Source of the DNA: Sarcocystis neurona
Taxonomy: Eukaryota > Apicomplexa > Conoidasida > Eucoccidiorida > Sarcocystidae
NCBI GenBank assembly: GCA_000727475.1
Contig: KL647288.1
Coordinates: forward strand, 5,988,051 to 6,052,050
Direction: 5' to 3'
DNA: 64,000 nt
Below, piece after piece: positions 1-64,000 of the stretch. The notes below the pieces were generated by a model. It saw only the letters and a program-made list of their open reading frames with translations. It had not been told where the DNA came from and ran no database searches. Made by a program: the position numbers and the translations under genes. Position 1 is the stretch's first letter. Each line of letters begins with the position of its first letter.

Positions 1-177
1 ATGTAGATCTACGCAGTGTTTTTACGTGCAGGTCGTACAGGTGGTGTATGACAGCGAACGATAATTGCACCGCTGCGGTCGGGACAGCATATTTCTGTGT
101 ATGCTGTGAATCACATCCACTGCTGTGTCCACTTTACATGGGTGGAGAGCCAGATAGGTACGGACACGAGAGTACGT

Positions 178-236
178 TCACATATATATATATACACACA
201 TACATACATACATACATACATACATACACACATATG
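178..236. repeat. (TA)n and (CATA)n microsatellite
   Basis: A TATATATATATA run is followed by about seven CATA units. Simple tandem repeat, no coding content. Confidence 0.9.
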
Positions 237-397
237 GTCGTATATGCTTTTACGTGGCTTGCCGACTGGAGCCACGCGACACATTCGAACGTACCTTCCG
301 CCGTACAGATTGGTTCGATAAGCGTCTCTACATAACATAGCTGCGCACACACAACGGCGTACGCGTGGGGCCTTGTTATATTATATGCGAGACACTC

Positions 398-581
398 CGC
401 GGCATGTGGACAACCACATACATACACAGCGTGAATACACTCACACGCAGACACGTACACACATACACACGCGCACACACACGTACGCGCCGCGGCGTGT
501 GGACAACCACATACATACACAGCGTGAATACACTCACACGCAGACACGTACACACATACACACGCGCACACACACGTACAC
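398..581. repeat. Two near-identical 92-bp tandem copies
   Basis: A unit beginning CCGCGGC(A/G)TGTGGACAACC recurs at 398 and 490 with a period of 92 bases. The two copies differ at one or very few positions, so this is a young duplication in an otherwise old, decayed neighbourhood. Confidence 0.85.
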
Positions 582-671
582 GCACACGTGCACACGCACG
601 GGCACACACACGTGCACACACACGTGCACACACGTGTACACACACGTGCACACACACGTGCACACACACGT

Positions 672-706
<35 letters not shown>
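562..706. repeat. CA-rich repeat with CGTGCACA units
   Basis: Imperfect ACACACGTGCAC units grade into an uninterrupted (CA)n run at about 678-706. Confidence 0.9.
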
Positions 707-708
<2 letters not shown>

Positions 709-2230
709 GGCATAAGTACACGTACACACACGTCCTTGTACAGCGATACCACCGGTGAATGCAATCCCGTCCTTGTGGCCGGTGGAATGTGCGTAGGCTA
801 TGTACGCTATATGTACATGTGTGTATTCACTGTCGTAGACACCACAGTTACAGACAAGGCTGTACAGCTGCGGGGACACTAGATTCAAAAGAGAGGGTAA
901 GTGGCGGCAGCCGCGTATACAAGCTGTTCTTGGAAAAGAGATAAAGGCGCTTACTCTCACATGTACGTACGTGTACGCAATGTGTACACATGAGCGTCGG
1001 CGGAGACGCACACACGCGGGTCTTTGCAACAGAGACGTGCAAGACATGTTAAATAGGAAAATCTTTTCGTCGTAACAGTCCTGCGCAATTCCTAATATGT
1101 ACAGCAATCCATACCGGTGTATATGGTTGTGTCTCTAGCATAGGCAGAGACGGACTGGTACGGACGCTCGAGGTGCCCCAAAGATGTTTACTTCGGTGAA
1201 ATAGTGACAGTGCACTAGATTGTACGGAACTGGATGGGTGGGACAGTGTGGGCGCCACTGGACACCGACACCGAGGAAAAATCACGAAAGTGTGATGTAG
1301 GCACCCCATCGTATGAATGGCAGCGAGAGAGCAGCAGCCTGCACTGTGCCGTTCTTCCGTGGAGAACAGTTCCACGTGCTGCCATTCACAGGTTAACTTG
1401 GAATCGTCATCTCCTGCGGCCTAACTATGAAATTCTCTCGAGAACTGAAGGCGTAGACACTGACGAATTCGGCTGTAGGAACGCTAAGGCCGCAGTTTGA
1501 AGTCCTGCAAGTGAACTGCAATTGTCAACATCACAAACTCAACACATCTGTGCACACCTGAATCTCAGCTTTAAATTGTACTGCAGAATTACCACCTTGC
1601 GAGCCACATCGGTTAGTGGCACGCTTTAGACCGATACCTACAAACAGGAGAACGCAGGTTGCTGTCGTTCTCAGCCCATTTCGAAAGACGAGCAACAAGG
1701 GTAAAGAACGGCCCTAAAAGATGAGGGATAGTGCACTTCACCGTGAAAGTAGCTGTGCCTCATAAAGGTCTCTTTCTAAGTAAATAGCCACAAACGGCTC
1801 TAGTGGTACAGCTGAACGCGACCCTAAAGATACTGGGCCCTCAGTTTACTTGGATTAGAGACGACGCCCTCAAGCACGTAAGCCTCGACTGGCACGCAAC
1901 CAAAAGGTCACCGTGCCCCCACCTACTGGAGACAAATCCTCTGCTCTAATCGTGCATCCCCGCTGACTTCAAAGGTTTGATTCCGGCAAGTGCTGGTGCA
2001 TCCGTGGAGTTCAGACTGCAGCTTGAGGTAACTGGCGAACGCATTATCCTTGAGAGCTATTGGGCCCTGAGGTCCTTCTCTGAACTGTAGTTTCCATTAT
2101 GTGGATTACCTTACCAGTGGTTCTTCAAACAGGAGCCAAAACTCAAGCTCAGAGAGAGTGCAGTGTACGCAGCAAGTCCTACGACAACCCACCTCACGCG
2201 CCCTTTTAACACAACAGCGCTAAGCCCCCT

Positions 2231-5200
2231 GTGATCATAAAACGAAGCGAGAGCACTTTATGGCCCCTGACTGTGTCGGTCACCCTGTCGAAGCAGGTCG
2301 ACATAAAGTCAGGATCATCACTGCCGGTGATGCGCTCTCGCTCCGTACCAGTGTGGATTCATATCACTATAGGTATGTCGTTAGGAAAACACAAATTATC
2401 AGGGCCCAGGACGTGCCCTCGGCCCTATTCTCCGTCAGTTTATATGTAGACCTGATTCCATATTTTGAAGCAGGGACCGCCGCACACGTGGCGAAAACAA
2501 ACACAGGGCTTTGTGTAGACACTGACAGATTACTGCATTCAGGCCTTTCTTACCGAATCACCAGGGTCTACACTACAACAACGAAGGATCGGTACAACCT
2601 GACAAACCTGCTTACCTTGTGTGCACATCCGGTGGAATTGCCCGCAGGTTGAGCGTCTACTTCGAGCGCAGCATCCTGCGGCAATGGAATGCATGTGGCG
2701 GCTTTAGTTCACCGCTGCATACGTGCACCTCTGCGTGCTTCCCTGAACGTTTGTAGGAAATTACTACTGTTCGAGGCAACTCTCGGCAAGACAAGCACCA
2801 GTTATGCATCCCTCCCTACTTCTGTCGAGAACCGCATGTACTGCGCGTGAGTATTGTGCTCGGTAGGAAGGATTTCTAACTTTAGTTTACACCTTAATAT
2901 CACAGAATATTACACGTAAAAGGGTACTTCTGCTTCGTGAAGTGATTACGCCTTACCCTGAAACGACGTAACTGCTGTGCTCTTGGTGGGCAAACTGCAA
3001 GAACCAGCGATACGCAGTGGAGGTGTCACGTGACAGCGCTCCCGTTTTTTCTTACTAATTCGCTGAGAGGCATCCAGTGCTCGTCCACCAGCGGATAAAT
3101 CAAGACAAATCTTTGTCGCGTCCTAGTCAGTTCTAGGGCAACTGTGCGACTTCTCTGTCGTTGAAGATGCATTATATTGGTTAAGCGGAAACTGAAGGTG
3201 TCTACGCCGTCACTTGAGGCTCAACTAGTGCCCAGTACTTCTGCGATACATCCTCAATATCAATGCTATGACAAGGCTTTTCCTTGTTCTTCCTGCGGCA
3301 CCACTCTAGTATAAGTGTCCACCGGTTCTTACACTCCAAATTCAAACATGCAACGCGTCGACAGACAAACTCACTGCCTACACCTGTACAACGTAAAAAA
3401 ACAGTGCACCTTGGCCGTCTGGAATTTCACTGGACAGATTTGTTACTTTGACTGAGTGAGTCACACTTCAAAGACTTTGAGGGCTCTGCACCTTCCGACG
3501 TGGACCCGCGCACAGCCCCAAAATAATTTTTCCCACGGTGTGCTTTTTCAGACAGGGTCGCACATACAGCAGCTTGGGCAGTCACCATCTCCTGGATGCG
3601 CATTTTCACTCGTTCAGAGGATACATTTTGTTGCATCTCACCGTAGCTCTACTTCATGCTAAATAGGTCGTCATTCGAAGGAGGGACACGCTGTTGGCCT
3701 GTCAAACTCAAGTGGCTCCCACTGACAAAACGTGGACTACATCGGCCTGCAGGCGCAGGAAAAGAAATGTATGATCTTGCCACAACTGCCGATTGACAGA
3801 GACTTTGTCAGGAGGTAGAGCGCACGTACCTTTGGACGTGAGTATAAGGGTTTATCGAAGCTAGTGTCTCAGGTGTGCTTATGCCTTAAATGGAAGGCGG
3901 TCGGCAAAGCAACTGTTGGCACGGCCCCTGCACCCCACGACTGTGTGGACCAGTCCCAAGACAATCGAAACTGTTTGTGCACTTCCACACACGAAATGCG
4001 TGTTTTTGTCCTACACGTGAGTGCACAGGAGAAGAATTGTTACATGTATAATTGTGTTTCTGCTTTACAGTGTTCAAGTGTGAAGCAAGGACCGGATTCA
4101 AGGGCGCCAGAGCGGTGCAGAACCAAGATCTCCGACCAGGAAAAGTGTCTTTTCACTATCTTTACCAGCAACCGCAACAGTGTCTCGCTTGGACTTGGGA
4201 CAGTCGCGCACGTGACTGCTATCTCCATGATTCAGACTCCGTCTGAGCTATAATAAAAAGCTTCTTGTCAAAGGAAGTGACTTCAGGACCACGGAGCTGT
4301 GCACCACCTTCAGATCGTGAGACGCATCGATGCAATCCTCGGCATCGTAAAAAGCGTCAGAGCTGGTCGTCACAGGGTATACAGTAACGTGCACGATATC
4401 TGTCAGCATTTCTCGTCTCGTGCGGGCAACCCTGCGGCGTGTCTTGAACGAGGTGTAGACTACCGTGGGTACAATGTGGCGTGCATTCAGGATGGAAAAC
4501 TCACGTCGGCATTGTCATGGCGGGATCTTTGCCGAAGACAGCAGGGCGTTATTCCTGGACGTGGGACTCCGCAAGAAATCGGTGTTGCTTGAAGAACCTC
4601 CACGCTCTCCTGGGGCGGGAGCAGAGTTCTCGGACAGCGTCTCTCGTGTCGGGACCGACGTACTGCACATCTACGCCAGCAGGTGAATGCGATGCTTTCT
4701 CGAACACAGCCCCAGCATGTTGAGATTGACAACGATACTACATGTATATCGCTACTACCCGCAGAAAGCCGAGCAACGGCAAATTCTTGCGCCCTGTGTG
4801 GGAACGTTGTGCTTGCTCCGAAGGTTGCCACGAATGGGATGTTAGCTATGAAGAGTTTAACCTTGTAAAAATGTCGATCCAGTCTGCATAAAGGATCACT
4901 GCCACGATACGTGCGCAAACACATCTGAATGCTTGTTCTGGACATACGTCTTATATGCGAAGAAATGCTATTTGAATGGTCAAGCGCTGTTGGGTTCACT
5001 TGTGGAAGGACCAGCGCGATGCCCTTCATGACCAGCTGGGCTGTACACAACCCTGTGCTCAGCCTCAACACCGCTGTGCCCCTACCAGTTTGCTCACAAT
5101 GCTCTGCAGCCTGCAAGGAAGAGAATGTGGGCTACGCCAGGCTTGACGTACAGGAGGTGGAGGCATTGGAAGTACATACTGCAAATGAGTGCCACGAATA

Positions 5201-8200
5201 ATGTGCTACGATGCATGAACACTTGTTCTGGACATGCAAACACCCATGTCTGGGGTACTCTGAAATGTTAAAGACACAGATGTGCTGACAGTCCAGTAGA
5301 AACGAGTAAGACGCTTGTACGGCTGCACGCTGGCTGGTATCATCATCGACAAGCGCAGACATGAAGTGCATCATCGCTTTGCCCGTTAGCCTTAGATTTG
5401 GCGCTTGCTGGTTGCGGTGACATTGATGTGGAGTTGTCCGATCATACGCTGGGAAGACACGAGGCTGTTCGCATGCTTAATAGCTGTCGTGGTCTGTGCC
5501 AGGCACTGCAAGACTGCTTGTACTGGATTGCCTCTGCTAAACATGTGCAGAGGCCACAATAACGCGCTACTTTAATAACGGATACGCGTACCTTTAAAAG
5601 TTGGAACTGAAAGACTATGGGAGGGATTCTGCGACGCAGAACGTGCGGGGCCGTGTACGCGGGCGCTACGCGCTCGTGCAGCTTGGCAGAAAAGACTGCG
5701 CACGCAACATTCACACAAGAATCCTTACACGGCACGGCCGTGCCTGTGCGCGCCACGCGCGACGGGAATCTGCCTCTAATATGGCTTGGAACACGTTGGA
5801 TGTGATAAAACGGAAAATGACGTGTTACGTCAATCGTTCTGTGAGGGTTCGGAGCAACGCTTCCAGTGAACCCGAAAGAAAGACGAGCTTACATATCTTT
5901 AAGTCCGCACGTGTCGCAGCGCTGAACGAATGACTGGCAAGGTGCCCACGGTGAAGTATTATGGCGTCAATCATAGGCGCAATACTAACTGAGTGCGTCA
6001 AGCAAAATTTAAGTCGATGATTTGTTCATGCGTTTGCTACAATGTGACAACGGACCGGTCAGCTTAACGGATATTGAGCAGGTTTTGGCAAGCCGTAAGA
6101 ATGAATGATACCAGTGCTCCACACATTTCCAGTGAGAAGACAATTGAGGAGGAAACCACTCTGAACTGGTGTACGACCTTCGTTCGCTGCTGGCGGTTGA
6201 AGTTTGATCATTCCTCTTGCACTGTACGGTGGAAGACGTGTCTGTATGCCCGGTGGCCAGAGTTAGATGCTGAGACACAGAGTGTTTCGGCCATCACCAA
6301 GTGCCATCCGCTTTGTCAAGAAGAAAACCTTTGCCTCAGTTGGAATCTGTTCACGTGTTTAGTGTTGTTCCTGATAAGACGGTCTATATCCTGGAGAATT
6401 ACCTGCTATGAAGTCGACTGGCATGGTTTCAGGTCTCGCTAGTTTACCGCCAGTGACACACTCCAGTTCTTCTGAGCTGAAATCTTTGTAGTCGTCTGCA
6501 TGTCTTACTGCAACAAGACGTACCCATCCTTTCCTCCATGATGGTTTAGCTGCTTGAGTACCACGTGCGAGTTCTGCCACCTTCGCACGCTGTTGTTACC
6601 CCGTCGGCGTCGAGCGCTCTGTCTGTGAATCACGCATCTTTCCTGTGGAAGGTGACAAAGCAGGTAGTTGTTCCTGTGGCGTGCGGCCTCACTCGAGAGT
6701 ACGCACATGTGTGCTGGGGCATTCCAACACGTAATTGTGATTGTAGACGTCGAGACGGAGTCTGTGGCCATCCGCAAGTCGTAGCAACGTGTGCGTTGGT
6801 AGCCTGCACCCCAAGCATTTACTCTTCTTCATTCTGCTCTACACCAACTATAAAAGGCACCATCCACGGCATGGTCGTGCCACAGTGCTGCCGCAAACTG
6901 ATGGCTGGGACGCCTACAAGTGTTTGAATACGCGTCACGAACCGGTTTGAAAGGAAGACAGATGGCATTGCCGCTGGAGAACAGGATGGCTTCAGGACTG
7001 GCGCTTTGTAATTGTGCTCCGTTGAAACCTTGAATCTGTGAACCACAGAATTTTTAAACCAGATTCTCTCCGTCACAGATATATTCGCTTGTTGTCCTTA
7101 GAGCAGCAGCCATTCCACTAGGTGTCCTTCCGCCGGTAATCTCTCGCGTAGTACGCCTTCCAGTACATTGTTTCACCTGTATTTTGTCCAGCATGAGTCC
7201 ACCTACCAGAAGCTGTCTCATCATCACAGGACCCACCACAACTCAATCCACCACAAGCCGAGTCACCAGAAAAATCGAGATGCCAGAACTCCGGCCACCG
7301 ACAGTCGAGGTGCCAAATGTCAAGTCAGCGAAAACCGCTCCGCCGGAAGACTTTCCAGCGAAACGATAGCAGTAAAACTCTTCCTGTATGACGCAGTTTG
7401 ATAAAACGTGTTCCACGAAACAGCTACTTCAGGAGATTCCATTAAATTGTAGCCTACACTGTGCCAGCAGCAAACTTAATGTAAGGGCTTCTTCTTCGCT
7501 GATAAGCACAAACAGTACTGGCTAGTGCTCGTGCTGGAATGCGGCAAACCTCTCACGCAGTTTGAACCGCATGCAGCACCGAAGTGGAGTACATTTAGCC
7601 CCCAGTCCTTGTTCTGTTCTCGGTCCTTGTCCTGAGGACCTGCCGCGGGAATTCCGGTCTACACGTCTTGGATGGCCTTCGCCCTTCACCGTTTCCCAAA
7701 GATCTGAAGTTTGCTCAAAGACATACTCATTTATCAGTCCCAGATTCCCTCCTCCAGGGGCAGGAACTTCTTGAACCGTGGAAGAAGAATCCGCTTGGAA
7801 TGCATGACAGCCCTGAAAACGCTTCCGAACTTCACACGAGTTTGACGGTGGTGATGATATCTAGGGCAAGACATCGAGGAGAGGGCTCTCATCACTACGA
7901 ATCGACAGAGCATGGGCACCGCAAGCTTTTTGAACGAAAGACAGCACCTGCAACCTGTACAGGCGAGCAACGTAAAAGGTATCCCCGAAACCTCCTGCAA
8001 CGTCAGAAACACCGAATGTGGAGTTACGCATCAGGGTACAGCGTTACTCTACAGAGAAGGCGGCACTGACATCGACGGAGCCTTTACTTTTGTAATATTT
8101 TTTAGTGCTCATCTGATCCCTATGGGCATATTTCAAGACCGACAAGATGTTGGCCACGGCGACGCGAGATCCTCGCGTCATCTTCAAATCAACATACTCA

Positions 8201-10215
8201 ATAACGCTAAGGCAGCTGGATGCCCAAAATGGACATGTGCGTAAGAGGTCCTGGAAAGAAAAGTGCCGCACGGTTGACCACGTGGAGGATTGTACGTACG
8301 AAATTAACAGTTGAAACCTCATTCTGGTCACGGAACAGGGTAAGCAGAAAGTGTTTGGTTTTGTCCTCCGCAGCGCGGCACGGACTGGGTTTACAAAAAC
8401 TACGCGGGTCCCGTATCACTTATTCACGACAAAACTGGGTTACCGCCGCGAGCCAGAGTGCGACGAACCCTTCACGGCTTCTACCGCAGACCTTGACTAC
8501 GTGAGTGAAGATGTCTCATCCCTGGCCTGTCGTGCTTCTTATACCGCGTTCTCCAGGTATTATTCGCGTGCTGGCCAGAGCGACGGTTTTTCGTATGCCA
8601 TCCGCGCTTGTCGTTCTGAGAAACAAGGGATTTCTCGAACGTGGTAAAACATGTGAAAGAAGAGGATGCTTTGCCGCTTCCCGTCCACCAAGTGCAACTT
8701 TGCAGAGGCCAGGCAGCATGCTGAGAAATTTGCGAATCAGTCATAGATAGGAGAATTCGTCGTCCTTTTTCTCTGTCCGTAGCTTCGCAAGGGCATACCA
8801 GTCAAGGAGGACGGAGAGTGCACGTTCAGTACCGATGCACAGACAGCTTCTGATAATTCCCGCGTGTGTGCGTCGCCCGCTGCGCCATGGAGAGGATATG
8901 TGTACTTTTTTGCGTCTTCCAGTTGAAAAATGAAAGACGACAGGGCAAAAAGAGAAAGGCATACCTTGAACTCACAGGGCAGCTGCTTGTAATCGTCGCA
9001 AAGACCGCAAAGCTTGATTGACTTCGAAGGGGGTCCTACAAATTAAAGGCAACAACAATTACACACTGGAAGTCCAGATGTTGGCTCTTGCCACCTCCGC
9101 AACCGAGGTCAGGGGTTTCCACAGCAACGGCGTTGTCCACGCATTCGGTCCGAAACTAGCTTTGCGCCAGCCCTAGCTAAGCTGAAAGTAAACTCCGGAC
9201 GCACTCGTTTTGTCACACAACCTGGCTCCCCCACACATCCCCTCTACGCTACGCCGACCTGCACAAGGAGTTACCGAAGGCATGCGTTGAGGAGTGAAGA
9301 AATCTGTCTGGCCATTTCCATCCCTCACGACGGCGAGCACGGTAGAAATTACGTGCTTGTGCGGAATCTCCAGCATCCAGAAGTCAGAATGAAAGAAAAT
9401 CACTGAGATGAGGGTAATAACGACGCTGTGCAGGGCAGTCGCTTACGACGTACAAGCCCCAATTCGACTCACAGTGATGTCGCCGTCGGCGCGTTTGATA
9501 ACCCTGACAACAGTACGCTCTTAGAAAATATGCCGTGCCGAATGATACGAAGCGTTGCTGTTCCAGATTCCTACTTTTAATGTCCGGAGACCGCGTCGTT
9601 GCGCTGAGGCGATCAGTTCTTTAACAGGGCGCACCTCTGTAATCTCGTGCGATGTGCGAATGGCAAAGACAATTTTCCGCGCCTTGAGTGTGCACCGACA
9701 AGACGCAGCAAATATAAAGCCGTGACCTCACACTGCGAACAAACTGGCAGGAGCCTCGGTACCCGGAGAAGAGGAGACAGAAGGTGCGTCGTAGTTGCGG
9801 CGGACCTTGTCAAGGGTGAGCACATGTGTTGTTCGGAGCCATGCTGTGTGTTTTGTTCACAGTCGGTGGAACACAGCGAGCTCGTCGGCTAGTTGAGACC
9901 GTAGTCTCCACAGACTACACAGACAATTTGAACGAGACGGGGCGAAAAGCTGGCGTTTTCGTGGAGCGGGAGGTTAAACTGCAGGAAAAGGCGATGAGAA
10001 GCGTCTTCTTGGCCACACTGCGTCCCGCTTGAAGCAAGCCGAGCAGAGCGCGAAACAGCTGCACGAAAAGTGATAAACGTTGCCGGTTTTGTATCCGGCC
10101 TGACTGTATGTGAGCGTTGCTGAGCAGCTGGGTTGAAGTGAAAGCCTTCATAAGTACAGCGCAAGCTCCAGAGGTGTCATTCTCCATCCTAGCAGCCCTT
10201 CCCGTCACAGGTAGC
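2231..10215 (+). pseudogene. Decayed full-length copy of the PAN/Apple-domain gene
   Basis: This region is collinear with the intact gene at 23538-33999 but has no continuous reading frame. Matching blocks, left copy to right copy: signal-peptide exon 2231-2300 to 23538-23611; second exon about 2625-2650 to 23889-23911; first Apple exon 3300-3560 to 24597-24870; then 3690-3960, 4072-4260, 4430-4690, 4810-5050, 5080-5210, 5440-5560, 5900-5990, 6250-6440 and 6570-6760 to successive one-domain exons between 25024 and 28248; 6870-7050 to the first domain of the large exon; 7100-7390 to its Pro-rich linker; 8222-8450 to 31470-31830; and 9930-10210 to 33320-33560. Residual motifs such as CLAWTWD and DYRGY are legible, but stops, frameshifts and lost cysteines are frequent. 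The presumed start codon is GTG, not ATG. Introns align as well as exons, which indicates DNA-level duplication and not retroposition. Confidence 0.85.
4060..4260 (+). pseudogene. Best-preserved Apple exon relic of the left copy
   Basis: Translation around 4072-4246 reads a degenerate Apple domain with FKCEARTGFKG, QQPQQCLAWTWDSRA and DCYLHDSDSV. It corresponds to intact exon 25374-25619 (SKCEKGAGFLG, QQSQKCLAWTWDNRA, ECYLHDVDDG). One alpha-2 cysteine pair has become YHYLY, so the disulfide pattern is lost even where the frame is open. Confidence 0.8.
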
Positions 10216-12284
10216 TGATGAGCAAAGCTTCACCATTTTTGGCGAACGTCCTGCGCCCTTCAACGGGGCATACCTCTTCGAATCTGTGTGGCCTTCCGAG
10301 TCTAGAAGATGAAATAGTTCACGGGACAAATTCAGGCAGACGGTTTAAAGGCATCATGTGGACCTCGACACAGTACGTGCTGCTGAGGGGCGAATTCTGC
10401 AACAACAAACGCGTCTTAATCGATACGGGCAGATGGGTTGGTGCTCCGTTCTCTAACCGTAGAGAGGACTTCAGTCGACGCCCACGTTATGCAGTCGTAG
10501 TCTTGTAAATCTGTTTCCACTGCGAAGCTCTGCCGAACCAAGTTTCTAGTGTGGAACCGGAGAAACAATTCCCCTCTTTGACATGAGAAATGCTGAATCC
10601 TTCAAATCACTCTAGCTATCGCTGTTTAAGTGGCGCTGACCCAGCTTTCCGGACGGGAGAGCAGCACTACCAACCATACCTGCATATCTATTTATTCCCC
10701 CCGCAAGAGACATACGAGACAGCAGGTGGCCTCGCAGTAACACAAGCGTAAAAGGGATTGTGCCTATCTACTCGTTCGTATCGATTGACTTCGTGTCCTG
10801 TATACGTAGCACCCCACAATTAGTTTAGTTTTCTGCATCTCGTTGTCACCTCCTGCTTAATGGCTGCTGCCGGCACTTGTTGAAGACGTAAACGTCACGA
10901 AATATCCTCCTTCGTCTATGTGCCCCTAAGCTCTTTCGTGTGAAGGCCACGCAGATGCAAATATACCTGTACACGCAATCACCTACGTAAACGTGCACGC
11001 ACAGAACGCGTGCATACGTGTACGTGTGCTTTTGTCTTTCTATGTGTACACATATTTGAGTGGATCCATAGTTCATGTATAGGACTCTACGTGTAGCCGC
11101 ATGTGCATGCATTTGGGTTTGCTCACCTTCTCAACACGTATATGCATAGACGCATACGTTTATTTGCAGGTGTTCATCGGGGACGTCCACCGTAGGCAGA
11201 AGATGCACGAATCTCCCTCTGCACGGACATGCACGGCCTCATACAGAGATATGCAGAAATGCAATACCGCTTATACGCACAGCACACGTGCACGTAAACG
11301 CACGCGTGTGACTAGTGCAGCATCGTGGGACACTGTGCACGAATAGTGCGGCCACTGCGTTCTGCTATCAACAGTCGAATAGCAGCAGCAGCAGCGGACC
11401 GCCGAAGTTTATCACCAGTAGCAGTAGCGGCTCACTTGTCATCCACGGCAGTGGCAGATACAAGAGCGGCAGCACAACAGCAACAATAGAAGCAATACTG
11501 GCAGTTTTAGCAGCCGCGGTACCAAGGTTGCTAGATACCCAGCAGCAGCACCTTCGCTGCTGTAGCGGTAAGGACCAGCAGCAGCACCAAGGCCTCAAGG
11601 CACCCTAACGGAACGACACCACGTCGCAGGAATTCCAGCAGCGATAGCAGTAGGAATGGAGACAGCAACCACAAGGACAACGGACGCCACAGAGAGCCAT
11701 TTGCCGATTGCAGTGAACCTTCTCAACAGTGAACGCCGTGCGAATTGATGAAACAGCCAAAAACATTAAACGCCTTTCATGACTAGGTCCCCAATAAAGC
11801 TTACGACGACTTTAGTGTCGTATAAGTCGCTCTCAACTTGAGGTAAACGCCAGTAGGTGCCTATGCATTTTCTTTCCTGATGTACGCTTACGGAGTTCTG
11901 AACATTATTTTTACACATCTACTTAAATGTATTACCGCCTTCTGCATAATCCTTGAACTCACGCGCATGTTATTTGGACCCCTGCGCATATACCTTATAA
12001 ACTGACTCACATCCTGCGGCCACATGTATACGGATCACGCAGCTGCATACGGGAAAATTTGTTCTTACAGTGATATATATATATATATGCACCCGACGGC
12101 ACCTATCCGACACCTCCACGCACACTTTTTACACACACAAACAACAAGATATATATGTGTACTTGTAGGTGCACACATGAATTGCAATCACATATATGTA
12201 TACATATAGGGACGCACACGTATTCACCTGTGTATACATATTTGTTTATATATGTATAAGTGCCTGATGTGGATGTGAGGAGTG
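10216..12284. other. Decayed copy of the intergenic stretch and CPSII 3' end
   Basis: No gene is readable. Positions 10860-10960 match 34980-35070, and 11110-11180 match 35210-35270 (GGGTTTGC, CACGTATGTGCA-like blocks), so the duplicated collinearity continues from the PAN pseudogene into the CPSII side. The counterpart of the last CPSII exon should lie near 10250-10700, but I could not identify it. Confidence 0.55.
11370..11660. repeat. CAG/GCA-rich low-complexity stretch
   Basis: Clustered CAG triplets (AGCAGCAGCAGCAGCGG and similar) without a long clean frame. They match the CAG-rich stretch at 35410-35790 in the other copy. In that copy the stretch is intronic to CPSII, so this is not a coding Gln tract. 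Confidence 0.75.
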
Positions 12285-12395
12285 AAACCAAGTCATATCG
12301 CCGGCGTTGATGCCTGAGGGTCAAGACAAGTAGCCACGCTAGCTGGCCATCTGTCAAAGCCCTCCAGCACTTGTTTATCAGCTCCGCTGTAGGGG
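12285..12395 (-). pseudogene. CPSII exon 19 relic
   Basis: The minus-strand reading AELINK...ALTDGQLAWLL and, after a frameshift, RRRYD corresponds to VEMVIN...[15 protein letters not shown] of intact exon 36589-36684. The plus strand keeps GTAGCCA and CGCC(G/C)GCG(T/A) blocks in the same places. Confidence 0.7.
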
Positions 12396-13670
12396 CGTGC
12401 ATTACCCCATATGTGCACATAGACTGGACCTTCATATACTTTCTTTTATTTTGTACAGATATAAATTAATATCTACACAACGCACACGCACATAGATATC
12501 TACGCCAAATGTAGACAGTTTGCACCACGGCAGCAAAACCGCTTCACTTTTCTCAGAAAGTGGAGACGAGCACAACGATGTGAACGATATACACGTAAAT
12601 ATGGAGGAATATACAGGTGCCGGAAGTATCTGTAGATGACGCACCTGCATGTGTACGGTGGCGTATGCATGTATACCCTTAACATTTTACACGCGGCTGG
12701 AAGGTCTGCGGCACGCTGACCACCACGTCTATACATAAAGTGAGCGAAAGTACACCGTACTGTCGATGATCACATCAGAACACTTTTGCGAACGAACACA
12801 TATTTTCACCAACACTGGTGCGTATTCACGCATATTGATATATATGAATATATATATGCTCGCGCGCGTAGTGAGAACGATGGAGACAGAGAAGACGATG
12901 TCCCTTTGTGCGCGTTTTGGTGGCAGTACGTGTCTATTCGACTTTCATCCTCTTTAGCGTCTGCTCTTACGGATACGCAAGTGTGTAGGCCTTGCGGGCG
13001 CACGTGTCTCACACACTTGTACACCTTTGCATGTACAAATGTCCATCTATCTTCCTCTCTCTATATACGGGAATCGTGAGTCAATGAAGTGGCATCTCGA
13101 GCCGACTGTACACAGTAGATACTAGGTCTGCTGTTCGCCTTGCCCTCTGATTCACGAAGAAGTAGTGTGCACACGGGGAGCGCCCCAAAGCCTCAGGTGA
13201 ATTCCACTGCACCCTCAGACGCCGCGTAGCCTCTTCAGACCACGATTGCGACATAACTCTCGCACAAATTTGTTCACAAACACTTTCCAGCAAACTAAGC
13301 TAAGATACATCAGATGCCACGCACAGGGAAGCGCGCATGTCTACGTCGAGGAATACATACATTCCTTCGCTTGTAATCGAGTGTCTCGTACGGCACACGC
13401 TATTTCTTTCTTCGCCTTGCTACGTCTTTGAACAGAGTTGCGTATAGATAGGCGTACGCCTATTTACACGCCCGTACACTCAGTCGCACTGTCACAACGC
13501 TGCGTCTGCCTGCCAGCACTATTCTCTGTTAAGCGTGGATGCGGCACGCGTCCTCACGCAAAAAACGTCCCTTATATCGCAGTTTCCCACAGTCTATTTG
13601 CCTGCTATTTGGCCACTAGAACGTGTTGCATCCCTCTTCCAAGTATGCACGTCGAGACGTAGCTGTCAGA

Positions 13671-13697
<27 letters not shown>
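13671..13697. repeat. (TA)n microsatellite
   Basis: Uninterrupted TA run of about 13 units. Further short TA runs lie at 12071-12089, 15599-15617, 19382-19395, 19456-19487 and 21165-21190. Confidence 0.9.
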
Positions 13698-13702
<5 letters not shown>

Positions 13703-14244
13703 GTAAATCTGTACGTGCATGGGAACAGACGTGCAAGTATTTTAGACTCTATTTATTTAAGTACCCCTAGGAATAAAAAGACAGCCGCAGCAAGGAGACT
13801 AATTTCATCTGTCTGATATTAGCCGGAAAAAACAACCGCCCTTCTCCACCAACCACGACAACGTAGAAGTGCGGTGCTGCAAATTTCACGTGCGCTCACC
13901 AAAGACGCCTACATACACACGTGTGTATACGCATGATGCTTTCCACTTGACTAGTGAACTCGGAACTTTCTCTTACTTGCGCATACCAGTTGGAGGCACG
14001 AAATTGGTCACTTAGGCTCGAAAAGTAGCGCCTTGTAGAAGTACTGGTCCATTAATTGCAATGTACATACGGGTACACATTGATTTGGTGGGGAGGAAAG
14101 TAGTTCTAAGGGAACTCACAACAGTATATGTGTAGGGGTGAACAGGTTTTAAGAAATTATCAGTACAGAAGATGGAGAGAGTTGTACAGAATTGTGGCAT
14201 TACGTTGCTACGGGTCCTGCGTCACTGTATATGGGAAGTCACCT

Positions 14245-14500
14245 TCTTGAGTGATTTGTGCCCCCTGCTCATCATCGTTTGCTGCTGTTCCCGTGCTGCT
14301 GAAGTTCACCAGATGGGGTGACGACGTGATGCAGTGGCTTCCGCAGCCGCAGCAGCTGCTACACTAGATACACTGCTTCTCATTCTCTCGTTCCCACTCT
14401 GCTGTCGCGGCACGCCACCGCTTTTCAGGCTGCTGTTGCTGACGTTGCTATTCCTGCTCCCGTAGCAGGTATACTGTCCCCAGAGCTCAGCGTGCAGGAG
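14245..14500 (-). pseudogene. CPSII exon 18 relic
   Basis: Aligns with 38478-38753. Shared plus-strand features are the TGCTCATCATCGTTTGCTGC-like start (CCTCCTCATTTGCTGCCGC in the live exon) and GATGCAGTGGCTTCCGCAGCCG (GCTGAAGCGGCTTCCGCACCCG). An open minus-strand frame of 82 codons with a hydrophobic stretch overlaps it. It is out of the CPSII frame, and I do not regard it as a gene. Confidence 0.7.
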
Positions 14501-15374
14501 GATAGCACTCTGGCCAATAAGCAGGACGCCAGATCCAAGAGCGAAGTCCAACACAAACCTGTTTGCGTTTGGCCAAATATACGGAGAATGAGTTGTTCAC
14601 GCTCAGGAAAAGACAGGGACAGACGTATACATCTTTGTATACGTACGTGTGTGATAGGCAGATATTCCAAGGAAAAGCAACAGCTAGACAGCATGCATCA
14701 CATGAAAGGGTTACGTGCCTACAAGTACGTACGCGCGTGGACATCCACACGAACGAACAGAGGTGTGTTGGCATTCCTTTTTCTGAAAGAGGAGACGATG
14801 GTAGCTGAACTTGCCCGGTTTCTCCTCCACATGCATACACCGCAAAGTCACACAAACTTGCATATATTAACGATAATATTCTTTTGTTGTCAGTCACCCG
14901 TACAGATGCATACGCATGTATACATATGAGAAGACATGTAAGTCTGTCGACGTGGACGCGTGCAGGCGCTCTGAGAGCAGCTGCAGGCGAGCTGGGTTTC
15001 CCACGACTGTGCAAACACAGTCTCGCTGCCTCGTCCTTGTGCTCGCAGGTAACACATACGTAAACACACAGCCGCCTACAAGAATGAAAAGGGTCACAGG
15101 CACACACCGGCACAGAGGTCCCTACCCACGAATGGGGGATACAATTGACTACATACAGATTTACGTGTTCACATATACAAATACGTCAGAGAGGTTCACT
15201 CATAAAGAGGGCGTACACGCACGAGTGTACTTCTACATCTGTACAGATAGTTTCATATATAGAAAAACGGACGTTTCAGAGTAAAATATTACCATATGTA
15301 TATATATCCGTATACACCGACGTATATGAAATCACCTGTAGCACAGAATACATTTACAAATAAGAGAATAGGAA

Positions 15375-15454
15375 AATAGTAGCATGGAGGTTGAAGCCCT
15401 GCGCACCAGTGCCACCGTCGGCCTTAAGCAATTGACTCCTAGCCTAGAACGGTC
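15375..15454 (-). pseudogene. CPSII exon 17 relic with in-frame stop
   Basis: Preceded by a conserved GCTGCAG acceptor, the minus strand reads PF*ARSQLL...GFNLHAT. The live exon 39687-39767 reads PLWAKVELE...GFNLYATEG. The tryptophan codon TGG is TAG here, and the donor after the last codon is lost. Confidence 0.8.
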
Positions 15455-17099
15455 CTGCAGCACGAACATTCAGCGAGCAGAACAGCAGTGGACAGCATAG
15501 GTATGTGCAAGTCGCTACCTGTAAACGCATGCATGCACGTCTGTAGTTCTAGAAATCTTCTGTGTGATTACAAGTGTGGCTCCAAAAACATACACATACA
15601 TATATATATATATATATGTGTATACATACGCGTTCACCTTTTTAACTGGCATGACGTATGACACCACCAGTACACAAAAAGTGTTCCAGCAGCATAGACA
15701 CGTACGAGTAGATGAACGCATGTCTGTGCTTCACCTCTGAAATGCGACAGTGTAGCTCTGACTAGCTGCCGAAAACTGACTCACCCATAACTTACAATCA
15801 TACAGAAAGGACACACCAGCACCACACGCATATACAGCTACTTAACAAGTACTAGAATATACGCACTAGCCTTACGTATGACCCCGGGCGCATACACCTT
15901 GCATGCCGCAGCAGGCTCCTTCCTGTATCCACGTAGGCTTACCACAGACGTAAGAAGAATAACAAGGCTCACATACGCACGAAAAACGAAAAGCGTCACT
16001 TTTTAACGGAGGCACGTACTCTCCGAAGCGTACGCGTACCACATATAAAAGAAGGACAATAGTGTTCACATAGGCAATAAAAACTGAAAAGCGACGCTGT
16101 TTCACGCAGACAAGTACTCTTTGATACACTACTATATATTCAACTGTATCTGCATACCTGTCTACCTAATTTTCTTCCTACGTATACATACATCTACAAA
16201 TATGTGGACACGTGGTAAGAAGAGTTTTGTTGGAGAGACGAACGGAGAGACGGTGGTAGAAAGACACAGATCAGTAGACTTCTGCAACACCCACTTTGTA
16301 CGCAAATCTGTGTACGACCTACTCAGAAAGGCGTGCACCTTTAAAGGTATGCGCGTACGTATGGACTGGTAAGGCATATGTAGTCCATGTGCGCTCTTGT
16401 TTCCCACATGTACAGAAAGCTCTTTGTGAGTTACGGCTCCCACCTATCACGCCGGAACTCTGTGCATAGAGAGACAAAGATGCACAATCTGTAAGCATGT
16501 ATCAAGCGCAGACTTGTACAGACATGCGAATTTTCTATTTCCGTGTGAAACCACAAGTCTGTCTGTTTGTCTCTGTAGACCCAGCAGGGCAGACCTTGTC
16601 AAAAAAATGTGTGACCTGTATTAGACGCAGCTGCCCTTGATATTCAACAAAACTGAAGACCTTATAAAATGCCTCGTACGGATCGCTGCCAAAGCAGACG
16701 CTTTGTAGGAGGAGGAACAGAGAAAACGAACGCAGAAGTTGAGGTTTACAATTAAAGTCACCGTTTCTTCCACTACAAAGACAGCAACAGTGTTTTTGAT
16801 GAAACAGCAGCCCGCTTCTTCATAGTAGCGAGAAGTATAAATTACAATAACTGATAATCACACCACCAGCTACACGATATACGTGCAGATCCACATATGC
16901 TTCCTTGTAGAAACGTACATGTCTATATATAGATCTGAGAGTACGTTTACACATATGTATACACACACACACAAGTATATACAAACATACTCGCACCGTA
17001 GAATGCAATGGGCATGTTCAATGTTGACGACAAAAAGTGATCTCGTGCCCAAAGCACAGAGAGGAACGCATGGTGTGGGAGGCAGCAGCAGGCAGCCAT

Positions 17100-17440
17100 G
17101 TCACATTCCGCCTTAGCAGTGGCGGCAGCAACCTAGATAGTGAAAACAAATGAAGACGGACGAGAACAGCAACTTACAGTAACTGACCAGCGGCAGCAGC
17201 CAGAGGCAACAGCGGCAAAGCAGCAACTGAATCAGCGCCGACTTTTCCAATATCACTTGTCGAAAAGCGCGTCAACACCAGCATATATCCAGTGAAAGCA
17301 GGAATCTCCAGGCGTCAGTGCCTCCAGGTCTGACGTACAGCAGCCGCTGGCTTGGCGTAACGCAGCGATCCGTTTTACACAGCAGCAGCCTGCTGAAGGA
17401 TTGCGCACGCCGCTGCAGGAGGGATTCCTGCTACCACCGC
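17100..17440. repeat. CAG/GCA-rich stretch
   Basis: Scattered CAGCAG and GGCAGCAGC units. Position suggests it matches the CPSII intron CAG stretch at 41730-41970 or the exon 16 surroundings. I could not place an exon 16 relic with confidence. Confidence 0.5.
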
Positions 17441-17879
17441 AATTAGGCGGGGGCTGCACGTGCACCACCACCGTATAGTTTAGTATCCATACGCTAATGC
17501 ATGTGTACGTCTATGTTTCTCTAGGTGTCAGAATGCGTGTACGTATTGCGTGTGCACACAAAGCGAATGTAACTGTAAATATATACATATATTAAAGATG
17601 TGTAGACACACCCGCATCCAGCCAAGCAGGCTACTCATGTTTTCTCAAGCAAGGTAAGACGTGCAACAACGTTCTGGAAAGTCCGCAGCGACTGTGTGCT
17701 GCAGCAGCAGCAACAGTTGTCACCACAAGAGGCGGTGGTGAAAAAGCATGTGTAGATAACCAACATGAACTTAACGCAAGGCAACAGTGAACGAACAGGC
17801 CAGAGGGAGAGAAACACTACCTGCCCGATGCCCAGGCCACTTTGAACAAGGGAGCAGGGAGAACAGGTAGAAGAAGAAT

Positions 17880-18960
17880 GAGCAGCCGTAATGGGTGAGG
17901 AGGGGGCAGACAAAAATCAGCAGAACCAAGACGAAGATGCAGACGACTACTCAGGAAACACACAGAAGAGGGGAAAAAGAGGCCGGAAGAAGATAGCGAT
18001 GAGGGAAATGAAGAAGAAGAAGCAAGACGAGAAGCAGGAATGGCCAGGAGAGGAAGAAAGAAGCGCAGGAAGGGCGAGTGAAGCGGAAAGATGATGAAGC
18101 AGCAGCAGAGGAGTCAGGTAGCGAACTGAGACCGCAATATTACCTACTGATAGACAGTGTTGAGAGAGAAATAGAAGAAATGGACGAAAACGGAGGCACC
18201 ATCACCAAACAAAGGAGACAAGTGAAAACCAAACAAAAGCAGTGAACACCAAAGAGGCAACAAGGCTGGTGAAGGCGATGACAAACAACGAAGTAGCAAG
18301 GGAACGTAGAAGGGTACACGAGAACGGAAAAAATCGACAGTAAGGAGAAAGGCGAAAGGGTCACGGCGGGGAATATGACTTTTTGTCTCTCTTGTTATTT
18401 CTGGTGATATTACGTCACAAGGGGAAAACACCAGCATCTGGGCGCAAACGAGAGGTAAAACTGACGAAGGCAGCGCAACTAAGGGCACAGCAGCTTTGTT
18501 CCATTTGATGCTTCGAAGTTCACTAGAACTTGACGGGTGGTTCCCGCAAATACTGTGTCCTGGCATAGCGCTGGAAGCAATGATACAAAAGAGAAGAGAC
18601 AGCAAAGAGCAGCTGGCTACTTTCTAGAGAAAACACGACTGAGCATTCTTCAGAGACTCCTCCGCTGAAAAACGAGTCAAGAGAGAGACAGATGGTGGTA
18701 GTGAAGAGAAGGAGAGGAAGCATAAGAGATCAGAGAAGTAGACGCAGAGAGATAAAATACATTAACGACGCACGGAGGAAGAAGATGGCGCCTCAGCTAC
18801 CGCATCTACACTTCGCCTCTACCGTCAAAAACAACGTACGTAAAGAAAACAGCAGACAAAATCAGAGTCCGCAGGCGGTTGCCACTCTACGCACTTTGAG
18901 AAAAGAACGTTAGAAAAGACGTACAAAATATGGGGAATCAACAGCGACGAATACTGTCCG
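17880..18960. other. Purine-rich (plus strand) stretch with CPSII exon 15 relic
   Basis: The plus strand is strongly A/G-rich (GAAGAAGAAGAAGCAAGACG and similar). This mirrors the purine-rich plus strand of 43150-43690, which is a long pyrimidine-rich CPSII intron read from the minus strand. A relic of exon 15 lies at about 18400-18560. Short open frames rich in Lys, Glu and Arg are a by-product of the base bias. Confidence 0.6.
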
Positions 18961-19006
18961 CAGGCTGAATTAATGCAAGGAACTTGATAAAATGTGACAA
19001 CGTCCA

Positions 19007-19092
19007 CGAATGCTTTTGAGCACCCTTACGCACTAGGTCACTACACCCTCGAATGCCTTTGAGTACCCTCACGCACTACAGTGGACCCGTCT
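19007..19092. repeat. Two 43-bp tandem copies
   Basis: The unit CGAATGC(T/C)TTTGAG(C/T)ACCC(T/A) with CGCACTA recurs at 19007 and 19050. Confidence 0.75.
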
Positions 19093-19539
19093 CAATGCAT
19101 TGGAACTAGAGTACCTGAGATCTTTTCACAGCAATGTAGTGCGAATAAAAAGAGGGGAGGACAGAAGAACGAAGCGCGATACAGTCACGAATCGCGCGAC
19201 CGCCAAAATATTCACGTTAAATGCTGCTGTTGAGTTGAATGCGCAGAGCTTGCTACGGACGAACACGTAGGTACCGCAGACCTATGTCAAATGCCACGCT
19301 CTAAACGAGCCTGTGCCGTACGTAGTGAAACACATGCATACACGTGTATATTAAGACTGACATACGTGTGCTTTATTTACACATATATATATATATTGAC
19401 ACACATATACGTATATATCTTTGCAGCGACACACAGCGTCTGCAGACGTGCGCATACATATATATATATACATATACATATATATGCATGCGCACAGACG
19501 CTTACATATCCGTCTGTAGGTACGCGTGTGATTTGCTAA

Positions 19540-19668
19540 CTTATGTACGGCTCTATGAAAGTTATATTAGACGTGCTAGTCACAAGAGAAACGTGGCGGA
19601 AAAATGCGCACTGCACCCGATCACTTTCGCGTCCTCCTGCCTGTGAAGATACTGAATGGGATATTGCC
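19540..19668 (-). pseudogene. CPSII exon 14 relic
   Basis: The minus strand reads IQYLHRQEDAKVIGC and later a TGA stop. The live exon reads [15 protein letters not shown]. The catalytic Glu and Asn of the E-x-N loop (ECN) have become GCS. On the plus strand the block CTGCACCCGATCACTTTCG matches TTGCACTCGATCACTTTGA. Confidence 0.85.
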
Positions 19669-21057
19669 ACGTAAAAAACACGCATGCACTTTTTCTCTTA
19701 AAAAACCAATGTGTATCTGCGTGTGTTCATCTTGTTGACATATCACTTCTTTAGATATATACTCAATCGTGTGTACGCGATCATTCGCGCACTTGCGCTT
19801 CTACGCAAGATATACATGTACAAACATGCTAGTCAGGTACCTTTCCATTTCTACCTGTCTTTCAGTTTCATAGATATACACATGTATATAGATAGATATG
19901 GATAGATAGCTACGTGTGTAGGCGCGCTGAGAAGCGGGGTATGATTTGGATCTATCGTATCACCTTATTACAATTTTCTGCCTGAACGGGATGTACACGC
20001 AGGGAGGTGCTCGCTGAATGTTAAGCGCAGTGACACGGATGCTTACTCAGGAAACAATATACTTGAATTTCGACGATATGCGGCAGTGAGCGAAAAAACT
20101 GCAACAGTATCAAGTGGTCATCCAAGAATGTATTTTTCCGCGGTGTTTTCCTTCTCAAGTGTCTTAGAAACAACAGGGTACAGGGAACTATGTTTAGTGG
20201 TTGCAAATGGGCACTCACTGTGTAGTCGACTCTTCGCGAAAATGGTTTGTCTTCCAGAATAGCGCTACCTTGTGTATGAGATGCGCCTTCGCGGCATGTG
20301 CGAGCGGCTCTTCTCCCGCACACGCAGACAGATACACTTACACAGGCTTGCTTACTCAAATTTCCGTGGAGATGCAGAAACGCGTGCTGATTCTATTGAC
20401 GTATATCTACGTACCAACAGGAAATCGTCTTAGGGTGGTACGTTTCTACATAGGTGCGAGGTCGAGATAATTGCAGCTCTGCAACAGACTTAATATCGTG
20501 AACTCGCACACTTAAATTTCTGTACTTGAGCTCGTGCAGGTAGCACGGAGGGGAAATGAAAGGCTTTTATGGAGGCAGACGGCAAGTGTCAGGAAGCCAT
20601 CTCTGCATACGTCAGCAGAGGCGCACGCTCTCTATGGAAGTGAATTTGTTGGTGGATTTGCTACGAATAAGCGAATCCGTGTATGCGTGTACGTATATCT
20701 CGGTAAATGTGGATGTGGGTGGAGACGAAAAAATAGTAACGATGCATACCGAAGTTTACTGTGCCTATATACGCTGACGCGTGTATGTAGCTTCACAGGT
20801 ACATTCACACGTGTGTCTGCACCCTTAGTCGTGTATGAGAAGGGGAAGCTTCACAGCAGAGAGAGAACAAAGAAGAGGCAGAAAAAAGAAAGAAGACAGA
20901 GCAGAGACCGGTGGTGGAAGGGATCGGAGAGCTAACATCAGGGTGTCAGCAGATAATGTGAGGACTCGTACGCATTCGTAAATCCGTTTTCGCGTAAGCC
21001 ACTACGCAAATGTCTTCCTCACACGCAGACACACGGAGACAAACCCAGAAAGATACG

Positions 21058-21083
21058 CACACACACACACACACACACACACA
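21058..21083. repeat. (CA)n microsatellite
   Basis: About 13 uninterrupted CA units. Confidence 0.9.
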
Positions 21084-21735
21084 AGAGCGCACACGTGAGG
21101 TTGCCTCAACAGAGATAGCATCGGGGACGCATAGTCCTCCCCGTGATTCATTGAACGTACACATTATATATATGTATATATATATAATATACGCTTATAG
21201 ATTGAAGTACGTACTAACACCGTGGGCTTCACTGTACAGCTGTACGCGTATTTGATTCCACCAGAAGACCGGCGACAACGACGGCGTTCGCACTCTTCTT
21301 TTGAAAGACCCACGCAAGCCTGATTTCTTTAATATTCGCATATGCATTCACGAGTACGGAGTTGTTTCAAAATACGCTTCGCCTTAAAAAAAACACACTT
21401 TTGAGCGAATGGAAAGTTCACACACATGTGTTCGAGGATATCTTGGTGTATGCAGACAGACGTACATGCAGCTACATACGTACAGATAAAAATGTACAAG
21501 AGGCGGCAGAGTTGTGCTCACGCTACTCGTTACACCAGAGCAGTAGTATGTACATGCGAACTCATATATAACTTCAACACGTGCATATATGTGCTTACAC
21601 GTACACGTGCAGATACGCCCGTCTACGAAATTGAGCAAAGACACAGAGATCAGCAAAGACCGGCGGGCGGTACAGCCGCTAAGCTCTCAGCTGAACCATA
21701 AACTTGAATATTTGCAGGTGTGTGCATGAAGTTAG

Positions 21736-22029
21736 ATGAGCAGCTCCTTGTGTACGGATAAGTTACCGAAAAGGTACGGAGATAAACGAATGCGGACGCA
21801 CGAGAAGCCACCAGATTCATCCTGTCCGTGTGAGGACGTGAACGTGGCACGAGAGTTCGAAAAAATAGATGTGCGGGACGGCAGGAGTGTTACGGACGAC
21901 CACGCGTTTACGGAAGACATGTACGGAATCGGACAACTGAAACTACGAAATGAAAATGAGACAACAGTAAACTGCCGAATATCTATCACCCGTCTTCCCT
22001 GCCCTCGCCAACAGGCTTGTCCATCATAG
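21736..22029 (+). other. Open frame of 97 codons, probably not a gene
   Basis: An ATG-initiated frame with a mixed, non-repetitive composition (contains DKLPKRYGDKR and IGQLKLRNENETT). It lies antisense to the CPSII relic region, between the exon 13 and exon 12 positions, and I see no homologue or signal sequence. It could be chance, or an exon of an unrecognised gene. Confidence 0.15.
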
Positions 22030-22149
22030 TCCCCCATGTAGACTATCCTGGCATAGTCAGTATAGAATATCGAGAGGCGCGGCTGCCTCTCTGGACAGAC
22101 TTATGATATTCGACGACATTTTACATGTTCTGTGGCCCCACTTACCCTC

Positions 22150-22318
22150 GCCGAACTGTTCCTAGAGTCCAACACGTAAGTGTGGCCCTACGGGCGAAGT
22201 ACACGACAGCAATTTGTAGTTATAGTTCATACAGGTGGACGCGACTGTTCCTGCGTTTTCTTGGGCACCGCGAGAGCCCACAGGTATCCCGTGCGTAACG
22301 CGGACTCCACTTTCGGAC
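22150..22318 (-). pseudogene. CPSII exon 12 relic
   Basis: Aligns with 46906-47050. Plus-strand blocks CTGTTCCTGCGTTTTCTTGGGCACCGC, CGTGCGTAACGCGGACTCCAC and CGCAGCGGCTGCTG match CGTCCCTGCGTTCTCTACGTGCTCGC, GTGTGCAACGCTGTCGAATTCCAC and CGCAGCAG. This is the rightmost relic I can place in the left copy. The duplication junction lies between here and about 23.1 kb. Confidence 0.7.
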
Positions 22319-22886
22319 GCAGCGGCTGCTGTGTGAATAATTGACAAAGAACACGTGCGTGGAACTAGACGGTTTCGAGCGCTACTCGTACGTTGACCCA
22401 GAATACTTGAGAACTACAGCCCGCCTCGCAGAGAAAAGCCAAGTTTATACTTACCCCCAAGCCGGCCTCTCTGTCGTGGAGGCAAGTCGTGGGCGCGAGT
22501 GAAATAGGGCAACAAGCGAGTCGTGAACATTGTGAGACTTGTCTCCGGTCGACGCGCACCGTCTCGGGTGCTCTGCGCGGGCTCGATTAACACAATTCGC
22601 TGCGGTTTCAGCTATTGGCGACATTTGACTATTGTCGGAGCAGCAGAAGCCTTCACTGTGTTGTTACATAGAAAAGACTTGAAATACCTAGACACCTACC
22701 TTTTAACCGTACACCCGGGAGGCCTGAGCACCCAAAAACCTAAAGAGCAAAACATCTAACTATTGAAAGGGGTACATGCTGGGCACGCGAGGTCCTTAAT
22801 CTCGTATCTCTAAACCACTGCGTGTTCCATACTACGCTTCGAAGCCCCTTCGTAGTAATCTACGGGTCGTTGGTGAGATCTCCCGC

Positions 22887-23010
22887 GCGGGGACCGATTA
22901 AACAAGGGAGTGCGTGTCATTGTCCTTCTTGACGCATGTTTAAAAGTCGGCGGGACCTACAAAATAAGGGAGTGCGTGATACTGTCGTTCCTGACACATT
23001 TTTAGAAGTC
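22887..23010. repeat. Two 62-bp tandem copies near the duplication junction
   Basis: The unit G(C/G)GGGACC...AAGGGAGTGCGTG...TT(T/A)A(A/G)AAGTC starts at 22887 and 22949. It lies in the interval where the left copy should end and the right copy begin. Confidence 0.75.
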
Positions 23011-23537
23011 GACCGACAGGTGCAAAAAGGGATTCTGCAGGTGCGGTGGGGAGGTTGTCTGTGGAAAAATAGCTGTCCGCTATCAAGGTTTCATCCCAGT
23101 GTCGCCACTGCCCGAAGTCTCAAGCGGTATAGCTATAAACAATGATATAGGTACTGGACAAGCCAGGGTCTTCGTACACGGCGACCTGCCACGCAGACGG
23201 ACCTACGCCCTCCTTGCTCTTCCCACCTGGAGACATGTTTTTTGCCCGAGGTGCGTCCCTGCTGGGGCATCAAGCAGGTGACCACTGCGTGCACCCGTGC
23301 CCGTCAGTTTACAACCTCAGAAGGCCAGCGAAGTTACTTCTTGTGCGTACTTTTGAGCCATAAAGATCTTCTCTAGATTATAATTTTCAACCATCATCTA
23401 CTTCGGTTTTTTTCGAAGAAGGACCGAAACAATAGATGAGCGACAGCGCGTTGCACGATGCACGCCTGACTCAAAGATTGTTTGCAAAACGATTCATCAT
23501 AAGGCCGCTCACCTCATGCGCCGTTCAAAACAGCAAG

Positions 23538-23611
23538 ATGGTGCCCACCTTGACTCGAACATGCAGTACAGGCACTCTGTTGGCCTTGAGCGTGCTTGTC
23601 ACGCTGTCGAG
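23538..23611 (+). CDS. PAN gene exon 1: signal peptide
   Basis: Begins ATGGTGCCC and encodes a positively charged N-terminus (LTR) followed by LLALSVLVTLS. It ends at TCGAG before a GTACGT donor (phase 2). The corresponding stretch in the decayed copy (WPLTVSVTLS at about 2260-2290) supports this as the start. Confidence 0.65.
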
Positions 23612-26600
23612 GTACGTCAGCACAGGAGGATGTTTACCCCCAGTGTTGCTGTCTCGACTGCAGTCATTATGACTTAAGCGCGATGAATGCTTAGTTCACC
23701 TGCGCTGGTGACGGCCTCTCGTTCGCTACCATAAAATAGGAGCGACCGTATACTTGACCGAAGCAAACGCAGGGCACAGTTCCGGCCACAGAGCTGATTT
23801 CATTCGTTCTCTTCAAATGGAACCTTCACCATTTAAGCTCTAACAACGAGAATATGTAATTTGTGACAAACCTGTCTACTGCGTGCAGATCCGCTGAGAT
23901 TGTTGTCCAAGGTGAGCTCGTATTTCACATAGCACAACTTCCGGCAACGGAATGAGTGCACAGCTTCTTGTCGTGGCCACTGGCTTGCAACTGACAATGG
24001 TTGGTACTTCTGCCGCGTATTTCCATGAAGATTCATCGCGTGAGTCAAAAATAGGAGAAGTAAGCACCTGCTTCACTTGGAGAGTGTCACTCGAACACAA
24101 CAGCAACCGTCCAGCCCTTCACCGAAGGCCGCAGGTGGTACACTTGATCAGCCTGCTCAGGAGGACGAACCTTCCTCTCCACACGATGTGGTGTCACAGA
24201 GTGTCTCCCATCAGGAGATAGATATGTTTTGTGAGCCAATCGCTCATTCCTTCGAAGCGACGAAACAGCTGTATTCTTTTTCTGCAAGCTGCAAGAACAA
24301 GCGACAGGCAGTGTACATATGATATAGTGGGGGCTCATTTCGTTCTCATCAGCAGTTCGACGACATAGGGCAACCTGTTTTACCACCGAGGGAAGGAGAC
24401 AATCGTCCAGACGCCGCCGCAGCCAGTCCTCTAATGCATACAAGGCTTACTTTTAGCTGAACGCTAACCGCAAAAGTAGGCTGAACGCCAAAGATGCCTA
24501 TGGCGGTTACGGAGGACTAGAGTGTGCCGGCTGCCTTTCCAGCGCAGGGTCTTTCTCCACTCCGGCGAAGACACAGTTCCTTTGTGTTTGCTGCAGCACA
24601 AGTTGGCTACAATGACTTCGCCAGTTCTCCGTCTTCAAATTTGAGTTTCCAGCCAGCCGACCCGCAAGCTCACTGTTTGCACCTGTGCAGCGTAACGCCA
24701 CAGTGCATGACCGCTGTCTGGGATCCGACTGCACAAATTTGTCACTTTGACAGCGGGAATGACACTTCGAAAGAGTTTCACCGCTCTGTGTTCCGCGGCG
24801 TGGAGAGCCAAGCACAGTCTCAGAATAATTTTCCGAACGGTGCGCTTTTCCAGTCAAGATGTCATGTCTAGTGAGTCGGCAGTCATGCTGTTTTGGATCG
24901 AACTGCACACTCGTTCAGGGAAGACATTCTGTAGCATCTCACCACGGCTCTTGTGTCAGCCAAGTGGGTCGTCAGTCTAGTGCGCACTAAAGGAGGGATT
25001 TGTGGTTGACATGTCAAACTCAGGTGACTGCTACGAACAGGACGTCGATTACACCGGCTTTGACGTGCAAAAAATCGAGACGGGCAATGTTGCCACAGCA
25101 AATGCTTGTCGGAACCTTTGTCAAGCGGAAGAGCGCTGTTTCTTCTGGACGTGGGTGAAAACCACTCGGAGCTGTTATCTCAAGGGTCCTCACGCCTTAC
25201 GTGGAAGACGCTCGGACCGCACAACTATTGGCATGGTCTCTGGTCCATACGACTGTGCGAATTGGTCCCGTAAGTTGCATTTGTCGTCCCACACACAAAG
25301 TGCTTGCTTTCACCATGTGCTTGAACGCGCAGACTACCGACCGTTGCGGGTGTGTATGAGCTCCCTTTTGCAGTTTCGAAATGCGAGAAAGGCGCCGGAT
25401 TCCTGGGCGGCACGGTGGTGCGAAGCCAGCACTTTCGACCTGGGAGACTGTCTTGTCAAAATGCCTGCCAACAATCGCAAAAATGTCTCGCCTGGACGTG
25501 GGATAACCGTGCGCATGAGTGTTATTTGCACGATGTAGACGATGGCATTGCCAGAATAAAGAATGCTTCTACAACGGAACTGACTTCAGGATTACGGAAC
25601 TGTACACCTACGTCAGATTGTAAGCAGTGTTGGGGCTCCTCTTTGGAGCAGAAGTCGCACCGCGGCTCCTCATCACACGATTTACATTGACGTACGCAGT
25701 ACCTGTCCCCTCTACGGTGTTTATTCGTGCAACCCTGCAGCGTGTCAAGAGAGAGGTGTAGACTACCGCGGATACGATTTGGCGTGCATTCAGAATGGAA
25801 AACTCACGGTTGCGGAGTCATGCCGAGGCCTCTGTCAAAGAACCTCAGGGTGCCATTACTGGACATGGGACTCCGCAAGAAGTCGGTGTTGCTTGAAAAA
25901 CCTCCACGCTCTCCTGGGGCGGGAGCAGAGTCCCCAAACAGCGGCCCTCGTGTCGGGACCGAAGTACTGCACATCTACGCCAGCCGGTGAGTCCGCTTCG
26001 TTCCCGAATGCCCCCGCACCCGGGTGAGATTAGCAACTCTACTATATGTATATCGCTACTACCCGCAGAATTCCGAGCAACGGCAAATTCTTGCGCACTG
26101 TGTGGGGCTTTGTGGTTTCTCTCAAGGTTGCCACGAATGGGACGTTAGCTATGAAGGATTTAACCTTGTGAAAGTGCCGATCCAGTCTGCATCAGTGATC
26201 ACCTGCCAGGAGACGTGCACAAACACACCTGGATGCTTGTTCTGGACATACGTCTCATATGCGAAGAAATGCTACTTGAAGAATGGTCAAGCGCTGCTGG
26301 GACGGAAGAGCGACGCGTCCACGGTCGGCATTGTTTCAGGACCAGCGCGGTGTCCTTCACAGCCAGGTGAGGGAAGCTGTCCTGAAGAATATGCATCTCT
26401 GTGTAGCGCTCTGGCACCGGTGCGCACCTACTTCTACTCTCGCTGTGTTCTGCAGCCTGCAGGGAAGAGAATGTGGACTACACCGGGTACGACGTACAGA
26501 AAGTGGAGACGGGCCAAGTAAAATCTGCTGGGGAGTGCCAGGAACTATGTGAAGATCTGCTTGAGTGCTCGTTTTGGACGTGGGTGATTGACAAACAATA

Positions 26601-29600
26601 CTGTTACCTTAAAAACCAGTTCGCCCTCATAGGCCGGGTAGAGGGATCCGGCGCTGTGGGAATGATTTCAGGACCCAAGGAGTGTGCCGACATTCCATTA
26701 GAAGAGGGTAAGCAGCTTCTCCAGGCGCACGCGTTGCGCAACCTCTTCGCCAAATTAGGAGATCAGAACTGACAACGCTTGTTGTTATTCTACCTTGCGG
26801 TGTTTGCAGAGTGCGTGGAAGTTGACACAGAGTACTGCGGTCACACTTTGCAAAGAATTGAGGGTGTTGCTACATTTAAGAAGTGTCGTGAACTGTGCAA
26901 GGCACGGCAAGACTGCTTTTACTGGACGTGGGCGAAGGCCACATCAACATGCTACCTCAAAGACGAGTATGCGTACGTTCAAAGAGTTCGCGATCACAAC
27001 AGAAAGGGTATGATTTCGGGACCGAGAACATGTGGAGCAGAAGGTAAGGGCAGGGTGGCGTCCTATGGTGTTCGGAAGGACAGGGGATGCAGACACCATC
27101 TACGAAAGAATCCTTGTCTGCTACCGTCATACGTTGTGTGTGCGCTGCAGGCATCACAGGAACCTGCTTTGAATCTGACGTGGAATACGTTGGGTACAAC
27201 ATTGGCCAGGGCTACATGGCAAGCGAAAAGCTGTGTCGGACGTCTTGCGAGAAGTCGGCGCAGTGCTTCTACTGGACGTGGAACAGGAAGGACTCGTTGT
27301 GTTCATTGAAAAGCCCGTATGCCTTACAGGGCTGGACACGAGACGGGACGACAGTTGGCAAGGTGTCCGCGGCGAAGTATTGTGGCTTCAATCACGGCGG
27401 TACGGCCTACTGAGATGCTCGTAAAAATGTAATACGGACGACATCCGTGTCTGCATTAGAAATATGACACGCTCTGAATTAGGCTGAGGGCGACTGTGCA
27501 AGTCTTCGCAAATTGAGTACACGAGTGTTTTAAACATTGTAGGAACAAGAAGACGAAAAGGAATCTCAGGATATGAAATTATTTATTAAAAATTTTTATC
27601 TACCGCCATGTGCTGCCGTCTGGTCACTCTTCTCAGATTGTAACATGGAGGGCATGGCCTATCCAGGGGAAGAATTGAATATTGAGACCCCGTACGTCTC
27701 CTCAAGCGCCAAATGCCATCAACTTTGTGAAGCAGAGCACCTGTGTCACAACTGGAGTTGGAGCTCGGCTTTGAAAGGCTGCACTCTGCGGAAGATGACC
27801 TCATCTGAAGAATGGTTACCGTTGAAGTCGACGGGCATTATTTCAGGTCTCAAATCCTGTATGGTCGCTGGTGAGCGCTTTGACGCTTCGTTCGAGAAAA
27901 GTCGTCTGATAATTCCGCCGCAAACGACATTCTCGCGTTATGGTCCACGAATGTTTGGCTGCATCAGTATTCGCTGTGCGTGTTCTATAACTGCTTTCGC
28001 AGGGCGTTGCTACAATTCCGACGTCGACTCTCCTGGCACTCATATGGGAACTTTCCCGGTAGAGGGCATAAAAGTAGCAGGCGCTTGTCACGTGGGATGC
28101 ACAGTCACTGAAGGGTGCACGGGGTGGTCTTGGAACACTGAAACGCGCACTTGCAATCTGAAGAAGCAAGAACAGGATGATCCAGTCTTACCAGGCGTAA
28201 CTTCCAGCGGGTTAATATCTGGGCCCAGAACCTGTCCGCGACATGGAGGTACGACATAAAGCTTCTCCCATTTCTCTGTGGTACAGCGGGTGGGCAATGC
28301 TGCCCGCGTAGTCCAGTCCGTTTTCCCCGGCGTGTTTAGGTGACAGTTACAGGGCCCAACGCATACGTCTTAATGTGTGTGAGAATGTCTCTACGCAGAC
28401 TGTATTTCGTCGCACCTAGAGTATCGCGGCCACACTGTGCGGGATATCCGTGGCACCGTTTTGTCGCATGCTGATTGCTGGGAAGCTTGTTGGCGGTTGG
28501 GAGCCTGTCATGCTTGGACCTACTACGAAGACCAAAAGCGATGCCTGTTGAAGGACAGGCTGGTGTCAGCACTAGTGCCTCGTAAATTTGCCGTTTCGGG
28601 ACCTCGACTCTGCGGGCCCGTACGTCCACCACAAAGCGTCCCACCAGAAATTCTTTCAGTCGAAGACACTCCAGCAACTCTCCCTCATCCAGTAGTTCTT
28701 CCATCAATCGTTTCTCCTACGACAGTCTCTTCAGGATTAGTCCCTCCACCGGAAAACCTTCGACCGATACTGCCCCGACCATCAAACCCTTCACCAGCAA
28801 CCGTTCGACCGGTATCCCGTCGGCCAAGTGTCCCTCCACTAGAAATCCCTTCAGTAGGCCTTCCCCTCCCCTCAGGAGTCGTCACCCCAAACCTACTTCC
28901 AAAGAAAGTATCGCAAACAGAAAATTTTCCACCTGAAGGCGCTCCAGTAGAACTCCTTCCAGCGCTATTCCCTCCAACAGAAGAGACTGCGTCGAAAGAC
29001 GATCAGGCGTTTGTCGCTCGGGGTGACGTTTCATCGCCAGACGTTCCATCGCCAGACGTTACATCTGACTCTGGACGTGACGTTTTTACACAGGAAGACA
29101 CTGGACCAGTAGTCTCTAATTCTGACGTCGGTACGGAAGAGGACGTTGAATCAGACTCACGAGCTGACGTTGTTGCAAAGGAAAACACTGACGCATTGGT
29201 CTCTAAACCAGACCTCAATGTCGGAGAGGACATCCAGGCGGAATATCGAGCTGACGTTGTTCAGGCGGACGACACCGGACGAGTTGTCTCTAATTTTGGC
29301 GTTGCTAGCAGAGGTGACGCTCAATTACACTCACAACCTGACGTCGTTGCAAAGGAAGACACTGCAGCATTAGCCTCTAGAACAGACAGCGCTGCAGGAG
29401 AGGAGGTGCAGCACGTCCAACCAGATTCTCAACCTGACGTTGTTCCGGAGGAAGCCGCTGGACTGCTAGTCTCTAAATCAGACGCTGGTGCGAAAGAGGG
29501 CACTCAAGACTTTCGACGTGACGCTCCAGAGAAAGACGCTGAACGACGAGTCTCTAAATCAGACGTTGCTGCGGGAGAGGACACTCAACAAGACTTCCGA

Positions 29601-32600
29601 CGTGACGTTGTTCCAGAGGACCACACTAGACCAGTAGTCTCTAATTCTGGCGTCGCTGCGGGAGAGGACGTTCAATCAGGCTCACGAGCTGACACTGTTG
29701 CACAGGAAAAGACTGAAACGTTGGTCTCCAAACCAGAACCCGATGTCGGAGAGGACGTCCAGGCAGGATATCGAGCTGAGGTTCTGCCAGAGGACGACAC
29801 TAGACCAGTAGTCTCCAATTCTGACGTCCATGTGGGAGAGGACGCTCAACCGCATTCACTTCCTGATGATGTTGCGGAGGAAGACACTGAAACAGTAGTC
29901 TCTATGTCAGATGTCGCTGTCGAAGAGGATGTCCAGGGAGAATCTCGGTCTGACGTTGTCGCACCTGAAGACAGCAGACCGGCAGGGGCTGCATCAGCAA
30001 CCACTGCAGCAGAAGCCTTATCAGCCCGCGCACCTGAGGATTCACAAAGGGGGACAGATAATATTCCAGACAAGTTTTCTCAGGCGTCACCACCCAACGA
30101 CACGTCAGACATAAAATGCCTATGTGACGTAATTTACGATAATACAGCGGGAATCCGGACTTTTTCTGCAAGCTCCGCCAACGAATGTCAGGCTACCTGC
30201 AGAAGACAGCATGCATGCCATTACTTCTCCTTCTCTCAGAAGAGACAGGAATGCGGTCTAGTGACCGGAACTGAAGACCATGAGCCTTACACGATTCACG
30301 AAGCAGGTGCAATATCTGGACCCGTATCTTGCATGCTCGAGGAGAGGCACAGTCAGGATCTTGGCCCCGAGTCTGAAACCCAACCCGAGGAGCAGCGGTC
30401 CGCAGCCCCCACTCCAGATTCCAAATGCCCGATGCCCCTCGACCTATCCAGCGAATTACAGCCTTGGGCGCCATCATATCCAGCCCTGCCCTCATTGGTC
30501 ACNNNNNNNNNNNNNNNNNNNNNNNNNNNNNNNNNNNNNNNNNNNNNNNNNNNNNNNNNNNNNNNNNNNNNNNNNNNNNNNNNNNNNNNNNNNNNNNNNN
30601 NNNNNNNNNNNNNNNNNNNNNNNNNNNNNNNNNNNNNNNNNNNNNNNNNNNNNNNNNNNNNNNNNNNNNNNNNNNNNNNNNNNNNNNNNNNNNNNNNNNN
30701 NNNNNNNNNNNNNNNNNNNNNNNNNNNNNNNNNNNNNNNNNNNNNNNNNNNNNNNNNNNNNNNNNNNNNNNNNNNNNNNNNNNNNNNNNNNNNNNNNNNN
30801 NNNNNNNNNNNNNNNNNNNNNNNNNNNNNNNNNNNNNNNNNNNNNNNNNNNNNNNNNNNNNNNNNNNNNNNNNNNNNNNNNNNNNNNNNNNNNNNNNNNN
30901 NNNNNNNNNNNNNNNNNNNNNNNNNNNNNNNNNNNNNNNNNNNNNNNNNNNNNNNNNNNNNNNNNNNNNNNNNNNNNNNNNNNNNNNNNNNNNNNNNNNN
31001 NNNNNNNNNNNNNNNNNNNNNNNNNNNNNNNNNNNNNNNNNNNNNNNNNNNNNNNNNNNNNNNNNNNNNNNNNGGTCAGCCACCCCCCTGCAGAGAAAGA
31101 CACCACGCCAGATGTAGAAAAAAGCCCGCCTTCCATGCCTTCACGCGGCGATTTCGCGGTCATAGGCACTATAAAAGGAGAAGACGAAGAGTTTGTGGTT
31201 CGGGAGATGCCAGCGACCTCTCCAGAAGAATGTCGTCTGAACTGCAAAGCAGAGTCACAATGTGACTGGTGGACTTACAGTATAACAAAAGGCACCTGCG
31301 TTCTGGCTCGATCAACACCGTCACAGGTGGTTCCAACCCTCTTCGACATTTCAGGAACACCCTCAGTGGACTTGCTCATACGTGAGAACGTGTCCTACGG
31401 GGAAGACGGAACTGAACACAAGAATACTGTCTCTTTCGTAAAATGTCAAGAAAGGTGCGCTAGTGATGATTCTTGCTTCAAATGGACATATTTCAGAAAC
31501 GAAAACAGGTGCCTCCTGTACGACAAGCGAAGCAAAAGGAGAGCAGATCCTCAGGCCATCTCTGGCAAAAAGTACTCACTAGTGCTTTCGCAGAAGTCTG
31601 TTCAAGACAGCACTGTGTACACGGAATCCCTGCGAGAAAATCACGGCAACGTTGACACACCAGAAGACTGTATAAAGAAGAGCACTTTGGAAACACCCCT
31701 CTGGTCCTGGAACAAAATTACCAAAGACTGTCTTGTTTTCTCATCGGCTGCACACGGGAGCGCTGGTGAAAATGCCATCTGGGTTTCAGGTCACGTCTTC
31801 ACGAAACGGACGAATTACAAAGGTGAGAAAGTGCGAGGGGCTGTGCAGGTCTTGTACTGCAGTTCTTTCGCTGCTCAGGTGTAGAGTACTTACGTCCGAT
31901 CTGTTGCGCTTCCTGTACTATGTCCTCCAGAACTTGATATCAAGCCGAATATGGCAATTAACGTTCGAGTGCCTTCCTCATTCATCTCCCTGAGAAAAGA
32001 GGACTTCCACGAATGCGTTGAAGCATGCGAAATATCCCGATGCTTTGCCGCTTCATTTCGGCAAGACGCACCGCAAGGAATGCCGAACTGTTTTTTAGGA
32101 AATTCACTTGCCGATTATGTTACTGAGGAGTCGTCCACCATGTATTACACAAACAGACGTCTTCTGGTATCACACACTGTAGAAGAAAATATGCAGGTGC
32201 CTCCCAACGACGCACAAAACGCTGCTGACAGTGTTCACAAGTGCATCGCCTTGTGCGCTGAGGAGAAAGAATGTAAAGTTTGGGCTTTCGACTTAGAAAA
32301 GAAGCGTTGCGCGCTCAGCGACTTCTACAGCGCCTTGACGGAAACAGATGAAAATGTCGTCGGTGGAACTGGGGATGTTGATCCCGTTGAGGTCGACAAT
32401 CGAGGTGAGATTCTCGCACGTCACATTTACTTTCGGTACACTACCTGCAGAGTCCACTGCGTGCACGCCCTTGTTGCGATCGGAAGCTTTCGACCGCGTA
32501 GAATTCGTGTGGTGCGTTTTGTTTCTGTCCTGCAGTCTTACTCGACCACACGTTCCTTGTGCCCTACAGTCTCCCGTTGAAGCAGTCTTCACCGAAAGCC

Positions 32601-33999
32601 TGCATACAGGAATGCGTAAAGAGCCCAAGTTGTCTGGCAGTCGCCATCGAGCCGGACGGTGATACCTTTGGGAAGTACAAGTGTTATGCTGGGACACTGG
32701 AGGCCACGGTCCGGAAAGAAAAAAGCTTCATTTACAAAATTGTGGGGAAAGCCCTGTTTACTGGAGTCGCGTACGACGGAGAGGAGCTCCAAATTCACCA
32801 ATCGCAAACAGTGTCCTCGCCATCTAACTGTTCGCGCATTTGTCTAGATGATGCAGAGTGCACGGGTTGGACCTTTACAGAATCTAACAAATGCAAAGTG
32901 TTCAAAACTGTACAGAACGCGACGATATTCGCCGCTGATACTCCGGACTTGTTTTTTTCTATGTCCGGAAACCGACTCATTCGGCCTAAGGAGATCGACC
33001 GGTTTCCCAGTAAGCAGTTCAGTAGCCACAAAGGTTGTGTTTTAACAGTTGTGCCAACTGTTCGCGTTTGCTCTAGTGCTCCACAATGAGGGTCGAGTTA
33101 TGCCTGCTCCGCTTGCAGGACAAATTGGTAGAAAACTCGATATTTCCACCGGATCCAACGTGTGGGAGGAAGACGCTACCGACCCTATCCAGTGCGAAGA
33201 AAAGTGTGTGCAGCATTCATGCTGCGTCCGCTGGTCGCTTTCAATGAAAGCAGGCAGGCCAGTCTGCCACTTGGGAATGGGGTCCGCACAAACTGTAGAG
33301 AGTACTCATGCGGTAACGGGGGAAAAGCCTGGCGCGTTCCTTAAGAAGGGAGTTGAGCTGCAGGGGACAGTGATACGCACCGTGCCCCTGCGCTCTAAAC
33401 GCCGTATGAAGCAAGCCGAGCAATGCGCCAAGCGATGCATGGAAGCGTCGGAAAGCTGCTGGTTTTGGATGGTGTCTGAAGACCAGTGTACGCTGTTTAA
33501 GGGCTTGGTCAACGTGAAACCTTCCACAAAGTCTACCGCAATATCCGGAGGAGGCATCTCCTATGTAGAAATTAATCGTATGCGAGGTGAGTAATAAACG
33601 AAGCTCCGTGTCTTTCGGTGAAGCTTTACTACCCGTAGCCAATGGGGACAAAGTCTAGTACTTACAGTCTGAAACAACCACGGGTTGTAGGTCTAGGTTT
33701 TCGAAGAGTTTGAATAGCGTCGTTTAGGTTTCGACAGTGCGGTTGTCTGGTAGCGCACCTCTTCATGTGAGATCACCTGATTAACACATTGAGGGGCTAT
33801 TCGTGCAAAGGCTCTAGGACGCGGAGGATACTCCAGTTGACGCTAACGACGAAATATTTTGGTCCCCTAAAAATGTCTTTGCAACTTTGCCGCAGGCTTG
33901 AAGCGCTCAAGTACGCAAAAGGTCAACACCCCTGGCAAAAGTCCTCCGGGTGACAGCAGAACCGGGGTTTTTGAAAAACTTCTGCAAAACCGGCGCTGA
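23538..33999 (+). CDS. Secreted multi-PAN/Apple-domain protein (microneme-type), about 18 exons
   Basis: Apple/PAN domains bind proteins or glycans. In coccidia, proteins with many of them are micronemal adhesins, so a role in host-cell attachment is a family-based inference. Proposed exons: 23538-23611, 23889-23911, 24597 to about 24870, 25024-25269, 25374-25619, 25741-25986, 26127-26366, 26456-26707, 26810-27043, 27151-27399, 27637-27870, 28003-28248, 28399 to the gap at 30503, after the gap 31074-31822, 31931-32404, 32536-33009, 33077-33586 and 33896-33999. The start is the ATG of a signal peptide (LLALSVLVTLS) that has a counterpart in the pseudogene copy. From exon 3 on, nearly all introns are phase 1. 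At least 21 domains are visible. No transmembrane segment follows the last domain; the tail is short, basic and ends LLQNRR. Uncertain points are the donor of exon 3, a possible extra exon at about 24083-24322, and the content of the N gap. Confidence 0.85.
23889..23911 (+). CDS. PAN gene exon 2: 23-nt micro-exon (candidate)
   Basis: It sits between a TGCGTGCAG acceptor and a GTGAGC donor. It converts the phase 2 end of exon 1 into phase 1 and encodes SAEIVVQ. A signal-peptidase site after RSA would fit. The same stretch is recognisable at about 2625-2650. Confidence 0.5.
24083..24322 (+). other. Open frame, possible extra PAN-gene exon or intron sequence
   Basis: The frame is Gln/Pro/Ser-rich (QQQPSSPSPKAAGG, QEDEPSSPHD) and ends CKNKRQAVY before a stop. 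Composition resembles a linker, but I find no acceptor and donor that keep the phase 1 pattern, and exon 2 can join directly to exon 3 without it. Confidence 0.25.
24597..24870 (+). CDS. PAN gene exon 3: first Apple domain
   Basis: The acceptor GTTTGCTGCAG precedes QVGYNDF. The domain contains HCLHLCSVTPQCMTAVWD, TAQICHF and a last cysteine at FQSRC. The only strong donor, GTGAGT at 24871, leaves phase 2 and would create a stop at the junction with the next exon. A weak alternative donor at 24861 (GTCATG) keeps phase 1. The 3' boundary is therefore unresolved. Confidence 0.6.
25024..25269 (+). CDS. PAN gene exon 4: Apple domain
   Basis: A complete six-cysteine domain: DCYEQDVDYTGFDVQKIETG, ACRNLC, CFFWTWV, CYLKGPHALRGR and a closing GMVSGPYDC. 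Flanked by an ACTCAG acceptor and a GTAAGT donor, phase 1 on both sides. Confidence 0.85.
25374..25619 (+). CDS. PAN gene exon 5: Apple domain
   Basis: CEKGAGFLG, SCQNACQQSQKCLAWTWD and ECYLHDVDDG, closing with SGLRNC. Acceptor TTTTGCAG and donor GTAAGC, phase 1 on both sides. Confidence 0.85.
25741..25986 (+). CDS. PAN gene exon 6: Apple domain
   Basis: CQERGVDYRGYDLACIQ, SCRGLCQ, CHYWTWDSARSRCCLKNL and LVSGPKYC. Acceptor CCCTGCAG and donor GTGAGT, phase 1. Confidence 0.85.
26127..26366 (+). CDS. PAN gene exon 7: Apple domain
   Basis: CHEWDVSYEGFNLVKV, TCQETC, CLFWTYV, CYLKNGQALLGR and GIVSGPARC. Acceptor TCTCAAG and donor GTGAGG, phase 1. Confidence 0.85.
26456..26707 (+). CDS. PAN gene exon 8: Apple domain
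   Basis: CREENVDYTGYDVQKVETG, ECQELC, CSFWTWV, CYLKNQFALIGR and GMISGPKEC. Acceptor TTCTGCAG and donor GTAAGC, phase 1. Confidence 0.87.
26810..27043 (+). CDS. PAN gene exon 9: Apple domain
   Basis: CVEVDTEYCGHTLQRIEG, KCRELC, CFYWTWAK, CYLKDEYAYV and GMISGPRTC. Acceptor GTTTGCAG and donor GTAAGG, phase 1. Confidence 0.87.
27151..27399 (+). CDS. PAN gene exon 10: Apple domain
   Basis: TCFESDVEYVGYNIGQG, LCRTSC, CFYWTWNRK, CSLKSPYALQGW and GKVSAAKYCGF. Acceptor GCGCTGCAG. The donor is probably GTACGG at 27400, since reading on gives a stop within five codons. Confidence 0.8.
27637..27870 (+). CDS. PAN gene exon 11: Apple domain
   Basis: DCNMEGMAYPGEELNIE, KCHQLC, CHNWSWSS, CTLRKM and GIISGLKSC. 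Acceptor TTCTCAG and donor GTGAGC, phase 1. Confidence 0.85.
28003..28248 (+). CDS. PAN gene exon 12: Apple domain
   Basis: RCYNSDVDSPGTHMGTFPV, ACHVGC, CTGWSWNTE, CNLKKQ and GLISGPRTC. Acceptor TTTCGCAG and donor GTACGA, phase 1. Confidence 0.85.
28399..30502 (+). CDS. PAN gene exon 13 (large, runs into assembly gap)
   Basis: It starts after CTCTACGCAG with an Apple domain (EYRGHTVRDIRG, DCWEACWRLGACHAWTYYED, AVSGPRLCG). A Pro-rich linker (about 28618-29030), an acidic tandem repeat (29070-29987) and a second Apple-like domain (about 30106-30340: CLCDVIYDNTAG, ECQATC, CHYFSFSQ, AISGPVSC) follow. Another Pro-rich stretch then enters the N run. The reading frame is unbroken throughout. Confidence 0.85.
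28618..29030 (+). other. Pro-rich linker within the PAN protein
   Basis: About 135 residues rich in Pro, Ser, Val and Thr (VRPPQSVPPEIL, ILPRPSNPSPATVRP). Probably extended and O-glycosylatable. A corresponding Pro/Thr-rich stretch survives at 7100-7390. Confidence 0.8.
29070..29987 (+). repeat. Acidic 29-residue tandem repeat in coding sequence
   Basis: About ten and a half units of roughly 87 bp. The consensus is S-R-A-D-V-V-x-x-E-D-T-x-x-V-V-S-x-S-D-V-x-x-G-E-D-V-Q. Units 2 and 3 resemble units 8 and 9 more than their neighbours, which suggests a block of about six units was duplicated. The segment is strongly negatively charged and has no cysteine, so it is likely an extended spacer between cysteine-rich domains. 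Confidence 0.85.
30503..31073. other. Assembly gap of 571 N
   Basis: The run interrupts the PAN gene. The coding frame before it and the one after it differ by one base when 571 is counted literally. Either the gap size is an estimate or the gap hides an intron. Confidence 1.
31074..31822 (+). CDS. PAN gene exon after the gap: three PAN-like domains
   Basis: A short Pro/Asp linker is followed by three domains: FAVIGTIKGEDEEF with ECRLNC, CDWWTYS and CVLARS; LLIRENVSYGEDG with KCQERC, CFKWTYF and CLLYDK; and a third with DCIKKS, LWSWNKITKDCLVF. Most lack the outer cysteine pair of the N-terminal domains. The donor is GTGAGA, phase 1. Confidence 0.82.
31931..32404 (+). CDS. PAN gene exon: two PAN-like domains
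   Basis: The acceptor TGTCCTCCAG precedes LDIKPNMAINVRV. Domain one has ECVEACEISRCFAASF and NCFLG. Domain two has KCIALCAEEKECKVWAFDLEK and RCALSDF. The donor is GTGAGA, phase 1. Confidence 0.82.
32536..33009 (+). CDS. PAN gene exon: two PAN-like domains
   Basis: The acceptor GTCCTGCAG precedes LDHTFLVPYSLPL. Domain one has ACIQECVKSPSCLAVAI and KCYAGTLE. Domain two has GVAYDGEELQIHQSQTV, NCSRICLDDAECTGWTF and KCKVFK. The donor is GTAAGC, phase 1. Confidence 0.82.
33077..33586 (+). CDS. PAN gene exon: last two PAN-like domains
   Basis: The acceptor TTTGCTCTAG precedes LHNEGRVMPAPL. Domain one has QCEEKCVQHSCCVRWSLS and VCHLGM. Domain two has QCAKRCMEASESCWFWMV and QCTLFKG, ending ISGGGISYVEINRMRG. 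The donor is GTGAGT. This exon has a readable relic at 9930-10210. Confidence 0.82.
33896..33999 (+). CDS. PAN gene last exon: short basic tail
   Basis: The acceptor TTGCCGCAG is in phase 1 and joins to give GLKRSSTQKVNTPGKSPPGD, with a TGA stop at 33997. There is no membrane span and no GPI-type hydrophobic end. Without this exon the previous frame would run only two codons past its donor. Confidence 0.6.
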
Positions 34000-34362
34000 C
34001 AGAACTTGCAGGATCACTGCAGCTCCGTAATCGTGGACAGTTACGTATATATATATATATATATATACACATATGGCTGACCACATATGTGTGCTCAGAT
34101 GAGTGTGTGTTCACCTTAAAAAAGCCCACGAAACTTTGTCCTACAACGCAGCATCATGTAAAACGAGTAGAGGAATGCTCACTGCATGTTTCCACACGTG
34201 AGAACTTTCTTCAAAAATGTGTTTTTTTCCTGTCCCCGATATGAAACCCCTTCCACAACACGTGGTGACTAAAACGATCCCTAATCCGTCAGTCTGCTTG
34301 TTTCCACTCCCTTCTTTTTCCGACTGTTCTCTGTAATGAATCCTTCTCCGTTCGTCTTTCTT
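34000..34362. other. Convergent intergenic spacer
   Basis: 363 bases separate the PAN stop (plus strand) from the CPSII stop (minus strand). They contain a short (TA)n run at 34047-34064 and no frame that I can support. Both 3' UTRs must fit in or overlap here. Confidence 0.75.
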
Positions 34363-34493
34363 CTACTCTCGTGGCCAGTACTCCTCCCAACTGCGGATCT
34401 CCCAAAAAGAACGGCCCAGCGCCTTCTTTGCCTCTTTCTCCTGGAGCGCCTCCACGAAGAGGGTGGCAAGTTTTATATCCGTCAGCAGTGGCA
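34363..34493 (-). CDS. CPSII: CPSII exon 20: C-terminus
   Basis: [20 protein letters not shown] and [13 protein letters not shown], followed by TAG (plus-strand CTA at 34363-34365). Ending here shows the enzyme is not fused to dihydroorotase or aspartate transcarbamylase. Confidence 0.95.
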
Positions 34494-37400
34494 CTGCAAA
34501 TTCATACAGTAATATACGTACGCAGACACGACAAATGTCTGCTGCAGCGCCGATAAGACACCCATGAGACACGCTCGCAGCACCAATACAGAAGAACACA
34601 GTGGACTTCGCGATCGTGTTGAACGAAGCGCGTAAAGGAGCGACAGCAATACAGGCAGGCACCAGCTGCTCAAGCAGCAACTGCTTCCGCAACAGGAGTG
34701 CTGACAGGCGGCAGCAGCAATTTGCAGACGGGCAAGCAACAGAAGCCCGCAGCACCCTACAACGTACGCCTCAGCCGCAGAAGATGGGCTGACAGCAACA
34801 GACAGACGCAACAGCACTACACGCATGCAGCAGCAAAGCGGGCATACAGCGGCAACGGAAACGTACAAGGCGTCGCTGCGAGGTCTTACGTATCTACTTG
34901 TTTGCACCCTAGAATTCATTATCTGCATGCATATACACGAAATTGCATGCTCACTCAGTCAGTTGCCTGCTGACTAGTTGCTACCAACTCTCCTGCTGCT
35001 GTTGTTAAATACGAACACGTCACCACAAATCCCCGTCCGTGTCGGACCACATTCGCGTGAAGACGAAGTGTGTGCAGGTACATACGTATATACGTCTAAA
35101 TATGCGGATGGCACTGCGCCGGGATTTTGCCTGTCCGTACATGTGTATGCATCCTCACTCGGAACTACGTTTATATATCGGGTCCTACATGTAAGCATAA
35201 ATGTATGCGCCTGGGTTTGCGTATCTCCTGAACACGTATGTGCAGATGCATGTCTACGCAGATACGCACATGACGTCCTACGTGCGCAGCAATATGTACG
35301 AAATCCTGTGTACTTCTCTCAACACATGTGTACGCAGACAATTATACAGACGTATATACGGATGCGGTCCTGTGTGCGCGCACAGCACCTCTTCAGATAC
35401 GGGTATACACGAGCCTGCTGCAGCAGCGTCGAACTGGCATGAGGGCTGCTGCGGGACGCTGTCGGCAGCAATGGCAGCCGACTTATCTCACTGGCAGCCG
35501 AAGCAGCAGCACACCTAATATCTACACCAGCAACAAATGCAGGACGGGCAGCACGCGCAGCAGTCTCAGAAGCAATACCAGCAGCGGTGGGGACAAGAGC
35601 AGCAACGACGTGAAACCACCACCAGCAGCATCTTCACAGCGGAAGCAGCGCACCGAGACGAACACCGAAGCAGCCATGAAGCACGAGTTCAGCGGCGGCG
35701 TCAAAACCAGCAGGCGCGCCTAAGAGAGCAACAACAGCAGGTGCCAGAGAAGGCGCACAGAGGGAGGCACCCACAAGCAGCAAAGAAATCATCTCCCCAG
35801 CGGTACAAGCAGTGCAAGCACGTGACACGGTGAGGAAAAAGGAAGGCCGTTGCACGCACGGTTCCCGCATAACGCGCGCATTGCCTGTATACTGATGTGC
35901 ATGCCATGTGTCTGTACGGCCAGATTCGTACCTGTTTACACTGTCCGATGTAAGCCGACCCACACACACATACACCCACACAATTGACATCAATCTGTCT
36001 ATCTACACATATATGTGTACAAATATATCGGGAGGCAGCAGAGCCCCTGTTTACGCGTTGACAAGGTACCACTTGCATAACGCTTGTACACAAGTACACA
36101 TACAGGCCTCGTTACTATACATCTAAACAGCTACATGCTTGAATTCACCCGCGTATACTCTAATTCCCTCCTGGTACACACAAATGCATACATGCCTACG
36201 TATACGTGGTATATACCCCCATACACCTGGAACTCTGTGCGCTGCCGCACCGTTCCACATGTGTAATCCAAGCATACATGTACACAACCACAGCCCTGCC
36301 CACATCTTCCTTCTTCACCCGCATACTATAAAAGACATTTGTTCCATTCCTGTGTATGCGAGGACACAACCACAGCCCTGCCCACATCTTCCTTCTTCAC
36401 CCGCATACTACAGAAAACATTTTTTCCATTCCTGTATACGCGAGTACCGTTACACGACTGTAAGTCAACGCACACGTACGTCTACATGAAGGTACACCCC
36501 CATATACGAACCCATATATATAGATATATACATAAATGTATACAAGCGGGTAGAATATGTCAGAAGAAATAGGCCGTGTCAATTGTACCGCCGCAGTCGA
36601 TCGCCGTCCGTCGTAGGAGGTAGCCATTCGTAACCGCCTGTCGATTATAGTTGTCCGGCACGTTGATTACCATTTCCACTTTGCCTGTCCACACAGCGAG
36701 ACGTGCACCCGTTACGCAGTTACATGCGTAGAATATATAAACACACGTATATAACGACAAATACCATATATAAAAATATGTACGTACGTGAGAAAAAATT
36801 CACGCATATATCGATGCGGGACGTCTCTGTGAAAACCTTTGCGTACGTACATTATAAGCGCCGGTCGAAGTTTTAGAAGCTGCTGAGAACCACACCCACA
36901 ATTAGTGTAAGGAAACACAGGCATACAAACTTACGTGCATCAACATATGCATACACATTCGAACACGTCCGAAGCCACACAAATACCTACATACATATAC
37001 TCGTACACGCAAGTGCACATATATATATACGTGGACAGAGAGGGAGATAGGTGGATAGATAGGTCGCCAAAAAGAAGGAAAAGAAATACGGAAAGATGCC
37101 TAAAAAATGCCTCCTCATGCGCTTCTACGTGGATGGACCTCAAAAATTGCTGGTTGACCTCTCGAGCGCCGCCGCACACGAATGAGGACGCACGTTCACG
37201 TTTATGCGGTGTCGTGTATATATGCGTCTCACAGACACATACGCACTATTACACGGGCAGGTGGCTCTTTTCATCTACACACGCACAGGTGTACACTCTG
37301 CGTACTGGCTACGCGTGATAAAGCGGCACACAGGAAGTCGACGGAACAGGTGACCACTTGCCGGCCGATTTGTCTTCCACTACGCTTCTCACATGTAGTC

Positions 37401-40400
37401 TTTCACAGTCCCTCACGCGACAGGAAGCATCTCACCCGGTACATGCAAGCAGGTTCAGGTCTACATTTGGTATTCACTCCGTTCTTTTCGCAGTGCACAC
37501 AAATTTCACTCGGCGCTCTTTATGTATACAAAGGTCTACGAGCCTGTCACAGATGCATTCACCTACAGTCGCGCAGTTACCGCTCCTTCGTTCTCTCTCG
37601 TAAGTACGCATACATCTTTAAATACGCGAGTGTGTTTTCACTTCCAAAAAAACGTGTGTACACCAGTTGCGCAGGCAACCCAGTGGTCAATAATCTGTGC
37701 AGCTCAGATTTTTTCGATCGGCAGTGCGTCGATGCAGCACGCACGAAGACGACACTCTTAGAACGGCAATTTGCGTAACAGCCTGGTTACTTGTTTTCTT
37801 GTTCTCAGTCTTCCGCGTGTTCATCTTCAACACAACAAAACCTCAACTCCATTGTACGTGGACGCTTCACGAAATGTAGACGGACGTGTGATGGTATATA
37901 TACACATACACATACAGGCACACACGTATTAAGAACGTAACACTCTTTCTTCCCACCGCCAACCTTGTTCTGCGCCACACACGCCGCAACACGTAGGATC
38001 GACATATAAATCGGTACAGCCGTTTGAAAACAGATCACCCAACTATCCTGTAAGAAGCAGAACTCCGTCACCAGGTGAAGCCCTGTTTTCCTTTGAAGTT
38101 GCCTTCGTTGCATGCAGACGTCAATCTCTCCCGCGACTACGAAACAAGACGCACGTGGAAGCTCCTACGCACATGTATTTATACACGCGCGCACTTCCAT
38201 TGGTGACGAAGCTATGCACCGTCATGACGGTGTTTTCTCATCAGCTCTGTAGTCCTGATATTCAACCCTTTGACTCATGTACGTTCTGTAGAAGGCGATT
38301 ACACAAAGATATACAAGAGGGCGTTAATGCTGCGAAAAACGCGTCGTAATTCTACAAAGGTGTGCACGTCCATAAAGTTAGACCAGCTGGCACAGAAACG
38401 CAGCCCCACACACACGCTGAAATCCTGTGCGGAACGGCACGTTATCTCTGGAGGTTTCATGAATAGAAAGAGAGTACCTTCCTGAATGATTCGCAGCGCG
38501 TCCTCCTCGTCCTCCTCATTTGCTGCCGCTCCTGTCGCAGGCTCTCCCGGAAATGACGCGGCGAGGCGCTGAAGCGGCTTCCGCACCCGACGCAGTTGCG
38601 ACAGCACAGATTGGCCTTCTCTTTTCCCCTCTGTCGCTGTTTCTCCCCCGTTTGATTTGTCTTCTATCGCTTTTCCCGTTGCTACAGCAGATGCGCTGAA
38701 TTCACAACCGCGTGTCGAGTCCGACAATTTCTTCACAAGGTACGTGTGCGTGCCTGCCACCACAAGAAAATGAGAGCAAGCGCAAATATAAATACACCAG
38801 TCGTTGATCAAAGAGAAGAGACACACAACTTTCTACGAACGAACAAATTCACGCACCTACGTACGCAGATATGTGGACTTACATGTAGAACCTTGTGGAT
38901 GGACGCGTGTACCAATCAGAGATCGCATGACGCGTGCCACACCTATTATATATGTGAGGCTCTGTTTGCCCTATTCCGTCTGCACCACGTGCCCCTCGTG
39001 GCTACATTTGCGCGCAGCGTATATTCACAAACACACCAACATCCACACAGTCTGAAGTATGCAGAGAAGCGGAGAAAAATCCGGGTGCGTCAAGGGCCTC
39101 GAAATGACGGGCAGAATGAGACGCTACGCGACTCATCTTTGCACGACGCGGAACAACCAACAGATACTTGCACACACTGATACTAATCACTATGCATGTA
39201 CAGGCGTCCGCAGACATATATATATGTATATGTAAGTACAAGTGTACACGTACCCACGTGGCTGCTGATTGACTCTGGCGCAGGTGCAAGCCAATCGTAT
39301 CCCGTAGAAACAAGCAAACCCCACACGGCCACGCTGGCAGGCGTAAGTCAACACAAGTGCTCCACACGTACATACACACACACGCACACACACACAATGC
39401 CGTGTACACGTGCGGAATATCACACACACGGACAACTCTAAACATTTCCCTACCCATAGAGACACAGAAAACATGGAAGCACGTAGGTGGATACGCGCGT
39501 CCATACATACCTGTCATCTACGTACATACTCGTACACAAAGAAGGTACACACAAAAGAAGAGAGAGAGCAAGGGGAAGTGGAGAAAGACAACGCAAACTG
39601 TTCTCTCTACACGTAATGTTTTGGCACGTATTCCTGCTTCTACGTAACAAAAAGGCCCGTTCATAGGGGTAACTATGCACGCATACCTTCTGTAGCGTAA
39701 AGATTAAAACCCATGCGCAGCAGCGCCATCATCGGCCCTTCTAATTCAACTTTCGCCCACAGTGGTCCTGCAACAACACGACAGCCGATTAACACAGCAC
39801 CATCACACAACATCGATCTCATCACACATACACATACATACAGATATATATATATATATATGTGTATATAAGTATACGCATGTACGGGATGATCAGCCAT
39901 ACAACACCCACCTCAGGATACATATGTATACATACATATTCATATACACACATATGTATGCGAATATACCGAATGATCAACCACACAACATCCACCTCAG
40001 TATACACATATATATATATATACACATATACCGAATGATCAACCACACAACACTCACCAAAGTACATACATATATATGTATGTATACATTTGGAGATCAA
40101 CAGAATATTAGTGATTTAATACGCGTTCACACACCGGTGACGTACAAGAACATCTGAATGTATGTAAAAACTATCTAGGCAAGCAGGGTGAAAAAATTTC
40201 TACCGCGCCACGACTCAAAATTTTGAGGAACCTCAGCTCTGCAAGGGCAGTACATACCTGAAACCATGCAACAACGTCTTCACGCCCACACATATATATA
40301 TGTATATTTTTAGACGGACACACACAGTATACACATATACATATATATATATATATATATCTATCTGTAGGTAGACACAAGTCGATAGACTCAGCAGCGT

Positions 40401-43400
40401 CCCCGATTCAAAGAGCAGCACAAAATATACGTGTACGCACGTGTTCAACATAAACACACACAGATATTTCATACATGCGGATGGTATATAGGTATATATG
40501 TATAAAAAGCTTTATCGTTGATGAAGCGGCCGCGGACACGTTTCCGGTGCAGCAGGTCTCCGTCTGCTCCAGCAAACGCGCAGCTGATGCAGTCGACAAC
40601 AGATCGCAGAATTAACGTTGGCAACGAAACATGGAACTCTCTGTGGCGCAGCAGGTGTGCACATAAATATACCTCGCTCTCCACCGCTTCTCTCCCCCTA
40701 TTACTTCACTATTTACGTCTCTCCTCTACAGGCGTAGGTCTACGGGCTTGGAAGAAACACAGGACGCGCAGAGTCATCACGTCGTCGGACCGACGAGGAT
40801 AAAACGTTTGAATACAGGGTGAGGAGACTTTCCTTGACACCGACATTCACTTCTCTCTCCATCTGTCTCTCTGTTTCTCTACATGTATACGTATGTGAAA
40901 CTTTTACGCATGTTTGTACTGAAAATTGTCGCCACCTGGAAGGTACGTATGTTTATGCAGACAGGAGACGTGAGCACCTGTGTCTTCGACACCGCGTAAT
41001 GCATCAGGAGCCCCGTGTTGCGCACACAGGTCCGTTCTGTCTATCGTCTGCAGCCATACACAGGACTCTTTCGCATGCAATATACAGATGACGCACACGC
41101 GTATATATATAGGAGGAACTGGACAGACCCAACACATACGCAGATACAAGAGCAACCCTATTCATCACTCTACTTTTCAGGTCACGCGCAGAAAGATTTG
41201 TATGTGAGAGAACCCCGTGTCTCACCCGTGGACACCAGAATCGACCGCGTGCGCAGCGGCAGCTGATTGCCCGCAGAGACAAACGCTTTGAGAAATGCTT
41301 CGTGCTTGTTGCTCCCAAAGCAGGCCACCTGCAGGAGAAGAAGAGAAAAGAAACGCGAAAGATGAGATCCCCGCCAGAAATCGCGGCCTCGTTCGCCACG
41401 CCAACAATGTCAATATTGGAATCCAGTCCACTTCTCCGTAGCTACGAGGCAACGCGCGCACACACAACAGCGATTCCTCACAGCCCCGAGAAACAACTGC
41501 GCGCACGTACGTGCACACAATCACCTACACCTGGAAACATACAAGTCTATGTGTACACAGAAAATGTATATATATATACGTATGTATACATTTATATGTG
41601 TGTCCGTCACTATTTTATGTGTGGTGTGGCTCAACGAGGACAGCAACAGCGTCTGTCACGTCTTAAACGAAGGCACACAGAAAGCTCATTGAACCCAGAA
41701 CAGTAATAACACACGCGTCCATAGCTCGAAGCAGCTGCTGTGCGTGCGTCGGAGTCTCTCGACTGGCCGCAGCCGCACAGCAACTGCAGAAAAAGAGAGC
41801 ACCAGCGGCATCCGAGACTCGCACCGACGAAGCCCAGCAGCACGGAAACGCCACCTCCTGCATGGACCAAGCAGCACCCGCAGCAGGACCTTCAGCAGCA
41901 CCAGGTGGCAGCCGCCTCGGCAGGACAGCGTCTCAGCAGCGGCAGCGGAGCAGCAGCAACAGCAGCAACACGGATATGGCACTACCTAAGGTGTTGACAT
42001 GTGCAGCAGTTGCTAATTCGCAACACCTGACAGTCCTCTTCCTCGGATGGGCTGTGCGTGCTCGCGCACATCTGCCTCTAGCAGACACTCACGGCGGCAG
42101 TCAGGCAGCGACTGCAGATGTAGCCCCACCCTGTGACGATCGACAATGTATATCTCTCATAGGCGAGAATATATATCTATATATATAGAGAGAGATTTTG
42201 AATCGCATGCACGTGTACATGATATCGTATGAGTGCGCGTAGATATACACACATACGCACATATACATACATCCGTATATGTACACATATATATATATAT
42301 ACCACAAACGCTGGAGTACTCGTGTCTGTAATGCTGCCGTGTAGATGCGCCTTGATACACGCACATATGCACATATATACATGTATATATAGATACATGT
42401 ATATGTACATATTTTTATACCACAGATATCTGAGTACTCGTGCGTACAACGCTGCCCGCTACATACATAAACATATCCAGATATATATATATATATATAT
42501 ATATGCGCACAAATGTACACAACTATACGCCACACGAATTAAAGTACTCGTGTGTGTAATAATGCAGATTCAGGTACGCCCGGAGGTGCCTGCACGTCTA
42601 AGCACGTATATATACATCTTGCATGCATACTCGCCTTGTATAGGCACATAGCGGCGGCCAGATAGTTACGCACGTACAAATCTCTGTGCATCGCATCATA
42701 GAAAAGTGCACTTCGTATGTGGATAGCTATGTATATATTTATAGACACACACAAACTGAACTATATAAATACAGACACAGGGACGTGCGGCAAAAAGCAG
42801 CCGCCCCATATCTTCGGCAGTTCGCAGTCAACACCAGCAACAGGTCCATCGCCAGTCAACAGGAAAGAATTCACTCAAGAGAAACAGAAGTCAGGATTGC
42901 CTCACGTACACTGGAAATACACCACGTGAGTACACACATCAATACGTTAAAAGAGGCAGCAGAGCAGCAGCAGCAACGGCCGCACACATAGCTACGGAAG
43001 GAAAAAACGCAGCCAACATGTCTACGGAAGACAAAACCGTCGACGACGAGAGCAATGTGCACGCGGCTTTCCGTCTATCGCTTCCCGCCTCTGGTAGGCT
43101 GTAGACCTTTCACGAGCGCCTTCAGTCGCGGGAACTAAGACACTAAGTAGAAAATGAACACGAAGGCCACACATGACGGAGACGGAGAAGGAAGAGAAGA
43201 ACAACAAGTGAAAGCAGAGAGGAGAACAACAAAGGAGGCGCGCAGCAGAAGGAAAAAGCCGGCGCAGACAGTGGAGGAGATGCCGACAAAAAAGGCGGAA
43301 GAAGAAAACACAGAAGACGCGCCCACGACCTTTGAAGAAGACAGGGGAAAACAACACCAGCAAGAAGAAAGAAAAGCCATGCAAGACGGTGGACAAGAAC

Positions 43401-46400
43401 TGAGAGGAAAGACGGTGGACACAGAAGAAAACTGCTTCGTCGAGAGAAGACGAGAACAGGAAGAGACCCTGAAAATCCCTTCCATAAACCGCAGAAACCG
43501 TCTGTACTCCCCGGTCCGGAAGAACAGACGGAAGGCGGCAGCACAGCAAGGAAGCTACAACAGCAGCGTCAGCACCGTCGAAACGCGGCAGCACCGCACC
43601 GGGCGACGAAGAAACGCGGAGTGGAAACAGGACGCAGAAGAAAGACAAGAAACGGTGCAAGATACGCGTGGCGGTTTCTCCTCCTCGCTTACTTCTCCCG
43701 TCGAGCGCATCTCTACACCGAGGATCGGGTCGCAGCCTCGCAGGCGGACGAAGGAAAAGACGGGCACCTTGACGCACACAAAATTTAAATCGATCAAGTG
43801 CAGCGGGACCGGATATACCGGTGCCCCCGTCATAACTCTGGAAGCAAAAACAACAAAGAAAGAGCAGCAGTTGTCAAGCGAGACGTCACGCGCGTCAACC
43901 TCCTACATCCGCAGACGAGGAAAACGCGGGATTTCTTCTTCGGCGAGCGCACGGGGACACACGCAGGGTGGCGAAGGAGACGGAAGAAACAGAAAACGGC
44001 AGGCTGACGCAGGCAACGGCACGAACACAAACGGCGCGTGGCAAGTGCAGGAGACGGCATAGCACGCACTCCGTCTCCCAAACAAAAACACCGAACGAAG
44101 AGGAGACAAGTGAGCCGTCGGAGACCCTGCGGAAAAACTCAGGCACACGCGTCTGGTAAGTGCAAAAGCGAGAATTGCACGGAGACAGGAGACTGAAACG
44201 GACTTGTAACCGGCTCCACCGTGTTTTGATAAGCTTTTGTTAGAGCTGGCAACCTGACAAAGAAGATTCTGTCGGTCCGTGCCAGCACGAGCATGACGAA
44301 AAGGAGCGAAGGCGGAGACGAAAGAGATCCGGGGAAAGAAGAATAGGAAGAAGTAGCAGAGCGGAGCCATGAAGTCTCAACAAGAGACTGCAGAGTCGCA
44401 AAGCGAATCAGCTGCCGCAGATGGCACGCACACAGCTGCCTGCCGGTCTTCGCTCTTCAAGTCGCGAATACACAACATCCAGCCACACCAACGCTATGTC
44501 AAATCACTCCTCCTGATAGGACAAATCTGCTTCGCACGTGCTACTACACATACGTATATATATATACATATGAATATATCCGTATATATACATGCGTACT
44601 CATGCAGATGGAAACATATGTATACAAACACGCAGGCACACAGACATCGTGCCGACCACGAATGCCCGAACGCGTAAAGACTCTTGGCACCGAAGACGAC
44701 ATCTCCAATGTCGCACAGGTCGCACGAGATGTGCATACGTGTATATACATGTGAATAGGGAGATGCACATTCATCTACAGTCACAGGGTCTGTTGAGTAA
44801 TATCCTTACCTAGTCGAAAGATCTATTAGATCCATATTAAACGTTTTGCTTATAAACGGGAATGTGCGTGAGGCACGCAAGTTGCACTCGATCACTTTGA
44901 CGTCGTTCTGCTTGCAGATGTACTGGATATTGAACGGCCCTGTACAGAATTGATTGCACACGTTTGTATAGAAGAGAAGTGAACGCGTATCTGCACTTCT
45001 CCCCATGCAAGTCGCACATGTATACATGTATATACATTTCAATCGGTTACTTTTGACACACACGTAAAACGCACACATGCACACATGCATGCCTTCGTAT
45101 GCAGCCCATCTTCCATACAGAACCCCCCCGGGTATGCCCTCAGGCCAGTAAAAGTTGCAGACGTCACAGAGTAGAGAAGTGTATGTGCTGCAGGACAGGG
45201 GACAGTAGATGCCTCTGAAAATTGACACTCCTCCCTTCGTAAAAAAAAGACGCGGACGCAGATGCGCATGTCATCTGGGACATTCATGCAGTCGCCGGGA
45301 ATTAGACGACGGCGCGAATCTCAGCGAGATTCAAGAGCAAGCGCACTCGCGACAAGGACCCCCAACGCGATTCTTCAGCAAAAAACGACGTCTACCTGGT
45401 TACTACCACACACGTATCTCACGAGGCGGCTCTCAGAGAAGGAAAGTCTTTGACGACCGGATCCTGCGAGACGCATACAGTCGACTGTCACGAGGATCCC
45501 ACCTGAAGCTATGCCTGTTCGACCCTGCCTTTTCTCTTCACCAACGGGGCGCACGTACTGACTTGAAGAGAGGGACACGTGCAACGCGTCTTCGCCACGG
45601 AGAAGACATGTCTTTCGTCCCGCACACCAACACACACACCTACGCTAGAACGCCGCGCTTGCGCCGTCAGGTAGACATATATATATATACATATATAAAT
45701 GCAGAGACCCGTGAGTGTACACAGGTCCATTTCCTTTTTCCCAGTTTGCTAACGCAGAGGTACGAAGTGAGAATCGAAGCTCCGCAGTCAGCTTCAGATG
45801 CAGCAATCCAGATGCAGGCTTGTCGCTGTCAACTTGACTTTCTACACGCTTCACCCGGAGAGACGGAAAGAAGTTTAGACGAGAAGTGACATACCGGAAA
45901 CTTGTAACGCCCTCGCAAGTTTCTGCGAGATCTTCTTCACACGCCTGTGAGCAACAGCGTACAAAAACGTTTCAACAACCAAGTACAAGACGGGCGTACG
46001 TCTGTCTATCTGTTTATCTGTCTATCTACTTATATATATATATATATACACGTACATGTTGTGATGTACGCAAGTGGAGTGTGATAGGCAGAAAGAACAC
46101 TTGCGTACCCGCGTGGCACTATGCATGCACAGCCTTGGGCGCACTGAGGTGCAGACGCAGAACTTTATATTGTCCTGCAGGAGTTTACGGAAACAAGAAG
46201 GGAAGATGAAGCGACAGAAAATTCGAGCCGTGTCGACGGAAGGAAAAAGCGGCAGGAAACAGCGCCGTCACAGAGCGTGCAGAGACGACGACCTCCCCAC
46301 CTTCCCAAATATACACGCACACATACACAGACACATATATACACAAACGCGCCCGCCTACGTGTAGGGAAGTGTTGCCTGTGAATGCGTAGTTGCCGCCG

Positions 46401-46686
46401 TAGTTTACCAAAAATTTAGAAAACACGTCCGTCTATGTACGTGTCTACCTATTCATATCTATACACATATACGTATGTGTATCAGCGCGCGCGTGCGGAA
46501 AATCCCTCGTGTTCGAGTCGAGTTTCGAGCGGCATGCATCTACAAACCAAAGGAGAGAAAAGCAGGCGTTCAAACGCGTGCGTCTGCGACGACGGTGGGG
46601 ACCACAGACACGCACACCTATGGCGGCCGCGATGAGCCGTTTTTGCATGTAAGCTGGTATGACCAGGCAGCGGTCGCACACACGTG

Positions 46687-46717
<31 letters not shown>

Positions 46718-49700
46718 TGTGTTCGACTTTTGTGAACGTGTGTATATTCATTCATATAGAAGCGCGCAGGTAGTCGCATCATGCGCACACACGCCAATAT
46801 TGACAACGATCCACACGCATATAAGGACAGACTCTCACCCGCGCGTAACAGCAGGCGACGATGCTAGCGATCCACACACATTCATGGAAAAGAACGGCCC
46901 GTTACCTGATCGTTTCCACGTAGAGCTTCTGCCCGGGCAGAATCAGCGTTGCGTCTCCCGAGTGCGTCCCTGCGTTCTCTACGTGCTCGCTTATCGCAAA
47001 ATTGATAATCGATCCGCGGTGTGCAACGCTGTCGAATTCCACCTGCGCAGCAGAAACGTAAACATATATCGTCTCTCGGCTTGGAAGTGGACGTAGCAGC
47101 ACGCGCCTTTAATTCTTACCCAGAAACGCAGGCGCAAACGTGTACACACACACACACACACGCACACACACACAGATACGTATCTGCGTCTAGCAGGTGG
47201 GCGAGCGCCCCACGTCGACGATCCGCTCCAGCCTCTCGAGTGAGCTGCATGCGAACACATACATACATACATACACATCCTTGTAGGGAACGACGCGCAC
47301 CTCGCTGTTTACTTATGTACTGACACAACGACAGGCCTGGGATTCTCTCTGGTCCGTCTGACTTTCTTCACAAATTGAAACAACAACGAATTCGAACTGG
47401 ACAGAGAAACAGATGCGCACCTTTGAAATGCACCGCGCGTGTAACAACACGCATATGCAGACGCATGCGTACACGGTCACGCATGCATGCACACGTGAAG
47501 ACGTAGGCAGCACAGGCGCACTGCGGGAAGAAAGGTACCGGAATCCTTGAACTGACAGCTCGTCAGACACCTCTCTCTACCGTGTGGATACACAGTGGTG
47601 GACGTGGTTCCATATGTGTGCACACATGCAAAATTTTGCCTCCACACAACCACGCGTCTCCAAACACACCAACAGACACGTACACAACTACACGCGGCGT
47701 ATACTCAAGAATAACCGAACAAAGAGCGAGTGCTTCGACGTGTGGTATCACTCCTCCACCTGTGGAGAGTCTCTTGTATAGACACGCACAGTTCAACGGG
47801 GCACACCGAAACGCAGCTGTGAAGGAGCGTGCGTGGTGTATGCATGCGTAGTCAAATACGCATTAAAACCCGTTCATGCCGCGTCGCTCGCTTTTCCTTC
47901 AGGTCCACGGTGTGCAAGGTATAAGGTGAAAGGGCAGTTCAGCCGCATATTTGCACAGGTGCAAACACGCATCCACGGAACTTCACAAAAACGTTCGTGC
48001 GCGGCCTGCCGGTTTGGCCGGCATTAAGGTGTCCCTCGGGTGCGCCTCAGACTCGAAAAGCGTTTTCCCCCAGGCACACGCGCGCTTGCAAGTATCAGAG
48101 AGGACTGCTCCGCACAGGCAAACCTTTATCCGGCACAGCGCGTGCGTTTTGCTAGAGCGGCCGCAGCTGCAACACGAGTGTGTGCTCGGTGGGTGCGACC
48201 CAGCACGTGGATCCATAGGACTGACGCGCCGCTGCTGCGCACGCGCGCAGATGCAAAGTCCTCCCGACCCCCCCCCAACCCTGCCGGTGTGGGTACACGC
48301 AAATACGGTGTCCGCTGAATTTGCACGCTTGTTCTTCGTGCCCTGACCGAAGCGCGCGCGTCCCCAAAACTAAACTACACTCGCCCTGGGGGCGTTTGCG
48401 TCCTACCGAAAAGCGCGCAGGGGACACGCGCGCATGCGTTTGTCAAGCCGCTATACAGAGACGTGCGCGCATGGTCGCGGGGACGTTTCCACTTCCCCGC
48501 TGCGCATCAAGGATCCACACCGTTGGAACCGCTGCTGCCGCGCATCTGGACGCACTGCGTGGGGACACCGAACCGCCTGTGGCCGCAGCAGCCGTGCACG
48601 CTGCAAAAGAAGAAAAGAAATTCTTACCTCTTTGGCGCCCTCCACAAACTTGGAAATGACGACGGGAGAATCCCCGCTCACAGTCGTCGCAATTTTTAGA
48701 AACGCGTCGAGCTGGTCGTCGTCGGTTACCACCCGCATCGCAGCGCCGCTCAGGACATACGACGGACGCACCAGGACCGGATATCCAACCTGCACCCAAC
48801 ACACACGTACGATCTAATATGCACATACACATATAGACATATATAGACAGAGAGTGAGAAGGGAATTCGAAACTCGCAGCCACATTTATACACACACATA
48901 CGTGTAATACAAACATACGTCGACGACCGGTTTCAGCTATTTTCCGCGTTCGCAGTCCCCTACCATGTCCCGTATCTTCCACGAACCTAAAAATTATGTC
49001 TTTACACAGGCGCACAACCACAGCCGCACGAATGCCCCGTCGCAGCTTTGAGTGGTGGAATGCCGACTTGCAGCTTTGTGTGCCGCACGTTTTGCAGTGT
49101 TGCAGTCCCTACGCGTTCGCAGTCGGTCGTGCAGACGCGTCGTCACAGAGTCCACGGGCATCTTAAAATGGTTGACACGCATTTGTAATATTTGAATCCA
49201 ACACGTCCAGAGCTTGAGAAAAAACGTCTGCTGCAATGCGCAAGTCACTTTCTAACGCAAGTGTCTTTCCACGTTTACAGTGCTCGTGTGCAGGAAAAAA
49301 GTAGCCGCACATACACAGACACAGGCGCAGCAGCAGCCGACGTCTCTGCATCCCTATGCAGCTCACAAAACTAGGCGAGACACATACACACACACACACC
49401 CACGCACACACACATATTCAGGCACGTGCGTGGAGAAAACCGTCTCTCTTTCGTGCACGGGTGTTGAGAGACCTTTCTCTCTCTCATGTCTCCGAGACAC
49501 AGCCACGCAGGCGTTTCTTGACAGTATCTCACGACAGCCGCGCCGTCTTCTTCGTGTTGTTTTTTGCTTCCCCCCTGGCCATTTCTTCACGGTCCCCAGC
49601 ATGCACTCGTTCCTCATGGAGATACAGCCCCGCCAGTTTCCGTCCCCCGCAGTCGACAGAGACTCAGAAGAGAAGTGGACGACACGAATCCGACAACGTC

Positions 49701-52700
49701 TGGACGGGCACCACCGGATGGCTGCTTGCTGCGTGCAGAGATGGTCCCGTGTGAGTGCAGAAGGTGGGCGCCTGTTCTGAAGCAGCGACCGCAGCTCCAG
49801 GCCAACCGCGAGCGAGCACCTACACACACGCCCACGGGGCTGCGGCGTACCTGCTGGCAGAACAGTTTGGCGGAACTCAAGTTGTTGAACTCCTTCCACC
49901 TAGGCTGGTCAATGTTCAGTTCATCGCACAGCCGACTGAACTTGTGGCGGTCCTCGCAGCAGTCGATCGACGCGACGCGGGTACCTACGATATTCACGCC
50001 GTGTCGCTCCAGCTCCGCGCACAGCGTGTTTGGCGTCTGCCCCCCAACAGAGATAATCAAGCCCGTCGGCTTCTCCAGTTCCCTGCGCAGACGACAGAGA
50101 AAACGCTGTTACTGATATGTCCCTGGCTTTCCTTGGCAGCGGCAACCCCACAGAAACGGCCGCGCCCGCGCGACCACGCATGTGTCTAATCGCGCTGCTG
50201 AAATGCTGCCGCTGCCCCCCGCGTCTGTCTCACAAACGGTTGTGTGTAAACACAAGATTCTGCGCGCCGGGGCGATTGCGACGACCGCGTTCCTTACTAC
50301 ACACGACAGCGCCCTCGACCACTTTTCAATCGAAGACGAGAGACAGACACGGAGAGAGAGAAAGATCTGCGACGACGGCACGGCCTGCCCTCTTCTTCCC
50401 TCTTACTTCGTTGAAAAAGCGACGAGACAGCTGCGCCGCTCCGTGAAAAACACGGTGATGTCTCCGCCGTATGCGACGGCTACGAGCACCGCGCACACGC
50501 GCTTGTACGGAAGACAGAGGAGACAGGCAACGCTTGAGACGTCCCGAGAAAACCAGGACGCCAATACACAGCTGAGCATCTCGGACTGGCAAAGCTGTTA
50601 ATATTGCCGTTGTCTGCTTCCCTCGTTGACTGCTCTGCATGCCCCATCGCAACTATGTTGTCGACGTCATTCTACAATTCGAAGCCCTGCTGCTGAAACT
50701 GGTTCTTGGCTGCGCGACTTATTTTCCCGGCGGCTCTTCTGTAGCTGTCCTACGAACGCAGGAAAGACCTAGCACTTGCCTTGCTTCTAGTCGGAGACTC
50801 AGCAAAACGTCGCACACGAACAGAACAGCCACCACATACGTGCCCCTCTGTTTCACCTGAAGAGCCCCTGTGCGAGAAAATCGTCGGGGACATTCGTTAC
50901 TCGACTTTCTCGTATGAAGCTGCCGCCGCCGCAACAGAAACGGACGTACACAGAGAGACGAAACGGCCCACCGTTGTTTTTCTTGCAGGCGTTGCGCCCT
51001 CTCTCTATCGAGAACAAAGCGGGATCTGGGTGTTACCGCTTCGCCAGTCTACTGAAGCTGCTGCACGCGAGACAGATTCACGAGTTCCTGCTGCTGCACA
51101 ACTTTGCGCTTTGCAAAACTCTCTCTAAGACGCAAGAAATACAGTCTTCAAGGGTGTGACGCCTGGGAGAGCTGAACCGTCGCGCCACATCAAAACGCCT
51201 AGCTGCAGAAACTGTTGTCATTCGTTCTCTCTTCTTCTACATCTACCGGTTAACGGTCGCGACAGCCGCCCCCCCCTGCTGCCGAAGAAAGGCAAAAATT
51301 ATTGTGACCAGCACTTCCACACCTACGCGTATCTCACCGACACGTAACTCGGTTCTTCCACAGAAGACACACACACACGCACATGTGTATAACTGCGATG
51401 TATGTGGACGCAAACGCTCGACCGCCTGTCCTCTTCCGTATACAGCTACGACACCACGTACACAAACGGACACACCCCCAAGGTCCTCCTGCTACGCGCA
51501 GCCAGACACATACATACAGACACACAGACATGTAGCTATTCAGGCATGTGATACACGGCTAAATCTGTAGACCTGTACAAACACGCAGACCACACCCTGT
51601 ATCTGCAACGGCCTGTCAGCGGAATATCTGCACACATTGATATATATCTATATAAAGGGCTCTCCTTGTGGGCCGCGACAGAGACGGAGGCAGGAGAGCG
51701 ACACGCTTCGCCGCTTCTTGCTGCTCCGGCTGCTGCAGCTGCTGCCACGTGGCGAGAAGCAAAACAAGAGAACTCGCATTTTGGGTCTCCTCACCAAATA
51801 TCCATCACAACTTCCACGCTCAAATCTTCGAAGTACAGGCGGTCGCCCACGTCGTAGTCCGTCGAAACGGTCTCGGGATTACAGTTCACCTGCAACAACG
51901 CAGCACGTGCATCTCTCCACATAAGGATTCACCCACATAAAAAATTTTTACCCTTCTTCAAAGGGTGTGCCAGTACACACACACACACATATGCACAGAT
52001 ACGGAAACGACACACCGCGTGCAGCAGGGTCGCCCGTCCAACGTCTGAACGCGTGCTTGACGCACCCAACACCGCAGCAACAATTGAATAATATTCTCCG
52101 TCGGCAGACGTATTTAGTCCACATGCACACGAGTCGGCGCGGGTGAGGGGATGCCCTCTCCGGGCCCCGGACGCACCGGCACCATATTATGTGCCTGAAC
52201 AAATGAGATCGTCATGCTTCTTGTTTATGACGAAGCACGCTACATAGGATGTACTTGTCCCCATACGTACGAACATGCACATCACACTATTATATATATA
52301 TATATATATATTTGTGTATATATATATACAGAGAGACACGCAGATATATATACATGCCCTCTAGTTCCGTTCGTGATTGTCCACGCGCACAAGCACACAC
52401 CTCCGTATACAGAGGCGCGTGTCGCGCCGTGTTGTTGTTGTGTTTCACCGTTCGCATAAATTCTCCCGGAAGGTCGAAACACACGAACATCTGCAGACAC
52501 CTATACATGGATACTGTTTTACATTTGCGCATGTATGTGGAAGACAGAACACGTCTTCTGCACCCCACCATATACGTATACATATATATATATATATGTG
52601 TATGTTTATACGTAGCTACATACATTCTATATAGAGCTATATCTGGGTGTATACATATGCACACACATGTACGTATACGTGGAGTGAGCCGCGTCCAGAT

Positions 52701-55700
52701 AATGCGTGGAGCGAGACGAGGAGGAATAGCTCTGAGAGAAAAAGGAAAGTCGGAAGCCAACGTTCGGTGCACGGGAGCACAAAGGAGACAGGAATGAAAT
52801 CCCTCACCATGATAGCCGAATTGCCGCAAGCGCGCAGCGTCCGCACGCATGAGACGGCAGACCAGTCGAACTCGACACTGGAGCCGATACGGTAGCAGCC
52901 GCACCCTGAGAGATAACAGCAGCAACAGCGGTCCGAGCAAAACTAGGCACGAAAGGCAGGCGAGGAGATATACACACACCGGCACTTTTCGACCCGGAAA
53001 CACACACTCACACAAGCACGTATAGTAATAGACGTTCACACGTCCAGCTAAACGCACGGACGAATGCACCAACACTTGTAGAGACGCATCCATATATATA
53101 CGAACACATTTAATTGCATGTAGGTGTATGTGCGTGTGTGTGAGGGCTGATGAGGGGAAGAAAGCGAGGAAAAAGCGCGACAGAAAAGAGCCGAGACGAA
53201 GGACGCTAACGAATCTCCACATCTGCTGCGACGCACAAAGTTCGGAAGTGAGAAACAACAGTGAGACCCTTTTGAGAAGGAATTTACGGACACCTGACCG
53301 GTGGTACAGAAGTATATCAACACGTTAGTAATTATACAGATACAGACGTAGTGACACACACGAACATACGAACAGATGATCTACAGAGACAGCCAGCCAC
53401 GGACAGATGGACACAGAGAAGACACGCAAAATACGTGTATATATACATATATATACGAACGGATGTGCCCACACACAGACTGCGCAGAATGAAGCCGTGT
53501 GCAACGAAACAGAGAGGCAAAACAGATCTCTGCTTTAAACGTCTAGGGACACGAGAGTCGTACGCATAGTCCTGCAGAGCGACGGGCGGGATACACCGGA
53601 TAGACGAAGCAGGTTCTTGCGGTGCTGTGTGCTGTGCTGCTGTGTGCTGTGCTGCTGTGTGCTGTGCTGCTGTGTGCAGCAGCTTCTGGTGTTGCTGTAG
53701 CTATCTATCTGCTTTATTGGTCAAGGTTGGTGACTTCTGCTCCTCTGCTGCGTCTGTTTGTTCGTGCTCGTTGAACTTGCGGCTGGGTTGCTACTGGCGT
53801 CTGCTCTGGGCCTGCAGCGCGGAGTGTCGCTAGCCGCTGCTGCCTCTCTGAAGACGCTGGTGCTGCCCCCTCTCGCCGCCGCTGCTGTCGCGACCAGCAA
53901 CCCCGCGTCGCTGTATCACTGTCGTCTGTCAATGTGCTGCACTCCGCTGCTGCTGCTACTACCGCTGCTTGTAGCTGCTGCAGAGCACACACGTGCGTGT
54001 GGCTGGCTTTTCGGTAGCTGCTGCTGCTGTGTGTGGCTGCAGTTGTGCGGTGGTGCTGAAGCACCTGTTGCTGCAACTTATTCTCTGCCACTTTACCTAA
54101 GACGACATAGCAAGGCTTCGTTTGCAGTTCCGTTCCCGTCTTGAACGGCTTCACAACGCTGCCGCTGGTCCCCAGTTGATTTAAGATGCTGTTTTCTTGC
54201 CGTCCGACACCCTCCCACGCTTCTGCTTCATCGTCAGATGCTGTTTCGTCTGCAGCTGCAAGAGCAGCGCCAACCTCTTGCGCAGTGCCCGTTTTTCTCT
54301 GCTCCTCCGCAGAAGGCACCGCAGCGGCAAAGGCCGGGGACGCCGCTTCAGCAGACCGGTCCCGCACAGAAAGCGACAGGGGCGAGACGTCGTTCTCAAC
54401 CCCCTGGTACGTCAAATACAAATAGTTCGTAGTAGCAGGAAATTCAGCAGCAAGCGTATCAATCTGCTTGACACAGGGACGCACCCCCACGCCTGTGCGG
54501 TACGACCGCACGTCCCATTCTGTCAATCGGTACCTCCCCTCCTTCAACGCGGCCAAACGCGAACTGCTGCTGCCACTGCTGCTGCTGCCGGTACATCCGC
54601 GCGGCAGCGGCCAGTCGCTTGCCATCGGTGGCAGCAGGTAGCGCGCAATCTGCCGGTCGCTGAAGCCTGCAAAAAGTCAAGGAAGTCACAGCCGTGAAAG
54701 CACAGAGATACGCGCAAATGTACGGAGACGCGGGCGCTGGGATGAGAAAGAGACAGAGCGAAGAAATATCGCGGAAGCGCGACAAACAGATAGACACACA
54801 CACGGAGATATCTGCTGCAGTGAGCGACTGACGCTGACGCCCGTGCGGCCTGCAGAGGCCTATTGAAGTCAGCGAGACACGCCCGGACGACACAGCTCTG
54901 TTGAGCAGATCAAAACGTAACTATCGCAAACAGTGACGCAGGCGAAGCCGACAGCAAAGAGATATAAATTCGCACACGTACAGACACAGGCGTGTAAACA
55001 GGTCTCGGGACGCTCGAAGATAAGCGGCGGCGTCCACAAAACATCTGACAGGTACACACACACATAGACAGATATCGGGAGGGGCAGCAAGAGGCGAGGA
55101 GTTCATGCCGCACATCCGCTCTAAAGCGAGACGCACAGAGGCAAACGTACACAGACCCCGCCAGACTTGAAGGCACCCCTGGAGAGTCCCACGCCTCGTG
55201 TATTGACGGCCCTCATATATGCACAAATATATATATATATATATATATGCAAAATAAACGTGTGGAAGCTTGTGGTGCGGCAAAAATCATGAGGAGCCGA
55301 CGTTGCCCCTGCTGTTCGTGCTGACCTAGGCGAACCTAACTCTGTGCCTCCCTGTACTTGCCCACATATACACAGACGCACACGCATGCGTATATTATAC
55401 GTATACGCATCTCAAACACTGATTGCCTGGCTGCGGGTTTACTGCCTCCACACCGACGTCACCAATATGTGCATGCATATACATATATAAATACACATAT
55501 ACAATGACACGTACGCACATGGCTTTGCATGCACGTGCGAATACTTTCCGTTCTCTATACGGAGACGCAGTTTCTTTTTACAGATTCACACTTCGTATGC
55601 TTGTCAGAACACCATCTACGTGTGCGCGTAGGTGGGCAGCGCAGGCACGAACGGACGCAGAAAGTAGGAATGGAAGAGACGGTCGCGTACCGTATTTTTT

Positions 55701-58700
55701 TATGTAAGCAAAATCGCTATGTGTGAGCTGGGCGAGACGCAGAGAAGAGAGCTGCTTCTTGATGTCAGCTATGTGTCGCAGCTTCCCGAGAAAGAACGGG
55801 TCGATGCGCGTCTTTGCATGCAATTCCTGGACCGTCCACCCGCGTTGCAGCGCCAACGCCAGGGCCCATATTCGATTGGGAGAAGGCCGCCTTAACTCTT
55901 CCTCCACTTGCTCGGTGAAGTCTTTCTCGGATAAATCCTCAGCCGCTAAAAGAAGACGCACAGAGAAGAAAGTCGCAGCAGCAGCAACAGAGCAGCGTCA
56001 CAGCTCGCATGTCCTCGTGACTCGCGGCGGCTGCGAGGGCCTCCTGGACACGCCTGCTGTTAAAATACGAAGAAAACGAGAGAAACGGAGGAAATGACGA
56101 TGAAAGGGAGGAGTAAGACGGAAATTGACGCGACAAAAAGAACGGGCAAGGACGGGGGCGGAGAGAGACGGAGGAAAACACGAGGAATAAATCCCCAACG
56201 AAGAGAAGCTGAGAAACGCGGAAGGAGGCAGATGCAATTGTAGCAGCAGCCGCAACAATGGCACTAAAGCAGGACAGTTCTCCGTCGTCTTGTTTGAGAG
56301 GCACGCGCATGCGAGGCATCTTCTGCTGCTGTAAATCTAGCGCATCCTACCCAGGAAAAAGACAATATAGATACACACACTTCCCCTCATACACGCACGT
56401 ATAGATTTACAAATTGATTGATACAGATAGCAACGTGCGTCTAATACGTCCTGAAATGTGGGTGTGTGTAGCTGGACATCGAAGAAAGAGGCACCACGAG
56501 TCCGAGCAAGAGCATGCAGACAACCTGTCTTTCTCTCGGATAAGGGCCCCCCTCCTCTCTTTTCATTCGAACCTCTGTCGACGAAAGAAGGCGACCCCTA
56601 CAGCAAATTCGCACGCGTCCCACAGACATGCGGATCTCGACGCGTAGAACACACATAAATACATCCGTTCAACAATACGTATATGTGTCTGGGTGGGCAC
56701 CGATACATATCGACAAGTGCGCGTGTTCGGACGCATGTACACGCGGGTCACACCTCCTCGCGTCTTGTGTATATACATGTGTGTGTGTGTGTGCAACTGT
56801 ACGTGCCCGCCTACGCACAGAAACACGTACATGGAGACAGAAAACGTTCCGTACACGTGGGCTGCAACCCGAGTCACACTCTCTCACGTATTTCTTTCTG
56901 TACACACGCACACGTCTCCACTTATATACGAACGTACACATGTACAAATAGGAAGACCACACAAGCGTATAGGTGGGCGCACATCAGCTGCGACTCCACA
57001 TGCAGGCAATCGAGTACATGCACACACTATAAATATACAAAACATACATGCAGGTCCCAACACTCGAACACACATGTAAAGCAATTGACACACACACAGA
57101 CCTGCACCTGCGACATACACACTGTCGTCGGTCGTGTGCAGATGCAGCCAGCGAGTCCCCGCGAGCCCTGTGCGACTTGTTCTCTGAAGGAGGATTGCAG
57201 GAGCCCAGTTGGTGAATAAGCAGCGTGGATGCCTACGGACAACTCAAACAGAGACGTCTTCCGTCTCCCTCCCCATATCCTTGCACGTGCACGCCTGGCA
57301 AAGTGGGCGCGGAAAACCTCGCCAGGACCGCTTGTCACGCGTTCGCACATACGCAGACGTACACAAAAATATACGCCCTACACATCTGGTCTCTGCCCAG
57401 ATGGGCCCGTGCCCCCGCAACAGCCTCGTCAACTCCCCCGCCACATCTCTCTTCCCCGGCGTACTGTGTGCACTACATTGCAGCGCCGTCACGGCAGTCT
57501 GCGAGCCCGGAAACGCTGTCTACAGACACAACCACGTGAACGCTGCGTCTGTCCTGCGCGAGGCAAACGGCAGGAATGTGTTGTACCGACGAATGTATGC
57601 GAAGGGACCTGTACGCATCTCCTGTATTACGGGCCTTTGTGCGTGTACAACGAACCTGTGTAGATAGACTCGAGCACACGTCGACAAACATACACATCTA
57701 CTACTCAAGCACACTGCCGCTACACAAGATACCACGCCTTCCGCACATTCGTACATACATAAGACACGTACGAACTGGTCCATGCACACATACAAATATA
57801 TATATATATATATATTCATTATATATTCTTGAGACATACATACGTTCGACTGGGGTTCTGTATGCCCGGATGACAGTGCGAGCGTTCTACCTGAATAGAC
57901 AAGTACACGCATATGATAAAGACACGTGCGCCAGATCAAGCACAGACGTGCACATGCAACCTCCCTCCGTCGTGACCACGGTGTGCAGCTAGAAACTTCG
58001 AGACAGACGTATGACGGCCGACGTACATCCGGACGAGGACGCGGCTATCCAAGAGAAAGTGGTGGTGCTTTCGCTGGTACCAGGAGAAGGATCTTGTGTG
58101 CATGCCGCAGTGGAGACGTCTAGAGCCGCTCGCACTGCTGCTGCTGTAAGCGCTTGCTTCGTTTCCTCTCCCTCCTCTTCTCTCCCAGAGAAGTCTTCTT
58201 TTCTTTCCTGTCCACGCAGGGAGATGTCGGCCGAGACAGTCGCCGCCTCGGACTCCGCCGGAGAGGTCACCTGCGGTGCGTGCGAGTAGGACAGCCGCGT
58301 GACGACCGGCGTGCTGCAGCGAGACGTCGAGCGATGCGCCGGAAAGGCAGCCGCAGCGTCGGCGAAGTCAGCAGCAGCAGCAGCCACGTTGGCCGCAGCA
58401 GCGGCGCCTGCAGCAGACACCACGGCTGCAGGAGCAGCCGCGGTGGCAGCGATGGCCGCAGCCCCTGCTGCAGCGGCCGCTGCTGCTCGGCGGACCGCAT
58501 TGTGTCGTGCGTAGGACTCTTTCGAGAAGAAGCGACACATCGCTTCGTCAAAACCCGCCGAACGCTCTTCCACCATTCTGGCCGCGCCAACAACAAGAAC
58601 AGAGAGAGGAAAAAGTGACTCAAGGCTGAGCGAGACGCGGGCCAGGAAGGACGAGACAGATAGACGAGAGACGCAAAACAAAGGCCGGTTCCGCAGACAA

Positions 58701-59394
58701 AGACGCACGTGGCGACAGAAAAGGACAGCAAAGGGAGAGGACGAAAGGGAAACGGGCACAGGAAAACGGAAGAAAGGAAAAAAAGAAGTCGACAAGATAG
58801 ACGCGCCAACCGCGCCTTTCCGGAAGGCCCAGGAGATGCGAAGGAAAAGCCGCAAGGAGACGCGAAACCGGAGACGTATTTGACGAAAAGAAAATAGTGA
58901 CCCTGAAGGAGACGTCGCTAACACAGGAAGAAGAACAGTCGAAAAATCAACAATTATGGGGGTGCCACAGCGCGGAAGAACAAAGTAAACCTGCAAACCG
59001 AAAAGGACGAAGAGGAAGAGAGACAGCTGATGGGTCAACGTTAGAACCATACACGTAAGCGGGGCTGATGGAGAAGACGAGCACCCGTAGAAAACGGTCA
59101 CGTGCGAAGACATCTACGTATATACATACGTGTGGATATACGCACATATTTATACATGCATCGCACGTCTATGCATACGTACATATATATATATATATAT
59201 ATAAGTATGCGTATATATACATTATAATTCATTACATCAGCAGATCTATATATATATATATATTCATTTATTTATACGTGCACGTGTAAACATACCTATG
59301 TGTTACATTGTATGTCTCTCAGCGTACATTAATATTACATGCACTGGGTGTGTGTGTATATATATTTCTATATACAGGACACCCATACGTAAGT

Positions 59395-59434
<40 letters not shown>

Positions 59435-60750
59435 TACATACATACATACATGTACACACACAAAAACGCACACTCGTACATATACATATATATATATATA
59501 TGGTTGCAGTATGCCTGTACGTATATAACCAGGTGAAGATGGCTTCAAGGAAACGGTCGTACCGGAGAGCCTTCTGCAGAGCTTCTTCGAAAGTTCGCCC
59601 GACGCCCATCACTTCTCCCACGCTTTTCATCGCGCTTCCCATAAACGGCTCGCATGAATCAAATTTACGGAGATCCCACCTGTTTTCATTCGTTTCCACA
59701 AAAATACGCAATATACCGGCCACACACACATACACGCATACACTTAGATACATATCACTGCGCGCGCGCACATACACACACACACACACACAAACTGCCC
59801 TCTAAACTTATGCACGCGTGCATACAAATATATAAATCCATCTCTCCCTCTCTACCTATACATATATATATATGTATGTATATGCTGGTGTACAGATATC
59901 TATATATATATATATGTATATGCTGGCGTAGAGATACAGGAAACACACAGTCAGATAACGCGCAGACGAATATTCAAGGAAACCTCCGAAGAGGTTATGG
60001 ACATATGTAAATTTTCAAGTATGAGGAGATGAATCTATTACTATTACGTCAATATTACTTCAAATATATACATATATATATATATGGACGTTGTATCAGC
60101 TAATACCGAAGTATCACTTTTGATGGTGAAACTTGTGTGTGTGTGTGTGTGTGTGTCTGTTGGATGATGAGCAGAACGCCGAAATACAACGTGACATCAG
60201 AGTCAAACGCGTCTCAACACGTTGCAGAAAGCCAGCTTTCGCTCCTCTGCGACTGTATCTAGTGAATTTCTCGCCCTGCCCTTTCCTGCTCTCGCTCTTT
60301 TGCTTTTATTTTCCCTTCTCCCTTCTTCAGTCTGTCCCCTTGGCTCCCTTTCTGTGTTTCAGCTCTCTTCTCTCGCTGCACTCTCACCGCGGCACTTTGA
60401 CGACCACGTAGTCGAGAGAGGGCTCGAAACAGGCAGTCGTCTTCTTCGTCACAGAATTCGTCAACTCCAACAATGTGGACCCTGCGCCCAGGTGCAAAGC
60501 AGCAGCAACCCAACTGCTACACGCGCGCCTGTACACTGGGGTATGTCTCAGGAGAAACAGATGTAGACACAGAAGAAAGAGAGAAAGAGGGACAGAGAGA
60601 CAGGCCACACGAGCAGACCGATCGGAAAACACACACAGACACAGACACGCCATTCGGCGGATGGATAGACAGCTCGAATGAGACAGCCATACACAGCGAG
60701 GACGCATCACAGAGACAGACCCATATACACCACTCACGTTGTACATGCGC

Positions 60751-60804
<54 letters not shown>

Positions 60805-62617
60805 CAGCGAGGGAGAGATTTAAAACAGAAAAGATCCGTACACATACAGAGGTACGACGGAAACGGACGCTGGATCCGACGTGGAAGCTCGTGCGACTGT
60901 TCACTACCAACTGGCAGACAGAAGAAGTGCGCAACGCCTGAAACGCAAGTCGAACGAGCCGTCTGCAGGGCAAAGTTCACAGCGGCTCGTCTCGCAGCTA
61001 CCGAGACGAAGTGGCAGAAGAAAGAAGTGGGCAGAAGCGAGAGTCTGCGCGAGTGGCAGCCCGCCGCGCGTTTTCAGTTTTGCGGCAAAGCGATGTGCAG
61101 CACGGAACTGACAGAAAGGCACACGCACGAAGGCGCCTGCTGACCCCCAGTCTCACACGGTGAGAGCCAGAGCGAAGAACTTCGGCACAAGAACAAGACG
61201 ATCGAGTACTCCACACTTCACTGGATGCAACTTCAGTTGTTAGCCACTGCCTCTACGTGCCTAGTTAGGGATGCGCGCGCGGTCGACGAGACAAACGGGC
61301 TTACCTAGCGCCAGTTTTGCCGCGATGTACGCTAGCGGATACCCTGTAGCTTTCGACGCAAGTGCGCTGCTGCGCGACAGGCGTGCATTCACCTGCAGGG
61401 ACAACACAGGACAGGAAAAATTCAGACTTCAAGGCATGAAGAAGAAAGTTGAAGCCGACTCTGTGCGTGTGTGCGTGCATCTCTTTGTCAAACGCCCACA
61501 AAACATGGACGCGCGTACGAGCACGCGAGCCCTTCGTAGATAAAAACAGACGCAATAACTGTTTTCCGGCAACCGCGACCAGCACGTCCACATGAACTGA
61601 CACATACTCGCACTCACACATATATGTGTATATACATACGTACACGTACATATGTATATATATATATATGTGTATACGGTGTCGCACTTGCGCACGCGCG
61701 CTGGAACGTCAGCTTCATTGTCGGGTGCAGATCTGTAATAGGTGCCGCTGTTGCTGACCATAGATTAACGGCGGAATTCTTTAGTTAAGAATCGACATAT
61801 CGACTCATGTTTCCACGTGTGCCTCCTGCTTTTCCTAACTTGGATTCACTGTGTCAGCTAACGGTCAACGATCCTTCGCGTGGCCACACGAGTCCACAAA
61901 TACACAGAGAAAGTCTTCCTTTTGTCTGCCTGCCGTGCAGCAGCATTGGCGTTTGTGTGTGGACCTCGGCGCGAACTACGAAATCATGGCCCGCCCGCTC
62001 CCGATAAGAGGACGGGAAAGGGACTGGGCCGCGCCAGCAAGCCCGGACGCGCGTCCACATACGAACACATGTGCAAATAGACGCACGTATCACTGCCAGG
62101 GCACACAGTGGCTGCGTCCACAACAGAGTCGCGACTGGCTCTCTGCCAGGAAACGAAGGCTACAATATCAATGAAACTCCACGTAAAAACAGCCGCGCGC
62201 TTCCGAACACGTATGCCGTGTAGAGACACACATACGAGCACAAACGTGAAGCCCGGGATGTGTTTTGCTTCGCGCATATCTACGTAGGGGGGCCTTCGCA
62301 GGCGAACCCACGTCTGTGTGTCTGTGTGTGTGCGGTGGCCTTTCGTTTTTGACCTTCCTCTCTCTGTGTGCGCGCCACCATACCGCCCGTGTAACAGATG
62401 TTTTTCCCCGCCCCTGCGCAGCAACGAAAAAAGGGTGTGTCTATCTTCTTGGTGGTGGCTGAAAGGGAAAAGCGTATATTCTCACCTCAACGATATAGTA
62501 TTCTTCGGACTCGGGATCAAGGGCGTACTGAATGTTGCACTCCCCCACCACTCCGAGATGACGGACGACCCGCAGCGCCGTCTCCCGCAGTCGAAAGTAT
62601 TCAGCGTTCGACAGCGT
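34363..62617 (-). CDS. CPSII: Carbamoyl-phosphate synthase II, 3' part (20 exons; 5' part beyond the right edge)
   Basis: CPSII makes carbamoyl phosphate from glutamine, bicarbonate and two ATP, the committed step of de novo pyrimidine synthesis, in the cytosol. Exons in transcript order: 62617-62486, 61392-61305, 60481-60388, 59679-59563, 58577-58027, 55945-55691, 54666-54097, 52905-52808, 51889-51795, 50082-49851, 48789-48628, 47042-46906, 45944-45895, 44939-44810, 43837-43693, 41328-41226, 39767-39687, 38753-38478, 36684-36589 and 34493-34363. Every junction uses GT-AG and keeps phase, giving 1180 codons and TAG. They cover the end of the first ATP-grasp half ([18 protein letters not shown]), the oligomerisation region with low-complexity inserts, the second ATP-grasp half ([41 protein letters not shown]) and the MGS-like regulatory domain ([15 protein letters not shown]). 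The protein ends there, unlike animal CAD. By analogy with other apicomplexans, the fused glutaminase should lie upstream, outside the window. Confidence 0.95.
34494..36588 (-). other. CPSII intron 19, CAG-rich
   Basis: Contains CAG/GCA-rich stretches at 34660-34860 and 35410-35790, TA/CA repeats, and an 82-bp tandem pair at 36282-36443. Its counterpart in the left copy is 10700-12280. Confidence 0.75.
36282..36443. repeat. Two 82-bp tandem copies
   Basis: The unit ACACAACCACAGCCCTGCCC ... CATTCCTGT(G/A)TA(T/C)GCGAG starts at 36282 and 36364. Differences are few (ATAAAAGACATTTG versus CAGAAAACATTTTT), which indicates a recent duplication inside a CPSII intron. Confidence 0.85.
36589..36684 (-). 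CDS. CPSII: CPSII exon 19
   Basis: [20 protein letters not shown] and [11 protein letters not shown], matching the VINxxxx...GYxIRRxAxDxxVP signature of the MGS-like domain. Donor GTACAA, phase 1. Confidence 0.95.
38478..38753 (-). CDS. CPSII: CPSII exon 18: MGS-like domain with low-complexity insert
   Basis: [11 protein letters not shown], a Ser/Glu/Ala/Lys-rich insert ([20 protein letters not shown]), then [20 protein letters not shown] and ALRIIQEG. Donor GTACTC, phase 1. Confidence 0.9.
39687..39767 (-). CDS. CPSII: CPSII exon 17: MGS-like domain
   Basis: [20 protein letters not shown] and NLYATEG. The G-F-x-L-x-A-T-x-G motif marks the MGS-like regulatory fold. Phase 1 on both sides. 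Confidence 0.95.
39768..41225 (-). other. CPSII intron 16 with TA/CA microsatellites
   Basis: Short TA runs lie at 39843-39861, 40005-40022 and 40339-40361. A diverged three-fold motif AA(C/T)ACACCCACCTCAGGATACA recurs near 39903, 39988 and 40048 (GATCA-CCA(T/C)ACAAC context), about 60-85 bases apart. Confidence 0.7.
41226..41328 (-). CDS. CPSII: CPSII exon 16: start of regulatory domain
   Basis: [20 protein letters not shown] and [14 protein letters not shown]. The VACFG start is typical of eukaryotic CPSII. Phase 1 out. Confidence 0.95.
41329..43692 (-). other. CPSII intron 15, CAG-rich and purine-rich
   Basis: CAG/GCA-rich at 41735-41975, TA runs at 42286-42301 and 42481-42505, and from 43150 a purine-rich plus strand. 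Open plus-strand frames of up to 302 codons here (43154-44062) run across exon 15 on the other strand and are explained by base bias. Confidence 0.7.
42225..42580. repeat. Interspersed imperfect repeat of about 120 bp, three copies
   Basis: ACCACA(A/G)A... followed by GAGTACTCGTG(T/C)... recurs near 42301, 42418 and 42531 (AAGTACTCGTGTGTGTAAT), each after a TATATATA block. This looks like a decaying tandem array inside the intron. Confidence 0.65.
43693..43837 (-). CDS. CPSII: CPSII exon 15
   Basis: [20 protein letters not shown] and [20 protein letters not shown], then VEMRSTGE, matching [19 protein letters not shown]. It ends the second ATP-grasp half. Phase 0 out (GTAAGC). Confidence 0.97.
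44810..44939 (-). CDS. CPSII: CPSII exon 14: E-x-N loop of the second half
   Basis: [43 protein letters not shown] holds the metal-binding Glu and Asn, and the NxRASRxFPFxSKT pattern is the eukaryotic form. Phase 1 in, phase 2 out. Confidence 0.97.
45895..45944 (-). CDS. CPSII: CPSII exon 13 (50 nt)
   Basis: [17 protein letters not shown], the helix before the last beta strands of the second ATP-grasp. Very short, but the phases (2 in, 1 out) fit both neighbours. Confidence 0.9.
46678..46714. repeat. (CA)n microsatellite
   Basis: CACACACA run with one CGTG interruption at each end. A similar run lies at 47144-47174. Confidence 0.9.
46906..47042 (-). CDS. CPSII: CPSII exon 12
   Basis: [20 protein letters not shown] and [20 protein letters not shown], matching the EHIEQAGVHSGDSACSLP signature. 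Phase 2 out. This is the most upstream exon with a relic in the left copy. Confidence 0.97.
48628..48789 (-). CDS. CPSII: CPSII exon 11
   Basis: [40 protein letters not shown] and [12 protein letters not shown]. The RPSYVLxGxAM motif binds ATP in the second half. Phase 0 on both sides. Confidence 0.97.
49851..50082 (-). CDS. CPSII: CPSII exon 10
   Basis: [40 protein letters not shown] and [15 protein letters not shown], matching the GGQTP and IDxAEDR signatures. It ends LFCQQ before GTACGC, phase 0. Confidence 0.97.
51795..51889 (-). CDS. CPSII: CPSII exon 9
   Basis: [20 protein letters not shown] and [12 protein letters not shown], the invariant [12 protein letters not shown] motif. Phase 0 in, phase 2 out. 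Confidence 0.97.
52288..52330. repeat. (TA)n microsatellite
   Basis: TA run of about 12 units, then TTTGTGTA and a second short TA run, within CPSII intron 8. Other TA runs in CPSII introns: 52581-52596, 55229-55247, 57797-57815, 59182-59202, 59248-59264, 60067-60084, 60750-60770 and 61657-61670. Confidence 0.9.
52808..52905 (-). CDS. CPSII: CPSII exon 8: start of second ATP-grasp half
   Basis: [20 protein letters not shown] and [12 protein letters not shown] correspond to [20 protein letters not shown] in E. coli CarB. Phase 1 in, phase 0 out. Confidence 0.95.
53626..53680. repeat. 15-bp CTG-type minisatellite
   Basis: The unit TGTGTGCTGTGCTGC is repeated about 3.5 times. It lies in the CPSII intron after exon 7, immediately beside a CTG-rich extension of that exon's antisense strand. 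Confidence 0.85.
54097..54666 (-). CDS. CPSII: CPSII exon 7: end of oligomerisation region with low-complexity insert
   Basis: [18 protein letters not shown], a Gly/Ser insert ([13 protein letters not shown]), then [20 protein letters not shown] and [20 protein letters not shown] in register with the family. A further insert of about 115 residues rich in Ala, Glu and Ser precedes CYVVLG. Donor GTAAAG at 54096, phase 1. Confidence 0.9.
55691..55945 (-). CDS. CPSII: CPSII exon 6: oligomerisation region
   Basis: [54 protein letters not shown] and [13 protein letters not shown] match the helical region between the two ATP-grasp halves (RIWYIADAFRAGLSVDGVF in E. coli). Donor GTACGC, phase 1. Confidence 0.93.
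58027..58577 (-). CDS. CPSII: CPSII exon 5: poly-alanine insertion
   Basis: Starts [20 protein letters not shown], which continues the family alignment. It then has about 50 residues that are mostly Ala (plus-strand 58337-58500), then Ser/Thr/Glu-rich low-complexity sequence to a GTACGT donor (phase 1). The whole insert is absent from bacterial CarB. The donor choice rests on phase: it joins to the [10 protein letters not shown] start of the next exon. Confidence 0.85.
58337..58500 (-). repeat. GCN/GCA triplet repeat encoding poly-Ala
   Basis: Imperfect GCN triplets read as Ala in the CPSII frame (minus strand). It is a coding homopolymer tract inside exon 5 and not an intron repeat, because the frame is open on both sides and family residues precede it. 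Confidence 0.85.
59395..59452. repeat. (CA)n followed by (CATA)n
   Basis: About 17 CA units then about five CATA units, in the CPSII intron between exons 4 and 5. Confidence 0.95.
59563..59679 (-). CDS. CPSII: CPSII exon 4
   Basis: [20 protein letters not shown] and [19 protein letters not shown], matching the M-K-S-V-G-E-V-M signature. Phase 2 on both sides. Confidence 0.95.
60133..60156. repeat. (TG)n microsatellite
   Basis: About 11 TG units in the CPSII intron between exons 3 and 4. Confidence 0.9.
60388..60481 (-). CDS. CPSII: CPSII exon 3
   Basis: [20 protein letters not shown] and [11 protein letters not shown], the FEPSxDYVVxKxPR signature that closes the first ATP-grasp half. Phase 1 in, phase 2 out (GTGAGA donor). 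Confidence 0.95.
60750..60806. repeat. (TA)n then (GA)n/(CAGAGA)n
   Basis: A TA run passes into GAGAGAGA and CAGAGACAGAGA units. Intronic. Confidence 0.9.
61305..61392 (-). CDS. CPSII: CPSII exon 2: E-x-N loop of the first half
   Basis: [20 protein letters not shown] and [10 protein letters not shown]. Together with the last Glu of the previous exon it forms the E-V-N metal-binding motif. Donor GTAAGC, phase 1. Confidence 0.95.
62486..62617 (-). CDS. CPSII: CPSII exon 1 of those visible
   Basis: Reads [20 protein letters not shown], then [12 protein letters not shown] and EEYYIVE. It matches the stretch of the first ATP-grasp half that precedes the metal-binding E-x-N loop in E. coli CarB. 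Acceptor GTGTCGCAG, donor GTGAGA, phase 0 on both sides. Confidence 0.93.
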
Positions 62618-64000
62618 CTGCGACACGTCGTTCAGGCCAGTGTATTTGGCGCATGCAAACATGTACATATACATGTGTATACGCATAGACGTATGTATAC
62701 AAGAAAATGCACGGGCGACGACCACCTCTGTGTGTGTACGTACTCGTATACATGTGTGTGTGTGTGTGTCTGTCTGTTCGGAGAGAATATATACATATAC
62801 GTATGTATGCACACGGAAACACACAGGCGTTTCTTCTTTTGTGAGACAGAGAAAGAGAGTCACGGAGGCCCGACTGCACGCAGAAGCAGTTTTTCCTTTT
62901 TGACAAGGCTCATCTAGACGTACACACGGAGTTATAGACACGTACAAAAGTAGGTGTCTTTGTCTACACAAGTATACATGCGTACGCAGTGTCTACTTGA
63001 AACTCAACGGAAACGGGCGAGACAAAAGAGTCCGTATCGTCTCCTCGACAAGTCCCGCCCCCCACTCGAGTTGTAGGGCGTCTCACGTGTGCATGTCTAC
63101 GTTTTCAGATGCGTGTTTTCCGCACACACACACACACACAGAGGCATGGAAGCAGTGCTACCACAGGGCCTTCAAGGCCGCGGAAGAACTGTATTTTTGC
63201 GTAGATACACGCACACGGAGAGACTGCAGAGGCAGGCATAAAATAACAACCCCGTCGCGCGCAGCTAGCTGTCCTCTCTACTGAACGTGCGCAAAGCCGT
63301 CGCACGCAGGCAACGGCGACCAGCGCCTCGACCTCACGGAGCCCCACGCCTTGCAAACATACACGTGCCAGAGGCCGTTGCACGGCTGTGCGTGGGCAGC
63401 TCAAAATTGCATGCAGACGCCTCCCAGCGACACACCGGTGGTACACGCAGCACTTTCTCGTTCCCAACGACGACACACACAAACGCCGGTGCAGCAGCGA
63501 CTGCACCCGGGTGTCATCACAGCGCCATACGTACGTCCTGCCGCTTCAGCAGTAGCGGGAAAACGAGGATAAGAAGAGGCAGGAGGAGTAGCACCACCGC
63601 GCGAATGAGGATGACAGCAGCCTCTCCCCACAACCACCCACCGACCCAGTGTGGCTACCCTAACCGACGTCCCGCGCGAGGGCGCGGACTCGTGCAGCCA
63701 CAAAGACAGAGGACGGCTCCAGTGGCATACGCGTGGAGACACTCGAAATGCAGACAACGGACGTCGCGCGCAAACGCAAGAGAACCGAGCAGACCGGGAC
63801 ATGGAATTACGTCCACACACACACATATAGGAGGCCCCTTCGTATCCTTGCTTTAACAGTCTCGCATATCTCTTCTCTCTGTTCGTGTGCACACACAAAA
63901 ACAGTTTCGCTCTTCTTCTCTCTGTGTGTGTGTATGTGTGTTTGTCTGTGTGCCTGTGTGTATGCACGGACAGGCATGGAGAGCCACAAGGCGCTTTTCC
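62618..64000 (-). other. Probable CPSII intron upstream of the first visible exon
   Basis: The family sequence before exon 1 should read about E-N-F-D-x-M-G-I-H-T-G-D-S. I could not find it, nor other first-half motifs, in any minus-strand frame here. The region holds CA/TG microsatellites (62750-62771, 63124-63141, 63920-63960) and no supported exon. Confidence 0.55.

What the first reader, a model, noticed from the sequence alone, without database searches (positions are those of the whole stretch)
1850..47050. Ancient head-to-tail duplication of about 21-25 kb carrying the PAN gene and the 3' half of CPSII
Directly seen: the order of recognisable blocks in 1850-22320 matches 23150-47050 over at least 20 anchors, including introns and the CAG-rich spacer. 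The offset rises smoothly from about 21.3 kb to about 25 kb. Inference: one tandem duplication placed its right breakpoint inside CPSII. That predicts what is seen: the left copy has PAN plus CPSII exons 12 to 20 only, and the right copy has PAN plus the continuous CPSII gene. A duplication this old, still collinear and not erased, is unusual in a compact protist genome.
Basis: partly seen in the sequence, partly recalled or inferred. Interest (0 to 1): 0.85.

Follow-up and report, generated by a model that had tools for sequence, protein, structure and literature searches.

The report
Decayed tandem copy beside working genes
A parasite related to Toxoplasma carries an old, decayed copy of a stretch of about 20 kilobases right next to the still intact original; it is a good example of a familiar kind of event.

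Summary
The collinear duplication is real. Left 1632-19829 matches right 22951-45088 in the same order, with the offset rising from 21.3 to 25.3 kb. The claimed end at 22320/47050 is not supported: I found nothing above background beyond right 45.1 kb.

The two copies are not two working loci. The right copy holds an apparently intact multi-PAN-domain gene (+) and the 3' end of CPSII (-), whose matches all lie at this one place and run on past the window. The left copy is a relic: 28 in-frame stops and 31 frame-shifting indels in 14 PAN exon cores, and faint traces of a few CPSII 3' exons.

New beyond the finding: a third, partial copy of the PAN 5' end starts 12.6 kb upstream of the window and runs into an 11-kb assembly gap. 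A tract of about 570 bp at 84% identity, intron included, points to later gene conversion. Amino-acid sharing suggests that the duplication followed the split from Toxoplasma and its kin.

This is an ordinary kind of event: tandem segmental duplication, then pseudogenisation.

The parts
1632..19829 (+). Left copy (unit 1): decayed tandem copy of the right unit
   Evidence: Collinear blastn chain; tile test
22951..45088 (+). Right copy (unit 2): apparently intact PAN gene plus the 3' end of CPSII
3336..10246 (+). PAN-gene relic (pseudogene) in the left copy: exons and introns still alignable. Further 5', where the two other copies have an ATG and a GT donor, this copy reads GCT and GC
   Evidence: 28 in-frame stops, 31 frame-shifting indels in 14 of 15 exon cores; alignment
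23538..33582 (+). Right PAN-domain gene: probable signal-peptide exon at 23538 (inferred), PAN exons 24.6-33.6 kb, long repeat-bearing exon from 28383 interrupted by an N gap (30503-31073)
   Evidence: PAN matches in 10 of 10 chosen ORFs at E<=1e-3, 8 of 10 over a Pfam cut-off; 8 relatives, in Besnoitia, Toxoplasma, Neospora; exon 1
34366..64000 (-). CPSII (glutamine-dependent carbamoyl-phosphate synthetase), 3' and middle part; continues beyond the window to about 88115
   Evidence: tblastn with T. gondii CPSII P0003, matches between aa 31 and 1699; all 29 listed genome-wide matches lie here
12300..19666 (-). CPSII 3'-exon relics in the left copy: 12300-12390, about 14237-14450 (probable), 15379-15462, 16626-16699, 19550-19666
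   Evidence: Exon-by-exon alignment, 4 of 12 exons at the expected offset, scores 107, 166, 118 and 173 against 85, 98, 94 and 109 for the next independent place; the fifth from the blastn chain only
4447..5015 (+). Gene-conversion tract, left side (approximate ends)
   Evidence: 78-90% identity per 100 bp against about 58% around
25750..26320 (+). Gene-conversion tract, right side; includes an intron
   Evidence: 464/551 identical; intron 120/149; rest of right 22951-28239 2578/4481
19830..22950 (.). Zone between the copies without detectable homology to the right copy's continuation
22890..23013 (+). 62-bp direct repeat, 49/62 identical, at the start of the right unit
29055..30047 (+). 87/174-bp coding tandem repeats in the right PAN gene; the left copy has 450 bp (7386-7836) where the right has 2225 bp (28962-31187)

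Best explanation
A stretch of at least 18-22 kb holding a PAN-domain gene and the last fifth of the CPSII gene was duplicated head to tail, by unequal exchange or replication-linked repair (mechanism inferred). The right breakpoint fell inside a CPSII intron, so the left copy of CPSII had no 5' end and was dead at birth (inferred), while the original stayed whole. The left PAN copy also lost function, and the left unit decayed. A later gene conversion overwrote about 570 bp of the dead copy, most likely from the live PAN gene. A third, upstream copy of the PAN 5' end shows that the locus is an array with at least three PAN 5' ends. Shown: collinearity, orientation, decay, the raised-identity tract, the third copy. 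Inferred: the duplication mechanism, that the tract is a conversion and its direction, and that the fading of homology marks the original breakpoint.
For: Collinear chain and tile test. Stops and frameshifts in the left PAN copy; codon-position identities 0.636/0.644/0.584, and 0.550 outside the cores. CPSII stop-free in the exon matches and found at one place only (4 of its 29 matches run into one stop each, all four just outside the exon matches). Relic exons at the expected offset. Sharp 84% tract including an intron. Upstream copy z=49 to the right copy and z=12 to the left, 200 shuffles each. Where right PAN and T. gondii P0124 differ, the left copy agrees with the right at 158 sites, with P0124 at 41, with neither at 334.
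Against: The junction is not readable: about 3.1 kb before the right unit match nothing convincingly. Two of the six tested CPSII exons inside the span (the last one, and aa 1432-1484) were not found at the expected place. Reversed tiles fall on the diagonal more often than uniform chance (12 of 71 against 4.9). The left copy's agreement with the right is inflated because its alignment was made to the right copy.
Confidence: 0.88

Rival explanations
1. Assembly artefact: two haplotypes, or the same locus from two species, joined end to end in one scaffold.
For: The scaffold has gaps: 571 N inside the right copy and 11,073 N just before the window.
Against: Identity is 54-64% in the chain pieces, far too low for haplotypes; a second species' locus should have working genes, but the left is broken throughout. 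The window has no N run between the two copies.
Confidence: 0.03
2. The left copy is a second working PAN gene with a shifted exon structure, plus an antisense or regulatory CPSII fragment.
For: Exons and introns are still alignable; one stretch is 84% identical.
Against: Each of the 14 cores examined has a stop or a frame-shifting indel; the ATG and first donor of the other copies are absent; the 84% stretch includes an intron.
Confidence: 0.04
3. Several separate events: a PAN tandem array arose first, and the CPSII 3' fragment was carried in with one later duplication, or was trimmed by deletions.
For: A third PAN 5' copy lies upstream; no CPSII sequence is seen with it, but an 11-kb gap hides most of it. 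Neospora has PAN relatives with nearby locus tags, NCLIV_049770, 049780 and 049840.
Against: Left and right run collinear from PAN into CPSII, which fits one event for this pair.
Confidence: 0.3
4. Chance or microsatellite matches.
For: Simple repeats do create off-diagonal hits; reversed tiles exceed uniform chance.
Against: The signal persists after masking; the reversed-sequence control has no hit better than E=2e-6, the real one reaches E=0.
Confidence: 0.01

Closest known systems
Tandem segmental duplication with an unprocessed (duplicated) pseudogene
   Same: Adjacent, direct, collinear, introns kept, one copy decayed
   Different: Very old (54-64% identity in the chain pieces) yet still collinear over 18-22 kb; one boundary cuts a metabolic gene
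   Same: Same domain family; several genes apparently near one another
   Different: Here the middle copy is dead and shares its unit with the CPSII 3' end; in Neospora the CPSII tag NCLIV_052220 is far in number from the PAN tags (distance inferred from tag numbers)
Interlocus gene conversion between gene and pseudogene
   Same: Short tract of raised identity with sharp edges, intron included
   Different: One tract in an otherwise strongly diverged background
Apicomplexan segmental duplications surveyed by DeBarry and Kissinger 2014 (PMC4053351)
   Same: Paralogous synteny within one apicomplexan genome
   Different: Theirs were gene-based, nearly all at chromosome ends, in 5 of 12 species, none coccidian; this one lies about 6 Mb into an 11.4-Mb contig and one copy is pseudogenic

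Membership tests
Tandem (head-to-tail) segmental duplication | Two adjacent, same-orientation, collinear copies longer than 1 kb | tested here: met
Tandem (head-to-tail) segmental duplication | At least 90% identity (the usual cut-off for recent segmental duplications; recalled) | tested here: not met
   54-64% in the chain pieces, 84% in one tract; so it is an ancient duplication, not a segmental duplication in the recent sense
Tandem (head-to-tail) segmental duplication | Readable junction between the copies | tested here: inconclusive
   19900-22950 scores at background against the right copy's continuation; a 62-bp direct repeat at 22890-23013
Unprocessed pseudogene | Disabled reading frame | tested here: met
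   28 stops, 31 frame-shifting indels in 14 cores; one further core of 15 not aligned
Unprocessed pseudogene | Introns retained (not a retrocopy) | tested here: met
   Alignment runs through introns and intergenic DNA
Unprocessed pseudogene | No transcription or protein | not testable with these tools
   No RNA data here
Interlocus gene conversion | Sharp-edged tract of raised identity across coding and non-coding DNA | tested here: met
   (binomial tail 2.5e-41 for the tract, 2.4e-9 for the intron; bases treated as independent, and the tract was chosen after looking)
Interlocus gene conversion | Direction of transfer | tested here: inconclusive
   The two right exons in the tract are 56-58% identical to P0124; the four cores around them (25017, 25373, 26455, 26809) range from 39% to 72%, so a transfer into the live gene is not indicated
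Multi-PAN-domain gene | Repeated PAN/apple domains | tested here: met
   Right copy: 10 of 10 chosen ORFs at E<=1e-3, 8 of 10 over a Pfam cut-off
CPSII | Fused glutaminase and synthetase parts, in one place | tested here: met
   E. coli CarA and CarB match in order; P0003 matches between aa 31 and 1699, not every stretch covered, e.g. aa 1545-1623; all 29 listed matches at one place, 28 of 38 first-look candidates scored

The most novel reading that the evidence does not exclude
The locus is a still-exchanging PAN array: a third, living PAN gene lies in the 11-kb assembly gap (its first exon seems to keep a start codon, a hydrophobic stretch and a splice donor), and the dead middle copy persists as a partner for gene conversion among the live copies.
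Probability: 0.15. Interest if true: 0.5.

Novelty: new member of a known kind. Interest (0 to 1): 0.36.

Why it matters
The one survey of duplication in Apicomplexa that I read in part (PMC4053351) compares annotated genes and so would miss relics like this one (inference). The locus shows that tandem duplications of about 20 kb occur away from the ends of long contigs in a coccidian, and leave traces that can still be aligned; loss and decay, rather than absence, may explain part of the reported rarity. It also gives a pair (a conserved gene and its dead twin) for measuring neutral decay in this lineage.

Tried and rejected
Rejected: chance and microsatellites (masked tile test); haplotype or two-species chimera; a working second PAN gene; extension of homology to 22320/47050. 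A weak on-trend alignment 21551-22744/47246-48374 had z=5.4, but at least one of 200 shuffles exceeded it, and against real genome windows it is ordinary (197; mean 184.6, sd 33.4). A weak match of 21398-22059 to 772-1409 (score 291, best of 284 strand-windows for that query, 381/712 identical) was looked at and not interpreted. A weak leftward extension of the upstream/left similarity (1000-1631 against -13200 to -12587) had z=3.0 and was not used.

Led nowhere: ARAGORN and Rfam (0 hits). Paper searches: none of the 20, 12, 12, 9 and 12 rows listed (of 12,756, 33,898, 59, 9 and 171 papers) describes this locus by title or abstract start; I read passages of two papers and one section of one of them. 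The S. neurona genome paper, tried by a recalled DOI, is not held. No collection here is described as holding DNA of Toxoplasma, Neospora or another Sarcocystis, and I did not search for it, so synteny in relatives rests on locus tags and contig lengths. No tool names the species: Sarcocystis is my inference from genome size (123 Mb; 113.9 and 127 Mb quoted in PMC12132954, passages) and from CPSII relatives.

Dropped rows: 1 of 15 PAN exon cores (31156-31791) was not counted because it starts outside the aligned block; the 2 cores in the tract were left out too, leaving 12, and 4 of the 8 PAN relatives were used. In one search, 24 of 31 rows in repeat-dense stretches were not printed.
Full report
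WHERE IT IS. The window is G000:C1:5988051-6052050 of a 122,989,501-base, 74-contig genome; contig C1 has 11,360,811 bases. No tool names the organism. The closest CPSII relatives listed are Besnoitia, Cystoisospora, Toxoplasma and Neospora, so it is a sarcocystid; from its size I infer Sarcocystis (113.9 Mb for S. calchasi and 127 Mb for S. neurona, passages of PMC12132954). Coordinates below are window coordinates; negative ones lie upstream of the window in the same contig.

THE OBSERVATION. Standard blastn shows one strong block, 3366-5205 versus 24665-26551 (70% identity), and fragments. Scoring suited to old DNA shows a chain of direct matches from 1632/22951 to 19829/45088, with the offset climbing from 21,319 to 25,263. 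The reversed-sequence control gave no hit better than E=2e-6; three links of the chain (12189, 14237, 14850) are only about six- to eightfold better than that and count mainly because they lie in line. With simple repeats masked, 52 of 71 right tiles choose the left window on this diagonal (4.9 by uniform chance; reversed tiles 12 of 71). The diagonal was drawn from the same data, and the reversed tiles show that composition contributes; the blastn chain is the stronger evidence.

THE ENDS. At the left edge, homology between the two copies starts at 1632/22951. At the right edge it fades at 19829/45088. Beyond right 45.1 kb 1 of 17 tiles is on the diagonal (0.6 expected), 0 of 6 CPSII exons are found, and left 19900-22950 scores at background. 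Either the breakpoint lies near 45.1 kb or the end of the left copy has been lost or replaced; these cannot be told apart here.

RIGHT COPY. Plus strand: a gene of repeated PAN domains, 10 of 10 chosen ORFs matching PAN families at E<=1e-3, 8 of 10 over a Pfam cut-off. Eight relatives were found, in Besnoitia, Toxoplasma and Neospora. A run of 571 N (30503-31073) interrupts its longest exon, so its intactness there is not shown. Minus strand, tail to tail with it: CPSII, whose last exon is 34494-34366 and whose first match is at 88115, beyond the window; matches lie between aa 31 and 1699 of T. gondii CPSII, with some stretches such as aa 1545-1623 unmatched. All 29 listed genome-wide matches lie in this one place (28 of 38 first-look candidates were scored). 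Four of the 29 run into one stop each; in all four the stop lies just outside the stop-free exon match.

LEFT COPY. In 14 of 15 PAN exon cores that could be aligned there are 28 in-frame stops and 31 frame-shifting indels, and each core has at least one of them; identity at codon positions 1, 2 and 3 is 0.636, 0.644 and 0.584, and 0.550 outside the cores. Counts in the weakly aligned last cores depend on the alignment; in the first seven cores alone there are 11 stops and 9 frame-shifting indels. Where the two other copies have an ATG and a GT donor in the probable first exon, the left copy reads GCT and GC (alignment). Of 12 CPSII exons tested, 4 have a relic at the expected offset: aa 1624-1656, 1514-1544, 1482-1517 and 1390-1434 (scores 107, 166, 118 and 173 against 85, 98, 94 and 109 for the next independent place, so two of the four are modest). 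A fifth place, 14237-14450/38473-38684, is supported by the chain only. Two tested exons inside the span were not found in place. At protein level the left copy gives only matches with E near 1 or worse and no listed match in the genome search.

THIRD COPY. The sequence from -12586 to about -11291 matches right 22967-24357 (blastn E=1.3e-38 for the best piece; z=49 to the right copy and z=12 to the left copy). Three-way identities are 0.553 upstream-right, 0.484 upstream-left and 0.553 left-right; single differences fall on the upstream copy at 234 columns, on the left at 229 and on the right at 148. The right copy has changed least, as expected if it alone, or it most, stayed under constraint over this stretch. 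That the upstream copy has changed as much as the dead left one speaks against its being a living gene; its first exon speaks for it: an ATG at -12000, a hydrophobic stretch and a GT donor. It then runs into 11,073 N that end just before window base 1. The right gene from its probable first exon to its last PAN core is about 10 kb, so a whole gene could fit; that is inference.

CONVERSION TRACT. Right 25750-26320 versus left about 4447-5015 is identical at 464 of 551 positions, its intron at 120 of 149, against 2578 of 4481 in the rest of right 22951-28239; the edges are sharp. Constraint does not readily explain a raised intron in a dead gene; a later conversion does. The right exons in the tract are 56-58% identical to Toxoplasma P0124, within the range of their neighbours (39-72% for the four cores 25017, 25373, 26455 and 26809), so transfer from live to dead is the likelier direction (inference).

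DATE. At PAN sites where the right copy differs from Toxoplasma P0124, the left copy agrees with the right at 158, with P0124 at 41, with neither at 334; for Besnoitia P0121 163, 38 and 286; for Neospora P0126 163, 35 and 331; for Neospora P0127 164, 38 and 303 (12 cores, 4 of 8 relatives). If the duplication were older than the split, the first two numbers should be similar. Caveats: the left copy was aligned to the right, which favours the right; for some exons the best-matching domain in the relative is out of order and may be a paralogous domain; unequal rates could skew the ratio. No simulation of these biases was run. I read this as moderate evidence that the duplication is younger than the split from the Toxoplasma group.

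HOW UNUSUAL. In 214 kb around the locus, 31 block pairs reach E<=1e-25: 4 belong to this array, 6 to the repeats inside the right PAN exon, 19 lie in the repeat-rich stretch between -60 and -20 kb, and 2 are inverted pairs downstream. Direct pairs of at least 700 aligned bases and at least 5 kb apart number 7: the 4 of the array and 3 within that repeat-rich stretch. An earlier count said '5 of 7 low-copy blocks' and 'the only direct multi-kb one'; the first is a miscount (4 of 7), and the second holds only once the repeat-rich stretch is set aside. A gene-based survey of 12 apicomplexan genomes calls segmental duplications rare, finds them in five species, none coccidian, nearly all at chromosome ends (PMC4053351, passages and the section 'Segmental Duplications Appear Rare'). 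From the passages I saw, its coccidians are T. gondii and N. caninum; I saw no Sarcocystis among them. No row listed in the paper searches describes this locus.

VERDICT. A real, old, tandem duplication with one dead copy: a member of a known kind.

Noticed in passing
Upstream of the window: G000:C1:5975464-5976977 (window -12586 to -11073), locus L009: Third partial copy of the PAN 5' end with an apparently intact first exon, running into an 11,073-N gap that ends just before window base 1.
   Followed up: partly
25750-26320 and about 4447-5015: Tract of 84% identity including an intron between live and dead PAN copies: likely gene conversion.
   Followed up: yes
29055-30047: 87/174-bp coding tandem repeats in the right PAN gene; the left copy is about 1.8 kb shorter in this interval.
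   Followed up: partly
22890-23013: 62-bp direct repeat, 49/62 identical, at the start of the right unit; could be a trace of the junction.
   Followed up: partly
G000:C1:6646632-6652975 (+) and 7165913-7173466 (-): Two further clusters of PAN_4 matches, many in short open frames like the exons of the gene studied here.
   Followed up: no
Window coordinates 106795-108052 and 115364-116594 (downstream of the window, loci L018 and L019): Inverted pair of about 1.25 kb at 87% identity, possibly a mobile element.
   Followed up: no
Window coordinates about -44000 to -22000 (upstream, loci L010-L012): Dense field of direct and inverted matches among themselves at low identity: a repeat-rich or low-complexity block.
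   Followed up: no
34366 to 88115 (minus): CPSII is spread over about 54 kb in many small exons (29 matches listed; span).
   Followed up: no
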